A stretch of 64,000 bases of DNA from Symbiodinium sp. CCMP2592 (Eukaryota; Sar; Dinophyceae; Suessiales; Symbiodiniaceae), in NCBI GenBank assembly GCA_905221615.1, contig CAJNDT010000491.1, positions 620,001 through 684,000 on the forward strand, given 5' to 3'. Shown in pieces: positions 1-64,000 of this stretch. The notes beneath the pieces were generated by a model. That model did no database searches. It was not told where the DNA came from and saw only the letters and a program-made list of their open reading frames with translations. A program made the translations under genes and the position numbers. The number at the start of each line of letters is the position of its first letter. Within the stretch, counting starts at the first letter, position 1.

Positions 1-1095
1 GTTGATGTTACGAACCACAACTTCGTCCACAATGTCCCATCTGGAATTGATGAAACGTGCACCTTTGGTTGGGATCAGATCAAGAATTCCACATCTGATC
101 GGCCTTCCGCCTCCAATGGATTCATAGCCTTGGTTTGCCCACTGCCGAGTATTCTCATCAAACTCGTAACTCGCACGATCTCCTCGTTGAGGTAGTCGGC
201 GGTCACGATGGTCTGACAACTGTTCAATGAGATCCACCACGCGCTGACTGTTTTCTGGTCCCATTTCCTGCAGTGGTATGCCACAAGCATCATGTAGACC
301 TCGACGGTTCTCCACGTCGGCACATAGGTTGTGAGGGTTCTCGTAGCGGATTAGGACAATGTCACTCCGAACGGCCTCACCTCCACGTCGTGGTCGGGCT
401 TTGGCCTTGGGTCGTCGGTCCGATGATGCTACGCTCACGTGGTCTGTGGAGTCAACGTCCATGCTTTCAGCTTGTTGTGCAGGTGGTCGACGAGGATAAC
501 GAAGAAGACTGTCCCTGATGATCTGAAGACCACGTTGGACCAAATCTCGTGTAGCAGCATTTTCAGTGCAATCGGACAAGTGGTGCTCATCACTGCCACA
601 GGCAACGCAGAAAGTGAAGTCGTTGATTCCCAACGTCGATTCACCTTGAGAAAGCACTTCCACATAGTCGCGAAGCTGTGCCGCAAGTCCTTCACGAATC
701 CTTTGGCGTTGATCAGGTTCTTCGACACCCTGTTCTTCTTCAGGTTGTGCATCCAAGTCCATTTCTTGATTCGGCATTGGCGGTGCAACGGAAACTCCTG
801 CTTCGTCCGTGACGTGGTCAGCGGCCTGCGTTTCGTTGGTCCGGCCAATCTCCACAGGGTAGACGTCGCCGTCAACGATGACCGTGAAGTCGATCACGAG
901 GTCTGCAGACATGCCTGTCACGATCTCGGCGATCGTTTCATTCTTCTTGGGCGGTGTCCTCTTGCGCGGGGAGTCGACCGTGATAAGCTCGATGGCCTCA
1001 GCCGATGCATAGCGGAAGAACGATCTTTCGATGCCCCTCACGCATGCGTTTGCCCCTTCAAGTCCACCCCCAATTCGGAAAATGCGCTGGATACC
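1..1095 (-). CDS. Partial ORF with CCHC zinc knuckle, open at the window edge
   Basis: I read an uninterrupted minus-strand frame of 365 codons from 1095 to the left edge. It has no start in the window, so it is probably the continuation, after a frameshift, of the ORF at 1058-2770. The two frames overlap for about 38 bp that include a run of five G, a likely indel site. The clearest motif is a retroviral-type zinc knuckle, C-x2-C-x4-H-x4-C, at 568-609. Before it comes an acidic and Gln-rich linker, after it an Arg/Lys-rich stretch. Such knuckles bind single-stranded nucleic acid in Gag-like proteins, so a nucleic-acid-binding role is inferred. I recognise no other domain. The protein may belong to the copia element just upstream or be a separate gene. 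Confidence 0.55.
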
Positions 1096-2770
1096 TCATT
1101 GCAATCGTAAGAATGCCAAGCGCCAGCTCCAAGGTGTCTCCCAACAGCTCTTCTTTCGGCGAAACGGAGCCTCGGTAGCATTCTCGGCTTTCATCTGGAG
1201 TCAAAAGCATCCTCATGAAACCAGCATATGCACAGTTACCAGTGTCATAGTAGCAGATGTAGCAAGTCCTCCCTTCAGCATCATATCCTCTGTCCCATGA
1301 CAACTGCTTGGCCTTTCCCCATGCGGCGTACTCGATGGCCTGGCTGGCTGTAATGCGGAGACCACCGTAGTGAGAAATCGTTTTGCCAACATCTTCATAA
1401 GCCATTTCCGCGCATTTCTTGATGAACTCCTTGATATCCACACGAGGGTCCACAAACTGCAGACTCAAGTCATAGATATGCTTGGCGCAGGCCAGAGTGT
1501 ACTTCTGGGACTGGACTAGGTCGGGAAACGAGGAGACACCATGTTGCATCTTCACAGCTGCGGTATGCGCACATCCAATGCAATGTCCAGGGTACCCATT
1601 TCCTGTTGGCAAGAAGAAGGCCTGTGCGTAGCACTCGACCGACTTCATCACGTCACATCCAGGGCAATAGAACGTTCTCCCCCTGACATAGCCAGAGTTG
1701 CTTGTGGAGTAGGTGTCGATTCTGAACCAGTAGTGCCTGTTGTCGTAGTAGGCTTCCGGGACAGTCATGGCGATGTCGAAGTCTTGCCAGGTAACTGAAG
1801 TCGACTCGGCGACTGTGTCACCTTGGGCTCCAGACCAGATCTGTTGCTTCTGTTCTCCCGTAAACCATGTCTGGGAAATCTTCGTGGACGTGGTGACTTC
1901 ACTCTTGTCCTCCCAGATCTCCACCAACGACGGGTGAGCGACAGTATCGACTTGGACGCTTTCGTCCCACTGACGTATCCTCGAGCTCTCAACAAAGCAC
2001 GCCGACACCATTTTCTCGCTGAACATCTGCTTCTCATAGATAGCATAGGCCAACTTGTACCGGACACGAGATTCTGGGGCAGGCAGCTTCTCGGCTGATA
2101 GCATATGCATGCCTGTCGCCGATTGTTTCATCTGACTGTAGATTCTCGACCAGAACGACGATCCATGAATCACCACACACCCACGAGCCCGCAGCTCCAA
2201 TTCGATGTATAGTCCCAATGCATGAAAGCCGTTGTACAAGGAGGCTTTGTGGAAAAGATAGTTGCTACCAGCTCCAACGAATCGCAAATCGTGGTTGACA
2301 TTGACAATCGGAGGCCGCGTGGTACGTTTCCCCGCAGCGATGATGGGGTCGACGTACACCTCTTTGAGCTGTCGTTGCAACCTTTCGCGGATCGATGCTC
2401 CATCTCCGACGTCGCTCAATGGGAAAGAAATGTTCTCAATGAGGATGGCCTGGAGCGAGAGATGGTAGTGCATGGTGACGGTTGCGATCTGCTCCTCCGA
2501 CATACCGTTCAACGTCTCGTTCACGGAATCCAGAGCACATTTGGTCGTCTGGAAATTGTAGTTGGCACCACCGGACAACGATGGGGACACGATGTAGATC
2601 TCCCCCCATCCATGCATGCCGAGGCTTTCGCGAAGCGTCTGGGTTGTCCCTTTCGTCTTGGCCAAGATGTCGAAGTCCTGAACAAGGATCGTAGGCTGGG
2701 ACCGCATCGTCACGGCATCAGGTTTGCCACACATACCCAAACTGTTGCGGAATCCGTTCAGCGTGTTCAT
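1058..2770 (-). CDS. Uncharacterised 570-residue ORF, Cys-rich C-terminal half
   Basis: Long minus-strand frame whose ATG overlaps the stop of the preceding ORF by four bases (2767-2770). I do not recognise the family. The N-terminal half is a mixed alpha/beta-like sequence without a clear motif. The C-terminal half has paired cysteines (CPGC near residue 366, CIGC near 394, CYIC near 518), which could bind metal. The frame ends at TGA (1058-1060), while a +1-shifted frame continues with a zinc knuckle, so the present C-terminus is probably artificial. The ATGA overlap and similar shifts in this block suggest one long gene broken by single-base indels. Programmed frameshifting is possible but not shown. 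Confidence 0.5.
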   Translation of the reverse strand: MNTLNGFRNSLGMCGKPDAVTMRSQPTILVQDFDILAKTKGTTQTLRESLGMHGWGEIYIVSPSLSGGANYNFQTTKCALDSVNETLNGMSEEQIATVTMHYHLSLQAILIENISFPLSDVGDGASIRERLQRQLKEVYVDPIIAAGKRTTRPPIVNVNHDLRFVGAGSNYLFHKASLYNGFHALGLYIELELRARGCVVIHGSSFWSRIYSQMKQSATGMHMLSAEKLPAPESRVRYKLAYAIYEKQMFSEKMVSACFVESSRIRQWDESVQVDTVAHPSLVEIWEDKSEVTTSTKISQTWFTGEQKQQIWSGAQGDTVAESTSVTWQDFDIAMTVPEAYYDNRHYWFRIDTYSTSNSGYVRGRTFYCPGCDVMKSVECYAQAFFLPTGNGYPGHCIGCAHTAAVKMQHGVSSFPDLVQSQKYTLACAKHIYDLSLQFVDPRVDIKEFIKKCAEMAYEDVGKTISHYGGLRITASQAIEYAAWGKAKQLSWDRGYDAEGRTCYICYYDTGNCAYAGFMRMLLTPDESRECYRGSVSPKEELLGDTLELALGILTIAMRYPAHFPNWGWT

Positions 2771-4365
2771 GGTCGAGTCAAGATCTTTGCCTCGTCTTTG
2801 ATATCTTCATTGACGACGAGATCACGGTCCTGCTCGATCATCACTGCCGACGTCAGCATTGGAGGAGAAGGGAGGTGTACACACGGCACCAACGCCAAAG
2901 CATGATATAGCCGCGAATACATACGAAGCCACGATTTCGTACTCAGCTTCACGTAGACTTTCATGTTGAGACCTTTGTCATCGCTTTGGGAAACGGAACG
3001 AACCCTTGCCAAGTAGGTCACCAACCTTCTGACGTAATGCTGAATAGCTGTGGCCCCCACGTCGTGGCTGGCCACGAACTTCGGCGTCTCGTCGATGGTA
3101 GGCGGGTACTCATCATTGTCACGAACTGCTGTCAGCAACGCTGAGCGACAAGGCTTGTCGTTGATGTTGACATAATGATACCAGCTTTCCTGAGCGCCAG
3201 CGGGGATCGGAGCTTCCTCCCAATCCGGCTGATTAGGTTCTTCCTCGGGTTGCGGTGGCGGTTGTGGAGGAGGTGCTGCAGAAGATGAAGACGCTGATGC
3301 CGTCGCCTCGTCAGTTCTTGCCCTCTTCGGTCCATGACTCGGAGTCGGAGTAGCACGAGGTTCAGCAGCAGATTCCCTTGCTTGTTCCGGTGTCCTCCCG
3401 TGGTCGGGATGTACGATTCCTTCCGGCTCGAGATGGCTTGCCGTAGGCATCGCAACTCTCCCCGTGTCGTATACCCAAGTTGGATGCCGTTGAAGCTTGG
3501 GAGGAAATAGTCCATCATCTTGCATCAGCGGAGTCGGCTTAGCCGTCATCTGTTGAAACTCAGCTTCCCATATGGACAAGGCCTCGCGTTTCGCGGCGCA
3601 GTCAGCCACATAGCCAGATTCAACGCCGCATTGATTCCAGGCGTAGCCTCGGAAAATCTCTGGCAGCTGGAAACCATTCTGACCTTGGCTTGCACAAACG
3701 GCTTCCACATGGTGCTTGAGAAATTCATAGGTGGTGTAGTCGTAGCCTTCAAGTACATCGGCGGACCAGCGATAAAGTGGTTGGCCAGTCTGGTGATCTA
3801 CCCACGAAGTGTAGGAATGAAGCACATATAGGCAGATGCTGAGTGCCTGGAATGAATTGATCGCAAAGGCGAGCGGATGTTCCATACCTTGCGGCATCGT
3901 GCGCATCATCATGGCCAGCTGATGTGTGCTGATTGGCGAACAACCGTTGTTGCCTGCCACGCATTCCTGGTTGTAGGTCCGAAGTCCATATCCAGTTTGC
4001 TTTGCGAACGTGTACATCAACTTGCACACCCTTCGTAACGTGCCTTCTCCCAACAAGTCGGATTGATCCGGTGCCCTGCCTGCAGCCGGCAACTTGTGGT
4101 AGTAGTCTTGGTTCACCGTATAACATTGCTGCGATCTCGTGTCACTCACGGCAGGGTAGGGTACCTCCACAGAGTTGATGAGGACAGCCAAGTTATAATA
4201 CACCTCCGCGTTGACAATGTCCTTAGTTGCGGTGTTCAGGTCGAAGCGCACTTGCTGTTTCTCCGCTTCCAGTTCCACTACCGCAGACTTGGCGTCGTCA
4301 CGGACCACCTCTTCATCTACCATGAATCGTGTGATGTATTTGTACTTGCCCTCATGGTCGCACAC
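2767..4365 (-). CDS. Uncharacterised 532-residue ORF with Pro/Ser-rich linker
   Basis: Minus-strand frame of 532 residues overlapping the upstream ORF (4317-4365) and the downstream one (2767-2770). The first 270 residues look globular. A low-complexity linker with serine, alanine, proline and glutamine runs follows (about residues 300-400), then a second globular part. I cannot name either domain. The length, lack of internal stops and sensible composition favour real coding sequence. Position and strand suggest a cargo gene downstream of the copia pol at 4.9-9.65 kb. The two overlaps correspond to -1 shifts, so this may be the middle of a single broken polyprotein. Confidence 0.5.
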   Translation of the reverse strand: MCDHEGKYKYITRFMVDEEVVRDDAKSAVVELEAEKQQVRFDLNTATKDIVNAEVYYNLAVLINSVEVPYPAVSDTRSQQCYTVNQDYYHKLPAAGRAPDQSDLLGEGTLRRVCKLMYTFAKQTGYGLRTYNQECVAGNNGCSPISTHQLAMMMRTMPQGMEHPLAFAINSFQALSICLYVLHSYTSWVDHQTGQPLYRWSADVLEGYDYTTYEFLKHHVEAVCASQGQNGFQLPEIFRGYAWNQCGVESGYVADCAAKREALSIWEAEFQQMTAKPTPLMQDDGLFPPKLQRHPTWVYDTGRVAMPTASHLEPEGIVHPDHGRTPEQARESAAEPRATPTPSHGPKRARTDEATASASSSSAAPPPQPPPQPEEEPNQPDWEEAPIPAGAQESWYHYVNINDKPCRSALLTAVRDNDEYPPTIDETPKFVASHDVGATAIQHYVRRLVTYLARVRSVSQSDDKGLNMKVYVKLSTKSWLRMYSRLYHALALVPCVHLPSPPMLTSAVMIEQDRDLVVNEDIKDEAKILTRP

Positions 4366-4772
4366 AATGTGCTTGAGGCTCCCACCAAACCTGATAATTG
4401 TGGAAATGACTTCACTGTGACTTCACCATACGGCTTGTTCATATACTCCTCCGGTGCAGCATGTAGGCAAGCTTTGAGGATCTCGCGAACCCGAATGGAT
4501 AAGTCTCCACCTGGTGACAGATTTGCACACATGAACAGCAACACCAACGGCGGTGCCCTGAAAGCTGCCCATGAACGAATGAGATCATTGTCGACCACCC
4601 TATCCCTGACGATCTTGGCTGGGAACGGAACATTCTGCGACGAATCTTCAGAGTACATCTTCAGAAACTTGTCGAACTTGAGGAACGTCCGCATGATCCC
4701 ACCCTGAGGGAAAACTTCTTCGTGGACCACTCCTTCGAATGACAGTTCGTAGGCATTGTAGCTTTCGACCAT
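4317..4772 (-). CDS. Uncharacterised N-terminal ORF (151 residues)
   Basis: First ORF of the unknown block. Its ATG at 4772 has a favourable context (GCC before the ATG, G after it), and 115 bp separate it from the end of the copia-linked ORF at 4888. The sequence is globular with no recognised motif. Its last 16 codons overlap the next ORF in a different frame, and the two probably form one protein interrupted by a -1 shift. It contains VFPQGG near residue 21, resembling the peptide encoded by the hairpins of the 21-47 kb element, but the stem here is poor, so I do not count it as a copy. Confidence 0.45.
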   Translation of the reverse strand: MVESYNAYELSFEGVVHEEVFPQGGIMRTFLKFDKFLKMYSEDSSQNVPFPAKIVRDRVVDNDLIRSWAAFRAPPLVLLFMCANLSPGGDLSIRVREILKACLHAAPEEYMNKPYGEVTVKSFPQLSGLVGASSTLCATMRASTNTSHDSW

Positions 4773-4887
4773 GGCTCAGAAGGGAAACAGTACAACCTCC
4801 GTAGGAGGGAAGTACCTACCCTTATGCGACTTCACGGTTCCAGGCCCTCTGTAAGAGACGCCCTTCCCCGATCCGTCGGGTCAGACC

Positions 4888-5835
4888 TTAGCTGTTCCTT
4901 GGTCGGGGCTGAGTATTAGCCCCTTCATCAGCACCTAGATACTGACGTTGCCATGCATTGTCCTCAGATTGACCTGCAACGTGACTGGACCTAGCATGAG
5001 CTCGAACAAGGCTGCGAACATGCTTCGCAGTTGACCGCCATGTGACATCAATGCATTGCCGCAAACTGCTCTTCACTCTCTGGTTAGCATGCTCAGTCAT
5101 GTCAACTTCCAAACGTTCCGCACCAGGCATGTTAGAGAAAACAAGCCTGCGTCCAAACCCTTCGCCAGTAGCACCAACATGATCACCGCCCTTAACCTTC
5201 CTCACCTTGCCACTTGAAACAAGCACATGCAATTCAGGCCAACACCAACATGAACATGAAGACGGCATGTCAAGCGAAAAATAGACATCGGAAAATTCCG
5301 CACACTTCCTCAGCAGGCGTTTGAGAGATTTCAAGACACTCCTGAAAACTTTGTACTTCCCACCGGAACGTTTCTCACCCCCCGCGCAAGTCCCTTCACT
5401 ACTTCCAGGACCGACGCCTGATCGCAAAAGCGATGCCACGAATAGCACAGGCGTGCGCAGGTCATTCCGGCACAACTTCTTCATTGTATCGACAAGGTTA
5501 TCCTCATCGGCTTTGGAACCTATCAACTCCTTGCACAAGATGCGAGCGCAACCTTTCTTGGTCTCGAGCCCGGCGTAGCCGATGCCCGGACCGCAAAGGT
5601 CAACAATCATGCGATCGGGTTTCCGTTCTTCGGCCCTCGACGGCATGGCGACCAGTCTCCCGTCACCCGATGCCTGAAACTTCAAGGCTTTGAGCAACCT
5701 CCTGGAGACCTGACTGGTCAACTCACACTTGTCTGATCGGTCCCTGGCATCCGCATCACTCATGTGGTTATGCTTTGCGGTACACATGTCGGACGACTTA
5801 GGCTGCAACGCGACGTTTGCGGCAAGAACTCCCAT
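4888..5835 (-). CDS. Copia-linked C-terminal ORF, unknown function
   Basis: A 315-residue frame overlapping the last 76 bp of the RT/RNase H-bearing frame at 5760. The shift is -1, so it is probably the continuation of the same polyprotein rather than a separate gene. The visible part is Lys/Arg-rich with no motif I can name. An alternation such as DLCGPGIGYAGLETKKG (about residues 78-94) suggests a globular fold. It ends just before the unknown ORF block at 4772. Family assignment would need profile searching. Confidence 0.45.
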   Translation of the reverse strand: MGVLAANVALQPKSSDMCTAKHNHMSDADARDRSDKCELTSQVSRRLLKALKFQASGDGRLVAMPSRAEERKPDRMIVDLCGPGIGYAGLETKKGCARILCKELIGSKADEDNLVDTMKKLCRNDLRTPVLFVASLLRSGVGPGSSEGTCAGGEKRSGGKYKVFRSVLKSLKRLLRKCAEFSDVYFSLDMPSSCSCWCWPELHVLVSSGKVRKVKGGDHVGATGEGFGRRLVFSNMPGAERLEVDMTEHANQRVKSSLRQCIDVTWRSTAKHVRSLVRAHARSSHVAGQSEDNAWQRQYLGADEGANTQPRPRNS

Positions 5836-8657
5836 TCATCCTTGCAGTAGCCCAATTCCACCGCTTTCCCAGATGATTCCGAGTCACGGGAGACGTAACG
5901 TTGACCATGGGTGCATCCCTGAATCCTGACGCTCTTCCACTTGTCATCGTCACACAGGCCCTTATACTGCTTGGTTTCTTGAACAGGTACATGAGGAGGT
6001 ACTTCAATGATGACCTGAATTCCCCACAATGCCGCTCTGCGCGCAATTCTTTGGACGACCTCCCCCCATGGGTAGTCAGTCCGCAATTTGCCCTTTTCGG
6101 GATTGTTGGCAATCTTGCGACTTAGCCATGAATTCTTCCCCAGCACTCCTGCACCAATGAAGACCACTGAGTTGGGGTTGTCCTTTCTTGACTCCACCAC
6201 GTCGAAGATGTAGGAACACATGGCATCATCGGCTTCTCGTCCCATACTGAGAACATTCACCTGCAGTCCGGGGTCATAATGAGGATCAGGAGCATGTTGC
6301 ATAACACAGTCCTTGCCCGGGGCATACTCATTCCACCAGTTTTCCTCGTCGACTCCGATCAATGTCCACACCGTCACCGCCTTTGGCGCATCTTTGATGG
6401 TGATTCGGAATTTCCATCGACTGTAAGGATTCTCGTAAGTATGGACCAACTTCCCATCACGGTCGTAAAACTGGATTACCAAGCCTTCTTTGGGTTTGTT
6501 CACCGCGAATTCGACCACATGAGGCACAATTGCTCCTCCATATCCTTGATATTCCCTTTTCTTCTCAGCCATATCCTGCCACACGTCCTCATACACTATC
6601 GACCATTGATCATAGCCGAATTGCGCTGCTTGGCTTTTGGGCACGCCGTTGAAGCAAAGAAGTAATGTGAAGCCCTGGTACCCCCCATGGATGGCACGCG
6701 CCAGCGCGACAACCAACGCACGCCATTTGGTGGGCAGGGCGCGCACGTAGAACTGGCCCAGAGGCGGTTCCGGAGGAGGCAGAAACGGTGGCACGACGAC
6801 CTCCGAGCTAGCGGCCGGCCGCAATGTGCCCCGTACAGGATGGTACTGAAAGACGGCACGCTCGACGTAGCGGTCGAACTTACCCGGTTGATCAGGGATA
6901 GCAGCGCGATCCTCCATCTGATGCCACTGCCCTTCACGAAGAATCCAAGTCGAACGAAGGTAGCGACCCGGCGGCAACGCAGAAGGCGGTCCCCGCAGCA
7001 TGCGCGGAAACTTGACAACCATAATGGGATCCACACTGCCATGTTCCTGCAATCCTTCCTTGCTCGAAAGCCCAGCGCGATACAACACCTGTGGAAGTAT
7101 TGGCGTCTGCGTGTAAGGAAAAGAGGGAACCTCGCTCTTGAACGAGTAGTGTTGTTGACCCTTCTCATCCGTGCTTTGGGTATGAGTTGGGCGCATCAGA
7201 TCCATAATCTCTTGGGAACCAATGAGGGCAGGCGGGAAGATGTTGATGAGCTGACACGCGTGTGTCCAGGACACGGAATCCTTGAACGACTTAGTGTGTA
7301 TGTCCGCCGCCATCTTGGCAGTGACCTCGTAGGCAAGAGAGACGTAACCTTCCTGAAAGATGGAATGCATCCAGCCAATGCAGATGCCATGGGTACGCTC
7401 CAAGTGACGCATAGTCGGATTCTTGCCGGCGCGAACCACTCCGATCATGGTCTGATCATCGTCGTAGAAGACGAAGTCGGGGTTCTGCGCCCCAAGTTGC
7501 TGCCACAATGTGATTGCTGGCAGCCCAAGACGTGACATAGCAAAGTCGGCCGCGACAATCTCGGCCTCAGGTGTGGAGTGACTCAAGCACCCCTGCCTCT
7601 TGCTAAGTCCCGCCAAGGGAAATCTTGTATGTGGGCCCTGAATGTGCAAATGGGCACCGGAGGTAGATTTCAAGCTTTCTCCACAACCTGCATAGTCCGC
7701 ATCTGCAAACAGTCCGATGGAAGAGGCCTCCAAGGAGTCCCCGACCCATCCAATCATCATGTGATGTTTGGACTGGTGCACATAGGCCATGAGATGGTGA
7801 AGAAGAGCGTCCTCCTTCTTGGTCCACTTGGTGATCTTGCGTGCGAGATTGTTGATGCTTCGCAGTAGATCAAAACGACAAATACGTGCGGCATAGAGCA
7901 ACTTCATGAGTATGCTCGCGGCCTGCGGAGCAAGCGCGCCGCGATTTGCCTCATTGACTTGCTCTTCCTCTGGCGCCTTGGGAATAGGTGGAGGCGGAAT
8001 AAGCCGACCATCCTTGTCAACAGGCATGGTGTGTCCACACCACGTGCATCGATGACATTTGCCCGAGTTTGCAGGAGCACGAGCCGGGTGATTCTTAGTC
8101 TCCTCAGCAGGACTCGGCGATGGTACCGTCTTGAATTTTGTTGGATCGAACATGGTCACGTCACAGTACTTCTTGACTGTCATGTCCAGGTAGGTCTCCA
8201 TGTCGTAGGTAACAGTTTGCACCTTCGTCTTGTCATGCAATGTTGCCTCGCCTTTGGAGATGCGACAACCGAGATACAAGCCCAATGGTGTTTCCTCCTC
8301 CAAGCGGAGTTCCTGACGCAGCATATCCCAACCCTTGGGCAGATTCTCCTTGGGACCTGCCATCTTGAGATCATCCACGTAGATGACAAGCAGGAGCTTC
8401 ATTTTCGGGTGGAAGTACAAGGATGGCCATTCGTCACCAATTGGTTTGAATCCTACTTTCTGCACCGCAATATGGCAATGTTGTTCCCACATAGTTCCCG
8501 CATCAGGATGTCCATACAGAGCTTTGACCAAACGCCATACAGGTCTGCGGTATTTGTGCCGATTTGCAGAGGGATGCCAAGCTTCATCGGGCAGTTCGAC
8601 CCAGCACGGTGTGCCAGATAACTTCGCCTGAATGTACGCTTGAATAGCATCAGCCAG
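5760..8657 (-). CDS. Copia pol, C-terminal part: RT palm, RNase H, long extension
   Basis: Continues the frame at 8658-9644 after a single in-frame TAG. From the TAG onward it reads through the RT motifs of Ty1/copia elements: LADAIQAYIQAKL, WVELPDEAW, VKALYGHPDAG, then the catalytic IYVDD box near 8,385. RNase H follows with DADYAG (about 7,700), TPEAEIVAADF (7,585), YDDDQTM (7,460) and ADIHTK (7,310), which supply the expected acidic residues. About 480 further residues follow RNase H, far longer than a normal copia C-terminus. They include an alpha/beta-looking stretch (VVFIGAGVLGKNSWLSRKI near 6,150) of unknown function. The frame runs into a -1 shift at 5760-5835. Confidence 0.8.
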   Translation of the reverse strand: MADAIQAYIQAKLSGTPCWVELPDEAWHPSANRHKYRRPVWRLVKALYGHPDAGTMWEQHCHIAVQKVGFKPIGDEWPSLYFHPKMKLLLVIYVDDLKMAGPKENLPKGWDMLRQELRLEEETPLGLYLGCRISKGEATLHDKTKVQTVTYDMETYLDMTVKKYCDVTMFDPTKFKTVPSPSPAEETKNHPARAPANSGKCHRCTWCGHTMPVDKDGRLIPPPPIPKAPEEEQVNEANRGALAPQAASILMKLLYAARICRFDLLRSINNLARKITKWTKKEDALLHHLMAYVHQSKHHMMIGWVGDSLEASSIGLFADADYAGCGESLKSTSGAHLHIQGPHTRFPLAGLSKRQGCLSHSTPEAEIVAADFAMSRLGLPAITLWQQLGAQNPDFVFYDDDQTMIGVVRAGKNPTMRHLERTHGICIGWMHSIFQEGYVSLAYEVTAKMAADIHTKSFKDSVSWTHACQLINIFPPALIGSQEIMDLMRPTHTQSTDEKGQQHYSFKSEVPSFPYTQTPILPQVLYRAGLSSKEGLQEHGSVDPIMVVKFPRMLRGPPSALPPGRYLRSTWILREGQWHQMEDRAAIPDQPGKFDRYVERAVFQYHPVRGTLRPAASSEVVVPPFLPPPEPPLGQFYVRALPTKWRALVVALARAIHGGYQGFTLLLCFNGVPKSQAAQFGYDQWSIVYEDVWQDMAEKKREYQGYGGAIVPHVVEFAVNKPKEGLVIQFYDRDGKLVHTYENPYSRWKFRITIKDAPKAVTVWTLIGVDEENWWNEYAPGKDCVMQHAPDPHYDPGLQVNVLSMGREADDAMCSYIFDVVESRKDNPNSVVFIGAGVLGKNSWLSRKIANNPEKGKLRTDYPWGEVVQRIARRAALWGIQVIIEVPPHVPVQETKQYKGLCDDDKWKSVRIQGCTHGQRYVSRDSESSGKAVELGYCKDEWEFLPQTSRCSLSRPTCVPQSITT

Positions 8658-9644
8658 CTAGTAATCCGCCCAACGGGAGGCATCAAACGTTGCCGGGGAA
8701 TTCCCCAAATCCTGAAACAATGCGGCTTCCATGTTCTGGTCCTTGACCTGATCACCGAGTAGTACACCTCGTCCTTTGAACTTCCTGGCAGGATCGTCCT
8801 CTTTGAGCTGGTAGTTCTTCTCATAGATGAGCCCATGTACGCGCGCCATGTGCACTTTCTCACCCTTCTTCTTTGCCTTTGCCACTACTTCATCGTACTC
8901 ACGCGTAGTGGAGAAGTCGAACACTTCTTGATCCCACAACCCCTTCCATTCTTTCATGAAGGCTTCCATGGCTTTGGGATTGTTGAGCATCTCCTTGCAC
9001 GTTACGGGTCGTGTGACCATGGCGTTGAAGCACGGCTCTGTTGCAGAGTTCTTTTCCCGATGTACGTTTCCGTTGGAAGTCGTACATGGCATTGAAGGAA
9101 TCCAGTTCGCACCCATGACCATGCGTGCCGGAACGGCTGGTACGACATCCGCCAAGAACTGTTCCTGCGCGTACTGATCCACATACGATTGTGCCCAGGA
9201 CCAACCATCGTCTTCATCCAAGGACACATTGAGATGCAAATCTATTTCCTCACAAGGAACGATCTTAGGGAAGATCATGTCGTCCATCATCTTGGTGACG
9301 GTCTTCTTTCCTATCGCGGCTTTCTTCCGGTCCTTCTTAGCAACCCGAGCTTTGTCTCGTTTGTCCTTCTTGTAGGCTGCCTTCTTCTCCGATTCGCTCA
9401 GTTTCTTCCAAGCCTCAGGAGAATAAGAGTGGATCGGCCGTCGAGTAGGAAGAGTACGTCTTCCGTCACTTCTGATCTTGTATGGTGTCCCCCTCTTGTC
9501 AATCTTGCAAGCTTCACCGTCGTCGGTGAGGTACACGATACCATCCCCTTTCTTCCCTGCGCTCCAATGCTCGATTTCTTTGGGAGCCAACTTCCTCTCC
9601 TTCAAGATCTTGATGATCTCACCAGGTTCTTCGCTGTCTTCTGG
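8658..9644 (-). CDS. Copia pol, N-terminal RT segment ending at TAG
   Basis: Frame open from 9,644 down to a TAG at 8658-8660. The first 100 residues are basic (Lys-rich, repeated KDKR/AKKDRKK). The start of the copia RT domain follows: WDQEVFDF, then VHGLIYEKNYQL and FKGRGVLLGDQVKDQN, the fingers region that precedes the YVDD palm. The next codons after the TAG continue the same domain in the same frame, so this is a nonsense-interrupted or readthrough polyprotein. No integrase or gag lies upstream before the neighbouring element, so the copy is 5'-truncated or its 5' half was displaced. No ATG marks the start. Confidence 0.78.
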   Translation of the reverse strand, partial: PEDSEEPGEIIKILKERKLAPKEIEHWSAGKKGDGIVYLTDDGEACKIDKRGTPYKIRSDGRRTLPTRRPIHSYSPEAWKKLSESEKKAAYKKDKRDKARVAKKDRKKAAIGKKTVTKMMDDMIFPKIVPCEEIDLHLNVSLDEDDGWSWAQSYVDQYAQEQFLADVVPAVPARMVMGANWIPSMPCTTSNGNVHREKNSATEPCFNAMVTRPVTCKEMLNNPKAMEAFMKEWKGLWDQEVFDFSTTREYDEVVAKAKKKGEKVHMARVHGLIYEKNYQLKEDDPARKFKGRGVLLGDQVKDQNMEAALFQDLGNSPATFDASRWADY

Positions 9645-9661
9645 TTAAAGAACGGGCTTCA

Positions 9662-10111
9662 CTAAGCTTTCCTACTCTCTCACAAAGGCGGACACTTTTC
9701 CCGGACTGCGGAGTGTGTCCTGGTAGTCTCGAGCCTGCACGTCGCGTGTGCGTGACGGCTGTTCCTTTACATTAACTACACTGCACTAGCGGTGTTACTG
9801 TTCCTGGCAAGATGTTTAACACCCCGCCTTCGGAGTTAGCGAAAGTTCCTCGACTGAGGTGACTCCGACTTTCCTGAACAAACAGTAAACACGCTGCAGT
9901 TCCTTTTCACTACAAAGCAAACGCTGTTCCTCTTCGCAAACGTTTCCGTTCACTTGCAATCCTCTCCAAGGTTGCTTGACTGTACAAGACTGTTCCTGAA
10001 CTTACTTAGATCACCACAGAAACAAAAAGGGCTGTGCCACGGTTCCTGTGTCCTGCTTCACTGCTCTTTCCTCGGCTCTCTGGCCTCAGTACTCTTCGCT
10101 GTTCCTTTGCT
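9662..10111 (-). repeat. 3' non-coding end of element 2, possible LTR start
   Basis: Non-coding stretch after the stop of the 1,333-residue frame. Eight minus-strand AGGAAC hexamers fall in 9761-10106. On the minus strand a purine-rich sequence (AAGGCGGGG) is followed directly by TGTTAAACATC at 9821. This is the usual arrangement of a polypurine tract and the start of a copia LTR. No second copy exists in the window to prove an LTR, and its end cannot be set. Sequence from about 9,760 to 9,645 is the junction with element 1. Confidence 0.35.
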
Positions 10112-13100
10112 TCACTGGAAGTTCACTTCTTTGCTTCCTGCTTCTTCTTCGCTGTCCTGGGTGACTTCCTTCTGCTCCTCTAGCTGTTCCTTGAGCCACT
10201 CCTCACGCTGCTTTGCCTGTACCTTGCACTTCTCTTTTCCTTGCTTGTCCTTTGATCCTGCTTTCCAACCTGTTTCCTTTGATCCTGAATACCAGTACCA
10301 TTGTCCTCTGGCTTCGTTCCACTTCCACTGGTAGCTTCTTCCTTGGAAACTGTAGACTGCAAACCAGTTTCCTTCAAACTCTCCTTTTCCTTTTCCTTTC
10401 AAGTAAGACGCCTCGTTCACTGGTCCTTTGGCGGAAAGTTCCTCGTCTTCCTGTTCCTGCTTTCCTGGCTTGTGCTTTGTCACGCTTGGTGGCTCCTGTC
10501 CTTCCTTCTTTCCTTTTCCTTTTCCTTCTCCTTTTCCTTCCGGCTTTTCCTGCTCCTTGGTTGGTGTTGTGTCTGGCTCTGTGGGTGCCTGCGACCCGGC
10601 TGCTGATCCTCTGCTCTCAAGCTCCTGTGTGAGGCTTGCAATCCTTTCCTTGTCTTCCTTGCGTTCCTTCATCATCTCCTCCATCATCTGTTCCAGCTTC
10701 TTCATCCTGTCTTCTTCACGTCTCGGTTCCACTTCTCCTGATCCTGACGTTGTTCCTTCTGCTGCTGCCTTCTTTTCTGCTTCCTTTCGGGCAATGTATG
10801 CCGATGCTTCCTTCTTGTCTTCCTCTCTTTTCTTCCTTGCTTCCTTCTCCTTTCTCTTCTTCTCCTGTTCCTTTCTTTCCTTCTCCTCTCTGGCTGCTGC
10901 GGCTGCTTCCTCTTCTTTCTCCTTCTCTGCTTTGGCTGCTGCTGCGGCTGTCTCCTCCTTTTCTCTTTCCTCTCTTTCTGCTTTGGCCTTGGCTGCTGCT
11001 TCCACTTCTCGCCTTCTCTCGGCGGCTGCGGCTGCTTCCTGCCTTGCTGCTTCCTTGTCTCTTCTCTCCTGCTCTTCTGCTGCCGCTTCCATGATCAACC
11101 TTGCCTTGGCAATCTGCTCCTCTGTTGCCTTCTTCCTCTCTTCTGCTGCAGCTTTTGCCTCTTGCTGTTCCTTTGAAATCCTGTCCTGTTCTGCCCAGTA
11201 CTTGCGATCATCTTCATCTCGAGGTCGAAATCCTGTGCTTTCTGCTCGCTGCTTTGGCTTTCCTCTTCCTTTGCCTGCTTTTGCGCCTTTCTCCTTTCCT
11301 TTTGTTCCTTTCTCGTGCTTGTACGTGTAGTCCTTGTCGACCCACTGCTTTTCTCCTGTAACTCTGTGCTCTCGGCAGATCTCGCCGTTCTCGGAGTATT
11401 CCTTCCACTCGTTGCTGTAGTCGTAGGGGTACGGAAAGAGCTTCTTTTCCTTCTCTTTCTCCTCAAGCCTTTCTTTGCTCTTGGCGTTGATCTCCTTGAT
11501 CTTTTGTCTCCTTGCTTCTTCCTTTGCTTCTTCGTCTTCCTCTTCTGCTACTGCTGCTTCTGGTGCTTCTGCTTCCTTTGCTCCTTCGGGGTACTCCCCG
11601 GGATCTCCTCCAACGTAGCTGTCCACGTAGGCCTCGTTCTCGTTCTCGCCGAAGTTTTCGTGGTCCTCGTCGCGTTCCTGGAGTCTTTCAATGTAACCTC
11701 TGTCGGACCAGTTCCTTATGTCGTCTTCTCCTTTGTGTTCCTGGGAGGTAGGTGACGTAGCTCTCGACGGTGCTGTACCTGGTCCATGTCCTTCACGACG
11801 TAGTTCTCCTTCTGCTTCTCTGTCCTTGGCTTCTCTTTCCTTTTGTTCTTCTTCGTCCTCTTCTTCCTGCTCGTAGAAGTCGTTCACAAGCGTCTGTACC
11901 TGGTCCTTCAAGCCGTCGCACGTCTCAAAGACGTAGGCCATGCGTTCCTTGGCCTCTGTGCGGTCTCTTTCGTTCTGCTCGGCCATTTCCTGGACCTGAA
12001 ACTTGACGTCCTGGATTTGTCCTGTCAAGGACTTCACGCAACCAGCCACGTGTTCCTGGGATCGACGCAATCGCGCCGACTCTTCTGTGTTCTTCCTGAT
12101 CGACTCTGCGATCTCGTTCCTCTCTGCGCTGGCTTTCCTGAGTTCTGTGGCGGCTTCCTTCAGTGCTTCAAGTTCCTTGAGAACTTCACTGTTGCTTCGT
12201 GCAGAACTGGCGCTGGCTTCCATGGCTGAGGTTCCTTGACCTTCTGCTACTGGCTTGACTATTCCTTGTACGCCTGAGCGTTCCGCGAGTGTTCCGCAGA
12301 ATTCCTTGAGCTGTGAAAGCATCTCAAAACATGAGGTTTCATGCGCTGTTCCTGCAGGCTTTCCTAACTCACATGCACTCGTGTCACTGCATATGCCGTC
12401 CTGTGCACATGCACTTGCAAAACAGAAAACATGTTCCTGAAACTCTGGCTGAAACTCTTCCTGAAGAAAACAACTCTCAAAACTCTGTTCCTTGCAACTC
12501 TGAATCTGAAGACTGTCTGAAATTCCTGAAATACCTGCAAACAACAAAGCTGCAAACGACAAAGTTCCTGGGCTCTTAATCATCCTTACAACTGCTTTGG
12601 CTTGTGTTTGGGCCTTGTGTTCCTTGAGCTCTTCTCGGCCTACTGGTTCGTTCTCTCCAGTTTGAAAACCTAACCAATGCAACAGCAATCTAATGCGCTT
12701 CGCTGAAAGGGGCTTGGTTCCTATGTCGGCTGTGTTCTCTTTGGTTCCTACAGGGTGCACGCTGATTGTTCCTTGCTTGTGGAGGTCCTGTAGAAAAAGG
12801 GTCCTGATTTGGAGGTGTTTCACTCTTCCTACACCTTGCCTTGTAATGATGCCTCTAGCTGCTGAAGAGTCCATGTGCAAGTGTACCTTGCAGACTTTCC
12901 TTGTCAAGAATTCTACTGCTTCCTTCAACAATATAGAATCCGATGCCGCGCTAGCTCCTGCGTAGTACTCTGCTTCACCACTGCTCAAGCTGACTGACTT
13001 TTGGTTCCTTGAAAAAGAATAGATACACTGGCCATCTAAGCAAACAATTCCTGAAGATGTTGAGCGCCTAGTGTCCTTCTTTCCTGCCCAATCTGAGTCG

Positions 13101-14113
13101 CTGTAGACTTCCAAAAGATGATACTCCCTGGGCTGTGTTCCTGTAAAGTCGTAACTGCCGTTCCTAATGGATTCATGAAGGTTGCTGAGTCCTCTTGGTG
13201 TTTTCCTGTATACAAGATGATATCCTTCAGTTCTTGCCATATACTGCACAAGATGGACTAGGTGTTTCCAAGAACCATGCGTAGGTTCCGACATCTTGGA
13301 GGCTAAACCTCTTACGGCAAACTGCACGTCAGGGCGATCCTGACTGACATACAAGAGTATGCCAACGCATTTCCTGAACGATGCTGCTTGTTCCTGGTTC
13401 AAGCTTTGGGTGTTGTCAGCTTCCTGAGACTCTTGGGTGCACGGAGTTGGCTTCGAGGCTTTACTCGTCAACTTCAGTTCTTCCTTGAGTTTCACAAGAT
13501 ACTTCGGGTCACTCGTGATGTGAAGCTCATGATTGTGATAGCTAAATTTCCTTTTGAGGAATCTGATGGTTTGATGTGACTCTCCTACTTCAAGTTCCTG
13601 CTCTGTCAAGAAGGGGCCTCCAACCTTCAGTTCGTAGGTCTCTCCTAGCTTTCCTAGCTTGGGCTCTAGGTGTCTGGTTTTCCCTGCTGCTTGAATGTCG
13701 TCCACATGCACAACAAGTATGCTGTTCCTGTCATCACGAAACAAGGTAGGGCAAGCTATGCACCTATCGAAGTTCTGCTCTTTAAGTGTTCCTGCAAAAT
13801 GGTCACTCCAAAGAAGTGCTGCATCTCGCTGTCCTGGAAGTACTCTAAGCAGTAACAAACCTTCGTTCCTACAGTTAGGGTCTTGGTCGCCAAACAGATC
13901 CACATATTCCTTTGGGAATTGACATGCGCAACGGGTTCTCTGCGGTACCTGTAAAAATGCGTCCTTGACATCAATCGAATACAGGGAATGTTCCTGTTGT
14001 AGTCCCAAGATAGGGATAAGTCTCACCAATGATGCGCTTGTAGCTGGGCTGAAAGTGTCATTCCTGACCTCTACACCTCGAAACTCTCTAGCCACTAACC
14101 TGGCTCTACGCAT
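10112..14113 (-). CDS. Copia RT-RNase H fused to a long charged coiled-coil tail
   Basis: The 1,333-residue frame starts inside the RT (RRARLVAREFRG). It has palm motif SIDVKDAFLQV (about residues 45-55), the catalytic VHVDD box (about 135-145), and RNase H motifs YSDSDWAG (about 337), SSGEAEYYAG (about 377), LHMDSSAARG (about 411) and ENTADIGTKPL (about 459). After residue 490 comes a tail of about 800 residues rich in Glu, Lys, Ala and Arg, strongly heptad-like, then GKGKGKK and aromatic WKWNEARGQWYWY segments near the C-terminus. Copia pol normally ends at RNase H. Basic GK-rich segments are typical of Gag RNA-binding regions, so a relocated Gag-like part is possible. The RT N-terminus lies in another frame upstream (shift near 14,165). 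Confidence 0.85.
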   Translation of the reverse strand: MRRARLVAREFRGVEVRNDTFSPATSASLVRLIPILGLQQEHSLYSIDVKDAFLQVPQRTRCACQFPKEYVDLFGDQDPNCRNEGLLLLRVLPGQRDAALLWSDHFAGTLKEQNFDRCIACPTLFRDDRNSILVVHVDDIQAAGKTRHLEPKLGKLGETYELKVGGPFLTEQELEVGESHQTIRFLKRKFSYHNHELHITSDPKYLVKLKEELKLTSKASKPTPCTQESQEADNTQSLNQEQAASFRKCVGILLYVSQDRPDVQFAVRGLASKMSEPTHGSWKHLVHLVQYMARTEGYHLVYRKTPRGLSNLHESIRNGSYDFTGTQPREYHLLEVYSDSDWAGKKDTRRSTSSGIVCLDGQCIYSFSRNQKSVSLSSGEAEYYAGASAASDSILLKEAVEFLTRKVCKVHLHMDSSAARGIITRQGVGRVKHLQIRTLFLQDLHKQGTISVHPVGTKENTADIGTKPLSAKRIRLLLHWLGFQTGENEPVGREELKEHKAQTQAKAVVRMIKSPGTLSFAALLFAGISGISDSLQIQSCKEQSFESCFLQEEFQPEFQEHVFCFASACAQDGICSDTSACELGKPAGTAHETSCFEMLSQLKEFCGTLAERSGVQGIVKPVAEGQGTSAMEASASSARSNSEVLKELEALKEAATELRKASAERNEIAESIRKNTEESARLRRSQEHVAGCVKSLTGQIQDVKFQVQEMAEQNERDRTEAKERMAYVFETCDGLKDQVQTLVNDFYEQEEEDEEEQKEREAKDREAEGELRREGHGPGTAPSRATSPTSQEHKGEDDIRNWSDRGYIERLQERDEDHENFGENENEAYVDSYVGGDPGEYPEGAKEAEAPEAAVAEEEDEEAKEEARRQKIKEINAKSKERLEEKEKEKKLFPYPYDYSNEWKEYSENGEICREHRVTGEKQWVDKDYTYKHEKGTKGKEKGAKAGKGRGKPKQRAESTGFRPRDEDDRKYWAEQDRISKEQQEAKAAAEERKKATEEQIAKARLIMEAAAEEQERRDKEAARQEAAAAAERRREVEAAAKAKAEREEREKEETAAAAAKAEKEKEEEAAAAAREEKERKEQEKKRKEKEARKKREEDKKEASAYIARKEAEKKAAAEGTTSGSGEVEPRREEDRMKKLEQMMEEMMKERKEDKERIASLTQELESRGSAAGSQAPTEPDTTPTKEQEKPEGKGEGKGKGKKEGQEPPSVTKHKPGKQEQEDEELSAKGPVNEASYLKGKGKGEFEGNWFAVYSFQGRSYQWKWNEARGQWYWYSGSKETGWKAGSKDKQGKEKCKVQAKQREEWLKEQLEEQKEVTQDSEEEAGSKEVNFQ

Positions 14114-15669
14114 CCATCTGCCATTCCTGAATCTCCAATCGAAAACAAACTTCGTTGTGAGCCACTTCGTTCCTTGGTCTCTTTCTTCTTCTTCTCTCTC
14201 TCTCCCGGTTCTTCTCTCTCAAGTTCTTGCAAGGGTTTCCTTGCCAATGCCTTCATCTCTGTGAGTCTGTTGATCTCCGTGAGCATCGCCTTACGGTCCA
14301 GTTCCTGCAACTGTGCCTCTGGGACTTCTGGAGGTCCTGAGTCCTCGCTCTTGAAAATGTCTTCCTCATCATCTGAATCGCCAATGTCTGAGTACGAATC
14401 TTCCCAGAAAATGTCTTCTGTACCTGGTTCTGCTTCAGGTAGTTCCTCGTCGTTGTGCTCGTACACTCTTCCTACGTTGAACGGAGGGTACCTTTTCTTG
14501 GGAGAATCTATCTTCGGAATCTTGGAACCTGTTCCTACATCTTCAAACTCTTGCTTCCTAAGAGGCGCAGGTCCTCTAGCTGAAAGTAGTTCGCTGGCCA
14601 TTGCACTGTCTGGGATGAGTTCTGGTTCTGAGGCTGCGTCCATTTCCTTGTTGCTGCTACTGCTTGAAGACGTTGGGTCCGATGCTGCTTCATCTTGGTT
14701 TTCGTCGGGATATTCCTGCTCAAGTTCTTCTTCTGCTTTCCTTTTGCTCTGTGCTTGCTTGGCTTTGTTCTCTAAGTACGTTGACCTAGTAGGTCCTGGT
14801 TTTCCTGCAGGGTCCCCGCCTTGGATGACAACCGGTCCTGATGGTGCCGAAGGTGCCGATTCCTGAGCAATCTGTTCCTTAGTTCCGGGTCCATCCATGA
14901 TCGGTGGTGCCTCTGCAAGTGGTCCTGGGATGTTCTTCCTTGGGATGTTCCTTGTCGTAAGGGTAGTGTGCTTAACTTCCCAAGTATGGATTCCTACGCT
15001 GCTTATTCCTTTGATGTCGAAGTGTTCCACACAGCGTTTTGCGCTACGGCTCGTCTTGATGCCGTCCATGTGCCACGTAATGAAGAGGTTGTTGTCTGTT
15101 TTTCCTAAGAACACTCCTCTCAACCAAATAGGGTCGCCTTTCCTATTGCCACGTGTTCCTGAACGATTGGTCAAAACCAAAAGTGATTCACCAAACTCGG
15201 CAAGTTGGCCCTCGTAAGGCCGCCCGGCCATCCATTCATATGGTGTCATTCCTGTACCTGTGTGACGATGGTACCTGTTCAAGGTCCACGCTGCATGCCT
15301 GAAAGCCCATCTGAAGATTGGATGTGTGTGAGCAATATATGTTCCTGTTTTGTGTTCCAGGTGCCTAATCAAGGTAGTTCCTTGTCGCCTAATGGTCTGA
15401 ATTGCTCTCTCTGCCATGCCGTTGGTTTCCTTCTGGCCACTGACTGTTTCCTGCAAGATTGTTCCTAGACCTAAGGCTGCTCGTTGCTTCTGAATTACCT
15501 GCTTCAGCTTCATCATCGTTCCTTCGTTGTCGGCCTTCAGGTTGATGGCTCCATATCCTAGCTGGGTGCTCAAGTAGGTGACTCCTTCGCAAAGGTGCTC
15601 TACAAGATCCTTTCCTTTAGATGCTGTGGGGATACAGACCATGTTCCTACTCCAAGAATCAACACACAC
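14095..15669 (-). CDS. Copia integrase core and Pro/Ser/acidic linker
   Basis: Integrase catalytic core after its first motif: VDSWSRNMVCIPT at the start, ADNEGTM (second Asp, about residue 44) and NGMAERAIQTIR (Glu, about residue 84), then the C-terminal part typical of copia integrases (YEWMAGRPYEG, WLRGVFLG). A long acidic linker leads to the RT. The first catalytic Asp lies in the preceding frame, separated by an indel in a (TG)n run near 15,665. The beginning of the RT (TKWLTTKFVFDWRFRNG) is encoded in another frame at 14,110-14,175, so a second shift lies there. Integrase joins cDNA ends to target DNA in the nucleus. Confidence 0.8.
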   Translation of the reverse strand: MCVDSWSRNMVCIPTASKGKDLVEHLCEGVTYLSTQLGYGAINLKADNEGTMMKLKQVIQKQRAALGLGTILQETVSGQKETNGMAERAIQTIRRQGTTLIRHLEHKTGTYIAHTHPIFRWAFRHAAWTLNRYHRHTGTGMTPYEWMAGRPYEGQLAEFGESLLVLTNRSGTRGNRKGDPIWLRGVFLGKTDNNLFITWHMDGIKTSRSAKRCVEHFDIKGISSVGIHTWEVKHTTLTTRNIPRKNIPGPLAEAPPIMDGPGTKEQIAQESAPSAPSGPVVIQGGDPAGKPGPTRSTYLENKAKQAQSKRKAEEELEQEYPDENQDEAASDPTSSSSSSNKEMDAASEPELIPDSAMASELLSARGPAPLRKQEFEDVGTGSKIPKIDSPKKRYPPFNVGRVYEHNDEELPEAEPGTEDIFWEDSYSDIGDSDDEEDIFKSEDSGPPEVPEAQLQELDRKAMLTEINRLTEMKALARKPLQELEREEPGEREKKKKETKERSGSQRSLFSIGDSGMADGCVEPG

Positions 15670-16841
15670 ACAAGACTAACTGCTGCTGGTGCCTCATCAT
15701 GACTTGTTCCTGTGAAACAGAAATCCATGCAGAAAGTTGGTCTCGAAGATCTTTCCTTCTCTGGGTTCTCACGAAGATGTGGAGACTCCTTTCCTTTGCA
15801 TGCTACACATGTAGGACACCACGATGCGTAAGGTAAGTGTGTGAGATTATGCACTGCAACTTCTTCTGGCTTCGGCTGTTTTGGTACCTTGAGGGGTTCT
15901 GCTTCAATGTACTCCTTGTACTTCTTCTGGGCTGAGGTAAGCTCCATGTGCCTTTCTGCTTCCATGATTGACCTGCTGAGTCTTCTAAGAATGTCCTGCT
16001 TAGAACCAAACTTTGAAACTCCAAGTTCCTTGCAAAGTTCCTTCAGGGCCTTGAGGCTGTTCTGCTGGTTGTACTCATGACCGTTGAATGTAAATGACAG
16101 TTCTCCTGCAAGCTCGTGCCTGTGCGCTGGTGCTTGGGCCTCTGAGGTCTCTTCCTGTTCTTCTTCTTCTTGTTCTGGAATCGTGTCCAGTTGATGAACC
16201 TTCTGTCTTGGTTTCCTGGCCTTGGGGTTCACTGGTTCAATGAGTTCAAATACACTGCGTCCTGTCCAAGATAAACCTCCTAGTGGTTCTGGGTCTCTAT
16301 GAGGCTCATCCAAAGTCCAGAACTTATCATCCTCAAAGAAATCTTTGTTGATCGGTTCTTCTCCGTAGGTGTACCTGTCTGGTTTGAGATTTCCAATATC
16401 CACTGGAATGTCGTTGGTATCTCGAGGATTGAACAATGTCTTTCTCAACGAGTTGTGGTACCTAGTGAGTGTCGTACCATCCATGCTGATTGACCATGCA
16501 TCCTCAGTATACTCTTCGAACATCTTGCGATCTTCATCTTCCTTAGGTGTACCTATGAGGGTCAATGGAAATTCCTTGAGCGATACTAGCGTCAGTGTTC
16601 GATACTCTTTGCTGCCGTCAAAGATTGTTCCGAATGGTTCTTCAAGTTCCTCGAACATGATGCTGTGATGCAACAGAAACCACTGATCGTCGTCCTCAAT
16701 AAGTACTGCTCTGTACGCAAACTTTCCTGGTGGAAACATCAAGTAGGTATCAACGTGCTCTGAAGTTCCTATGACGTGGCCAACATCATCACTTTTGACG
16801 TCATGGAGCGTTGGCATCAGTCCCTCTTTGATCGACTGCAC
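15600..16841 (-). CDS. Copia upstream polyprotein: SAP-like motif and integrase zinc finger
   Basis: Frame of 413 residues preceding the integrase core. It contains a SAP-like helix-turn-helix stretch (LKELCKELGVSKFGSKQDIL, about residues 262-290), a DNA-binding motif, then an HHCC integrase zinc finger (HNLTHLPYASWCPTCVACKG, about residue 330) and the first catalytic Asp (FCMDFCF, about residue 371). The sequence before that is acidic and unrecognised. The true N-terminus is missing: upstream the frame runs into plus-strand sequence of another element at about 16,800, so gag and the 5' LTR are absent. No ATG supports the start at 16841; it is a frame limit only. Confidence 0.7.
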   Translation of the reverse strand: MQSIKEGLMPTLHDVKSDDVGHVIGTSEHVDTYLMFPPGKFAYRAVLIEDDDQWFLLHHSIMFEELEEPFGTIFDGSKEYRTLTLVSLKEFPLTLIGTPKEDEDRKMFEEYTEDAWSISMDGTTLTRYHNSLRKTLFNPRDTNDIPVDIGNLKPDRYTYGEEPINKDFFEDDKFWTLDEPHRDPEPLGGLSWTGRSVFELIEPVNPKARKPRQKVHQLDTIPEQEEEEQEETSEAQAPAHRHELAGELSFTFNGHEYNQQNSLKALKELCKELGVSKFGSKQDILRRLSRSIMEAERHMELTSAQKKYKEYIEAEPLKVPKQPKPEEVAVHNLTHLPYASWCPTCVACKGKESPHLRENPEKERSSRPTFCMDFCFTGTSHDEAPAAVSLVCVLILGVGTWSVSPQHLKERIL

Positions 16842-17375
16842 TATGAACCGCCGCCGAACTATACGGCACCGGGCTTGGCTCAGCTCGTCGCGGCGGATAA
16901 GGCATTATGGCTCCTGGTCTCCGAGGACACCCGGGCTAAGCTCACCGAGATGGATCCCGACTCGCCCCACACTCGGCTTTGCGACTCCTACATGAACTAC
17001 TACTCCGACCACCCGGATGTCCTCTTCCACCTCATGCCGCTTCCAGCAGATGGCGCAAAGGATCGCCGTTCGACCCCTGACCGACCCCCTCGGAAAGCTC
17101 GTGGAGGAGGTCGACGACAACCTGCTCACCATGTGCAGCAGGACAACACCAAGGCCAAGGCGACGGACTCCAAGTCGGCGTACACTCCCATTGTTGTGCC
17201 GTCAGGGTGCACCATTGTGTACAACGGGGGTAAACCCATTTGTAAAAAATTTAACGTGGGTCGTTGCAAAGTGAAAACCGCGAAGGGTGGCCGGTGTTCG
17301 AACGGCTTCCACGTGTGCTGGAAAGAAGGATGTCACCGTCCCTTCGCATTCAAGGATTGCCGTCACTCTGAATGA
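16803..17375 (+). CDS. Zinc-finger ORF of a truncated plus-strand retroelement
   Basis: ATG at 16803 opens a 190-residue frame. The N-terminal half is globular and unrecognised. The middle is basic (RKARGGGRRQ), and the C-terminus has a Cys/His cluster, CKKFNVGRCK then GRCSNGFHVCW and GCHRPFAFKDCRH. Such a cluster can bind zinc and nucleic acid and resembles Gag-like ORFs of dinoflagellate YR/DIRS-type elements. The terminating TGA (17373-17375) is followed in the same frame by the next ORF without another stop, so the two may form one polyprotein made by readthrough or interrupted by mutation. The ATG lies at the junction with minus-strand element 2. Confidence 0.6.
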   Translation: MERWHQSLFDRLHYEPPPNYTAPGLAQLVAADKALWLLVSEDTRAKLTEMDPDSPHTRLCDSYMNYYSDHPDVLFHLMPLPADGAKDRRSTPDRPPRKARGGGRRQPAHHVQQDNTKAKATDSKSAYTPIVVPSGCTIVYNGGKPICKKFNVGRCKVKTAKGGRCSNGFHVCWKEGCHRPFAFKDCRHSE

Positions 17376-17414
17376 CTATCGACCGGTGACTTGGTCACTC
17401 AGGGCGACCCCGGT

Positions 17415-18431
17415 ATGCATGCGGAGCAATTAGCTGGCAATCTGCTCTCCGCTCAGGACTTTTCCCGTGCCAGCCTCCGGAAACTCTTTGACCTCTTGCC
17501 GCTTGAACCGCCGGCTAGAGGCGTCGGGGTTGGGGTTTCCGGATCTTTCACCACAGGTGCCTATGTCTACTCCAACGAGGTTGGCCTTCGTCGGAACTTG
17601 ACTGGGTTTCCACTGACTTCGTCACTCTTGGCCGCACACGTGCGGCGCATTTCTCCATCCTTTCCTTTTACCTCGGTGGCTCTTTTCCACAACCTCAAGA
17701 CTCCATGCCATCAGGACAATAACAATTTTCCTGGGTCCTTCAACCTTGTCGCGCCGTTGACGGACTTCCAGCACGGTGAGATTTGGTGCGAGGACACCGC
17801 AGGCACCATTCCTCTGGATTTTCAAGGTGTTCTACGTCATGGTGTGCTTTTGGATGTGGCTCACGGCCCAGTCCTTCTACCAGCTGCCTCCTGTCTGCAT
17901 GCCACTCGTGATTGGACTGGTGATCGCTTGGTGTTGGTGGCCTTTTCGGTCAGTTCGGCTCTGCAACTACCTCCTGCTTATGCGGATGCTTTGCGTGCTT
18001 CTGGTTTCACTCTTGCCCAAACCGCCGGCGAACTCATGTCGCCTACGCCTCTCCGTCCTCTTCTACCCGTCTCTGTTCGTCCCCTCATGGTGGGGGTCTG
18101 TTCTGGGTCTGGTGCGATGGCGGCTGCTTTTCGTGATCTTGGTTTCCTCACGCTCGCCATCGACAAGCCGGGTAACCAACACCGTCTTCGCCATTCCTTT
18201 GTCCCTCTGGACCTCTCTCGCCGTGACCAACAACAGCTTCTCCTTTCTGCGCTGGATGACGCTGCCCTCATTGGTGTCCTTCACTTGGGCGTGCCGTGCG
18301 GCACGTGCAGCAGGGCGCGTGAACGCGCTCTTCCTCGTCGTCTTCAAGGTCGCTTTCGTGCTCCACCGCCCAGAGTGCAGGAACCACCAATGCCCCTAAC
18401 CGCTGAAAAGCGCCTTCAGCTTCCCACCTGA
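17415..18431 (+). CDS. Dioxygenase-like and methyltransferase-like ORF, truncated
   Basis: Same frame as the preceding ORF; first ATG at 17415. Around residue 97 the sequence CHQDNNN, followed by GSFNLVAPLTDFQHGEIWCE, resembles the HxD-containing core of Fe(II)/2-oxoglutarate dioxygenases of the TET/JBP-like kind. Near residue 293 comes PCGTCSRARE, a Cys motif found in methyltransferase-like domains of dinoflagellate YR/DIRS elements, preceded by a nucleotide-binding-like stretch (VGVCSGSGAMAAAFRDLGF). The expected ENPxxS half of that domain is missing. The frame degenerates near 18,390, where the element appears cut off. Catalysis by either domain is unproven. Confidence 0.55.
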   Translation: MHAEQLAGNLLSAQDFSRASLRKLFDLLPLEPPARGVGVGVSGSFTTGAYVYSNEVGLRRNLTGFPLTSSLLAAHVRRISPSFPFTSVALFHNLKTPCHQDNNNFPGSFNLVAPLTDFQHGEIWCEDTAGTIPLDFQGVLRHGVLLDVAHGPVLLPAASCLHATRDWTGDRLVLVAFSVSSALQLPPAYADALRASGFTLAQTAGELMSPTPLRPLLPVSVRPLMVGVCSGSGAMAAAFRDLGFLTLAIDKPGNQHRLRHSFVPLDLSRRDQQQLLLSALDDAALIGVLHLGVPCGTCSRARERALPRRLQGRFRAPPPRVQEPPMPLTAEKRLQLPT

Positions 18432-18525
18432 TTGGGAGAAGGAGCAACGATGGACCTGCCCAGAGTGAAATAACCATTTAACGCCCTGAAACGCGGTTCG
18501 CTTCCCCACCTGAACGGGGAAGCCG
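18400..18525. repeat. Cluster of GC-rich hairpins at the element end
   Basis: Just past the truncated ORF are inverted repeats: GCTGAA/TTCAGC around a 7-nt loop (18,402-18,420), an imperfect CTTCCCA stem (18,420-18,441), and a perfect 8-bp stem GCTTCCCC/GGGGAAGC with loop ACCTGAAC (18,500-18,523). The loops share CACCTGA-like sequence. These differ from the 6-bp/4-nt hairpins of the 21-47 kb element. Between here and 18,900 I see no gene. Confidence 0.45.
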
Positions 18526-18912
18526 AGCTAACTTGCCTGGATCGAAAGTCAGACTCGCGGTAGGAACCCCCACGAAATGCGAGACTGAGCTCCAGACGAA
18601 CGCCCCGACCCAGAAAGTCGCCCTCCCAACCGCCAGTAAAGCGAGAGCCGAGCTGCGAGGCAGTCATGGGCAAAGCAAGCACAGCGCAGAAAGCATGTGG
18701 GCGCACACAGAAAGACATGCATGAAATCTCGAAAGCGAAGACACGCATGTTTTCATAGGACCTGGACAGCACAATCGCTGGTGAAGACCTATAAGGGCAC
18801 CAGAAACTCCTATAGAGAACGTGCGCCAGAGTGCCTGGAACTGCTCAGGCCCGTGAGAGCGAGCTGTTTGGTCACCGCCCAACAGCAGCCAGGTAAGTAG
18901 CCCACCAGAAAA

Positions 18913-19197
18913 TCACATCCAGGCATGGATTAAGCCTTCAAGATCGTCGATTTCACCTTGAATCTCCCGGAGCCTCTGGCGATGATTCTCCTGTTCAGTG
19001 GAAAACACCTGTAGTCGCCCTGACATGTCGGCCAGCTTCTCACGGAGAGCGGCCCAACGAGACTTCTGCTCATCCTTAAAGGCCTGAAACTCCATGCGAA
19101 GCACCTGCACCTGACTCTCAAGCGAGGTCGGCGTCCGCGGCGCACAGGGCGAGCGCGAGCGGGATCGCCTCGCACCAGGTCCCTCAGCTGTGTCCAT
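18913..19197 (-). CDS. Small coiled-coil ORF
   Basis: Starting at the ATG at 19197, this minus-strand frame encodes about 94 residues. An Arg/Ser-rich start (RRSRSRSP) is followed by a long amphipathic helix with heptads (about residues 25-90), so it would be a short coiled-coil protein. It could be an exon of a split gene with the similarly styled ORF at 19389-19928. I know no family. It resembles in style, not in sequence, the coiled-coil ORF at 39123-39449. Confidence 0.35.
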   Translation of the reverse strand: MDTAEGPGARRSRSRSPCAPRTPTSLESQVQVLRMEFQAFKDEQKSRWAALREKLADMSGRLQVFSTEQENHRQRLREIQGEIDDLEGLIHAWM

Positions 19198-19388
19198 CCC
19201 AAAAGCCCCCCTGAGGTCTCGCGGTGACCGAGCAAGCGGGGCTGTCAAAAGAGGGGCCAAAACGGCGCAAAAGCAGGACACGAACGAGCTTTTGCTGGGC
19301 CGCATCGCGAAAGCAGACTCAACTGCCAGGGGAAAAACTCATGCGGACTTCAGAGTCAAAGCAGAGACATGTTTTCACAGGTGCGAGC

Positions 19389-19928
19389 TCAGACCATGGC
19401 ACAAAAGGATGTCGCCGTTAAAGTTTCAAAAACCTTCATGGGGCCCAGCACCACCCCTGTCATCTCCTCGACAGCGTCCATTCTCCCCCGTAGTCCTGTG
19501 AACATGATCTCGAGGTCAGAGAGTCGCCTCTTAATTGAGGGCGCGCGTTCAGATTCCAGATGCTCCGGCGTGACAGGTTCGAAAGCCCACGTGGGTGCAG
19601 CATATGAGTCCAGGTCACCACAGAGCTCAGCTCGGCGCTCGGGCGGCAGCTCGCGAAAAACAGACAGCGCATCACGCTCTGCGAGGATGTCGCCGGTCTG
19701 ACTCCCCGTCAGAGACTCGGCGTCGTCCAGTTCAAGGGCCTGACCATGAGAAAGCCACAAGAAGGTATTGAAGGCCTCGACTTCGGGCTCCTGGGGACGA
19801 ACCATGGCCACGGTATGCATGGACCGGGCGATGTCAGCCGCGAGTTCCGCAGCACGAGTGCTCCACAGTTTGCCGTTCTGCTGATCATGCGCCCAAACGG
19901 CATTTCTGCTGAGACGCGGCGAAGTCAT
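19389..19928 (-). CDS. Hypothetical ORF with C-terminal coiled coil
   Basis: ATG-started frame of 179 residues with balanced composition and a probable coiled coil near the C-terminus (about residues 130-165). No family recognised. Together with the ORF at 18913 and the open stretch at 19949-20206 on the same strand it may form a multi-exon gene, but I could not identify convincing splice junctions. The surroundings are repeats, which lowers confidence. Confidence 0.35.
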   Translation of the reverse strand: MTSPRLSRNAVWAHDQQNGKLWSTRAAELAADIARSMHTVAMVRPQEPEVEAFNTFLWLSHGQALELDDAESLTGSQTGDILAERDALSVFRELPPERRAELCGDLDSYAAPTWAFEPVTPEHLESERAPSIKRRLSDLEIMFTGLRGRMDAVEEMTGVVLGPMKVFETLTATSFCAMV

Positions 19929-20623
19929 AATCTAACAGAAGCCCAGAGTCACAAATAATATGCCCTCTGCAATCGCAGCCGTTCCCTCAGAAACGTAGCC
20001 TGAAGACTTCTGAAGATGTTGGCGAGAGCAGTGCAAACGGAGCGCAAATCAGACAGCTGATCGATGCCGAGGCAAAAGATGACAAGAGCCCCTGACTGTG
20101 CAGCACCCAAAAGCTGAAGAAGCGAAGGTCCCAGAATAGCCGATTGCCAGCCGCGCAAACGGGTTTGCTGAAGCAGAAAGAAGAAGATCAAGCGCCTCGT
20201 AGGCACCGGAGGCCGATTGTATTGTACCGCAAGCAGACCGATGGCCGGCGCATGCAGAAGGTACGGCAGGATCCCCTAACTGCTTGAAGACATGAAAAAT
20301 TTGTGTTCATGTCCTGATTGAACGTGAGCATGTTTTCCAGAGTCATGCTCCCACCTGCGCTAGCTACCTTGAAGGGCGAGCGCGGAAAGCAACACGATGA
20401 GCTGCACTCTTCAAGAATACTCAAGCATTCGGCTCATGCAAAAGACCAGATCATGCATGAAAATGAAATGTTGAAAGGACAAAGTTTGCCTGTTAAAATC
20501 GCGCTGCTGCAAGAGAGCATTATACAAGGGAGCCCGCAGGCTCAGATTGAGCATCGATACGTCCAGCCCAGGATGCTGGACTACCCGCCTTCAAAGACAA
20601 AGCCAGCATAAAAATGCACGCTA

Positions 20624-20671
20624 TCATATATATATATATATATATATATAGAGATGTGTGTGTGTGTGTGC

Positions 20672-20719
<48 letters not shown>

Positions 20720-20732
20720 AAATACATAATAT

Positions 20733-20766
<34 letters not shown>

Positions 20767-20962
20767 TGCATGTATGTATGTATGTATATAGATATATGTG
20801 TATATATGTGTATATATGTGTATATATGTGTATATATGTGTATATTTATAGATATGTATACCTATATATATATATAGAGAGAGAGAGAGATATGTATATG
20901 TATATATGTACACATATATACATATGTATACACATATATCTGTATCAAAATGTGCGTGTATA

Positions 20963-21010
<48 letters not shown>

Positions 21011-21050
21011 CATGTGTACATATATAAAAAACATATATACATATATGGTC
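20624..21050. repeat. AT-rich microsatellite block (TA)n / (TATG)n
   Basis: Alternating TA runs, GTGT runs and TATG/TATA variants over about 425 bp, with a short GA run near 20,876. The Tyr/Ile-rich open frames here are translation artefacts. The block ends in TATATGGTCA followed by C- and G-tracts, an arrangement that recurs inverted at 47.4-47.75 kb and in short form near 49.9 kb. Confidence 0.9.
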
Positions 21051-21107
21051 AGGCGTCTGGCGTTCCCAGCCCCCCCCCAATGGTATGGTCTGCTAGGGTG
21101 GGGGGGG

Positions 21108-21291
21108 TGAAACACTGAATGTTACACATCCAGGTGCCTGTCTGTTTCACGTATCACTTGCATGTATCCATGCCTGTTGCTCAAGGTTCTAGTGCAGTGG
21201 ACTACAGCTGTGCGCCTGTAGCAAAAGAGACACCTGAGTGCCTGTGTTCCTGTACGCCTAGCGAGGGGATACACGTCCAGGTTACATCTCA
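21108..21291 (+). repeat. 5' LTR (184 bp)
   Basis: Starts TGAAACACTG and ends TTACATCTCA. Matches 46862-47045 base for base in my reading. Preceded by eight G. Short for an LTR, but the terminal dinucleotides and the primer-binding-like sequence just inside are diagnostic. The short open frame across it is not a gene. Confidence 0.85.
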
Positions 21292-21294
21292 ACG

Positions 21295-21306
21295 TGGTAG
21301 CGGAGC
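21295..21306 (+). other. Primer binding site candidate
   Basis: TGGTAGCGGAGC begins three bases after the LTR. TGG pairs with a tRNA 3' CCA, and the first seven bases equal the complement of many initiator-methionine tRNA 3' ends (TGGTAGC). The exact primer tRNA is not determined because the match to known tRNAs beyond that is imperfect. Confidence 0.65.
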
Positions 21307-21323
21307 TCCCGGGAAACGGGAAG

Positions 21324-21471
21324 CTTCACACTTGTGGAGGTACCCGTTCGGTACACTCTACACAGGTGGAGGCAACCGGAATACCCGGTGTGCTTCACTC
21401 AGGTGAAGGTGACCGGAGTCTCTCCGGCACACTTCACTCAGGTGAAGATAACCGGAAGAGTTTTCTCCCGG
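21324..21471 (+). repeat. Four tandem double-hairpin units in the leader
   Basis: Four units of about 40 bp between the primer site and the gag start. Each has a 6-bp stem with a 4-nt loop followed by a second, GC-rich hairpin. First hairpins: CTTCAC-ACTT-GTGGAG (21324), CTCTAC-ACAG-GTGGAG (21356), CTTCAC-TCAG-GTGAAG (21393 and 21432). Second hairpins: GTACC/GGTAC (21340), ACCGG/CCGGT (21375), CCGGAG/CTCCGG (21113 plus 300, i.e. 21413), CCGG/CCGG with an inner GAG/CTC (21452). They lie where retroelements keep packaging and dimerisation signals; a role there is inference. Confidence 0.8.
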
Positions 21472-21493
21472 GGCTCGATCCAAGAACAGCGCG

Positions 21494-24400
21494 ATGGCTA
21501 GCCACTCTGCGACTATCTTTGAGCATGATGGAGGAGATGAAGACTACCTCCTTCACGGCAATGAATCTTACGCGACGAATCATCGTCATCTCAATGAACT
21601 ACACCGTCTTTCAGCTTTCCAGCAGGTGACCACCAAAGTACCTCCATCTTATGATGGTAGAAGCAGTTGGTTTGCCTACGAAGATGCGATCGATGACTGG
21701 TGTGACATTACTGAGCTAGACAATGACAAGCGTGGACCAGCTTTGAGAAATCGGTTAGAAGGTGAAGCAGCAATCCACAAGAGGCTTCTCGACAGAGATC
21801 GCCTGAAGGACCCGAACAACGGAGTTAAGTACTTCAAGAGTTTCCTGCGGCCGCTCTTCGTGAAAGGAGCAGCGAATGTCTTTCTCTACCGCTTCCAGCA
21901 GTTCATGAACATGCACCGCGGGAACGGAGACATGCTTCGTTGGATTACCAGGTTTCAACTCTCTGTTCAGAGAATGCAAGAAGCGTGGAACGATACCTAT
22001 CTGCCGATCGAGGATCCGAACAATGCAGAGGTCAGAGCTTTCATAGCAGGACTTCCTCCAGAAGAACAAGCAGATATTACGCCAGCTCAGGCAATGGATA
22101 GAGCCAACGAACGGCTCAGAGAGCAGCATGCTCGGACCATTCCGATCACGGCCAACCTGGTCGCTTTGATCTTTGTGTCCCTGTCTGATCTGACACAGGA
22201 TCAGCGGCAGGTGTTGACATCACTGATGGCACATCGGAACCGAGTTCTGGCTGACTACAACACGACCGAGCTGCGTGAAGTTTACCTGGAGATCTTCTGC
22301 ACGACCAAGACTACCGTCGACAACCCACTCCTCGCTCCTTCGGGCCACGGTGGCCGCAAGACGTTCCTTGTGATCGATGAAGGATATCTGGACAATCACG
22401 AAGGCTACTGGGTCGAGGACGAGGAGGATGGCACGGAAGGTTTCCTCGAAGCGGATGAGGACGCCTTCTGGGTCTACGACGCCGAGAACTACTCATGGTT
22501 CCAGCGGCGTTTCCAAGGCCGCAAGATGAGGCGCGGATTCAAGGGCCACCGCAAAGGCAAAGGAAAAGGTGGCAAAGGATCAAAAGGAAGGCGCTTCTTC
22601 AAGAGGAAGAAAGGCAGGTCCAATCTTGCCGAAGAATCAGAAGCATGGCAGGCAGAAGGACAGTGGCAAGATTACCAGTGGAACGATCAGTCCTGGAACG
22701 ACTGGTCCTGGTACGAGTCTGAGGAATCCTATGCAGCCAAAGGAAAAGGAAAGAAAGGAAAGAAGGGCAAAGGAAAGAGCAAGTTTGGCAAAGATGGAAA
22801 AGATGGAAAGTCCGGAAAAGACGGACAGAGCCAGCTTGCTGATGCTGCCCCGAGCGGCACCACAGCCGCTACGACCTTCTTCGTTGAACATCTTAACACT
22901 CCGAACCTTTCTTTTATGGCCACCGAAGAGAAGATCAATGAGATCGAGGAAGCCTTCATCTCTCAGCCCTTGACGCCAACCACGATGGTGTTGGACTTGG
23001 GATGTACGAGAGCAATGGCTTCGAGAGTGGCCGCGCAGGACCTCATGGAGTTCTGTGACAAGAATCAGAACTGCGGCATATGGTACACCATTGCTGAGAC
23101 CACTTCTCAGTTCACCTTTGCCAATTCCGAGTCTACCAAATGCAACCAGAAGTTGGTCATTTGCATGTACGACCGGGACTTTGCAGTTCAATCCACAGAG
23201 TTCGACATTGTGGAACAAGGGCATGTTCCCATTCTCATGTCCTTACCTCAGATGCGCAATCTTCGTTTCCAGTTCGAGCTCCATCCGGAAAAGGCCTTGC
23301 TCAGCAGCCCTGTGCTGGGAATCAAGGATGTGAGGCTGAAGGTTGCACCGAGCTCACACCTGGTACTTGACCTTCTTGAACTCAGTCAGTTGATGTGGAA
23401 TGTGCGTTTCAGCAAGCATAAGAAGTCGAGCTTCCTCACCTACTTCTCCCACTATGAGTACGGCTTCCATCAGAAGACCGAGGGATGCTCTTCTCAGGAA
23501 GAGGTACCCAAGAATTTCGCTTTGGCGACGGACGATGAGTGGGTGATCAATGAAGCCGACATGGAGATGATTCGCATCCACAAGAAGATGAGAAGGGTCA
23601 AGTACGAACCCAAGGCGGGTTTTGTGCCTATTCCGTTGGAGTATCTGGACACCAAGCGCAAGACGATCATGGAGTTCTCCAAGGGAAAGAGCGTAACTCA
23701 AGAAGATGACTGGCGTTCTTCTGAGCTTTCTTCAACAAGAACTACTGACTCTTGGAAAGGCAAGACCATTTTCAAGATTCTGCCTGTTGGCATCGAGAGT
23801 AGAACCTCGGTGCCGGCTAAGACCAAGGATCCAACCCGTGGCAAGGTAGGATCTCCAGAGGATATGGTTAGCACAGGTAAACCTGAAGACAGCTCGAAGA
23901 ACACAGGAGCATCCGGAAGCTTTCCTCAGGGAAAGGTACCGGAGAGAAGAAGAATTCGAGTCAAGGGAAGCTTTCCACAGGGAAAGGAACCCAAGGAACC
24001 GGCTCCTTCTCCTCTTGCTCCTGAAGATGATCCGGATCTTCAAGAGTACGAACCGTCTGAACCCGGGGATGCAGATTTGCTTCCTCCGAAGGGCCCAGAG
24101 CCACAGTCGCTAGAACCTAGGAGGATCGCGCTTCCATTGCCAGGCCACGAGGTCTCAAGGGCTTCTCCGCAGTATCAGCGCATGTTGGAAAAGCTGAACA
24201 ATGATGTTGAGCTTTACAAGTTGCATGTGAAGCATTACCACATGAGTCCTGCTCAGTTTCGACGCAGGACCAGCATGCTTGGGCTGCCAGGAGAGATCTA
24301 TGACAAGTACGACCGCATCGTCAAAGGCTGTCGTGTTTGCAGCACCTCCGTGCCTACGCCTCCGCGAGCCAGAATCGCAGGGTTGAGAGCATCATCCTTC

Positions 24401-26425
24401 GGTGATCTCATTTTTGTTGATCACGAAGAGATTAAGTTTGGTACTAAAGCCTATCTGGCTTTGGTCATCATTGACGGTGCTTCGAATCTCCTGTGGGCTA
24501 CGGCTCTCACAAGCCTGGAAGCGCCAGAGACTCTGGGAGCTTTCCGACAATGGACAGAGGAGAACAACTGCGTTCCTAAGGGAATCGTAGGAGATCAAGC
24601 ATTTTTCACGCCACAGTTCATGTCCTATTACAAGTTCCATGGCATTACTCCATATCCATGTGGACCGCGAACTCCTTGGCCTAATCGAGCTGAGACCGCA
24701 GTGCGTCTTTTCAAGCGCACATGGGCCATCATGGCTAAGGCCTTAGCCGATGAAGGTTATGCAGAGAAGGTGACTGTTCGTCAAGCAGTCAAGAAGGTGG
24801 CATGGGCAAGAAATTGCCAGCTTACTGTCTCGGGCTATTCTCCTTTAGAGATAGCCACTGGAAGACGTCCACCAGACTTGTTTGACGTGGAAAACAGTTC
24901 TCCTGAACAGCTCTCTGCTGATCCTGCCGAGGAGGACCGAACCACTCTGGAACTCCAGAGGATTGCCATGCGGGCTCATCAAGAAGCCAGACAGTCGCTC
25001 GATCTTCGGAAGGACCTTGCACGAAGAGTTATGCCGTCTGATGGTCCTTACTCGAAGGGTGACCGCGTGTTCGTTTGGCATAAGGATGAGTCGAAGAAGA
25101 AGTCTGAAGGAACCTGGGTCAGAGGTATAGTTGTGTCACAAGAAGGTGCCATGGTGTTGGTTGAAGTTCATCGTGCCGTTCTTCGGGTTAATCAGTCGAA
25201 GGTCAGGCGTGATGGAGATCCGTGGCATGATGTGGCCATTCCTCTGAAGAAAGATGAGGTCCCGAGACGCTCTTCTCAGGAAGAGGCACTCGACCGCATC
25301 GGCGACGATATTCTTGATCGTGCCGGTTCTGGGTTCTGCTATGAGCATGAGATCTGTTACCACACTCTCACTTCAGGCAAGAGCGATTTCGTTGAGATCA
25401 CACCTCGCCTCACCGGGCTTACTGCGTGCACAGTCCATTCTGGACTTGATGCGAGTGAACCTGTGTTGTTTGGTGAATGGAACGCCAAGTCTATCCAATC
25501 TTCGATTGAGGCTGCTTGGCAAGTGATCTTGAAGGCAGAGCCTAATCACATTTTTATTCATCCTGTCATTCCTGACGGTTGGCCCAGGAAGGCCGCTAAT
25601 GCCTTCTGGCACTTTTGTGCCGAAGTCTGCCGTTGGCAAGATGACAAGGGCGATGGATACTTCGTGACCATCATGTATCCTTCTCATTGTGGGTTCTGGC
25701 TTTCGCAGAGTAGTCGCTCTCTGAAGTGGAGAAGAGGACTTTCATTCCACACCTTCAAGAACCGTGGTGTACTTCCTTCAGGGGGAGATGACCATGGTAA
25801 GCATCAGCATGGTGAGCTTTCTTTTCTCACTAATCTGCCTGATGGATCATTTGGCCGTTTGGAGTCGTTGGAAGAAGGCTATGACTCTGCTAACGCACTT
25901 GATCCGAGGTTTGCTGTGCTGCTTTCGCAGTGTCTTGTGGGTGATGAACGATCAGATCTCCGACAATCTTGCTTGTTCGAAGATATCTTTGAGGATTTCG
26001 ATGACGGAACACTGTGTGCGTTGTGTTTGCGATCAGACCGCAATTCAGAGGCTTTACCGGTTCTTCCGTCAGAAGCAGAGTACTCATTACTCTCAAACAA
26101 TGACAACAGGAAGCTTCCGACACCTCTGAGGTTTGTTGCGCCGCAGCGTTTTGTTACATCGTCTTTGGTCCAGACTCTGTCGTATGTTGACAGTCTCCTT
26201 CCAGGTACTGAGTTGGAAGTTCACACGACCACATCGTCTGACGCGGTCGCCTTGCGGCCCATGATTAAGAATGTGCGCGTGCTGACTCTTCCTTATCTGG
26301 AGTTTGAGTACTGTAACGTCTACAGGGGGACTCAAGGGAAAACACTTCCTTTGGTTCATCGTCATCCCGATGCTGTTGTCATTTTGTGGCAGAAGGGTGA
26401 CATATGGATCATGTGTTTTTCGTGA
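21494..26425 (+). CDS. Copia Gag-protease-integrase polyprotein
   Basis: Begins with ATG at 21494. Residues 1-340 are Gag-like and helical. Residues 345-455 are a basic, GK-rich, nucleic-acid-binding stretch with W-rich acidic patches. VLDLGCTRAM near residue 498 resembles the DSG/DTG site of retroviral-type aspartic protease with an altered third residue. The integrase zinc finger is HVKHYHM...CRVC (about 910-950), and the core has D976, D1034 and E1067, a spacing typical of copia. A long unrecognised C-terminal part follows. Hairpin-encoded linker peptides (SFPQGK, SSQEE) occur near 666, 810, 827, 1260 and 1427. The frame ends at TGA 26423-26425 after a TTTTT run, where single-base indels probably disconnect it from the RT frame. 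Confidence 0.88.
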   Translation: MASHSATIFEHDGGDEDYLLHGNESYATNHRHLNELHRLSAFQQVTTKVPPSYDGRSSWFAYEDAIDDWCDITELDNDKRGPALRNRLEGEAAIHKRLLDRDRLKDPNNGVKYFKSFLRPLFVKGAANVFLYRFQQFMNMHRGNGDMLRWITRFQLSVQRMQEAWNDTYLPIEDPNNAEVRAFIAGLPPEEQADITPAQAMDRANERLREQHARTIPITANLVALIFVSLSDLTQDQRQVLTSLMAHRNRVLADYNTTELREVYLEIFCTTKTTVDNPLLAPSGHGGRKTFLVIDEGYLDNHEGYWVEDEEDGTEGFLEADEDAFWVYDAENYSWFQRRFQGRKMRRGFKGHRKGKGKGGKGSKGRRFFKRKKGRSNLAEESEAWQAEGQWQDYQWNDQSWNDWSWYESEESYAAKGKGKKGKKGKGKSKFGKDGKDGKSGKDGQSQLADAAPSGTTAATTFFVEHLNTPNLSFMATEEKINEIEEAFISQPLTPTTMVLDLGCTRAMASRVAAQDLMEFCDKNQNCGIWYTIAETTSQFTFANSESTKCNQKLVICMYDRDFAVQSTEFDIVEQGHVPILMSLPQMRNLRFQFELHPEKALLSSPVLGIKDVRLKVAPSSHLVLDLLELSQLMWNVRFSKHKKSSFLTYFSHYEYGFHQKTEGCSSQEEVPKNFALATDDEWVINEADMEMIRIHKKMRRVKYEPKAGFVPIPLEYLDTKRKTIMEFSKGKSVTQEDDWRSSELSSTRTTDSWKGKTIFKILPVGIESRTSVPAKTKDPTRGKVGSPEDMVSTGKPEDSSKNTGASGSFPQGKVPERRRIRVKGSFPQGKEPKEPAPSPLAPEDDPDLQEYEPSEPGDADLLPPKGPEPQSLEPRRIALPLPGHEVSRASPQYQRMLEKLNNDVELYKLHVKHYHMSPAQFRRRTSMLGLPGEIYDKYDRIVKGCRVCSTSVPTPPRARIAGLRASSFGDLIFVDHEEIKFGTKAYLALVIIDGASNLLWATALTSLEAPETLGAFRQWTEENNCVPKGIVGDQAFFTPQFMSYYKFHGITPYPCGPRTPWPNRAETAVRLFKRTWAIMAKALADEGYAEKVTVRQAVKKVAWARNCQLTVSGYSPLEIATGRRPPDLFDVENSSPEQLSADPAEEDRTTLELQRIAMRAHQEARQSLDLRKDLARRVMPSDGPYSKGDRVFVWHKDESKKKSEGTWVRGIVVSQEGAMVLVEVHRAVLRVNQSKVRRDGDPWHDVAIPLKKDEVPRRSSQEEALDRIGDDILDRAGSGFCYEHEICYHTLTSGKSDFVEITPRLTGLTACTVHSGLDASEPVLFGEWNAKSIQSSIEAAWQVILKAEPNHIFIHPVIPDGWPRKAANAFWHFCAEVCRWQDDKGDGYFVTIMYPSHCGFWLSQSSRSLKWRRGLSFHTFKNRGVLPSGGDDHGKHQHGELSFLTNLPDGSFGRLESLEEGYDSANALDPRFAVLLSQCLVGDERSDLRQSCLFEDIFEDFDDGTLCALCLRSDRNSEALPVLPSEAEYSLLSNNDNRKLPTPLRFVAPQRFVTSSLVQTLSYVDSLLPGTELEVHTTTSSDAVALRPMIKNVRVLTLPYLEFEYCNVYRGTQGKTLPLVHRHPDAVVILWQKGDIWIMCFS

Positions 26426-26498
26426 CGATGGCACAGTTGCTTCCTTGCCTTAAGGATAGTCACAGAACAACAGTTCCAGACGGGGGCCTGATGTTGGT

Positions 26499-27413
26499 TT
26501 GGACTTCACGGACCAGCCAGCGCCAGCCCCGGTTGCACCGCAACCGCCAGCCACGGACGACGATGTGGACTATCCAGGATATGATGATCCACACGGTGAT
26601 ATGCCTGTGGATGATGAGGAAATGCCACTACAGCATCCGGAGCAGGATTTGGATGATAATCCTGTTGAGTTGCATGTCGGTGGTGACCCTCCGTCACAAC
26701 CTCCTGGAGGCGGTACTCATGTACCGGTACCAGGGGGAGATGATGATTCCGACCTGGATCACGATCCGGACAGTGGTGGACATCCGCCAGGAGGCGGTCC
26801 TCAGGGACCGGGACCTGGCTATGGTCCTTCACCGGACGAGCCTCCTCTTCCGATGGAGTTTCACGAGGAGTCGCCTCCTCCTGGAGGTCCTCCCGACTCT
26901 CCTGGGGCTCCTCCGCAGTTTGCGAACCCGGATCAGGTTCTCAGTCCACCGATGCCGTGGCCGGCACCACCTTCACCTATTATTGTTCCTGTTCCAATTC
27001 CGCCGCATCCTCACTTTCCGGTGCCACAGAGTATGAGACCGCCGTCACCTCGTAACGTGTCTCAGACACGCGCAAAAGGCGCACATCCTGACGATGTGTC
27101 TAAGGCAAAGTCACGTGCTGTTGTGGGCCCTCCGGTTGTGCTGTTGCCTGGGCAATCTGCGGGAAAGAAGGATCCCGATCCGTCGGGTGACTTTCCAGGC
27201 TTTCACGAGCCTGCTTCCTCTTCTTCTGATCCGGCTCCTGTTCCTGGTTTGCCGGTGACTGAGGAGAATTTCCTATCCAGCAAACCCCACTCCCGGAACC
27301 CACCCCGGAACCGCCGGTGCCGGAAGCTGGTGAGGATACCGATTCGGATGCCACGGTTGACTATCGTGATGAGAGTTTGCTTGCCTTGGCTATTGGCGAC
27401 GACGACGTTTTGA
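26499..27413 (+). CDS. Pro/Gly/Asp-rich linker between integrase and RT
   Basis: Low-complexity, highly acidic and proline-rich sequence in a third frame that bridges the integrase frame and the RT frame. It contains two hairpins (26712-26727, 26795-26810). The true coding path probably runs frame 2 to frame 0 to frame 2, with shifts near 26,416-26,486 (TTTTT, GGGGG runs) and near 27,280. No start codon is needed if these shifts are errors or recoding. The first usable codon here is a TTG, so independent translation is unlikely. Confidence 0.55.
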   Translation: MDFTDQPAPAPVAPQPPATDDDVDYPGYDDPHGDMPVDDEEMPLQHPEQDLDDNPVELHVGGDPPSQPPGGGTHVPVPGGDDDSDLDHDPDSGGHPPGGGPQGPGPGYGPSPDEPPLPMEFHEESPPPGGPPDSPGAPPQFANPDQVLSPPMPWPAPPSPIIVPVPIPPHPHFPVPQSMRPPSPRNVSQTRAKGAHPDDVSKAKSRAVVGPPVVLLPGQSAGKKDPDPSGDFPGFHEPASSSSDPAPVPGLPVTEENFLSSKPHSRNPPRNRRCRKLVRIPIRMPRLTIVMRVCLPWLLATTTF

Positions 27414-29842
27414 TTCGCCTTCCGTCGGACTTCAAGGTCCCGTCCTTTGTTCCGTTGGATGGTGATGGTTTTGCGTCGTGGTTGACTAAGCAGGATAAAA
27501 TCAAGGCGGGTACCCTCACGCCGGGGATGCAGCGCAAGTATGCCGCCGAAATTCGGAAGGCTAAGCTTGAGGAGTTCAAGAGTTACTTGGACAATGATGC
27601 AATTAGGCTGACGGACCGTCGCAAGCTTAAAAACGATGTCAATTTTCTTACCGGACGTTGGGTCCTCACGGTGAAGGTTGACAAGAACGGTTACTTTTCC
27701 AAGTTCAAAGCCCGATGGGTTTGTCGTGGGTTTCAGGACAAGTTTGCCTGGGATCAACAAACGGACAGCCCTACGGCTACTCGGTATGGTTTCCGTTTGG
27801 TTGCGCAGTGCGCTGCCAATCACTATTGGGATCTTTTTCATTTGGATCTTAAGACCGCTTTCCTTCAGGGGGAACACTACAATCTGTCATCTCGCATGGT
27901 TGTGGTTCAGTTGCCTCCTGACATCGGTTTGCCTACCTGGATGGTTGGCCTTTGTCTCAGACCAGTCTATGGTCTGAACGATGCACCGAGAAGATGGTGG
28001 AATCGTTTGGACAAATTCCTCAGGTCTGTAGGCATGGAACCGACCAGAGCTGACCGATGCACTTATGTCGCATACGACGGCATAGAAGGCAAGAAGGGCA
28101 AGAGCCACCTCGCGGCAGGAAGCTCCTCTCAGGAGGAGGAACCTGAAGCAGGAAGCACCTCTCTTGAGGTGGAACCTGCCTACCTAAAGGAGGTTGCCCT
28201 TCATGCCATGACATGCTACGCATACGATGAAGGAAACCGTTCTTCCTCCGACCGTGCGGAGGAGAGATCCTATCTTTCATGTCCCGATATCGCTCAGTGC
28301 TTTAACACCGATACCAAGAAGATGGTTGACTATGCTTGGAGACCTGTGACTGATGATAAGCTTCTCGGATTCTTGGGCAGTGTTGCTTGTAAGAAGAGAG
28401 GTTGGTTTCCTTATGAGAACGGGCATGCTCTCGTTTCTCACAGGGCCAAGGCTCTTCGTACTCCTGCACCTGTCTATCAGGTCAAGGACTACCCTTATCG
28501 AGTTTCCATGATCCTTCGTAAAGGTACATGGTGGATTGTCGAGAGGGCCCATGATCTGAGGTTGGACAAGGGTGACAAGACCTGTTTCCTTGAAGAAGAA
28601 GCTGAGGTTCTCGTCTCCTTGTTCCTTCCCGAGAAGGCTTCATACAAGGTCAAGAGCCTGTCTGAGCTCTCTCCCGAGTTGGTTGATCAGCTTCTTGAAC
28701 ACTTTGTTGACCCTGTGCATGGAAGTCCCAGCAAAGGCCGCAAGACAGTTGGAGTGATGAGTCTTCATGTTGATGATCTCATCATAAGTGGAACCCCTGA
28801 GTTCCTCACTTGGTTCCTCAAGAAAATCAAGGAACACTTCACTGTCGGCCATGAGGACAAGAACGATCTTACGTTCACGGGACAGCGTGTTCGTTGGGTT
28901 CTTGATGCACAAGGGAAGAAGAAGTACATATCGATCGATCAAAAGCTGTGCGTTTCAGAGCTCGAGGAGATCGTCATACCTAAGCATCTTAAGGATGCAG
29001 ATGCGTGTGATAAAGCTCTCCACACCTCCTATCGCTCTTTGCTTGGTAGCATCAACTGGCTTCAGTCGAGGACGCAATTTCAGGCTTGCTATCAGTTCTC
29101 TCGTCTGGCATCAGCATCTGCTGCTCCGACCGTCGGTCACTGTAAGGAGTTGAACAAGTTGTGTCGACAGATACGCAGTGAAGAGGTTGAGTTGCGGGTG
29201 TGGCCAGTGAAGGGATCATCAAGGATTCTGGGAATTCCTGACGCAGCTTTTCGTAACAACAGCGACAAGTCCTCACAGAGGGCGATGACTATCTTCATCG
29301 CAGATGAAAGGGTCAAGAATCGAAGGGACACCAGAGGCTCTTTGGTCTTCTTCGAATCAACCAAAATCAAGAGAACGACCCTCAGTACCACAGTCGCTGA
29401 ACTTTACGCTTTGATGAAGTGTTTTGGTACCTGTCAGATGCTTCGTGGTTTGTGGAAGGACATCAGTGGTCTTGACGCCGAGATCCACATTCGTACCGAT
29501 GCTAACAATCTCGTGTCTACCGCTTCTACTACTCACTCACCCGAACAACAGGAAACCATTCACATGATTCAAATGCTGAGGAAGGAAGCTTGCTCAGGGG
29601 CTATTGCTGATCTTTCTCACGTTCGAACCGAACATTGTCTTTCTGACTGTCTCACTAAACGGAGCGCTAATCCTAGAAACCTCCTGAACTCTGTTCAAAC
29701 TGGGTGGTTGAAGGAAATCGATTCACATCCTCCTTTCCGTTCCATGATTGAGCACAAAGCTTTCTTGAACGCCTGGCTCCGTAAGGAGTACGCGGTTTTG
29801 AGTGCAGTGCCACATGTCATGTTCATGCAGGAGTGTCTGTGA
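27317..29842 (+). CDS. Copia RT-RNase H with a ~220-residue insertion in the RT
   Basis: RT motifs: FLTGRWVLTVKVDKNG and FKARWVCRGFQD (fingers), FHLDLKTAFLQGE (palm Asp, about residue 177), PVYGLNDAPRRWW, then CTYVAYDG (about 250). The catalytic LHVDDLIISG appears only at residues 484-493, whereas other copia RTs have it 15-20 residues later. The intervening 220 or so residues contain two hairpin-encoded linkers (28123, 28156) and a globular part. RNase H follows with PDAAF (about 640), TVAELYAL (about 693), RTDANNL (about 728) and LSDCLTK (about 775). Reverse transcription and RNA-strand removal are the inferred roles. No internal stop is present. Confidence 0.88.
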   Translation: MPEAGEDTDSDATVDYRDESLLALAIGDDDVLIRLPSDFKVPSFVPLDGDGFASWLTKQDKIKAGTLTPGMQRKYAAEIRKAKLEEFKSYLDNDAIRLTDRRKLKNDVNFLTGRWVLTVKVDKNGYFSKFKARWVCRGFQDKFAWDQQTDSPTATRYGFRLVAQCAANHYWDLFHLDLKTAFLQGEHYNLSSRMVVVQLPPDIGLPTWMVGLCLRPVYGLNDAPRRWWNRLDKFLRSVGMEPTRADRCTYVAYDGIEGKKGKSHLAAGSSSQEEEPEAGSTSLEVEPAYLKEVALHAMTCYAYDEGNRSSSDRAEERSYLSCPDIAQCFNTDTKKMVDYAWRPVTDDKLLGFLGSVACKKRGWFPYENGHALVSHRAKALRTPAPVYQVKDYPYRVSMILRKGTWWIVERAHDLRLDKGDKTCFLEEEAEVLVSLFLPEKASYKVKSLSELSPELVDQLLEHFVDPVHGSPSKGRKTVGVMSLHVDDLIISGTPEFLTWFLKKIKEHFTVGHEDKNDLTFTGQRVRWVLDAQGKKKYISIDQKLCVSELEEIVIPKHLKDADACDKALHTSYRSLLGSINWLQSRTQFQACYQFSRLASASAAPTVGHCKELNKLCRQIRSEEVELRVWPVKGSSRILGIPDAAFRNNSDKSSQRAMTIFIADERVKNRRDTRGSLVFFESTKIKRTTLSTTVAELYALMKCFGTCQMLRGLWKDISGLDAEIHIRTDANNLVSTASTTHSPEQQETIHMIQMLRKEACSGAIADLSHVRTEHCLSDCLTKRSANPRNLLNSVQTGWLKEIDSHPPFRSMIEHKAFLNAWLRKEYAVLSAVPHVMFMQECL

Positions 29843-30004
29843 GTCATGTCTGCTTCATGTGTGAGCTGTCAGAGCAATTCAGCGCATGTGCTTCATGAAG
29901 AGTTGTTGGTCTCTTTTTAAATTTGTGCCTGCATTGCTCAAATCAGCTGGTTCAAAACTCAAGTGAGAAAGTAGCCCACAACTTCCTCTTCTTCTGTTAC
30001 CAGC
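29843..30004 (+). other. Intergenic spacer with pre-LTR-like motif
   Basis: Short non-coding stretch between the pol stop and the next ATG. It carries TTTTAAATTTGTGCCTG at 29915-29931, the same 17 bases that end two bases before the 3' LTR (46843-46859). A 14-base version is at 49094-49107. Confidence 0.7.
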
Positions 30005-31258
30005 ATGGCTGCGGCAGGACCCTCTATGGATGCTGGACGCTCCTCTCATGAGGAGGCACCAGTGCAGGCTATCTGGACACCGAACACTGGATGCAACTTC
30101 AACGTTGACGTTCGCACTGGTGTCCCTGACCTGTCCTTGAACCAAAAGAGTGCGTCCTGGGCAAACCGTCGTGTACTCCGAACAGTTGGAGATGGCGACG
30201 GCTTTGCTGCCTATCCTACAAGGGATCGTCGAGCCTATCCTCGTGATGCACCGGTGGCCTCTCTCAGGATTATCCCGGAGGGTGTTCCTCGTTTCTTCGG
30301 CCAGACAGACACCACGGCGTACTTCCCTCATGGGGAGATGGCCGCGGTGAACATTCTGGAAGGACAGCTGGCGTTTTTGTCACACGTCCTGATCTACGAG
30401 GAGAACTACCCTGGGACCCATGTCTTGCCACGGCACCTCGTCTGGAAGTACGAGTTCTTGCGTTGCTTCTTGGGCTGCTTGGACGCGGAAGAGCTGCTCG
30501 CATTGGACCGAGAGATTTACTCGATCGCGAAAATGCGACACGATCACAATGGATGGGCCGTCAGGTCGTCCAAATCGTTGTCCAAGTTGACCCGGCACGA
30601 CGAGAGTGTCCGGCCAGGCCGATACATGGAGATCACCCTGGAGACGATGATGAAGCACCCGTTAAGGCCTTTCGATTGGGCGCCCAGGAAGTTCTTCGCC
30701 TTCCTGATGGCGAACTCGAAGGGCCGCTTCAACATCTGGGTGGCCCCGGTGGCCCTGCAGTTCGGCAGGTTCTTCGACTTCGACTTCTACGTCGGGGTCT
30801 CCGCCGTCCAGGGTCACTCACGGATGCCAGAGCAGGTGTCTGATGCAGCTCTCGGGGAGAAGCTCACGATGGACCGATGCCGCCAGCTCGGAACGATCTT
30901 CCACGCCTCGGACAACTCCAACTACGAGAGCATCCGGGAGAAGGGCTTGCTGCTGGAGGCAAAGAAGGCGGCGTGGCAGCGGCACAGGAAGGCTATCCAC
31001 TTCGTTTACGCGGGTGGAGTGGTTTCTCCTGGGCCTGGGACCGTCATTAAGTACGGCTCCTACGTCTACGCCAAGCTCGATTACGAGAGCTACCTGAGCC
31101 ACGGCCACGATCTGTATCTTGCAGACAATGGCGTGGTGCTCTCGTACGAGGACATTCCAGCGATGTATCTCACACATCACTACCGTCCTCCTCACGAGCA
31201 GGATCCGTGCTTCCGCATCTGCTTCCGGAGGCTCTCCACATGGAGGGGTACCGGGTAG
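30005..31258 (+). CDS. Tpt1/KptA-like RNA 2'-phosphotransferase domain ORF
   Basis: ATG-started 417-residue ORF. The C-terminal half matches the layout of tRNA 2'-phosphotransferases, which remove a splice-junction 2'-phosphate from RNA using NAD+: SKSLSKLTRHDES with an Arg-His pair (about residues 190-200), GVSAVQGHSRM (about 263), IFHASDNSNYESIREKGLL (about 297) and RHRKAIHFVYAGG (about 325). The family normally has Arg in the RAxQGHS motif; here it is Ser, so normal catalysis is doubtful. The N-terminal 180 residues are unknown. Hairpins lie at 30040 and 30322. The frame shifts near 31,230 into a tail to 31640. It follows pol by 162 bp in the same orientation. Confidence 0.62.
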   Translation: MAAAGPSMDAGRSSHEEAPVQAIWTPNTGCNFNVDVRTGVPDLSLNQKSASWANRRVLRTVGDGDGFAAYPTRDRRAYPRDAPVASLRIIPEGVPRFFGQTDTTAYFPHGEMAAVNILEGQLAFLSHVLIYEENYPGTHVLPRHLVWKYEFLRCFLGCLDAEELLALDREIYSIAKMRHDHNGWAVRSSKSLSKLTRHDESVRPGRYMEITLETMMKHPLRPFDWAPRKFFAFLMANSKGRFNIWVAPVALQFGRFFDFDFYVGVSAVQGHSRMPEQVSDAALGEKLTMDRCRQLGTIFHASDNSNYESIREKGLLLEAKKAAWQRHRKAIHFVYAGGVVSPGPGTVIKYGSYVYAKLDYESYLSHGHDLYLADNGVVLSYEDIPAMYLTHHYRPPHEQDPCFRICFRRLSTWRGTG

Positions 31259-31640
31259 CAGTTCGGATCCAATGCCTTCGAAGCCAGCTCCCAAGAAAAG
31301 GCCAAAGACATCTCAGGATGCCGGCCAAGCGTCAACGGGAAGCTTCCCTCAGGGGAAGGTACCCACCTTAGACGCAGCAGCTCTCCAAAAGCTTATTCGT
31401 GAAAATGAGCTTCAGGCAGAGCGGGAGCGGAAAGCCACATCCTCCGAGGGGGACACCAAGTATGCGTACCAGTCTGGGGACACCGTCCACGGCAAGGTTG
31501 ATGCGCATAAGTCCCAGCAGCAGGAAGAGCTTAACGAGGTTCTCCGCAAGGCAAGGACCAATCCATGGCACCTCTTTGCCCATGGCAAGTTGCACATGGT
31601 GGATTCCCTGCACGCCCGTCCTCGGGGAAATTTGCGCTAA
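31236..31640 (+). CDS. C-terminal tail of the Tpt1-like ORF in a shifted frame
   Basis: Continuous frame that takes over at the hairpin CTCTCC-ACAT-GGAGGG (31232-31247). It encodes a Gly/Ser/Pro/Lys linker, another hairpin peptide (SFPQGKVP, hairpin 31343-31358), a charged helix (about 31,375-31,560) and ends at TAA 31638-31640. Probably the natural C-terminus of the preceding protein, disconnected by a one-base shift near a GGGG run. No domain recognised. Confidence 0.5.
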   Translation, partial: PHGGVPGSSSDPMPSKPAPKKRPKTSQDAGQASTGSFPQGKVPTLDAAALQKLIRENELQAERERKATSSEGDTKYAYQSGDTVHGKVDAHKSQQQEELNEVLRKARTNPWHLFAHGKLHMVDSLHARPRGNLR

Positions 31641-32489
31641 GGACACTTTATATTTTGCGCTTTGGGAAGAGTAACGCTCTTTTTTGCGCTTTCGGGACTG
31701 GTGTCTTTGCACAAGACGAAACAATAAGGTTGTTTCATGAAACCTGAAGGGTTACAACATGTATCGCTTGTGTATGCACCATTCGGGAGCGGAAAAGTCC
31801 CGATGCAATCATTCATAGTTGTGTGTCCGCTACCATATCCGTCACTTCTGCACCCGATGCATCGCTGTTCTACAAGAAATCAATGCTGACCCAGGTGTAA
31901 ATTAATTGGGCAGCCTCGCAGGAGGGTTCGATGCTTGAGCAAAAACAAGTTTTCCGTAAAAAAAAACAAAGCGCAACACACGTATATGTTTCATGATATA
32001 TTAATAAGTTTGTGCACAAACAAGAGGTTGGCGACTGCATGGTTTCTGTTGTACTGTGTACTATTATAAGGAAACTTTGTATATATATATATGCGGTATA
32101 TATGAAGGCTTTAGGGTTTAGCGTTGAGAGTTGAAAGTTTCGGCGCTCACACTCCGCACTCGGACAGTCCAGGCAGGCATTTGGTTCGGAGTTGAGAGTT
32201 TAGGGTTTAAAGGTTTAGGAGTTAATTTAGGGGTGCCTGCAATCGAAAGGGGGCTCTTGCAAAAAAGGGGTTTCGACATGCACACTCGCTCACGCAGGCA
32301 CGGCTTCGAGGTCCCACTAAGGTTTAGGGGTTTTGGGTTTTGCACACTGAGGGTTTTCAGGGTTTGCAAGGGTGTCTTACAGTTGGTCGAGGCTCTTCGG
32401 TTCTGAGTTTCTCGAGGATTGGCGGTTTTAGGTTTAGGGCTTAGGTTTCAGGGCAGCGCACGAAAGAGACTCAAGCCGCAATCTTTTTT
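31641..32489. repeat. Non-coding DNA with degenerate telomere-like TTTAGGG tracts
   Basis: No gene seen. An A-run (about 31,959), a short TA run (32,083) and many TTTAGGG-like words between about 32,100 and 32,450 (TTTAGGGTTTAG, GTTTAGGGGTTTT, TTAGGTTTAGGGC). TTTAGGG is the plant-type repeat reported for dinoflagellate telomeres; here it is interstitial and decayed. Confidence 0.65.
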
Positions 32490-35029
32490 CTAGCTGCTCC
32501 CTGCAAGCTTCGCGTTGTAATGCAGCTGCCATCGCTGCAACACACGCAGGGAGATCGAAGACGAATGTACGGATCCCTTCACAATCTTTGTGATCTGCCC
32601 CACATAGTCTTCTTCTGTCCAACACGAGCCCCATCTTGGATTTAATCTTGAAGTGAGCATCCGCAAGACCAGCTCGCAATGAAATTGATGCGTCTTGGGA
32701 CGCATCTTGTAGCGTGGCCTTCCCTCGAATAGCGCTTGCTGAGCAAGGGCCGCATATGTCTCCACATAGATTCGGCCCGCCCTTAGCGCGCACTCAGTCT
32801 CGAACGTAACTGAATCTCGATAGATAGTTTAGTCTTTGAAATACGAATCCCTGCACAGGAAATCCCAAAATTGTAGCTGAATGTCTAGTTTCGTCTTTGA
32901 AACACGAATCCCTGCACAGGAAATCCCAAATCTGTAGTCGAGAATCTCGACGAGAGAGGTCGCCTCGCTGTCGCTCAGCCACATAGAAGCTCGATCAAGA
33001 ATGCCATTGTAACGAGTTACAGCCCACGCGCAGACAGCTTGCGCACGCAGTTGAGGCAGATCGAGATCCTCGAAGCCCAGGGTCTTGGGGTTTGGGGCTT
33101 TAGGTTTTGCAGGGATGGTGCGGGCACGGGCTTTAAGGCCACAAAAACTTCAGGCCCCAAACCCAGAAAAAACCTGAAACCATACAGATCGAAGAAATTA
33201 GGATGCGACATAAATGTTTCGCGAGGAGCTCGTAAGCGCTCTGCCAGGTACGAGAGCCTTATTGGCCAGGGTTGAGATATATTAATTAGGTTCTAAACCC
33301 GAAATCGCCAACGACATACACAGACATGTAAAAATGCAGTCATGGGAAAGCCGAGATGCATCACGCGGTTTGCATAGGCTTTTCCAAAGCCCAGTGGAAA
33401 ATCGAGACTTACGGCATCCACGGACAATTTCAAGAGACCTCGGCTACAAATAGAGGAACCTTTCAGACTAGAACAAGCAACTATCTACACTGTTAATGCA
33501 GACCGGATACTGATGCTTTCGATGGTGGAGGGTCGTATTCCGTGCTCCACGCACCAGCGCTGCACATCTGCAGTCAAGGCTTCGAGCCGTTCGTCCCACG
33601 TCGTCAGGTGATGTAGCGCCGGCCAGTGTTGCACGAGATCCATGATAATGGATGCAACGGCATCCCGGGCCGTCCCCAGCCAGAGCGCGTGCAAAAGGTC
33701 CGCGCATTCGGACAACGGACTGAACCCGCGGACCTTCAGAAGCCTGTGCTGCAAACATCCGAAAGCGATCTCGTTACCACCGGAGGTTTTAATAAAACCC
33801 AAAAGAAAGTTTCTCAAACTTTCTGGCTAAGGGGCCAAATGTTCCCGACACCTGCGAATCGAACTCTTGAGTAATCAGCAACTTAGAGAAGGCTTGGTCG
33901 GAGTCGTTCTTTTAGATCGAAGCTACAGCTACAGACCTTAATGAAGACCCAGTCCAAGTCCAAGAGGCGTGTCAGAGCCGCCGCCGCGAGATCGGCTTGA
34001 TTGTTGAAGCGCTCCCTGCAGGGATCCAGCCACGGCTTCTGAGCATTCGGTAGGGCAGAGGCCAGGCACCTTGGGCATATCAAGTCGGCGTTGTTGTAGT
34101 GCCGCTGCATACACAACCATTCGCGACGGAACTTCCAGTCGCCCTTATGCACGACCAAGTGCATAGACCAGCCCTGTGTAGAAGCATCCCCCGGCAAATT
34201 GCATTTGTTCAAGCTCATCGCTAGGGTTTCCTGCAGCTTCTCCAAAGTAAGGTTCCTCCCGTCTTTGTAGGCGAACAGGTCCGATTTTATGACCTGCGCA
34301 AATGAAAACACAGCTTGGGCAGCCTTGGAGCCATATTAAAGGCACCGTCCGAGAATGTAGATTGCAAGTGATTGCAAATTCAACCGAGGTGCGCAAAACG
34401 GATACTTCGACATCATTGCCGCATCGTGAACAGAAAGCGGCGAGAAGCTCAGAACCATTACGCTCTTCGAACGTTTCCCAGTCCCCTCATCACCATGGAG
34501 GCTGATGGCGATCGCCTTTCGTTGATCTTCTTCAGGCCAGGACTGTACCGGATGGGCCCTGGGATGACAATAAAATGATTCGTGTATATTCCATATTTAC
34601 GCTACACGGCATGGCACCAAAAAGAAGAAAACTAAAACTACATGAAACTTGTTGCACACAAGGTGCACCCCCCACTCCTCGGAGCGGGCCTGGCGCCAGA
34701 ATTGACACCAATCGAGATCACCACTCCTTAGCTTGCCAAAAAAATATGCAGCATTCAAAACCTGTATCAGTTACGACTCTGAGTGCGTCGAGCGTCAAGC
34801 GGTTCACCATGCCGGCGCGCACCATGGATTGAAGCATCTGGTGCGGCAGAAACACTGGCCAGTTCCGGCGCACAGGAGGGGTCTCTTTGACAAGTCGAGA
34901 TTTCTTTTTGGGCGCAGCAACTCGTGCTTTGGCTTTCGCCTTCCCAACAGCCTGGCGAGCACGGAAGCTCCTAGAGCGGCGCACTTGCCCCATCAATCTC
35001 TTGTCTGTCTTCAGGTCCCTCAGCAGCAA
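32490..35029 (-). pseudogene. Antisense multi-exon gene fragments of a multicopy dinoflagellate family
   Basis: Four minus-strand coding blocks read like exons of one gene: 35029 to about 34,760 (basic N-terminus, then WPVFLPHQMLQSMVRAGMVN), 34293-33937 (VVHKGDWKFRREWLCMQRHY and LICPRCLAS; acceptor GCGCAG, donor GTCTGT), 33748-33511 (ADLLHALWLGTARDAVASII; acceptor TTTGCAG, donor GTATCC) and about 32766-32490 (RPKTHQFHCELVLRM, SRLNPRWGSCWTEEDYVGQ, ending at TAG). The style matches a transposon-like uncharacterised family abundant in Symbiodiniaceae; this comparison is from memory. It lies inside the giant LTR unit, opposite in orientation. No complete protein can be joined with confidence. Confidence 0.5.
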
Positions 35030-35693
35030 AGGCGCCCCGGCGACGGGACACTGCAGCAGAACCTCGGCTTGAAGGGATGATACGGCCTATACTTGTGTAA
35101 ACCTGTCATTGCGACCAATACCCGACAAACTTATACCACGCCAGCATTGTAACACAGATGAGCTACGTCCCGGCTCCTTTCCATCGCCCTGTGCAGCCTC
35201 TGTTCGATGTGTTGGGGTCTGGAACCAGAGGCTCCCAATGTTGCAGCCCATGCTGTGCCTCAGTCGCAACAATCATTTGCCTGGGTGGTCGAATTTGTCC
35301 AGCAATCTACATCATACAGGGGTGTGTCACATCTACATGCAGACGAAGTGCTGTCTGATACATTGGATTGGCCTGCTTCTGCCACAGCTGCATGAGAAAC
35401 GCTCTGCACAATGGCAGCTGGCTGCCCCTGTCCCACTCGCAAGGCCAACTCACGAATGAGAGGTGATCTCTTCAAAGAAAATCTCGAACTCGCAGGTCGA
35501 GAGGCTGATGCCGAATCACTACTCTGGGCCAAGCGATTTTGAAACCGCTTGATGCGCTGTAACATGTGTCATGCAAGGCAACACGGAAAAGCTCTGCATG
35601 GCAAGGTCCTTGGCACTACATCCTGGAGAGTTTCAGTGGTGAGCGGGATTGCTTCTTGTAGCACACAGAGCATTGAACAGGAGGAGTCTAAGC

Positions 35694-35947
35694 GCAGTTG
35701 GGGATCTAAGGTTGGCTGGGTTTCGAGCATACCAAGAACGTAAATCTCAAGGGGCACAGAAACTCCTGTAGGTTCGAGGCTTGAGGTTTACGGCTTCAGG
35801 GTCAGGGTATCCTAGGTTTGGCAGTTGGGGATCTAAGGTTGGCTGGGTTTCGAGCATACCAAGAACGAAACTTTCAAGGGGATACAGAAACTCCTGCAAG
35901 TTCGAGGCTTGAGGTTTACAGCTTCAGGGTCACGGTATCCTAGGTTT
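35694..35947. repeat. Tandem duplication of a 127-bp unit
   Basis: Two adjacent copies (35694-35820, 35821-35947) starting GCAGTTGGGGATCTAAGG with a few substitutions and small indels. Both contain telomere-like GAGGTTTA/AGGTTTGG words. Non-coding. Confidence 0.8.
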
Positions 35948-36487
35948 GGGGCTTGCAAGTTGCAGCTGGGTTTTGTTCTTGATCTGTACGACAAAAGCTT
36001 CGCAAGCAAGGAGGATCGTGTGCAATGCGAGTGCATGCTAGTGATGCAAGTTCACTGGAGCATCAGCACACTAGCACGTGGTTTTGTGGGCAGTCTGTCT
36101 TTGTCGGCAGGATTCCCCTTGAAATCGCCTTGAAGAGGTGGCGAAAATCGACATCCGGATACTCTCGCTGGCACCCACGAACGACTTGAAGAACTAAGTG
36201 GATGATCTAAGCAGGAGTTTCCAAGCCCGGGCGCAAAGGTCATGGCTCCCCGAATCAGTATGTGATCAGGACTCCCAATTAACAGAGACTCCACGTCTTA
36301 TAGAATCTGAATGGAGATCGAAGGCCTCCTTAGGGTGTGTAAAGCTGACATTATTATCAGATCCCAATTTGCTTGAAGACCATCGCATAAGAGAGGCTCC
36401 AGGCTGCATTGATTTAGTGCACATCGGGCGGCGTCGGGCCAGTCTTTAAAGCTTCAGATCCAAGACCGCACAGCAAACCCAGCAACC

Positions 36488-36614
36488 TTATAAGTTGGGT
36501 ACGGCCCCCATACAGTAACAGTCTGCAATAGGGCTACTATTAAGGGCTTGTTATGTCTATATTATGAATATTATATCCAACTGTTACTGAGTGGGGGCCG
36601 TACCCAACTTATAA
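36488..36614. mobile_element. 127-bp MITE-like inverted-repeat element
   Basis: The left arm 36488-36522 and right arm 36580-36614 are inverted copies of about 35 bp with few mismatches, beginning TTATAAGTTGGGTACGGCC. The 57-bp centre is AT-rich with no coding capacity. The ends read TTATAA on both sides, so either a TTATAA target duplication or part of the terminal repeat. Looks like a non-autonomous DNA transposon. Confidence 0.75.
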
Positions 36615-36866
36615 GCGAGTAACCCAAACACCCAACTCGAAATTCGTACAACCTTCTGAACCTGAATTGGAGAGAACAGGGAACAGGCAGTTCATGCCTT
36701 CGCAGCAAGAAGAACATCGGCAAGCTTTGGATTCAAGAAGCTGAAATTAAGAAGCAGACAGGAGGCACACTGGAGCAATCACGCAGAGGCCGCCAGCACG
36801 AAGCCTCCTGATATACAGGAGGGCCAACCTGGATGACAGACAGCGGATGCGAGGCAAGGCAGACAC

Positions 36867-37094
36867 TTATAAGAGAACTGATTGCAGACTAGTCGTGCAG
36901 GCTGGCGTCAGAAACCCCCAGGGTTGGCAGATGTCGTTCGTGTCGGAATACGCATTGTCCACTTTGCGGGCCCTATATCCTCGTTGCTGTGCAGCTTCGT
37001 AGATCGCCTCGGGGCCGGGCGGGCTGCTGCACGCAGGAAGCACCGGATTGATCATGCGCCGTGTGGCGCCAATACCAGCAAAGATCTCCACCAC
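36867..37094 (-). pseudogene. Exon-like fragment of a methyltransferase-like multicopy family
   Basis: Reads VEIFAGIGATRRM, then an insert, then AIYEAAQQRGYRARKVDNAY and DICQPWGFL. The FAG start and GYxAxxxD spacing resemble the nucleotide-binding beginning of a methyltransferase-like family common in Symbiodiniaceae (comparison from memory). The following exons are not recognisable. A GT-type donor could lie after QPWG. Probably a gene fragment. Confidence 0.35.
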
Positions 37095-37099
37095 GTCGA

Positions 37100-38782
37100 G
37101 ATCTCCAAGACTCTTGTCCTTATATATGTAGAAGGCAAATAAGTATTGCCAGGCTTATGACATGTCTCAGTTGCGCGTGTTCCCCAGTTTATGCTGCTTT
37201 GCTGCAAACAAGAAGCAAAGTCACTCATGTAGCTCATGAGGAACAGGATTGCAATCAGAGCACGAGGTGTGCCAACATCCAGAAGCTTCTGAACAAATGG
37301 TCTCGCCGCCATGTCCGGAAAGATGGCGCTGTAGCGCCGATGTCAAAACAGAAACACAGAACTGCACGAAATGGTCTCAACACATGAATATGCAGCTGCC
37401 CCCAAACTTGCAGGTTTACGCCTATGCAAGCAGTTACTTCATCACACGAAACCTCACAAAGCTTCAGACTTTCTCTAAATGCAGGAGCACATGATAAGCC
37501 ATGCAATGGGCCATGCATTTAACACTGGACCTGCACTCGATACGACCATCCTGAGGCACGCTTTGCAAATCTGTTTCTTCTCCCTGCAGGCTCCCTGTAG
37601 CAGGAAGAGGCATCGCAGTACGGATGTCAGGGCAAGTCACACCCTGTTGCACCAAGCACAAACTGTGTTGCATGATATGCACCATATATAGTACACCCGT
37701 AGAATATCTCCCGGCAACAGGTTCCGTGCTACATCACATCCCTGATGTCAGCACCAAGAAGCCAACATGTTGGTACCGTGGCCGATCTTCTGTGCAGGCA
37801 CAAGACGCTCATCCATAACGGCGGCATTTGCGCTCATCCTCCGGAATAGATTCCAGCATCACCCTGAGCCACTCCAACATGCAAGACAGGATTTCAAAAT
37901 TGCGCACGTCACTGGAGGAACTGAAGCTAGGGGAGTTTCGCTTCAAAGCAAGGATGTGCATGTCAGTTCGCTTAAGACGCCCAAGTTAAAGGAGATATGG
38001 CCAAGATTCGCCCTGATCTGGGAATGCTTCCACAGCTTCACAGCTTCCTGAAGAACAGTGCATGGCAATCTCTGGACGAGCACACAAGACGAAGCTGGCG
38101 AGAAGTCGACTCAAAGCTGTAATCTAGGACATCTAGTGCGGCAAGGACACCATGTGCTTGATGCCTTTGGCTCTCGCTTTCCTGCAGGAGTGCAGGGATC
38201 ACAAAACACCCCCCCAAGACAGGATACACCGCCAAAAATGGAAGCTGAAGACAAGAGGCTCCAAGAAGGCCACGTACACAGAGAACAGCGGGCCCTTATG
38301 CGGATCGTACACCCGCTTCGGCTTTTTCTCTTCCTGGGCAGCATGCAACATGATGAGATGCCGAAACTCACAACATGGTCAACAAAGTGTCTCACACACG
38401 CGCGGGGGGCTCGTGTTCGGCCTCGTTTTGCTCATCATCTGGCTGGTCTCCCGGAATCGAACCATCGTTTGCCTAAGCTTTCTTAGGAGTAGGCACCTCA
38501 CGCAAGGCAGAAAACATGACATAGGCCAGGCAACCCTTGGCAAATTGGGGTGGTTGCGGCGGCTCGGCAATCTCGTCATCGTCACCTGTCGCAATGATTG
38601 TTTTCACTCGGTCTTGCTTGGGTGATGGGCATATATTGGAAGACATGTAGATTGCGTGGATCAGCTACATAAACGTGCGCATATCCGGTCCGAAAACACT
38701 TCTCTCCGAGCTCCTGCCTGCAGCCACAGGAGCTGAGCAAAGCACACCGCCTTCGCCAATTGTCCATTGGCCTTCCGTTTTG

Positions 38783-38849
<67 letters not shown>

Positions 38850-39120
38850 GAACCGAGCATCACAGTGGGACAGCTAGCACCCTGGGTTTTGCTTCGAAAG
38901 GACGTGCTCCGTCGGACTTCTGCCGGGAGTCACTACATGAAATATTTCAGTATTCAGGATCACGAACACACAAGAACCACAACAGCTACAGACCCGTCAT
39001 GAAGCCGTTCTCAGTTCGTCGGAGAGCAAGTTCATTAGAATTTGTATCCCGGAATCACACTAAGCTGGGGCGACCTCAGATGATCTCGAATGTCCTCCTC
39101 GTACGGCATAAAGCACCGCT
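37100..39120. other. Stretch without a supportable gene; (CT)n microsatellite
   Basis: Only short open frames of random character. A pure CT run spans about 38,788-38,846; the Arg-Glu and Ser-Leu repeat frames across it are artefacts. Isolated exon-like pieces cannot be excluded. Confidence 0.6.
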
Positions 39121-39122
39121 GC

Positions 39123-39449
39123 TTAATCCATAGTGTCCAAGCTAATGTCTGTAGTTTGGGGCCCCAGATCATCGAGACCATGGTCATAGGCAGCAGAACG
39201 CGAGTGAAGCAAATCGATGCGCTCGTGCACATCCATGAAAGACCCCACCAAGTCCTCCTCAAAGGACTCTAGACGCGATCGCAGAGAGCACACTTCACTC
39301 GATACCCGATCCAGCCATGACCGCAATCTCGGCAACTCGGACGACAAGCAATTCAGCTGTTCTACCGCTGTGGTGACGACGACCCAGAGCGCACTTAGCC
39401 TCTCAGCTTCCGTGGCATCATAAGCGGCGGGGATCTCTGCACGGGCCAT
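39123..39449 (-). CDS. Small coiled-coil ORF inside the giant element
   Basis: ATG at 39449; 108 residues ending at TAG 39123-39125. Strong heptad pattern over about residues 25-85 (LNCLSSELPRLRSWLDRV, then EVCSLRSRLESFEEDL), so a coiled coil is likely. No family recognised. It lies antisense to the giant element, between microsatellites, and could be a single exon. It resembles the coiled-coil ORFs at 18.9-19.9 kb in design only. Confidence 0.35.
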   Translation of the reverse strand: MARAEIPAAYDATEAERLSALWVVVTTAVEQLNCLSSELPRLRSWLDRVSSEVCSLRSRLESFEEDLVGSFMDVHERIDLLHSRSAAYDHGLDDLGPQTTDISLDTMD

Positions 39450-39559
39450 CTAAAGCGATAACTGATGCTCGAGCTGTCACTTCTTCGGTTCAACATAATA
39501 AGAATTCCCCGATATCTCTGACGCAGGCACTCACGCAGCAAAATCTCCCGGGCGCTTGC

Positions 39560-39652
39560 CCTCTTTCTTTGTCTCTATCTATTTATCTGTCTACCAATCT
39601 CTCTCTGTCTCTCTCTCTCTCTCGAGGAGTATATACATATATATATATATGT
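39560..39652. repeat. CT-rich and TA microsatellites
   Basis: TCTATCTATTTATCTG-like sequence, a CT run (about 39,599-39,624) and a short TA run (about 39,636-39,650). Non-coding. Confidence 0.8.
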
Positions 39653-39941
39653 TCTAGATACGTAGTGACACAACACCGGTACATGGATGGGATGTTTCTC
39701 CAAACCGCCAAACCCAGAGGCCGGCACACCCCACACGCACAGACAGAAAAGATTACCAGGACCGTCGCAGGCGCAGCACCCTGAACCGCCAATTTGAAAC
39801 GAACATCCGCTTCCGGCGCCGACAGCAACAGCCCAAAAACCCAGGTACACGGTCAGGCGACAAGCGAACGCCCAAGTTATACAATTTCACGGTAACCCGG
39901 AACTGAAAGTGTGACTCATAGAAACATCCTGGCAAGAAAGG

Positions 39942-40605
39942 GCCTGCAGTGGGCGCCGATGCGGAAGCTGGCAAGGTCGTCGAGGGAAGTCCTGCCCGGA
40001 TGTTTCGCACAATACAATCATTGGTGAAGGCAGGAAAGGCCTGCAGCAGGCACCGATCCGGAAGCTGGCAAGGTCGTCGAGGGAAGTCCTGCCAGGATGT
40101 TTCACGCACTACACTCATTGGTGAAGGCAGGAAAGGCCTGCAGCAGGCACCGATCCGGAAGCTGGCGAGGTCGTCGAGGGAAGTCCTGCCAGGATGTTTC
40201 ACGCACTACACTCATTGGTGAAGGCAGGAAAGGCCTGCAGCAGGCACCGATGGGGAAGCTGGCGAGGTCATCGAGGGAAGTCCTGCCCGGATGTTTTACG
40301 CACTACACTCATTGGTGAAGGCAGGAAAGGCCTGCAGCAGGCACCGATTCCCTCCTGCCCGGATGTTTTACGTCCTACCATCATTGGTGAAAGCCTTTAC
40401 CCAGGAAAGGCCTGCAGGCACCGATGCGGAAGCTGGTGAGGTTGTCGAAGGAAGTCCTGCCGGATGTTCTGCGCACTACAATCAGTGGTGAAGGCCTACC
40501 CAGGAAAGGCCTGCCGCGGGCACCAATGCGGAAGCTGCTGAGGTCGTCGAGGGAAATCCTGCCCGGATGTTTTACGCACTACAAACATTGGTGAAGGCAT
40601 ATACC
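39942..40605. repeat. 97-bp tandem satellite, about seven units
   Basis: Units start at 39942, 40039, 40136, 40233 and 40330, exactly 97 bp apart, then two shortened or altered units (about 40,409 and 40,507). Each contains GAAGCTGG, GTCGTCGAGGGAAGTCCTG, GGATGTTT and AGGAAAGGCCTGCAG. Because 97 is not a multiple of three, the recurring peptides change frame and are not a gene. Confidence 0.9.
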
Positions 40606-40782
40606 CACAATAATATTGCAAGCTAGTCATCATACGACTTCAAACGCAACGGCATCTCCTGAAAAACAAGTCCGAAGCATGTGATGATCGATTCGTCTCC
40701 TTCAGGGCCAAGCTCTGGCGCAACCGTCGGTTCCGAAGGCTGCGAAGTCTCATCAGCCGCTCCTCCCCGAGAAACTCATGAA

Positions 40783-41322
40783 TTAAGTCTGGGCAGACCC
40801 CAAACAAAAGTGCAAATAATCCACCGTCAGACTCTGTGTGCCTTCACCTCGTTGATTCAACACGACCTCCTTGAAGTGTTTTTTCTGTTGCAACCGATAA
40901 TCAAGCCAAGGTGGATGTAGATGAATGGCCCCGAGGACAGCCCCCAAACAGCTAGGAGGAGGACCATCCGGAATAGTACCTTTCAGTCCTGGATCAAACG
41001 GCAGTGTCTCCATCTCATCCGGATTCACTACAGGCGGTCGGACTCCTTGCATGTGACATGATATCCAAGTATACATGATGTCTACACAGATATACAATCT
41101 TAGACCGCGTCCTGCTGGAACTGCTGGCACTCCTGGCGCCGCTGCATCCTCCGTGTCGAGTGAACCACTATTGTCACGCTCGAACTTCTTCTTCAGCAAG
41201 ACATCGCCGCATGCGTCCTCGCGGTGTACCATGTACATGTTAAAGGCATATATATGTGTATGATATGTGTGTATACAGATCGATACACACATCCACATAT
41301 GTCCTTCAAGCGTTGTAACCAA
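40783..41322 (-). pseudogene. Exon-like open stretches, function unknown
   Basis: Two parts look protein-like: 41,225-41,100 (acidic, then Ala/Pro-rich) and 41,045-40,790 (VVNPDEMETLPFDPGLKGT onward to a helical end). A His/Tyr-rich stretch between and before them is microsatellite-derived. Could be two exons with an intron across 41,050-41,100, on the minus strand inside the giant element. No family recognised. Confidence 0.3.
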
Positions 41323-41447
41323 TCTTTGCGAGCCTTTCTGCTCTTCTTCGTCTCACGGATCACAGCCAAGGCCTCATGCAGACTTTAAAGGATCCATGCA
41401 CAAAGGCATGGTTTCGAGACCATTGTTTCTGACACACGACAGCCTGG

Positions 41448-41715
41448 TGCCAATGAGTTGCCATGGACTTCAGCAGGCCTGCTTGGGTGTGGCCCAAGTC
41501 TTCGTCGAAACCTTTGGGGGCCTCCGCCGGAAACAGACAATCAAGGAGAGGAGCAACTCTGAAACTGCCAGATGAAAACTGAAACGACCTCAGGTGCCAC
41601 TGAGTTGCCATGGACTTCAGCGAGCCTGCTCCGGCGTCTTCGTTGGAACCTTTGGGGGCCTCCGCCTGGAACAGACAATCAAGGAGAGGCACAGTTCTGA
41701 AACTGCCACGAAAAC
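41448..41715. repeat. Direct duplication of a ~147-bp unit
   Basis: Two adjacent copies (from 41448 and 41595) sharing GAGTTGCCATGGACTTCAGC, TTTGGGGGCCTCCGCC and ACAGACAATCAAGGAGAGG, with a deletion in the second copy. Non-coding. Confidence 0.8.
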
Positions 41716-41719
41716 CGAA

Positions 41720-42640
41720 CTAAATTCGTCACCCCAATCAAAGCAGCCACGGCTCGTAGAGAGAAGCCAGGCACCCCATGATATTTTCGACAGTAAGCAT
41801 CTGCCCAAAGCCCGTGGCCACTTTCAAAAGCCTCGGTTTTGGTGTTCAAAAGCTATAGATCGCCATGAATGCATACCACACATATGTTTAGAATAGACAC
41901 GAAGTGATCACCTTCTCATTCGCACAGAGGATTTTATTCCGTGCTTCCGCATCCATCGAATCCAGATAGTCGTGCCGCAAGTCGTCGGCAAGCACGATAT
42001 CCAGAAAGAGATTCTGCAGGCATGGATCGAACACAAACTATATAGATCGACTACAAGAGAATTCGTAAGGTAACGCTACCGCGTTTGCATGCACTCTGTC
42101 CTGCGGGCACTCTGCACGGTCCGTTCCCCAACTGTCCACGAGCTCACGCTCATGCAGCGAGGAAGCAAAACCATTGGTTTTCGACCGCACCATGGCCCGC
42201 CGTCACAGGCACATGACTTTAAAACCACATACCAACACTATACGGCAGCGGAGAGGAAGGCAGCACTTTCGAAATCAAGTCCTGCCTGCGCAAGGAACAT
42301 GTGCAAGCACTGCATGCAGAGCTTCGAAGCTGGTCTGAACTAGCTGCCACGTACTGACACGAGGTTCTGCAAAGCTGCATATGCGAGACACAAGGGAAAC
42401 ATAACCCTCTGCACTGTCTTCGGCATCTAATCTATATAGGCGGGGGAGGTTTCAAATTGTTTATCGAACTTATTCTTGTTGGATTTCGCAGTCGCCATCC
42501 TCTTGTGGTATGGAAAAAGCCAAACAAGACACGCAAACCACAGGCAAAGCCTAGTTACCAATCGAGAAAAAAGGATTCACTGTCTCATGTGAGCATTTTC
42601 CGATCCGTTGGTGCAATTTCTACATATGAAAGCACAGTTT
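41720..42640. other. Stretch without a supportable gene
   Basis: Unique-looking DNA between the duplication and the cargo ORF. No convincing coding frame, RNA or inverted repeat was seen. Confidence 0.5.
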
Positions 42641-42745
42641 GCCCCCAAAGGACACTTTTCCCAAAGAGCAAAATCCACATAACGCTGTTTTGGCCCAAAG
42701 GACAAAATTGCCCCAAAGGACTGTTTTCCCCAAAGGACAGGCCGG
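42640..42745. repeat. Short CCCAAAGGAC repeats upstream of the cargo ORF
   Basis: CCCAAAGGAC occurs at about 42644, 42694, 42712 and 42730, with a variant (CCCAAAGAGC) near 42661, separated by T- or A-runs, immediately before the ATG at 42765. Could be a leader repeat; function unknown. Confidence 0.65.
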
Positions 42746-42764
42746 CAGGTCTTCTGGCCAGCCG

Positions 42765-43869
42765 ATGCTCAGCACCTATGGAGATGCCCTTGTTCAGGTC
42801 ACCCCCTGGCATACCTTGTCTACTTCGATGAGGGAGTCTTTGGGTGGTGAATACGACTGGGCATCCTGGTTACAGCATCCTCTGTCGGGGTATTCCTTGC
42901 ACTTCTTCTTGAAGGCATTCGAGATGGGCAAGTTGCAGGGGAACTACCTCGTCGAGCTGGACAAGAAGCCAAAGGTTTATTCCAATGGCTATTCGTCACC
43001 ATGGATGAACATGAAGCGTCATCCTGGAGGCCTTGCCAAGATGCTGGAGGACGTCACCCTCGCCGCACAGAATGAGTTCCGACCCACCGTCGGCCACATT
43101 GGTTTCGATCGCCCTCGTGACTCTGATCCTCGTGCAAAGATGCCCAAGACGGAGGATCCTGATTACTCTCGCAAGCTCGAGGCACACAAGGCTTTCCTCA
43201 GGGAAAGGTATGTGTACGACGAGGTCTTCAATGTGCGAGAGGATTTTCAGATGCTCGTCCGCGTCATCAATGAGGCATACGGAGTGGACTTCTTCTCCTA
43301 CATCCAGCGCCACGCCAGTGATCTGGAGGTTCGCCGGAAATACACGGTGCGAACCCCTGAGGGCTATTGTCTCTACGACAGTACCCTAAAGCAGCCGTTC
43401 AGCGGCAGCTACCTTCTGGCGGTTCTGGAGAAAGTCTTCGCAGAATCTGAGCACAGAGATTTCAAATCTGCTTTCGCACGCAAGGCCAAAGCGGACTTGG
43501 TGGCTTACGAGGACTTGAAGGCGAAGAAGGAGTCCGAGCTGAATGAGCTCCTCACCCGACCATATGAAGACATTATGATCGAGGAGTTCATCGAGCGACT
43601 CCCATGTCCACGGATCGAGGAGATCGAGGACCCTCTCGCGGCTACTCAGATGGACACCTCCGAGCCGTCTGCTGGATCCACAGACTTGCCACAGGGCAAG
43701 AAGGTTGATCCGGTCAAGACCGAGCCGACCGATGTGCCAATGGAGACTGAAGCTCCAGAAAGCTCTCCACAGGGAGAGGCATCTGGGGCTACTGTCGAGC
43801 CAATGGAGACGGACGCTCCGGAAGGCTCTCCACAGGGAGAGGAATCTGGAGTGGATGTCCCACAGAAAG
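42765..43869 (+). CDS. Cargo ORF of unknown function, N-terminal part
   Basis: First ATG at 42765. About 290 globular, charged residues follow, rich in Phe/Tyr/Asp, with no motif I recognise. An acidic linker then carries several hairpin-encoded peptides (LPQGKK, SSPQGEA, GSPQGEE; hairpins 43685, 43763, 43826). The hairpin at 43192 lies inside the globular part in a different codon phase. The frame is lost just before the hairpin at 43870 (one-base shift around 43,850-43,866), after which the protein continues in another frame. Same strand and same hairpins as the pol half of the giant element. Confidence 0.6.
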
Positions 43870-44512
43870 CTCTCCACAGGGAGAGGCATCCGAGGTTAAG
43901 GTTGAACCAGATGAGCACATGGGTCAAGAAGGAGGTAAGGCCGAGAACAGTGAGATGGCTGAGGAAAGCTCACCACAGGGTGAGGAATCCATGCCAGACA
44001 TTTCTCCTGAGAAGGATGATGAAAGTGAACTTCACGATCAAGGCATCTGGGGGAAATGCAAGACTGTTCCGGACCCTGAGTACTACCAGGCCGCGAAGGA
44101 TGCAGAGGACCAAAACGAGAACGCGTTCGAAGAGATGGGCAAGGCCAAGGAGAAGATTGAGCTCAAGGACACCGAAGAGTTCAAACATTTCCTCTCGGAG
44201 CTCACCGAGATCGAACGACAAAGCCCTATGCGGCTGCTCTGCAAGCAGTTGCATGGATATGGCTATTCAGGCTTGTATCATACAGGACTTCGTGATCCTG
44301 ATTACGAGCCCGTTCTCGCCTACAAGGTGCAGCATATGAGTCGGAGGGTAAATGTTCCGAACCACAAGGGACAGAAATACTCTCTTTCTATGGTGGACCT
44401 CTTCGATCAACTCAACAAGATGTCTCCCATCTATGAGCGTCGTCCCGACAAGCAGGACGTGGTCTTTCGTTCTGGGGACGTCCGCAGCACCTTGGATGAC
44501 AAAAGCCTCTGA
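43852..44512 (+). CDS. Cargo ORF continuation in a shifted frame
   Basis: Continues the acidic linker (two hairpin peptides; hairpins 43870 and 43969), then a globular part of about 150 residues with GIWGKCKTVPDPEYYQAAKD, a Lys/Glu-rich helix and PMRLLCKQLHGYGYSGLYH. It terminates at TGA 44510-44512, within a few codons of an AAAA run where the next frame takes over. The segment is therefore probably the middle of one long protein that ends with the EEP-like domain. No family recognised. Confidence 0.55.
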
Positions 44513-46121
44513 CATCCGAGAAACAGCTCTTGATGTTATGGAAGCACTTCTGGAAAAGCTGAAGTCCCTCGATGCAAGCGGCAATCCGGCAACTCGAGAA
44601 GAGCTTTTGAATGCTATGCTTCATTACTTCTTGAACACCGGAGTTGATGAAGAGGAGATCGGGGACCTCTCTCTTGAGAAGATGCCGAATCCTTATATTC
44701 ATCGTTTTGGTCTGGCAGAGGACTCTAAGATTCCCATCTTCACCAGCAAGACCAAGTACGCCGCGCTCATCGTCAATCTCGGCAACATGAGCAGGGGAAG
44801 GAAGCGTTCTGCTCCTACCTCCGTTGCTAGTCACATTGACTGGGACGATACTACACCATCTCGTGGAGCCCTGATAAAATCGATTGCACAGTCGAAGACG
44901 CATTTGTTCATGCTATGCGAAGCGGCTAAGATCGATGACTCCGAGGAAGCTTTCCTCACGTCGCGCGGTTGGCAATTCCTGCGCAACGAGTCCAAGGATC
45001 TGATGGTGGGGAGTCGTACCAATGGTGTTGGATCTTCGATCACCCGTTTGGCTGGCTCCACTCTCAGTGGATTCGCACACGAATCTCTTCCTTTGACCTA
45101 TATGGTCGTAGAGATCGTGTATGGAATGACAGTTCCAACTGGCATTCAGGGCAACCGAGGTGACTTTCCAGATGAGGCATTGACCAAGGTTCTGGAGCGT
45201 GCCGGCTCCGACCGTATAAGGGTCTGTTGCTTCCATCTCCGAAACGACGTGGCGGCAGACAAGGTGGCGTTGGCTCACGAAGTGTTGGGCAATATGTTCA
45301 TTGACTGCCTGCACTACCAGGTCGACCTCATAGGTGGCGACGCCAACATGGCCCTCTACCGGGCCACGGGCAGAAAGCAGGAGTCAATCGACATTCGTGG
45401 CGGGATGTACCAGAGCCTTCTCGACTATTTCCTGGAGGCCTGGTCAGAAAGCCCGAAATGTCCACACCTCTGCTCGCCTCGTGCGAGACACGTGTCAGCA
45501 AACGCCATGTGGCTTCTGAAGCAGTATGAGGACACGCTGGGGATGCCGTACAAGGACATCAAGCAGCCGGACTGGAATACTTTTCCTGGTCTGGACCCTG
45601 TTATGGCGACAGTCATAGAATGGGGACACAGCATGTCGGACAACCAATGGGCTGAATTTCCACCTTCAAAGACCGAGTTCGACATCCATGTCTCCGAGTG
45701 GCTGTTGAATTCCACCAGCGCCGCGTACCTTCTCAACGACCGGGACTATGACGCTCACACTCCGCTCCTCATCGAGGTTCACGCGAACCAGTACTCTGGA
45801 GGCAGGATGAGGGCGCTCAACCACAATCCCGACACCGTGAAGGAAGCCGCGGACAGGAGAAAAGAGAGACAGAAGCTGAACAAGGCGCGTGGTTCTGGTT
45901 CTACTGGTCCTGCAGCCGCACCACAGGGAGCAAGCTCTTCTCAGGAAGAGGCAGCTTCTGGTGCTCAAGCTTCTGGTTCTCAACGTCCTCAAGAACCCGC
46001 ACACTCTCCTGGTGGCAAAGAAGGCGGCAAAGGAGGCAAGTCCTCCAAAGGAAAGGACAAGGACGCCGACAAGGGCAAGTCCAAAGGCAAATCCAAGGAC
46101 AAGTCCAAGGGGAAAAACTGA
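44490..46121 (+). CDS. EEP-superfamily nuclease/phosphatase-like ORF
   Basis: Frame continuing the cargo protein. It matches the motif order of endonuclease/exonuclease/phosphatase domains: THLFMLCEA (catalytic Glu, about 44,900-44,925), YMVVEIVYG, RVCCFHLRND, DLIGGDANMAL (GDxN motif, about 45,330-45,355) and a late DAHTPLLIEV (His motif, about 45,750). Such enzymes cut DNA or RNA or remove phosphates with Mg2+; in LINEs they nick target DNA. The substrate here is unknown. The C-terminus is a Lys/Gly/Ser-rich tail (KGKSKGKSKDKSKGK) with a hairpin peptide (45935). Copia elements use integrase and do not normally carry EEP domains. Confidence 0.6.
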   Translation, partial: PWMTKASDIRETALDVMEALLEKLKSLDASGNPATREELLNAMLHYFLNTGVDEEEIGDLSLEKMPNPYIHRFGLAEDSKIPIFTSKTKYAALIVNLGNMSRGRKRSAPTSVASHIDWDDTTPSRGALIKSIAQSKTHLFMLCEAAKIDDSEEAFLTSRGWQFLRNESKDLMVGSRTNGVGSSITRLAGSTLSGFAHESLPLTYMVVEIVYGMTVPTGIQGNRGDFPDEALTKVLERAGSDRIRVCCFHLRNDVAADKVALAHEVLGNMFIDCLHYQVDLIGGDANMALYRATGRKQESIDIRGGMYQSLLDYFLEAWSESPKCPHLCSPRARHVSANAMWLLKQYEDTLGMPYKDIKQPDWNTFPGLDPVMATVIEWGHSMSDNQWAEFPPSKTEFDIHVSEWLLNSTSAAYLLNDRDYDAHTPLLIEVHANQYSGGRMRALNHNPDTVKEAADRRKERQKLNKARGSGSTGPAAAPQGASSSQEEAASGAQASGSQRPQEPAHSPGGKEGGKGGKSSKGKDKDADKGKSKGKSKDKSKGKN

Positions 46122-46142
46122 CTAGGTTCCGATTCTTCGGAC

Positions 46143-46367
46143 GTGGATATGGACAATGGTTCTGACGAAGTTCTTTTGGAACAAGATGAAGACGTTGTTC
46201 CAGATCCACAGATATCGCTACCTAGGTCCCCTGCTGATCCCCGTGGTTACGACCCTGTTCGTCACCAGCCGGTGATGCCGATCCATACCGTCGACATCTA
46301 CCGTTGGCATGGTGCTGATCATTGGCGTGATAGAACCTGGGATGCGGATCTAGAGTTCGTCGACTGA
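46143..46367 (+). CDS. Small acidic ORF after the EEP-like ORF
   Basis: Encodes about 74 residues, acidic at the start, ending VDIYRWHGADHWRDRTWDAD. It starts 21 bp after the previous stop in the next frame. It may be the real C-terminus of the EEP-like protein after an indel or a separate small protein. No family recognised. Confidence 0.35.
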   Translation: MDMDNGSDEVLLEQDEDVVPDPQISLPRSPADPRGYDPVRHQPVMPIHTVDIYRWHGADHWRDRTWDADLEFVD

Positions 46368-46391
46368 ACTGGCTGGGTGTTTCACGGAATG

Positions 46392-46512
46392 CTTCTTTCA
46401 GAAGAAGGTATCCAATCTGAACATTCGTCATTTCATAGGGAGAAGCTTTTCTCAGGAAAAGGGACTTCCTAAAGAACTCTTTCTCAGAGGAAGATACTTA
46501 TCTCAGGATAAG
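46392..46512 (+). repeat. Hairpin cluster in the 3' non-coding region
   Basis: Three perfect 6-bp/4-nt hairpins, CTTCTT-TCAG-AAGAAG (46392), CTTTTC-TCAG-GAAAAG (46446) and CTTATC-TCAG-GATAAG (46497), plus an imperfect one near 46,479. They lie after the last stop codon, so selection on protein cannot explain them. From 46,513 to the LTR no other feature is visible except TTTTAAATTTGTGCCTG at 46843-46859. No clear polypurine tract precedes the LTR. Confidence 0.85.
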
Positions 46513-46861
46513 GTACTTCTAATGCCCTTATACATTTGCCGTGTCGCAAGATGTCATGCTGGCATCAAGTGGAGCTAAGCTCTACAAACTTTTATGTTAC
46601 AGCATGCTTTCCACCTGGAGAGGGAACTGAAACACAAGTGGGCAACTTTCAAGCAAAAGTTTCCAGTTGAAGATCCGTTGCGTTTTCGTGCGTGTTCTGC
46701 TCTTTTCAGTGAAGCTGTCTTCAGGTGAGAGAATGTATAGTTTCTCTTCAAGTCGCAGATGTAGCTCAATACTCCGCTAATTCAACCGAGAGCAATAACA
46801 GGCTAGTTGAATGCCGACTCCACGGCCATGCAGCTCTACGTGTTTTAAATTTGTGCCTGGT

Positions 46862-47045
46862 TGAAACACTGAATGTTACACATCCAGGTGCCTGTCTGTT
46901 TCACGTATCACTTGCATGTATCCATGCCTGTTGCTCAAGGTTCTAGTGCAGTGGACTACAGCTGTGCGCCTGTAGCAAAAGAGACACCTGAGTGCCTGTG
47001 TTCCTGTACGCCTAGCGAGGGGATACACGTCCAGGTTACATCTCA
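46862..47045 (+). repeat. 3' LTR (184 bp)
   Basis: Identical to 21108-21291, TG...CA. Followed by 15 G (47046-47060), against eight G before the 5' LTR, so GGGGG flanks both ends. Identity of the two LTRs indicates a recent insertion or gene conversion. Confidence 0.85.
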
Positions 47046-47159
47046 GGGGGGGGGGGGGGGCTGGCGTGTGCGGAAAGGGGTCGGGGCTGTTGGAGCTGTC
47101 ACTGGATGGTGGGGTGGTGCTGGCGGCCAGGGCTCACACGCAAAGCCCGCAAGCTAAAC

Positions 47160-47470
47160 GTAGCGCGTGCCCTGTTTTGAGTAACCTTACTTGTACTTCA
47201 AACCCTATACCCAACCCTAAACCCCACCTAACTGCAGGCTCTAAGCCTAAAGCAGAACATACACCGCAAATCCTCCCCAAGCCCTTGTCGACTCGAAGCG
47301 CTATACCTTGTAACCGTAAACCCAACACTCAAAAGCTTAATCTAAACCCTAAACCCCAAAACCCCACAACCACCCCACAGGGGGAAGAGGAACCCCACAC
47401 CCCACACCACAGGGGAGGGGGGGTCCCACCCTACATCCGGACCATTGACCTTTGGGGGGGGGAGGGGGGG
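47160..47470. repeat. CCCTAAA telomere-like words and G-tracts
   Basis: CCCTATACCCAACCCTAAACC (47,204 region) and AAACCCTAAACCCC (47,343 region) are complements of TTTAGGG. A run of G-tracts follows at 47,410-47,470. Non-coding; it lies outside the giant element. Confidence 0.6.
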
Positions 47471-47760
47471 GGGCCGCGGAGCGCGTGACCATATATGCAT
47501 ATATGCATACATGCATATATACAGATATACATATATACATATATACATATATACATATATACATATATCCATATATCCATATACATATATACATATATAC
47601 ATATATACATATATACATATGTACATATATACATATGTATGTATATATGTATATATGTATATATATATATATATGTATGTATATATGTATATATAATGTG
47701 TATATGATGTATTTATGTATGATATATGTTGGATATATCTACGTATGTACATATGTATGC
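47471..47760. repeat. AT microsatellite with GTGACC border
   Basis: CATATA/TATG repeats (about 47,490-47,755) preceded by GCGCGTGACCATATATG and a G-tract. It is a mirror of the arrangement at 21.0-21.1 kb. Met/Tyr/Ile-rich frames are artefacts. Confidence 0.85.
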
Positions 47761-47844
47761 TTACCCACCCACCCACCCCCTCGGCATGATCCATGGCCGC
47801 TTCCTTTTAAAGGGACTGGATCATGGCTGTGGCGATATGTGCAG

Positions 47845-48114
47845 GTTGCGAAAATGCTGCCAGGTTCGAACTTCCTCAAAATTTGTAAAGCTGTACATGC
47901 CAAAACATCGCCAGGCGCGAATTTTCCCAACATCCCCAAAATCTCAGCAACCATGGCCCTGCACTCCATGTAGATGCCTGGGGGATTTTGGGAAAATTCG
48001 AGCCTGGCGATGCTTTGGCACTTGCAGCTTCGCGAATTTTGAGGGAAATTCGAGCCTGGCGAGGTTTTGGCAACCTCAGATGCGAAAACACTGCCAGGCT
48101 CGACTTTCCCAAGA
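47845..48114. repeat. Fold-back element with ~110-bp arms
   Basis: The left arm (47845-47955) and right arm (about 47,966-48,075) are inverted copies at roughly 80% identity by eye, sharing GCCAGGC(T)CGAATTTTCCC and TGCCAAAGCATCG-like words. A third partial copy of the arm motif follows to 48,114. No coding capacity. Could be a MITE or a hairpin RNA source. Confidence 0.65.
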
Positions 48115-48179
48115 TCCTGAAACCTGAAATGAATAGAATAGAAGAACAGCTGTACCATGTACTCATACACGGGCCTTTA

Positions 48180-51100
48180 ATTCCTTCGGGTTCCCAACTG
48201 TACTCTTGCTTCTTTCTTTCATCGAACATAATTTGAGCAGTTGTTAAGATCAGCTTTGCTCAAAAAAGGGAGGCCAGCTGTACTATGTAAAGGTGAAACC
48301 CGACTGTGTTCTCGGATGCCTTCGAACGTTTTATGCAATGCACATGTTCCTTGAACTCTGCATCATGTTTAAACATTGTGGAGTTCTTGTTTCTTTATCG
48401 AGGTAAGATCTTGCTAACAATTTGTAACCTTGCCCGTTGTCTGAACTACGAAAAATGTCCTTGTATTGTTTCTAGTATTCATAAACAAAAATAAAGAAAC
48501 TGATAAGCTCAGTTGTTTCATCAAATTACATATAAAGTGAGTTCCCCAGTAGTACCGTTTTTGCCTTCTTAATATTGTGGTTCCCTTATTCAAACTGAAT
48601 AACAGGGAAAAGGGTACCATTCAGGGGGCATTGGTTAATCTAGTAAATGAGCTTTCAATTGCTTGAATTACTGGCAGTAGCAACTCTTCTCTCATCGAGC
48701 AAAATCATAACCGAGTCAATGTCAACCTTACTCAAACTGTAAATCAATGGTTCTACCACTTTTTTGACATAATCCGACAAAATTTGCTTCCAGCATTGCT
48801 CGGGGGCTCTGAGGGGAGTTTTGAAGTTGTTTCATGCTGTACTCAAGGATGGCAGGAGCTTTATCACTTGCACGGCGCAGCGGAGCTCGATCATGTTCTG
48901 ATCCCGGATCGTCTTGCAGCGTTTATGGAAAGAACAGCAAATGTGTTGGGAAGAACAACGAATGCTTTCCAGATGCATGTCTATCTTAGTTCCCACGAAG
49001 TATAAAGCGCAAAAAGTTCGACATCCTTTACTTCTGACCGAATCTGTTTGGAATTTGGTGGAGGGACATCACTTCTTTCCCGCAACACTCAGATTTTAAA
49101 TTTGTGCTTTGGGCAGACTGTAAGAAATCGTTGAATTCCAGCCACTGATAAGGGGCTGAGGCTGCAAGGGTGGCTTCTTGTGTTTCTTTGTGATGAAACA
49201 AGATTTCTAATGAACGAAAACAACACCACCAATTTTCTTTCTCAATTTGGAAAATATCAGGTTGCCCTCGGTTCCTATGAAGCATGAAGATACATGGAGG
49301 TTACTTTTCATGTTCTGTGATGTGCCAAAGCTTGATTTTTTGAAAGATAGGAAACACCTCTGTTTAGTGTTGTTGATAGCAAGCCAAAGATACCATTGTT
49401 ATGATTGTTTTCAATGAACGAGTTGTCCTTATTCCTTATGGTGCGTGAGAACAGCAACGATTTCTGTTCAAACTGTTCATTTTACGTAGTTCGACAAACT
49501 TTAAATGATGATCAAATCAAGAGTCTTTATAATCATTGACAGAATTTGTGAATTAGGTAAAGATGGAAAAAAAACTCTTATCTATGCTTCTCTGTGATGC
49601 AGAGGAAATCTCCCACGGCAAGAAGAGTTTCTGCTCTGTTATTGAGAGCACACTGATTGTCCGGAACCAAAAGAGGTTTCTGAGCGACAAACGAGCGGTA
49701 GGAACGCAAAACGGAGCGCCAAACAGAATCCGTTTTGGGGTTGAGGTGGTGTTCAAACCACACAAATACGTAAAATAAGTAGTGGTAAGCAGCGGTGAAG
49801 TGGAGAAACCACGGTAAATATAAATGGATTCTTCATTTGGCAACAACAGACAAAGTCTAAAGATGGTGGGAGCACAGTGGGCGAGAAGGCTGGCATGGAT
49901 CATGGGTGGACGGTGGGGGCGTGACCATATGTACACATGTATATGTGTATGAACATCTTTGTAGAACCCCAAAGGAACCCTATAGCCCCCAAAATCAAGA
50001 GGAGACCATTCGAGAAGAAAGCCAGGCCGCTAATGACCGGCTTCTTTCCTCCCATTGGCGCTGGAGCTCTGCAGCGATGTCATGCCTTGGGCAGTACGGT
50101 CCGGCGCTTGGGGTGAACGAGATAGCGTCTAAGATTTTGTGGTCTCGACGCAAGTTTAATTCAGAGGCTGGGGGCTTTCGGGGTTGAAGCCGCGATCAGT
50201 GTTCAAGGTGTAAGAAGTTCATGGCGGTTTTGGGAGTGAGGGTATGAGTTCAATATGGCAACCAGATGCAAACAGGTCCGCAGGATTGGTGTTCGGTAGG
50301 GCAGGCGAGAAGAACAACACCAAAGGAACCTCCATTTACATACATCCAGAATCAACCAAAAACCAACCTCAACTGTTAACCCGACAACCGAAGTCTCTAA
50401 AAACGATGTTGTCAAGGTGCTGGTTCTGCAGCGACTCGCACGCGAGTTCAACCAGCTCCTCACGGAGCGATCAACACAGTCAATGCTGGCAGATCTACCG
50501 TGCCCCACACACCGGAAATACAAGTGGGGGATGGCTGATGCCCGCAAATAATTGCACCAGTAAGCATAAGCCATGATTTAATTTTGTGTACTTGCAATAC
50601 TATGATGTTGAATACTTTACTGGTGGTACTATATTCTTATTCATGTACCAAGACAAACAAATACCAGAGACCAAAGAAACCCAGAGCCTTCGCACGATTG
50701 AGAATCAGAAAGGCTTAAAGATGAGGACTATCCTTGTGCCTATTATGGATGCTTAAACTTCCGGTGCAAACGACATCCAAAGAGCTAGCCCCGAGACCGA
50801 GCCGATACCGCGAGCCCGTAAACCCTAAGCCGAATGTTGCTTCCGCTCGCGGCGGCTTTGTGACTCAAAACCCAGACTGAGAAAAACCAGAACCCTCAGC
50901 CAACGACCCTAATCCCCAAAGGAGAGACGGTGTTTAGAGGGCTGATTACATCTTGGGCCAAAGCCCTGAATAGTAGACTATGTTGTGGGGGTTGTTTGAA
51001 CACGGTGACCGCTGCGAACATGCTTTATTTGGGTGAAAGTCAGATCTTGGTGAGTTTCCATGCTTCTATATTCAAACATTTTCAAGAGTTTTGGGGTTTT

Positions 51101-52400
51101 TGTAATGTAGCGTTTGGCTCGGAATCTTGCGCCCTACGTGGCTACGTGGACGCCCCAATTTCCGTGTGGTAAGGCCTGAATCTTTTCTGTTCTGTGTGGA
51201 TTGTGTTCGAGCCGTCTCGAAGAGGCGGCGCATCCCCAAGTTCATGCAGAAGGACACTTATTCCAGAAAGAAAAGGAGCAGGAACGTGGACCTTCAATCG
51301 ACCGTTGCGACACGTGGTCTTCAACCCAAGTCGACATGTCTCGCACCGGGATGAAGGGAGGAACCAGCTGCGAAATGGCCAGCAGTGAAATCAACCTCGG
51401 TTCCAGTGTCCAAACATATAGGCAGGCCAAAGGAGGGCAGTTTTTCCGTCTCCCGAAGGAGATTGTCACTCCGGAGCAGTCTCAAGCAGCACAGCCGGGG
51501 TGGAACTATCAAAGCGCCGAACAAAATCATCTGCCCACGCAGGGCTGCCGATGCCTGAGGTGGGGGCTGACGAATCCCAATCGTGCCGCGAAACTGGGGC
51601 AGTCATGGGAGGGAGGAGCTGACGGCGTCCAAAGTCCTCTTCAAGAGACCGAATAAAAGCTGACATGGTGAGGCGGAACATGGCGTCCGCAGCCGGATCG
51701 TCGGGGCGTCTGCCCCTCCTAGTAAGTGTCAAGGTGGAGCCATCCATCATCAAATGTGAAACTAAGACCCTCGAAACATGCTATTGACAATGAAGGTCAC
51801 ATGGGGCGAGGCTTGAAGGCTGGGTAGAAGGGCGAGCTGTTCCAAGTGCCGCCGAAGCTCCACGCAAGCAGAAGCTGGCAAAACGATATGAGCAATTGTT
51901 GACGAAGCATCCTGGAGCGACGGCTTCACGCACCACCTGATAAAGGCACCATGAAGGTTAAGTTAATTAAGCGCCCAAAGATTGCGCACTGCCTCGAACA
52001 TGTGCTGGCAAGTGTTGGCGGCCAGACTTATGCACTTATATATCCTCACCAGGAAGTGTACCAGCGGGTACCAGCATGCAGCACGTGTCGCTGCGCGCGC
52101 AAGACATGTGGGAGCTCCTCCCTCACCTTGCGCTGATAAACTTTCCCAAGGATGCTCGATATAAGGATGGATCTAAATTCGTGGCATTGGAAAGCCACAA
52201 GCGTCTTCTTCGCGAGTGTGACAGTGACGAGTTCACCGCCCCTGAAGGAGATCGGTTCTCGCAAGCCTAGCCGCCCAGCCCGAGCACAGGAAAGAGCTGA
52301 CGAGACGTCGTCGCCACATGTGCCTGCAAAAGCTCATGCGACCCAGAAAATGCAAGGGTCCATTCAGGAAAGCGGTACTAAATATTCATCTCTAATTAGA
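48180..52400. other. Gene-poor stretch
   Basis: AT-richer DNA from 48.2 to 49.9 kb with only short frames, a TTTTAAATTTGTGC word at 49094-49107, and a G-rich GTGACCATATGTACACATG border near 49,919. A 95-residue minus frame (51753-51466) and an 80-residue plus frame (50930-51172) look no better than chance. I support no gene here. Confidence 0.5.
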
Positions 52401-52411
52401 GTTTATAGTTT

Positions 52412-53116
52412 TTATTTCCAAATCCACAAACGGATAATCTTCAATCGCAATATAATTTCATTCACAAATATGTATATGACATTCGGTATCACAAAGTCCA
52501 CACTGGCAGAAGCTCTCGCGCACACTTGTTTTATCGTTGATGCCGCGGGGTAGAATCCGAAACGAGTTTCGACCCGTCTCCCCTGACCACAAGGTCACGC
52601 TTCCAAAGCGTGGCACAAGAGTCACGAGGACACCCAACGCACGTGTTCAACACTTGTGCACCCGTGATATACCCCGGGCGGGTGGGCGGGTAAACAAATT
52701 TTTCCAACTTCTCTTGAGCTGGAAATGCTGTGACGTGAGGCAATCCAAGTCATCGCTACAATTGAAGATAAATCCTCAACCGTGTTTCAAAACATGAAAA
52801 ACCGGTTGTTGTGGAAAGGAAATAAAGTGATAATCACAAGTGATGAGGTCACTTATTTCCAAATCCACAAACGGATAATCTTCAATCGCAATATAATTTC
52901 ATTCACAAATATGTATATGACATTCGGTATCACAAAGTCCACACTGGCAGAAGCTCTCGCGCACACTTGTTTTATCGTTGATGCCGTGGGGTAGAATCCG
53001 AAACGAGTTTCGACCCGTCTCCCCTGACCACAAGGTCACGCTTCCAAAGCGTGGCACAAGAGTCACGAGGACACCCAATGCACGTGTTCAACACTTGTGC
53101 ACCCGTGATATACCCC
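52412..53116. repeat. Two 264-bp direct repeats 441 bp apart
   Basis: Copies at 52412-52675 and 52853-53116 differ at only a few positions. They start TTATTTCCAAATCC and end GATATACCCC, so they are not TG...CA repeats. Each contains CACGC-TTTGGAA-GCGTG on the minus strand, which resembles an anticodon arm, next to a GACC/GGTC stem. The 177-bp spacer has no gene. Origin by tandem duplication or a tRNA-derived SINE is possible. Confidence 0.8.
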
Positions 53117-53196
53117 AGGCAAAGTGCACTACCTCGTCCCTGCAAGTCAAGCCAGCAGTCTGCCGAAATGGCAATCCGTCACCTCAGCGCCCTGGC

Positions 53197-55053
53197 TCAA
53201 CAAGCGCTCGGTGATCCGACGGCTCGGTTCGTCAGAAGGGTTAGAGTAGGTACCCTTCCAAACCATGGGCGAGCTTTCCATTTGTGCTCGAGGCTGACGA
53301 AACTCTGGATGAGGGAGCGTCCATTCTTGGTGACAGATTTGCCAGCAATCAAAGCGGATTGAGCAGCCTCGTTATCAAGATAGAACACAGAAAAACTGTC
53401 CTGCAACCATTGCCCCCAAAGCTTGAAAGCGATGACTGCGGCATACAATTCTACCTCGTATATGGGGTGCTCTGAATCGGCTTCCAAGGTTTGCAAATCG
53501 TCCTCATGCACATGTGAACTGAAGAAAGCCAAGGGCGTACCTGTGCAATCATACAGCACGCCCCCAATGCCAGCTTTGATGTTCGAAGTTGGCTCGTGAG
53601 ATCCATCAGTGAAGACGAACATCTCTCGTCCCGTAGTTTGTCGAATCTCCAAAGGGCGGGCCTCCTTCAGATATGCCAGCATAGTCTCAAGCGCAGAAAC
53701 CAAGTCGTCATTCAACCCTGAGTGGGTGTCGTGACTTTGTGCCCTCAAAGATATCTGATGCATAGCCTCACAGGGGGATCTTCCAAAGAGATATGAGGTG
53801 CACCAGTGCGTGCGACCGCGCAGCACCTCCGCATCCTTGGGTTTGAGGGCTCCCTCCTGAAGGATGCTTTCAAGGCTCGACACAAGCTCCTCGGTTCTGG
53901 CCTCGGTGTGTCGGATTGTAACGACACCGTCCTTGAAGCCGCTAAGGTCGAAGGTCAGCTCGAGAGCATTGAAGGATTCCCCGAACTCCGTTGCTTTGCG
54001 GCCTTCCTTGGCGTACTCGACGCCCAAAGCCTCGAAGACTTGACCCGAAAGTCCATTCACCTGAGCCTCATGACCCTCCAAAGCCAACAGGGGAAAGTCA
54101 TCGAAGTAGGCACACCATCCCAGTCCCAAGTCACGAACTCCTGTGTGCCACAGCGCTGCAGAAACCCTCAGGAAGCCCGCCACGCTGCCCGTCGCTCCGA
54201 AAGGGAGCACGTTGGTGCCGTATATGCGGACGACGTTCGAGTCAGTGTCATACACATACACCCCGATGCGAAGATGTTTTCTGTCCTGAGGATGAATGGG
54301 ATAAAATTTGTAAGCGGAGACCAAGTCGATCGTTTTGCCCTTGAGCTTCGACCCCCTCGAGGCATCCCTGTTGAGGAGTTCAACGAAGACGCCAGCCAGC
54401 ACGTCCACACCGTGCAGTGTGAACTTCTCTGGCAGCCCGCATGCAAGGTTCAAACCACAATCCTTTCCGTTGTCAATCACCCTTACCTTGCCTTTCTGGT
54501 TCAGCCCAAACCTGTGAGCAAGGATGATTTCAGAAGGTTTTGCGGCAGCATCGCGGAAGATCCATCCCTTCTTTTCCTCCTCCACAGTTTCCGCCCAGGC
54601 TTTGCGAGCAGTGTCGTCGATCACCGTCTTCTTGAGACGGTTCATCGTGAGAGGAGTCTGATACGAGGATTGGCCCAGCAAGCTTTCCAACGTCGCGGTA
54701 GGCGGCCTAACTCTCTTGTCGAAGATGCCCGTATCCCTCATCCATCCCGTAAGACGGAAACCGTCGCGAAGGTCAGACCACAGCTGCTGGTCTTTGAAGC
54801 CATTCTCTTGAAGGATGTACCGCCATGCCAAAAGATTCTTGTCGCCCAACGCCTTGATCAAGTAAGCAGGTTTCTCCTCAAGCATTTTTGCATTAAGATG
54901 CTTGGTGTCCGCCTCGATCCGGGCCCAGCGGGCCTTTGTGTCTGCAGCAAGCTGCCCCCTCTCCTCACACGTCATGAGAACAGCGTCTGCAATGTCTGAG
55001 GCCGGGCCTTCCCTGCTAGAACCGAGAGCGTTCCTGGGATGTCCAACTCTCAC
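53197..55053 (-). CDS. YR/DIRS-like reverse transcriptase and RNase H
   Basis: A 618-residue frame with RT motifs of dinoflagellate YR-type elements: VRVIDNGKDCGLNLACG (about residue 190), KTIDLVSAYKFYPIHPQDR (palm Asp, about 248), LPFGATGSVAGFLR (about 290) and the catalytic WCAYFDDFPLLA (about 318). An RNase H-like end has VFTDGSHEPTS (about 482), YEVELYAA (about 535) and FYLDNEAAQSAL (about 556). The N-terminal 120 residues are helical and unrecognised. The start at 55053 is only a frame limit; the sequence DDFVKEAVRVGHPRN continues upstream after a frameshift. No tyrosine recombinase is visible in the window. Likely a dead copy. Confidence 0.75.
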   Translation of the reverse strand: MRVGHPRNALGSSREGPASDIADAVLMTCEERGQLAADTKARWARIEADTKHLNAKMLEEKPAYLIKALGDKNLLAWRYILQENGFKDQQLWSDLRDGFRLTGWMRDTGIFDKRVRPPTATLESLLGQSSYQTPLTMNRLKKTVIDDTARKAWAETVEEEKKGWIFRDAAAKPSEIILAHRFGLNQKGKVRVIDNGKDCGLNLACGLPEKFTLHGVDVLAGVFVELLNRDASRGSKLKGKTIDLVSAYKFYPIHPQDRKHLRIGVYVYDTDSNVVRIYGTNVLPFGATGSVAGFLRVSAALWHTGVRDLGLGWCAYFDDFPLLALEGHEAQVNGLSGQVFEALGVEYAKEGRKATEFGESFNALELTFDLSGFKDGVVTIRHTEARTEELVSSLESILQEGALKPKDAEVLRGRTHWCTSYLFGRSPCEAMHQISLRAQSHDTHSGLNDDLVSALETMLAYLKEARPLEIRQTTGREMFVFTDGSHEPTSNIKAGIGGVLYDCTGTPLAFFSSHVHEDDLQTLEADSEHPIYEVELYAAVIAFKLWGQWLQDSFSVFYLDNEAAQSALIAGKSVTKNGRSLIQSFVSLEHKWKARPWFGRVPTLTLLTNRAVGSPSAC

Positions 55054-55101
55054 TGCTTCTTTGACAAAGTCATCGGGTTCTCTTGGGACTCAGCCGGAAC
55101 C

Positions 55102-56496
55102 TCAAAGAGAATTTGGTCTGCAGCCACATCGTACGGGAGCAGGAAGGAGGCATTCGAGCAGTAGAACCACGAAGAATCCGTGCTCGGGGCCAAGATGCAT
55201 GCATGCACTCGGGCACACAGGTTTGCTGGGAGCACGCCGTAGTGGGGCTTGGTTGCACGCTGAGCACGGGTGCCGCCCCCTCTGATTGGCATCCTCTCCG
55301 GCACCCTTCTTGAGCACACAGGACGGTCTGAATGACTGGGGCACACGTGCAACCGGAGCTCCGGCAGCATGCTCTTTGGATTCTTTGGTGGCCGCCACAC
55401 AGCGCTCAGCGAAGCTCGTCCACAGCTGCATCCTCGATCGCCGCGAGTTGTTGAGCTCCATGTCCTGCCGAGCCCGTGCGAGCATCCTCTGCAGCTGATT
55501 GTGCGAGTTCAGCTCCTCGCCATCGGTGTCCAAAGCGAGCTTCGGGGCGAAGCCTTCTTCTTCTCGAACAGCCACGATGAAGCCTTTCATCGGATCGTAA
55601 AGCTTCTTCACCCGGGCGATGCAATCAGCCTCCGTGTCGGCTTTGGCCTTGAACTCCGGGATCTGCACCTGCTGGAAGATGCCAACCAATGTGAGCGGCG
55701 CATCTGCGAACTTGGTCGTGGGCTTTGCCTTGGATGTGCTGGCAGGACCGGCTCCATCCTTAGTCTCATCACTGTTCTGGAGGGGTTGGGCGGCCTCTTT
55801 GTTTTGTTGGGCATCCAGGGTCGCATCCACCAAACGAGCCACGTCCTTGTGGAGGTCGGACTCAACTTCCAGGTTGGCAAGCACGACTGCAGTAGCATCC
55901 TCGGATTTTTCAGCAGGGTCCTTTTCGTCAACCTCCACGTCGAGGGCGAACTCGTCATCCTCGTCCACCTCACACGGAGATGTAGAGGTCAACCACATGC
56001 GGCCAGTCTCATCCCACCAGTTTCGGAGCATCGAAATTGCATAATCGCCGCAAAGGCCGACACTGCAAGTGACGAACATCTTGGTCGCGGCACACAAAGC
56101 TTTGGTGGACAGGTCCTTGAGCTCTGCTTCCGATAGACCTGCAAAGATGCGAACCTCGTTGTCGTTGAAACCCTCGCGAAAGCTGGTGAGGTGCTCGCGC
56201 ATTGTGCCTAAGATTCCGTGGGTGAGGGAGGCCGAACCCCTTGCGCCATGCTTCGTGCGAGAGAAATGATGCGCGCATGCATCCTCTTGCCCGTATTCGC
56301 CAATGGAAACTACCTCAGCGTGTTCAGCACAAGGGTCCTCGTCGCCCACCAGGCCAACCACTCTTGCGACATGGTCGTGCAAGAACTGCCCCGGACAGGG
56401 GGCGTCCGCAAGCTCGAGTTTGTCATGCCACACCTCGGGTAGGGCTTTGCAATCCAGACTCGAGCAGAAGGTTCGCAAACCCGCACCATGCCCCAT
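55102..56496 (-). pseudogene. YR/DIRS-like element, middle region
   Basis: A 464-residue frame between the methyltransferase-like fragment and the RT. It begins with a stretch continuing the upstream domain (PEVWHDKLELADAPCPGQF), then a Glu/Asp-rich linker, a helical charged segment (about residues 260-370) and a Cys-rich end (CSACNQAP). It overlaps the previous frame by 187 bp and ends before the RT frame, so at least two frameshifts separate it from its neighbours. Function is unknown apart from membership of the element. Confidence 0.5.
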
Positions 56497-57422
56497 GGAA
56501 CCAATTTGCGTTGTACCACACGAGCACCCTTCGGGTAGCAGCGCAGCAAGGATGTAGCCAAGTCCGCGGAGCGAACAGGGATGGCCCAGCAGTCATATGC
56601 ACGGTAGCAGCTAACCAGAGGCTTCGCGAAGCGGGGCTGGCGTTGCAAGTAAGTCTGCGAGGCCGGTCGTGGGTCTTGCGCAGTGCCGTACAAGTGCTCC
56701 AAGCCAGCAGAGACAATGTAAGCCATGCGCTCGCACAACAAGTGGGGGTAAGCGGCTTCCTCGGCAGTAGGAAAAGTGAGGCGTCCATCGATCACGCGGG
56801 GTTTCCAAGACGCATGCTGATGATCCTTGGAGCAGCGCAGTGCCAATGGCTGAAACCGGTCATCGGAACACCAAAGCAAGGTACTTTTGTTGCGAGTGCC
56901 ACCATGCATGCATGCATCGAAAACGACCTCATTGTGAGGCACCCGGAAGAGGTGGTCGAGACCATCACATAACCAAGCCAAAGAATTGAGAGGATTCTCA
57001 ATGGTGACGAAGATATCCAAGGACAAAGCCAAGTCAGTGATTTGACCCACCGCTGCGTACAACTTGTTGGCAAGGTCAACACGCACACGATCGGTGCCGC
57101 GGAGTGACTGCAAGCCCTGCGGCTTTTGTGGGCTACGGAGTGGCTTAGGCATGTTGATGCCGCTGTCTGTGACGCCTGACAATGGCCTGACGCGAGCAGC
57201 AGATGCAGTGACTTTGACTTTTGACTTTGAAGCGCAGACAGGTTGGATCCATCTTACGTGGCACGAACAGAACTTCGTTCCGGCTGCAGTGCAGCTAAAA
57301 TTCGCGAAAGTTGCAAAAGATTGCAAGCAAGCTGCAATGGTAGAGAAGCTGTACAAAGCAAAGAGGCTGTCACCAGCCCAAAGCAAAGTCGAGACACTGA
57401 ACACGGGATCCGGGATGCACAA
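56310..57422 (-). pseudogene. Methyltransferase-like fragment of the YR/DIRS-like element
   Basis: Contains PKPLRSPQKPQG, RVRVDLANKLYAAV, then FVTIENPLNSLAWL (about residue 145) and a Cys/His-containing stretch HNEVVFDACMHGG. This matches the second half of the MT-like domain whose first half (PCGTCSRARE) is seen at 18.3 kb in another element. DNA methylation is the nominal activity of such domains, but this copy lacks the first half and is frameshifted. The N-terminal 75 residues do not look coding. Confidence 0.5.
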
Positions 57423-57532
57423 GCGGTCACCCTCGCTGTGACACTTACGGAAAGGTGGGAGCTACAATGTGGTCGCCTTCACATGTGAAACCGCGGCAAC
57501 AACACTACCTCCTACCTACACTTAAGCAACCC

Positions 57533-58222
57533 TCACAGCTCAGAGTCAGAAAGAAAAGAGTCGAAGGAATCATGAGACATATCGGAATCCACATCCCGCT
57601 CAGTTGGAGCAACATCTGAAGCCACATCCGAAGCAGTGGAGAGCAGTCTGGTCTCAGCAGATGCCAGAGCATCGCACCAGGCCCATGAGTATTCACTTTC
57701 GCGAACAAGCAAGTGGAACGGCCGAGGGTCCTCCCGCATGCGATGTAGAATAAGTGTATATGCCATCTCGAAGAAATCTTCCTTATGATCTCCATCCAGC
57801 ATCAAACGAAAGAATGCAAGCTGGTGCCACATATCAGCACCCTCAAGTTCCTCAAGTATCTGCCGAGTGATGGCATGACGATGCTCCAAGCCCGCTGGAA
57901 ACTGCTCAAAATAGATACGGATACCAGCATCACGAATTCTATATATCTGTATACCACGAATGACCAAGTACATCGCCAAAGTCTCATCTGAAAGAATCAA
58001 GGAAGCCGGCATGCCCAGAAGTACATGCTGCCATGTCTCACCACACTGCGCTTGCCCAGGAGAGTGCAAATGCCCAGCAGCACCACATGTCATCACGGCA
58101 TCCGCCGCATGTGACACTGAAGACAATGCATGGCCAGTCACATCAAGCGCTCGCGTCATGTAGAACGCAAACACTAATGAAACCCACTGACCCTGGAGCA
58201 AGCACAGACAGAGAGGCGGCAT
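57533..58222 (-). CDS. ORF after the USP-like domain, unknown
   Basis: An ATG at 58222 overlaps the stop of the preceding USP-like frame. 229 residues with globular composition, ending acidic and Ser-rich (SDMSHDSFDSFLSDSEL). No family recognised. It is either the 3'-terminal ORF of the LINE or the true C-terminus of the polyprotein after a one-base shift. Confidence 0.4.
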   Translation of the reverse strand: MPPLCLCLLQGQWVSLVFAFYMTRALDVTGHALSSVSHAADAVMTCGAAGHLHSPGQAQCGETWQHVLLGMPASLILSDETLAMYLVIRGIQIYRIRDAGIRIYFEQFPAGLEHRHAITRQILEELEGADMWHQLAFFRLMLDGDHKEDFFEMAYTLILHRMREDPRPFHLLVRESEYSWAWCDALASAETRLLSTASDVASDVAPTERDVDSDMSHDSFDSFLSDSEL

Positions 58223-59109
58223 CAGGCATGGAGCGCATCACCCGACAGGACAGGCTGTGTCGCACGTTGCATGAAGAGCAAGTAGCTTCGGGACGCCAAA
58301 TTTTCAAGCTCGGATGTTCCACAACGCACAGCCTGACGGTCGTCATCTGTGATGTAATGCACAGCACTTGCACCGGCATTCCCCGACCCCTGCCCCATCA
58401 GCAAAACACGGTAGTGCCCCGAGGACACCTGAGCACCATAGTGCAACACCACAGCTGTGGTGTGATAAATCTGATGATGCACGGCATGCCGAGAGGCGCA
58501 CACTGGCAAGCATAGGCGACCCGGAATGGGCAGCGCAGCATTGTCACGAACCTGAAAGACCCCACGACCCTTAAAACGGTCAAGCTGAAGTACAACCCAC
58601 TCGGCATCTGAGCGAAACGCATGAAGGTGCCTTTGCTGGTGCCATTCGTCCACACTGGCCTGGATGTCCGGATGCAATCGCTGATCTGGTCTACGCATGG
58701 GAATGAGGACAACGCCAGAGCCCCGATCACGCGTGAGTGATCCATCATCCCCATCCGGAAAAGCCTCCCATGGACTGAGAGCGAGGACGGAATCGACCGA
58801 ACTCAGAACATGCTGCAAGAACTCGGCTGCGTCATGCTGCCGATAGGGCTCCGACCACTGATCTGCCAAGCTGGACCACGCAGCCAAGTTGCGCAGGGTG
58901 AGGGCCTTCGACACTTTAGCATTTTGCACAGCCCTGAGCACCTGCCCCAGGTGGGTGCATGCGAACCTGTGCCCAGCATAGCAGATGGGCTGAAGCAGCC
59001 TAGACAGTGCCATGATAACCGCATTCGCATAACACTGATTTCCTGGGTTTCTGAGGATCACACGACTCAGAGTGCATTCAACAGCTCCTGAAGTTTCTCC
59101 AGCTGCGCG
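58222..59109 (-). CDS. Ubiquitin-specific protease (USP/UCH)-like domain encoded in a LINE
   Basis: Contains the Cys box ILRNPGNQCYANAVIMAL (catalytic Cys at 59032-59034), QHDAAEFLQHVL, LQLDRF, the His box LHYGAQVSSGHYRVLL (about 58,390-58,440), YITDDD and SYLLFMQR. These are the ordered motifs of USP cysteine proteases, which remove ubiquitin from proteins. It follows the LINE RT and zinc-finger region in the same orientation, and the frame upstream of 59,109 is not convincing, so it is probably the C-terminal part of the LINE polyprotein after a one-base shift. At about 295 residues it is near the minimal USP size. Confidence 0.72.
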   Translation of the reverse strand, partial: RAAGETSGAVECTLSRVILRNPGNQCYANAVIMALSRLLQPICYAGHRFACTHLGQVLRAVQNAKVSKALTLRNLAAWSSLADQWSEPYRQHDAAEFLQHVLSSVDSVLALSPWEAFPDGDDGSLTRDRGSGVVLIPMRRPDQRLHPDIQASVDEWHQQRHLHAFRSDAEWVVLQLDRFKGRGVFQVRDNAALPIPGRLCLPVCASRHAVHHQIYHTTAVVLHYGAQVSSGHYRVLLMGQGSGNAGASAVHYITDDDRQAVRCGTSELENLASRSYLLFMQRATQPVLSGDALHA

Positions 59110-59882
59110 GGACGCTTGAGCCTTGCGCGACGAAGTCGCCCTGCTAGCAGTTCGAAGACCGCCAGCTCGCACCACTCCAACATGATGTTGTGAAGCTCCT
59201 GCTCCCTCAGACTGAGGTCCAACAGAAATGGAATGCTGGCGTTCTCCGTCGTCTCCGAGAGTGGGGCAATGGCCTGAAAGCGGGTGATCACATCCGGTCG
59301 GCGCACAATCGCCGTGGCTTTGTCGATCTGCTCCAGGAATGTGTCCGCCTTCAGGGGCATTCGCTTTTGGTCGACTTCCAACTGCTGGCTCGTGGCGTTC
59401 CAGATCCGGTAGTTCCAGTCGCCTTTGTCGTTGATGATGCCCAGTTGCTGTGCCTCTGCTTTCGCCTCCGGTTTCCGAACCAACTGAGCCCGTGCCGCAA
59501 GCTCGAGGAAGAGGCATTCGATCATGTGCTGGCGGAGAGGCCGGTCGAGCTTTTCCGGGGTTTCCTTCATCATCTTCTTCCAAGCCGAAGTGACCCGAAA
59601 CATCGTGTTGGTGATCGAGCCTGGTTGCGGAGGGGTTTGAAGAATCAGGAAGAATCCGGTGTCTAAGGACAGGCGCTGTAGCTGAGCTTGTCGAGGCGCA
59701 CCAATTCTTCCAAGGAAGTACCGTCCGAGATCTTGGGTCCCTGCCCTAGCTCCTCCCCGGCCCAACTGTCGGTGACCGCGACCGCGGCCTTTGCCGCCCT
59801 GAGGATTCCCCTTCCTGGGTCCGGGAGCTCCCGGCTTGGCAATCTCCCTGGGCCGTTTGGCATTGGGGAGGTCCGCATCCAT
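59067..59882 (-). CDS. LINE polyprotein linker region, unknown domain
   Basis: Frame of 271 residues starting with a Gly/Arg-rich basic stretch (GKGRGRGHRQLGRGGARAG), then a helical domain of about 190 residues without recognised motif. It overlaps the end of the RT/zinc-finger frame (59746) and ends where the USP frame begins. It may be an RNA-binding linker. Confidence 0.5.
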   Translation of the reverse strand: MDADLPNAKRPREIAKPGAPGPRKGNPQGGKGRGRGHRQLGRGGARAGTQDLGRYFLGRIGAPRQAQLQRLSLDTGFFLILQTPPQPGSITNTMFRVTSAWKKMMKETPEKLDRPLRQHMIECLFLELAARAQLVRKPEAKAEAQQLGIINDKGDWNYRIWNATSQQLEVDQKRMPLKADTFLEQIDKATAIVRRPDVITRFQAIAPLSETTENASIPFLLDLSLREQELHNIMLEWCELAVFELLAGRLRRARLKRPAQLEKLQELLNAL

Positions 59883-62010
59883 GTCCGCTATCTCCGCTAG
59901 CTTCGAGGCTGCCGGTAGCAGATGTCCGAATAGGACGGACGCCTGAGGTGCTTCCGCCTGAGCGATGCGTGAGCTCGCATTGTATCAGACACGCTTGTTG
60001 CATCACAACACACTTGCCTGCATGTTGGCGCGTGTCCGCAATAGTCGCTCCACAAACTGAACACGGGCTAACGCACGATCGAGCCCACTGCTTGCCTGCA
60101 TGTACGAGCATGGCCTCATGCCTTTGCATGATTTCAGGATGTTGCTGACGAATGTGCCGTTTGATCTGGTTTGAGGTGGCTAGCCACTGACCGCAAATCG
60201 AGCAATGATGCTTCAATTTTTGCACAACACCAGGCACAGCTACAAGATCGGTCCATCGCCTAGGAGCAGGCAAAGCCAACACATTGGCCCACTGTATCAC
60301 AGGCTGATCCGGAGACTCAGTTCCAATCTGCGGCATGCTATGCCAGATCGAGGTCTTCGGTTGAGCACCTGCATTCAGACCCGGCTGAGGTTCTGAAGAA
60401 TCCTGCACCCCACATAAGGCAGCCGATGGTACCGAGGGAGCTGAGGGCAGAGCAGCTGTAACTGAAGGAGCATCATCGGATCGGTCAGCCTCAGAATTTT
60501 CAGGAGGCACAGTAGTGGGCTCCTTAGGCGGCGAAACCTGCCTGCGAAGTGCCGGGCAACCATTTCGCTTCAGGTGCCTCTGGAGACTACCCCATTTCGT
60601 GAATTTGGCATCACAGAACCGGCAAATGGGCAACCCCTCCTTGGAGTATGAGGCCCGATCCGTGGCATCAAAATGACGAACTGGTGCCAGCAGCTTGTGA
60701 CGTTTTCCTTCGTGTGTTTTCAGCAAGTGTAATGTGGGAAAGGTTTGTCCGCATTCCTGACATTCATAGACCGACTGCATGGACGGCAGCTCAACCAAAG
60801 TGGCAGCTGCATGCGAGGCCTGAGTCCCATCAGGGGCTTGCGAGCCCTCCTGAGCCGGTTGACCCGAAGACCTGTGCCGTTTGGGCTGCAGCGTAGATAG
60901 CTCTGCAAGGACACACTGAGCGCGCGCACAAACCGCAGCAACAGCATAACAGGGAAACGGATGATCCTGCTGATGGCGCTCCAACCACTGCCGTGCACCA
61001 CGCTGAAGCTTGAGGAGAGGCACCTCGATGGAGAGGCGCTGCATAAAGGCGCTGTCCGATTCCTGCGTGAGATGACGTGGGGAGTGCGCCAAGGCTCTCA
61101 AGTGTTTCAGCGTTTGGATGTGCAGTTGTTGATACCCCCAAGTCGTTAGACCAACGGCCAACAACCCGTAAAGTTGGGCAGTCTGGACGCACACATGCCA
61201 GATGCGCAGTCGGCGACCAAGCGATAAGCCCCCCCGTCCTTGCAAGATTCTCGCCAAACGGTTGCGATGCAGGTTGGCCTGTTGCAAACGATACTTGAGG
61301 GTAAGGTCCTCGTAGTTGCCGTACGACAGTACGACCCCTAGATACGGGAATTGCTGATGCAGAGGCAGGTACGCTTTGGTGTACATGTTGTATCGCACAC
61401 AGTGACCTGCATCAGTCTTGTGCTTGACCCTACGCTTGCGAAGCCATCGCGCCGCCTCCAGGCCTTTGACCGCAACCAACATGTGAGACTTTTCAGGATT
61501 GATACAGAGACCAAGCGAGGCATACAGAGTGAAGATGGCCTGAATCTGATCACACATGATCTCCCCATCGTGAAAGGATCTAAGTGTCCAACTGAAGTGA
61601 TGATCATCAGCAAAGATGGTGGCATGTTCATCGCACCACGACGCACCTAAGAGTTCATTAGTGCAAAAACAGACGTAGCAGGAGTATACAACCCATAATG
61701 CCGGGGCAATGACATCACCCTGTTTCACCAATCGGGTCACAGCAATGTGTGCCACCTTATCTTCATCACCTGAGCGGCCCAACTGGTAGCTGCTGCACTC
61801 ATGGAGCTGCATAATGGCCTGGACAAGCGGTTCCGGAACACGAGCCCAGATCAAGGCACGCCACATCTCCGCCCTTGGGATGAGATTGAAGGCTTGACTC
61901 ATGTCGATTGACAGTTGAGCCCCTCCGACAAAGGGTTTAACTTGGACCCAGCATGTCTCGCTTGAATGTCCCGCTGTTGCTCCTTTAGCTGGGCCCGAAT
62001 GGCACTGCAA
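59746..62010 (-). CDS. LINE reverse transcriptase palm and four C2H2 zinc fingers
   Basis: RT motif A LSIDMSQAFNLI (about residue 33), motif B VKQGDVIAPALW (about 94), the catalytic ATIFADDHHF (about 129) and motif D GLCINPEKSHML (about 165). A thumb-like region follows, then four C2H2-type fingers: CQECGQTF...H...H (about 60,760-60,690), CRFCDAKF...H...C (about 60,630-60,560), CSICGQWL...H...H (about 60,205-60,140) and CSVCGATI...H...C (about 60,075-60,020). The fingers probably bind nucleic acid during target-primed reverse transcription. The RT fingers are in the upstream frame (61899-62810). Confidence 0.82.
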   Translation of the reverse strand: MQCHSGPAKGATAGHSSETCWVQVKPFVGGAQLSIDMSQAFNLIPRAEMWRALIWARVPEPLVQAIMQLHECSSYQLGRSGDEDKVAHIAVTRLVKQGDVIAPALWVVYSCYVCFCTNELLGASWCDEHATIFADDHHFSWTLRSFHDGEIMCDQIQAIFTLYASLGLCINPEKSHMLVAVKGLEAARWLRKRRVKHKTDAGHCVRYNMYTKAYLPLHQQFPYLGVVLSYGNYEDLTLKYRLQQANLHRNRLARILQGRGGLSLGRRLRIWHVCVQTAQLYGLLAVGLTTWGYQQLHIQTLKHLRALAHSPRHLTQESDSAFMQRLSIEVPLLKLQRGARQWLERHQQDHPFPCYAVAAVCARAQCVLAELSTLQPKRHRSSGQPAQEGSQAPDGTQASHAAATLVELPSMQSVYECQECGQTFPTLHLLKTHEGKRHKLLAPVRHFDATDRASYSKEGLPICRFCDAKFTKWGSLQRHLKRNGCPALRRQVSPPKEPTTVPPENSEADRSDDAPSVTAALPSAPSVPSAALCGVQDSSEPQPGLNAGAQPKTSIWHSMPQIGTESPDQPVIQWANVLALPAPRRWTDLVAVPGVVQKLKHHCSICGQWLATSNQIKRHIRQQHPEIMQRHEAMLVHAGKQWARSCVSPCSVCGATIADTRQHAGKCVVMQQACLIQCELTHRSGGSTSGVRPIRTSATGSLEASGDSGHGCGPPQCQTAQGDCQAGSSRTQEGESSGRQRPRSRSPTVGPGRS

Positions 62011-62810
62011 TGGGCAACAACACGAGTGATTGCTTCAGAGGTGCCTCGTCTCTGCAGGTATGCAAATTGAGGCCATGCCTGTACCAGCGCATCGACATGT
62101 GGTTGGAGTCTGGCACACAGTACAATACTCAGCACTTCACCAGCTGACGGCTGGAGGGCAATGGGCCGCAAGTCGCCTGGTTTGCGACACAACCGACCGG
62201 CTTTGGTCAGAAAGTGCAACCACGCCCTAGCTAAGCGAGGATCTAAGTCTATCACCCCTTGAGACCAGACATCTTGCATGTATGCTTGCAGACAATCTAC
62301 CACCTCATCCGGCGCATACTTCCAAGCCGCACCCGGCGCACAGCCTGGCGCAACAGCCTTACGTGCCGACAACTTTCGCATCGCCTTACACGCCTCATCC
62401 CAGCTGACATCCAAGGCTTCAGAAAGAACCCAGTCCTGAACAGGAATGCTACGATGATCAAACACCTTGGTCCAATGCTGCAACATGGCATCCTGCTCGG
62501 CCTCAACCGACAGCACTGCACCGTGGTCGTCCCGAAGCTGCACACGCTCGCTGGGCTGTCGTGGTGCCAACTGCTTGACTACCTTATAGAAAGCATGACT
62601 GTCATTCCGGTCCAGAGCAGCCTCAGCTCGCTCAAGCTGCTCGCTCCAAAGCTGACGCCGCTTGTGATTGCTTTGTCTGCGGAGCTCCCGTACCTGACGA
62701 TGGTAGGACACATGGCTTTCCAGCATTCCCAAAGATCCCTGACATGACACCTGGCGGTGCGCATCAGTGCAAGGTGACGCTCGCGCGCTTGCCAGACATT
62801 TCGCAGGCAC
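61899..62810 (-). CDS. LINE RT N-terminal part
   Basis: Begins with a basic helical region, then the sequence that precedes the LINE palm: DLRPIALQPSAGEVLSIVL, preceded by LHFLTKAGRLCRKPG (fingers). It ends around the motif-A junction, where the frame changes (about 61,900-62,010). Together with the neighbouring frame it forms one RT interrupted by an indel. Confidence 0.7.
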   Translation of the reverse strand: MPAKCLASARASPCTDAHRQVSCQGSLGMLESHVSYHRQVRELRRQSNHKRRQLWSEQLERAEAALDRNDSHAFYKVVKQLAPRQPSERVQLRDDHGAVLSVEAEQDAMLQHWTKVFDHRSIPVQDWVLSEALDVSWDEACKAMRKLSARKAVAPGCAPGAAWKYAPDEVVDCLQAYMQDVWSQGVIDLDPRLARAWLHFLTKAGRLCRKPGDLRPIALQPSAGEVLSIVLCARLQPHVDALVQAWPQFAYLQRRGTSEAITRVVAHCSAIRAQLKEQQRDIQARHAGSKLNPLSEGLNCQST

Positions 62811-63192
62811 AGCCTAACCTCCGGCGTTTCCCACGCTCGCTGTGCACTATAACGGGATGGGATGGATACAGCTGACATGCGGCTCGATGCAGTGCCTGGT
62901 CCACAAGCATGAGGTCGCTCTCGGAGCTGATGGTGGCAGGCATGTGCTGTCGCACACAATCATGATAGGCCTGTCTGGCTGCAGTGGAGTGCTGAAGTTC
63001 ACTCGTCATCCTGTTCACATCAGGTCGTGCCTGAACGAGTCGTTCAGGGAGGGCTTGCCTGGGCCTGGACCATTCCGACCTAGGATGGCACCGACCACAA
63101 GATGCTGAGCCCCAGTGCGCCAAGCCGACAGGCGGATCTGGGGAATTGGAATGGCTTGCCGACCGGTACGGCCTGCCTGCGATCGCCGACAC
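62764..63192 (-). pseudogene. LINE linker between endonuclease and RT, frameshifted
   Basis: Overlaps the endonuclease frame (63015-63192) and the RT N-terminal frame (62764-62810). The usable part is a helical stretch, STAARQAYHDCVRQHMPATI onwards. Its presence in a third frame shows that the LINE copy has several indels. Confidence 0.45.
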
Positions 63193-63992
63193 AGTATGAA
63201 GTCAATCTGGGTGCGAATTTCAGGCCCTACATATGTGGCCGCATCCGCAGCACTGCAGAAGGTGTTGAGAGCACACAACTGATGGGCCTGTAAGAATTGA
63301 GCAAACTGCTCATGATCAGCCGGTGTGACAGCAGACGATACCAATCCCTGACCAGTACAAGATTCATGCGACTGCAGCGGCGTGTTGAAATCACCACCGA
63401 TGATCATCCAGTGTCTCAAGGGAACCGAGGCTGCGACCTGATTGAGTTTGCTCCAAACCTTCTCGCGTTTTTGATAGATTTCGTGCTGCTCAGAACTTCT
63501 AGCCTGTTGGTAAACGCTTATGACTGTGATGGGTCGGCGCCTGAGCGGATGAGAAGCCGCTGCAGGGATGAGCACACGCAGGATGCGGCCTTTGATAGGC
63601 TCCGCTGTGCGTAGTTCCTTGGAAGTGGCAAGTCTCCGATTGATTAACACAGCAACTCCTAGGTGTGACGACTTCACAGGTCCTGACTGAATCCACGTCC
63701 ACTGACCAGCAACAAAATCTGCCGAAGGCCTCCACGTTTCTTGCAACATCACTATGTGCACCTGCATGCAAACCTGTGGAGAGTGAAGCCACTGCTGAAT
63801 CTCGTCGTATCCCGGTTTAGTCAGACCCCCCAGATTCAAGGTCAGAATGACCAGCTGATTACGCCTCACCTGCACCCTGCAGCGAGCTTCAAGATCCACC
63901 TGGAGCGGCGGCCAAGCAGGCAGCAAATCTTTGATGGAGTTTGTGATTCCTTCTCGGGGCACCTGGCGCTGCCGCAAGCAACGAACGCCCAC
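63015..63992 (-). CDS. LINE APE-type endonuclease domain
   Basis: EEP motifs in order: LVILTLNLGGL, VHIVMLQETW (catalytic Glu), LGVAVLINRR, WMIIGGDFNTPL (GDFN), TQIDFILCRR and a terminal GAQHLVV in place of SDH. This is the target-nicking endonuclease that precedes the RT in LINEs. The ORF reaches the right window edge, so its true start and any ORF1 lie outside. Confidence 0.8.
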   Translation of the reverse strand: MGVRCLRQRQVPREGITNSIKDLLPAWPPLQVDLEARCRVQVRRNQLVILTLNLGGLTKPGYDEIQQWLHSPQVCMQVHIVMLQETWRPSADFVAGQWTWIQSGPVKSSHLGVAVLINRRLATSKELRTAEPIKGRILRVLIPAAASHPLRRRPITVISVYQQARSSEQHEIYQKREKVWSKLNQVAASVPLRHWMIIGGDFNTPLQSHESCTGQGLVSSAVTPADHEQFAQFLQAHQLCALNTFCSAADAATYVGPEIRTQIDFILCRRSQAGRTGRQAIPIPQIRLSAWRTGAQHLVVGAILGRNGPGPGKPSLNDSFRHDLM

Positions 63993-64000
63993 CGAGTGGG

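Follow-up and report, generated by a model that had tools for sequence, protein, structure and literature searches.

The window analysed here, a stretch of 64,000 nucleotides from the genome of Symbiodinium sp. CCMP2592, contains one dinoflagellate-type Copia LTR retrotransposon, which hosts a family of small hairpins. This element (the carrier) was inserted recently. It begins with a 5' LTR of 184 nt (TG...CA; positions 21108..21291; this and the other carrier features given below lie on the plus strand) and ends with a 3' LTR (46862..47045) identical to it over 184 nt. A G-run flanks the carrier on both sides, and a 5-bp duplication (GGGGG) is possible. Judged by its letters, TGGTAGCGGAGC (21295..21306), which adjoins the 5' LTR, is like a primer-binding site, and we take it to resemble the site at which the initiator tRNA primes plant Copia elements. 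The polyprotein comprises a gag and integrase part (21494..26425), a proline-rich linker part, which is a separate ORF in this copy (26499..27413), and the reverse transcriptase (RVT_2) with the part after it (27317..29842). The assignment to Copia follows from the RVT_2 match (7.8e-17), the identical LTR pair and the position of the integrase before the reverse transcriptase, where the integrase is called from this order, from the name one source gives to P0010 and from a weak rve match in a distant relative, L001 (E 0.026, below the cutoff). The Gag of the window carries a basic Arg/Lys-rich tail; a CCHC zinc knuckle is absent from it and from L001, and none of 120 relatives has one within its first 700 residues (the Gag part is missing in some of them).

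The polyprotein is followed by an ORF (30005..31258) with a Tpt1/KptA-like RNA 2'-phosphotransferase domain (residues 186-380), in which the Arg-His-Arg-Arg residues are apparently retained; a profile search matched Tpt1 7kw8 weakly, with an E value of 0.00099 for the whole sequence and 0.14 for the stretch. L001 has a Tpt1/KptA-like ORF as well, for which a phmmer search of the PDB returned antibody-like noise only. A nested insertion of about 11 kb (31640..42700, ends approximate, no strand assigned) lies in the second ORF. It contains no hairpins and belongs neither to the carrier nor to the hairpin family, so that the range of 21324..46512, which an earlier note on this DNA had read as one family stretch, is interrupted at about 31.6-42.7 kb; the note had also missed that the carrier is a single LTR retrotransposon. 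A third ORF (44352..46121) has relatives named from Symbiodinium and no credible Pfam family. Searches of Pfam and of PDB sequences gave nothing credible for it, and its AlphaFold model (mean pLDDT 36.1) is too poor for a fold reading; by eye, it gives the impression of an endonuclease/exonuclease/phosphatase motif set.

The carrier bears 29 hairpins and one weak additional copy, every one on the sense strand. Each unit consists of an outer stem, a 3x3 internal loop, a 6-bp inner stem and a tetraloop, and there are 17 different inner arms among the 29 copies. Four hairpins lie between the primer-binding site and the start of gag, namely hairpin 1 (21315..21348, loop ACTT), hairpin 2 (21347..21380, ACAG), hairpin 3 (21385..21416, TCAG) and hairpin 4 (21424..21455, TCAG, with an additional C.A next to the internal loop); the others are found in linkers, in a few conserved protein segments and at the 3' end. 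The encoded peptide is CSSQEE at hairpin 5 (23482..23509), SFPQGK at hairpins 6 (23912..23943), 7 (23965..23992) and 18 (31337..31364), RSSQEE at hairpin 8 (25263..25292), GGTHVP at hairpin 10 (26700..26737), GGPQGP at hairpin 11 (26786..26819), SSSQEE at hairpins 12 (28116..28145) and 25 (45926..45959), STSLEV at hairpin 13 (28148..28179, loop TCTT), RSSHEE at hairpin 14 (30031..30064), SSPQGE at hairpins 21 (43751..43790) and 24 (43963..43990) and GSPQGE at hairpin 22 (43814..43853). Hairpins 9 (25761..25798), 15 (30166..30201) and 19 (43184..43215) are in another codon phase. The internal loop is flipped in hairpins 9 (GTA/ATG), 15 and 16 (30315..30344), of which hairpin 15 lies in a segment conserved among relatives and hairpin 16 in AYFPxGE, a conserved segment that precedes the Tpt1 domain. 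To these are added hairpins 17 (31224..31255), 20 (43675..43710) and 23 (43865..43890) and, in the 3' non-coding region, hairpins 26 (46386..46413), 27 (46436..46471), 28 (46489..46520) and 29 (46597..46632, loop ACCT). The last was found with a covariance model (E 3.7e-6) and brings the 28 copies of the hairpin alignment to 29; the same model found the weak thirtieth (44656..44691, E 0.008), which has one inner mismatch and is possibly decayed. Single positions quoted below lie within the hairpin meant.

The tetraloop is TCAG in 14 copies, ACAG in eight, TCAT in three and ACAT in one, so that 26 of 29 agree with WCAK. The earlier note, which had described about 27 copies of a 6-bp stem with one of these four loops, was thus right about the existence of the family and about the four designs it quoted, all of which are present; the full unit is longer, and ACTT, TCTT and ACCT occur once each.

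The evidence for the family is stronger than that first presented. We found 26 N6-WCAK-N6' hairpins on the sense strand of the carrier, compared with a mean of 0.43 (maximum 2) in 30 dinucleotide shuffles of its 14,943 nt (nested insertion removed, at most one G-U per stem). Family members account for 25 of them; the other, at 26774, overlaps hairpin 11 and is without an outer stem. When hairpins also had to have an outer stem (3 bp or more), 23 were found and the shuffles had none (mean 0.0, maximum 0). Such hairpins are likewise absent from the antisense strand, the nested DNA and both strands of 36.8 kb of flanking DNA, and bare WCAK matches outside the carrier number 0-2 per strand and region, in agreement with the impression, gained by eye, that the design is found nowhere else in the window. 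The shuffle-test scan excluded the AT microsatellites (20501-21104 and 47046-47699), in which hairpins with ACAT loops arise by chance. Chance or AT repeats as the source of the hairpins are rejected by the shuffles and the region scans. Rfam gave no match at the gathering score in the window, and our literature search yielded no report of such a retrotransposon hairpin family.

The hairpin structure is well supported by covariation. Both stems show two-sided changes, at 12 of 13 pairs, and the inner helix is paired in all cells of the 28-copy alignment; the covariation score is 0.737 compared with 0.209 in shuffles, and stems thus change while pairing is kept, as had been claimed. The distant relative L001 has nine hairpins of the same build with another tetraloop, found without a purine filter. 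Under relaxed rules there are 12, three of them with one inner mismatch, and none on the other strand when the purine filter is applied; the covariation score is 1.021 against 0.239. A covariance model built from the window copies (R1) recovers no L001 hairpin at E values up to 1, and the kinship of the two sets therefore rests on architecture and not on sequence.

Homopurine pairs, A.A or G.G, close the internal loop at both ends and swap together. Among 40 internal loops, p1 equals p3' in 39 and p3 equals p1' in 38, compared with shuffle means of 22.8 and 20.7; these loops comprise 28 window hairpins (46607 left out), found without a purine filter, and 12 L001 hairpins. The latter come from the relaxed scan, in which purines were demanded at four flanking places; all nine unfiltered L001 hairpins comply with this demand. 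In a symmetric scan, the inner stems contain 15 G-U against one A-C on the sense strand (13 against one, p 0.002, once two spurious-looking matches are removed); in the outer stems the two are nearly equal (four and five). A palindrome kept at the DNA level by templated correction is disfavoured by the homopurine pairs and by this asymmetry.

Protein constraint, which the earlier note had judged unable to explain the hairpins, indeed does not account for them, although in 18 of the 21 coding copies the codon phase is the same and the peptide can be recognised. Synonymous recoding of whole ORFs leaves an expected 1.3 WCAK hairpins (maximum 4 in 60) where 19 are observed and, with the outer stem included, 2.7 (maximum 6) where 20 are observed; recoding restricted to the 21 sites chosen as hairpins gives an expected 2.7 inner stems. 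Protein constraint alone is thus ruled out both at these sites and across whole ORFs. The two-sided pairs, the same architecture in L001, the excess of G-U over A-C, the A.A/G.G swaps and the recoding all favour selection on structure, one of the two readings that had been offered for the covarying stems.

The other was a mechanism that copies hairpins. In its functionless form, short palindromes would have spread by duplication or template switching during reverse transcription, with arms kept alike by templated correction. Some hairpins appear to have been gained in a way that fits such copying: neighbours are alike in the leader and at 43.7-44.0 kb, the 25270 site has one or two such peptides depending on the relative, and the shared codon phase points in the same direction. 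In addition, hairpin 25772 is a 10-residue insertion between the near-direct repeats AACCGTGGT and GACCATGGT and is missing by a clean gap from six close relatives, so that this hairpin varies in presence among relatives (four more distant ones lack it, two are unclear and four have no sequence there). However, hairpins 30176 and 30322, and 43192 in comparison with P0137, lie in segments shared with relatives and involve no insertion, and all copies have a single orientation. Arm copying should moreover yield Watson-Crick complements; A.A/G.G swaps are not expected from it, nor are inner stems with G-U and hardly any A-C. We therefore regard self-copying as an improbable explanation of the family as a whole.

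In protein relatives, two-sided changes are found at the same sites. Reverse-complement-compatible 9-mers number 134 compared with 6.8 in local shuffles, a count that covers 93 of 168 proteins after 75 from one clade (P0019-P0093) had been dropped beforehand, and reversed proteins still gave 26 in the same test. At 18 orthologous sites, 53 of 147 distinct peptide cores are compatible, against a shuffle expectation of about 30; at site 30322 none of 6 is counted because its pair is G-U, which is outside the rule of this test. Related elements seem to do without the family: a single shared site accounts for 72 of the 77 compatible 9-mers in P0018-P0093 (76 proteins), and no family hairpin is present in L002. 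A scan of viral contigs, which may leave out the genome of the window itself, found no relatives.

Two clades differ in the loop at several sites of one ORF. The loop residue at the AYFPxGE site tracks the linker loops (only linker cores starting with SS, SP or FP were taken): H occurs with Q in eight cases and F with F or S in 11, H with F/S and F with Q do not occur, and the remaining combinations are R-Q (two), R-E (one) and H-R (one). The H/F switch is a single event on the tree of the Tpt1 ORF, and P0002 has mixed loop types; coevolution of the lineage-variable loops with a ligand is thus not independently replicated. These loop types also bear on the question of whose protein reads the hairpins. 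A host RNA-binding protein acting in export, translation or silencing might do so, and would be recruited or saturated by the element RNA; the structural evidence in its favour (excess, covariation and internal loop) is shared with binding by the element's own Gag, the reading preferred below. Outer-stem hairpins are, however, lacking in the 36.8 kb of flanks, and proteins under one host name, Symbiodinium necroappetens, span the F type (P0158) and the H type (P0159, P0165). A host factor seems to us unlikely, to the same degree as self-copying.

In silico folding predicts that the four leader hairpins prefer pairing with their neighbours (-100.1 vs -61.9 kcal/mol); it also disfavours hairpin 28156 and, among the 12 L001 copies, two when folded with 40-nt flanks or three with 100-nt flanks. 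The predicted mutual pairing in the leader, together with the variety of inner arms, might suggest that each self-complementary hairpin unfolds to pair with its counterpart on another copy of the RNA, which would bring two genomes into register for strand transfer. But pairing between neighbours is an automatic result of tandem duplication, the same stem recurs in several copies (43763, 43826, 43870), the tetraloops are not self-complementary, and the conservation of the internal loop is left unexplained. Of all explanations weighed here, dimerisation or register marking is the least credible.

The Tpt1/KptA-like ORFs of the carrier and L001, with the apparent retention of Arg-His-Arg-Arg in the window copy, raise the further possibility that the hairpins are cut and resealed much as in tRNA splicing, the Tpt1-like enzyme removing the 2'-phosphate at the junction. 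The bulge-helix-bulge site of tRNA splicing is a 4-bp helix between two 3-nt bulges, whereas the carrier has a symmetric 3x3 loop under a 6-bp stem with a tetraloop, and the hairpins are thus not such sites. Predicted proteins of relatives read in frame across the hairpins, and no ligase was seen among the carrier ORFs. Cutting and sealing is accordingly very unlikely.

We propose instead that the hairpins are recognition elements in the sense RNA of the retrotransposon, most likely bound by Gag for packaging or RNP assembly, and assign this reading a probability of about 0.55. The repeated two-sided change suggests that the carrier RNA is marked many times over for recognition by a putative partner, and we infer that this ligand is a protein. 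The stems would form a rigid frame whose letters are free to change as long as pairing holds, while the partner would read the purine internal loop and the tetraloop. A single kind of protein could occupy the roughly 30 sites on the genomic RNA in many copies, and its binding would select, compact or export that RNA; the most likely candidate is the Gag of the element itself, which would bind by its basic Arg/Lys-rich tail. Retroviral packaging signals (psi) consist of leader stem-loops between the primer site and the gag ATG, where the four leader hairpins of the carrier also lie; unlike psi, the carrier repeats the same design along the whole element. We know of no retrotransposon example of dispersed packaging signals.

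Several known systems are similar in part. Mitochondrial bypassing elements (byps) form hairpins. They too are described as repeated short inserts in coding sequence, but they break frames and are skipped by ribosomes (PMC5009743); here the reading frames continue across the hairpins and the peptides that they encode covary in relatives, which speaks against identity with byps. Introner elements of Amoebophrya likewise place short hairpin-forming inverted repeats in dinoflagellate genes, but are introns with direct repeats of 3-5 nt, for which that account gives no family-specific inverted-repeat motif (PMC7789003), whereas the carrier hairpins are read through in the predicted proteins of relatives and also occur in non-coding parts. 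The HIV Rev response element resembles the internal loop in having a non-canonical, purine-rich site where a G.G pair adjoins stems, and this site is read by an arginine-rich motif, but the element is described as one large element with cooperative binding and no tetraloop rule (PMC11101469), in contrast to some 30 separate hairpins. Similar too are the dispersed signals of packaging-signal-mediated assembly reported for RNA viruses such as MS2, parechovirus and HBV (PMC6281560, PMC5431903, PMC7612645), which as outlined there are many small stem-loops with variable stems and a short shared loop plus bulge or internal-loop motif, in coding and non-coding regions alike (PMC6281560). The carrier corresponds to this with 29 stem-loops that share loop and internal loop, show compensatory change and presumably serve recognition; it differs in being an LTR retrotransposon, in its 3x3 homopurine-closed internal loop and in an architecture that we judge to be stricter.

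A more tentative extension, which we consider possible rather than probable, is that the hairpins constitute an RNA address code. About 30 hairpins would present one three-dimensional shape, with homopurine swaps and an internal loop able to occur in either orientation, and a loop 'password' (WCAK, F/S-coding or NNCA) would change jointly at many sites as the lineage and its RNA-binding protein diverge; copies would be gained by insertion into linkers and by synonymous carving within conserved segments.

To our knowledge, the selection and packing of RNA by LTR retrotransposons is little understood except in a few models. Here the presumed signal can be read with unusual ease: a single molecule holds dozens of natural variants, from which a putative recognition code with a covarying non-Watson-Crick internal loop emerges, and different lineages carry different loops. 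Binding specificity, protein-RNA coevolution and the role of dispersed packaging signals thereby become directly testable in vitro. The hairpin family is also a fingerprint by which these elements can be recognised in dinoflagellate genomes, which are large and full of repeats.

The hairpins are carried by the one LTR retrotransposon on the + strand of the window. Its two LTRs (21108-21291 and 46862-47045, +, TG...CA, both within G-runs) agree at all 184 nt, an identity that points to recent insertion. Its coding parts, all on the + strand, are Gag with integrase at 21494-26425, a linker rich in proline at 26499-27413, a reverse transcriptase of the RVT_2 type at 27317-29842 (E 7.8e-17), the ORF at 30005-31258, which contains a Tpt1/KptA-like domain of the RNA 2'-phosphotransferase type (residues 186-380; E 1.5e-7), and another conserved ORF, the third, at 44352-46121. 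The polyprotein is broken into several ORFs in the window copy and is a single long ORF in the protein relative P0001 (2794 aa) and in L001 (2872 aa), a Copia contig discussed below; wherever the source of a protein relative names an organism, it is Symbiodinium, which makes a dinoflagellate host probable. Since the protein alignments of the relatives P0137 and P0126, and less cleanly that of P0122, jump from 31604 to about 42750, the intervening 11 kb or so are most likely a nested insertion, in which hairpin scans did not find the design. AAGGAC repeats lie close to both ends of this insertion (31640-42700), and 97-nt tandem repeats occur at 39935-40419. Further Copia-type ORFs with RVT_2 matches are located on the - strand at 5760-8531 (below the Pfam cutoff) and 10112-14113, and the hairpin family is absent from both. 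For the third ORF (L001:11324-13519 in the distant contig) there was no credible Pfam match and the structure model was too poor for judging enzyme likeness; two of its motifs, GDAN and DxHTPL, resemble on visual inspection those of endonuclease/exonuclease/phosphatase enzymes.

The earlier note had described the unit as a 6-bp stem with a tetraloop. Both are present, but the unit is longer: beyond the 6-bp stem each arm has three unpaired bases and then enters an outer stem, mostly 3-9 bp long (only 2 bp at 43685 and 43870, and with a C.A breaking it at 21432 and 46607). When 28 copies are aligned in a 36-column register, 100% of the cells of the inner helix and 79.1% of those of the outer helix are paired, two-sided changes are seen in 12 of 13 pairs, and the covariation score is 0.737, where shuffles give 0.209 and slid versions no more than 0.206. 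A covariance model added an extra copy at 46597-46632. Every copy lies on the sense strand, with 4 in the leader (from the primer-site-like sequence to the gag start), 4 in the 3' non-coding part and 21 in coding sequence.

Neither chance nor protein constraint accounts for this density, the latter point having already been made from the sequence in the earlier note. The element contains 26 N6-WCAK-N6' hairpins (6-nt arms around a WCAK loop) against a shuffle mean of 0.43, and all except the one at 26774 are family members. When the eight coding stretches, 13,254 nt in total, were recoded with synonymous codons at their own usage (60 trials), there remained on average 1.3 WCAK hairpins (maximum 4; observed 19) and 2.7 hairpins with any loop and an outer stem (maximum 6; observed 20). 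At the 21 coding sites, which were chosen because they pair, 2.7 inner stems would be expected to remain after recoding; at least 3 outer pairs are found in 19 of these 21 copies. One codon phase is common to 18 of them, the exceptions being 25772, 30176 and 43192.

Two observations point to RNA rather than DNA as the level of constraint. Firstly, the bases that face each other at either end of the internal loop are nearly always an identical purine pair, A.A or G.G. Over 28 window and 12 L001 copies this holds for 39 of 40 at one end and for 38 of 40 at the opposite end, where shuffles gave means of 22.8 and 20.7; no pairing rule was found at the middle position of these 40 copies. The loop reads ANG/GNA in 20 of 28 window copies (counted by hand) and is turned end for end, GNA/ANG, in 25772, 30176 and 30322 as well as in 8 of 12 copies from L001. 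Secondly, a scan admitting both pair types equally found 15 G-U and 1 A-C pairs in inner stems, compared with 4 and 5 in the outer three pairs; with the spurious-looking hits 46438 and L001 163 removed, the inner counts were 13 and 1 (p 0.002) and the outer 4 and 3. Folded in silico, the inner stem forms in all eight isolated 36-mers, and in 100-nt context its probability exceeds 0.5 for 24 of the 29 copies in the window and for 9 of the 12 in L001. In that context the four leader copies pair with their neighbours instead. The predicted fold of the leader (21292-21493) is much stronger than that of shuffles (z -6.28) through this neighbour pairing, which in these predictions could be a switch or could simply follow from tandem duplication.

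A hairpin in the usual, fixed codon phase specifies nine residues, which have to be reverse-complement compatible in pairs. Such 9-mers number 134 in 93 of 168 collected proteins; local shuffles gave 6.8 (maximum 13) and reversed proteins 26. Two-sided changes are evident at single sites, for instance at the 45935 (SSQEE, FPQGK, SPPGE), 28123 (SSQEE, FSQEK, FSSEK) and 23488 (SSFEE, SVLTE, SPPGE) sites. Single hairpins are also gained or lost, with a clean gap at 25772 in six close relatives and one or two copies at the 25270 site. The loop residue varies with lineage. The Tpt1 ORF has an AYFPxGE site upstream of its Pfam domain: where a relative has H there, the linker loops are Q in 8 of 9 pairs (R in the ninth), and where it has F, they are F or S in all 11 of 11 pairs. 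Among the Gag-Pol proteins, Q/H occurs in P0013, F/L/S in P0001 and a mixture in P0002. The H/F difference amounts to one switch on the tree and so counts as a single event visible at several sites. Proteins named from Symbiodinium necroappetens occur in both groups (P0158 with F; P0159 and P0165 with H), which is evidence against a host factor having caused this switch. In the Copia polyprotein clade P0018-P0093, one reverse-complement-compatible 9-mer around LTSVK is shared at the protein level (72 of 77 matches).

A scan of prokaryote genome contigs recovered two Copia contigs, L001 (WTIT01000146.1) and L002 (NYST01000022.1), in MAGs labelled Euryarchaeota; they look like eukaryotic contamination. 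L001 (14.5 kb) has the same ORF order as the window element and shares 43-57% in Gag-Pol, 30% in the Tpt1-like ORF (domain E 2e-9) and 27% in the third ORF; an ORF between the latter two shows no clear likeness to the window (E 0.11). Its + strand carries 9 hairpins of the same architecture, or 12 under relaxed rules (3 with one inner mismatch). Under the relaxed rules, mononucleotide shuffles give 0.55 and the opposite strand 0. The covariation is 1.021 versus 0.239. Its loops end in CA (GTCA four times, ATCA three times, five others once each), whereas those of the window follow WCAK. Of the five hairpins in its gag-pol, three fall no more than 60 nt from a hairpin of the window; one of these window hairpins is 25772, which is missing in closer relatives. 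Hairpin scans of L002 did not find the family.

No family in Rfam matches, and within the literature covered (on dinoflagellates, Tpt1 with retroelements, and analogues, most subscription papers lying outside it) no title or abstract was found that describes hairpins of this kind or a retrotransposon with a Tpt1 domain. We regard dispersed RNA recognition hairpins as known, and the present architecture and its carrier as not found described.

With a rigid two-stem frame whose letters are free to change, an internal loop closed by purines and a tetraloop specific to the lineage, the hairpins have the features that would be expected of a repeated protein-binding site. A rival candidate ligand is the Tpt1-like protein, whose domain is encoded by both the window element and L001 (8861-10030) and has 48 protein relatives. 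The window copy apparently keeps the catalytic Arg-His-Arg-Arg of Tpt1, a tetrad described as essential in PMC6333775; its residue positions here come from our own reading of the alignment to 7kw8, and over 16 rows R197, H198 and R241 are nearly invariant and the fourth residue is kept in most. Because a long basic tail is present in the Gag part, and a CCHC knuckle was found neither in the window Gag ORF nor in L001 nor within the first 700 residues of 120 relatives (some without Gag), we prefer an arginine/lysine-rich reader of purine internal loops, by analogy with Rev on its response element (PMC11101469). With such a reader, the hairpins may function on the model of the dispersed packaging signals of RNA viruses (PMC6281560).
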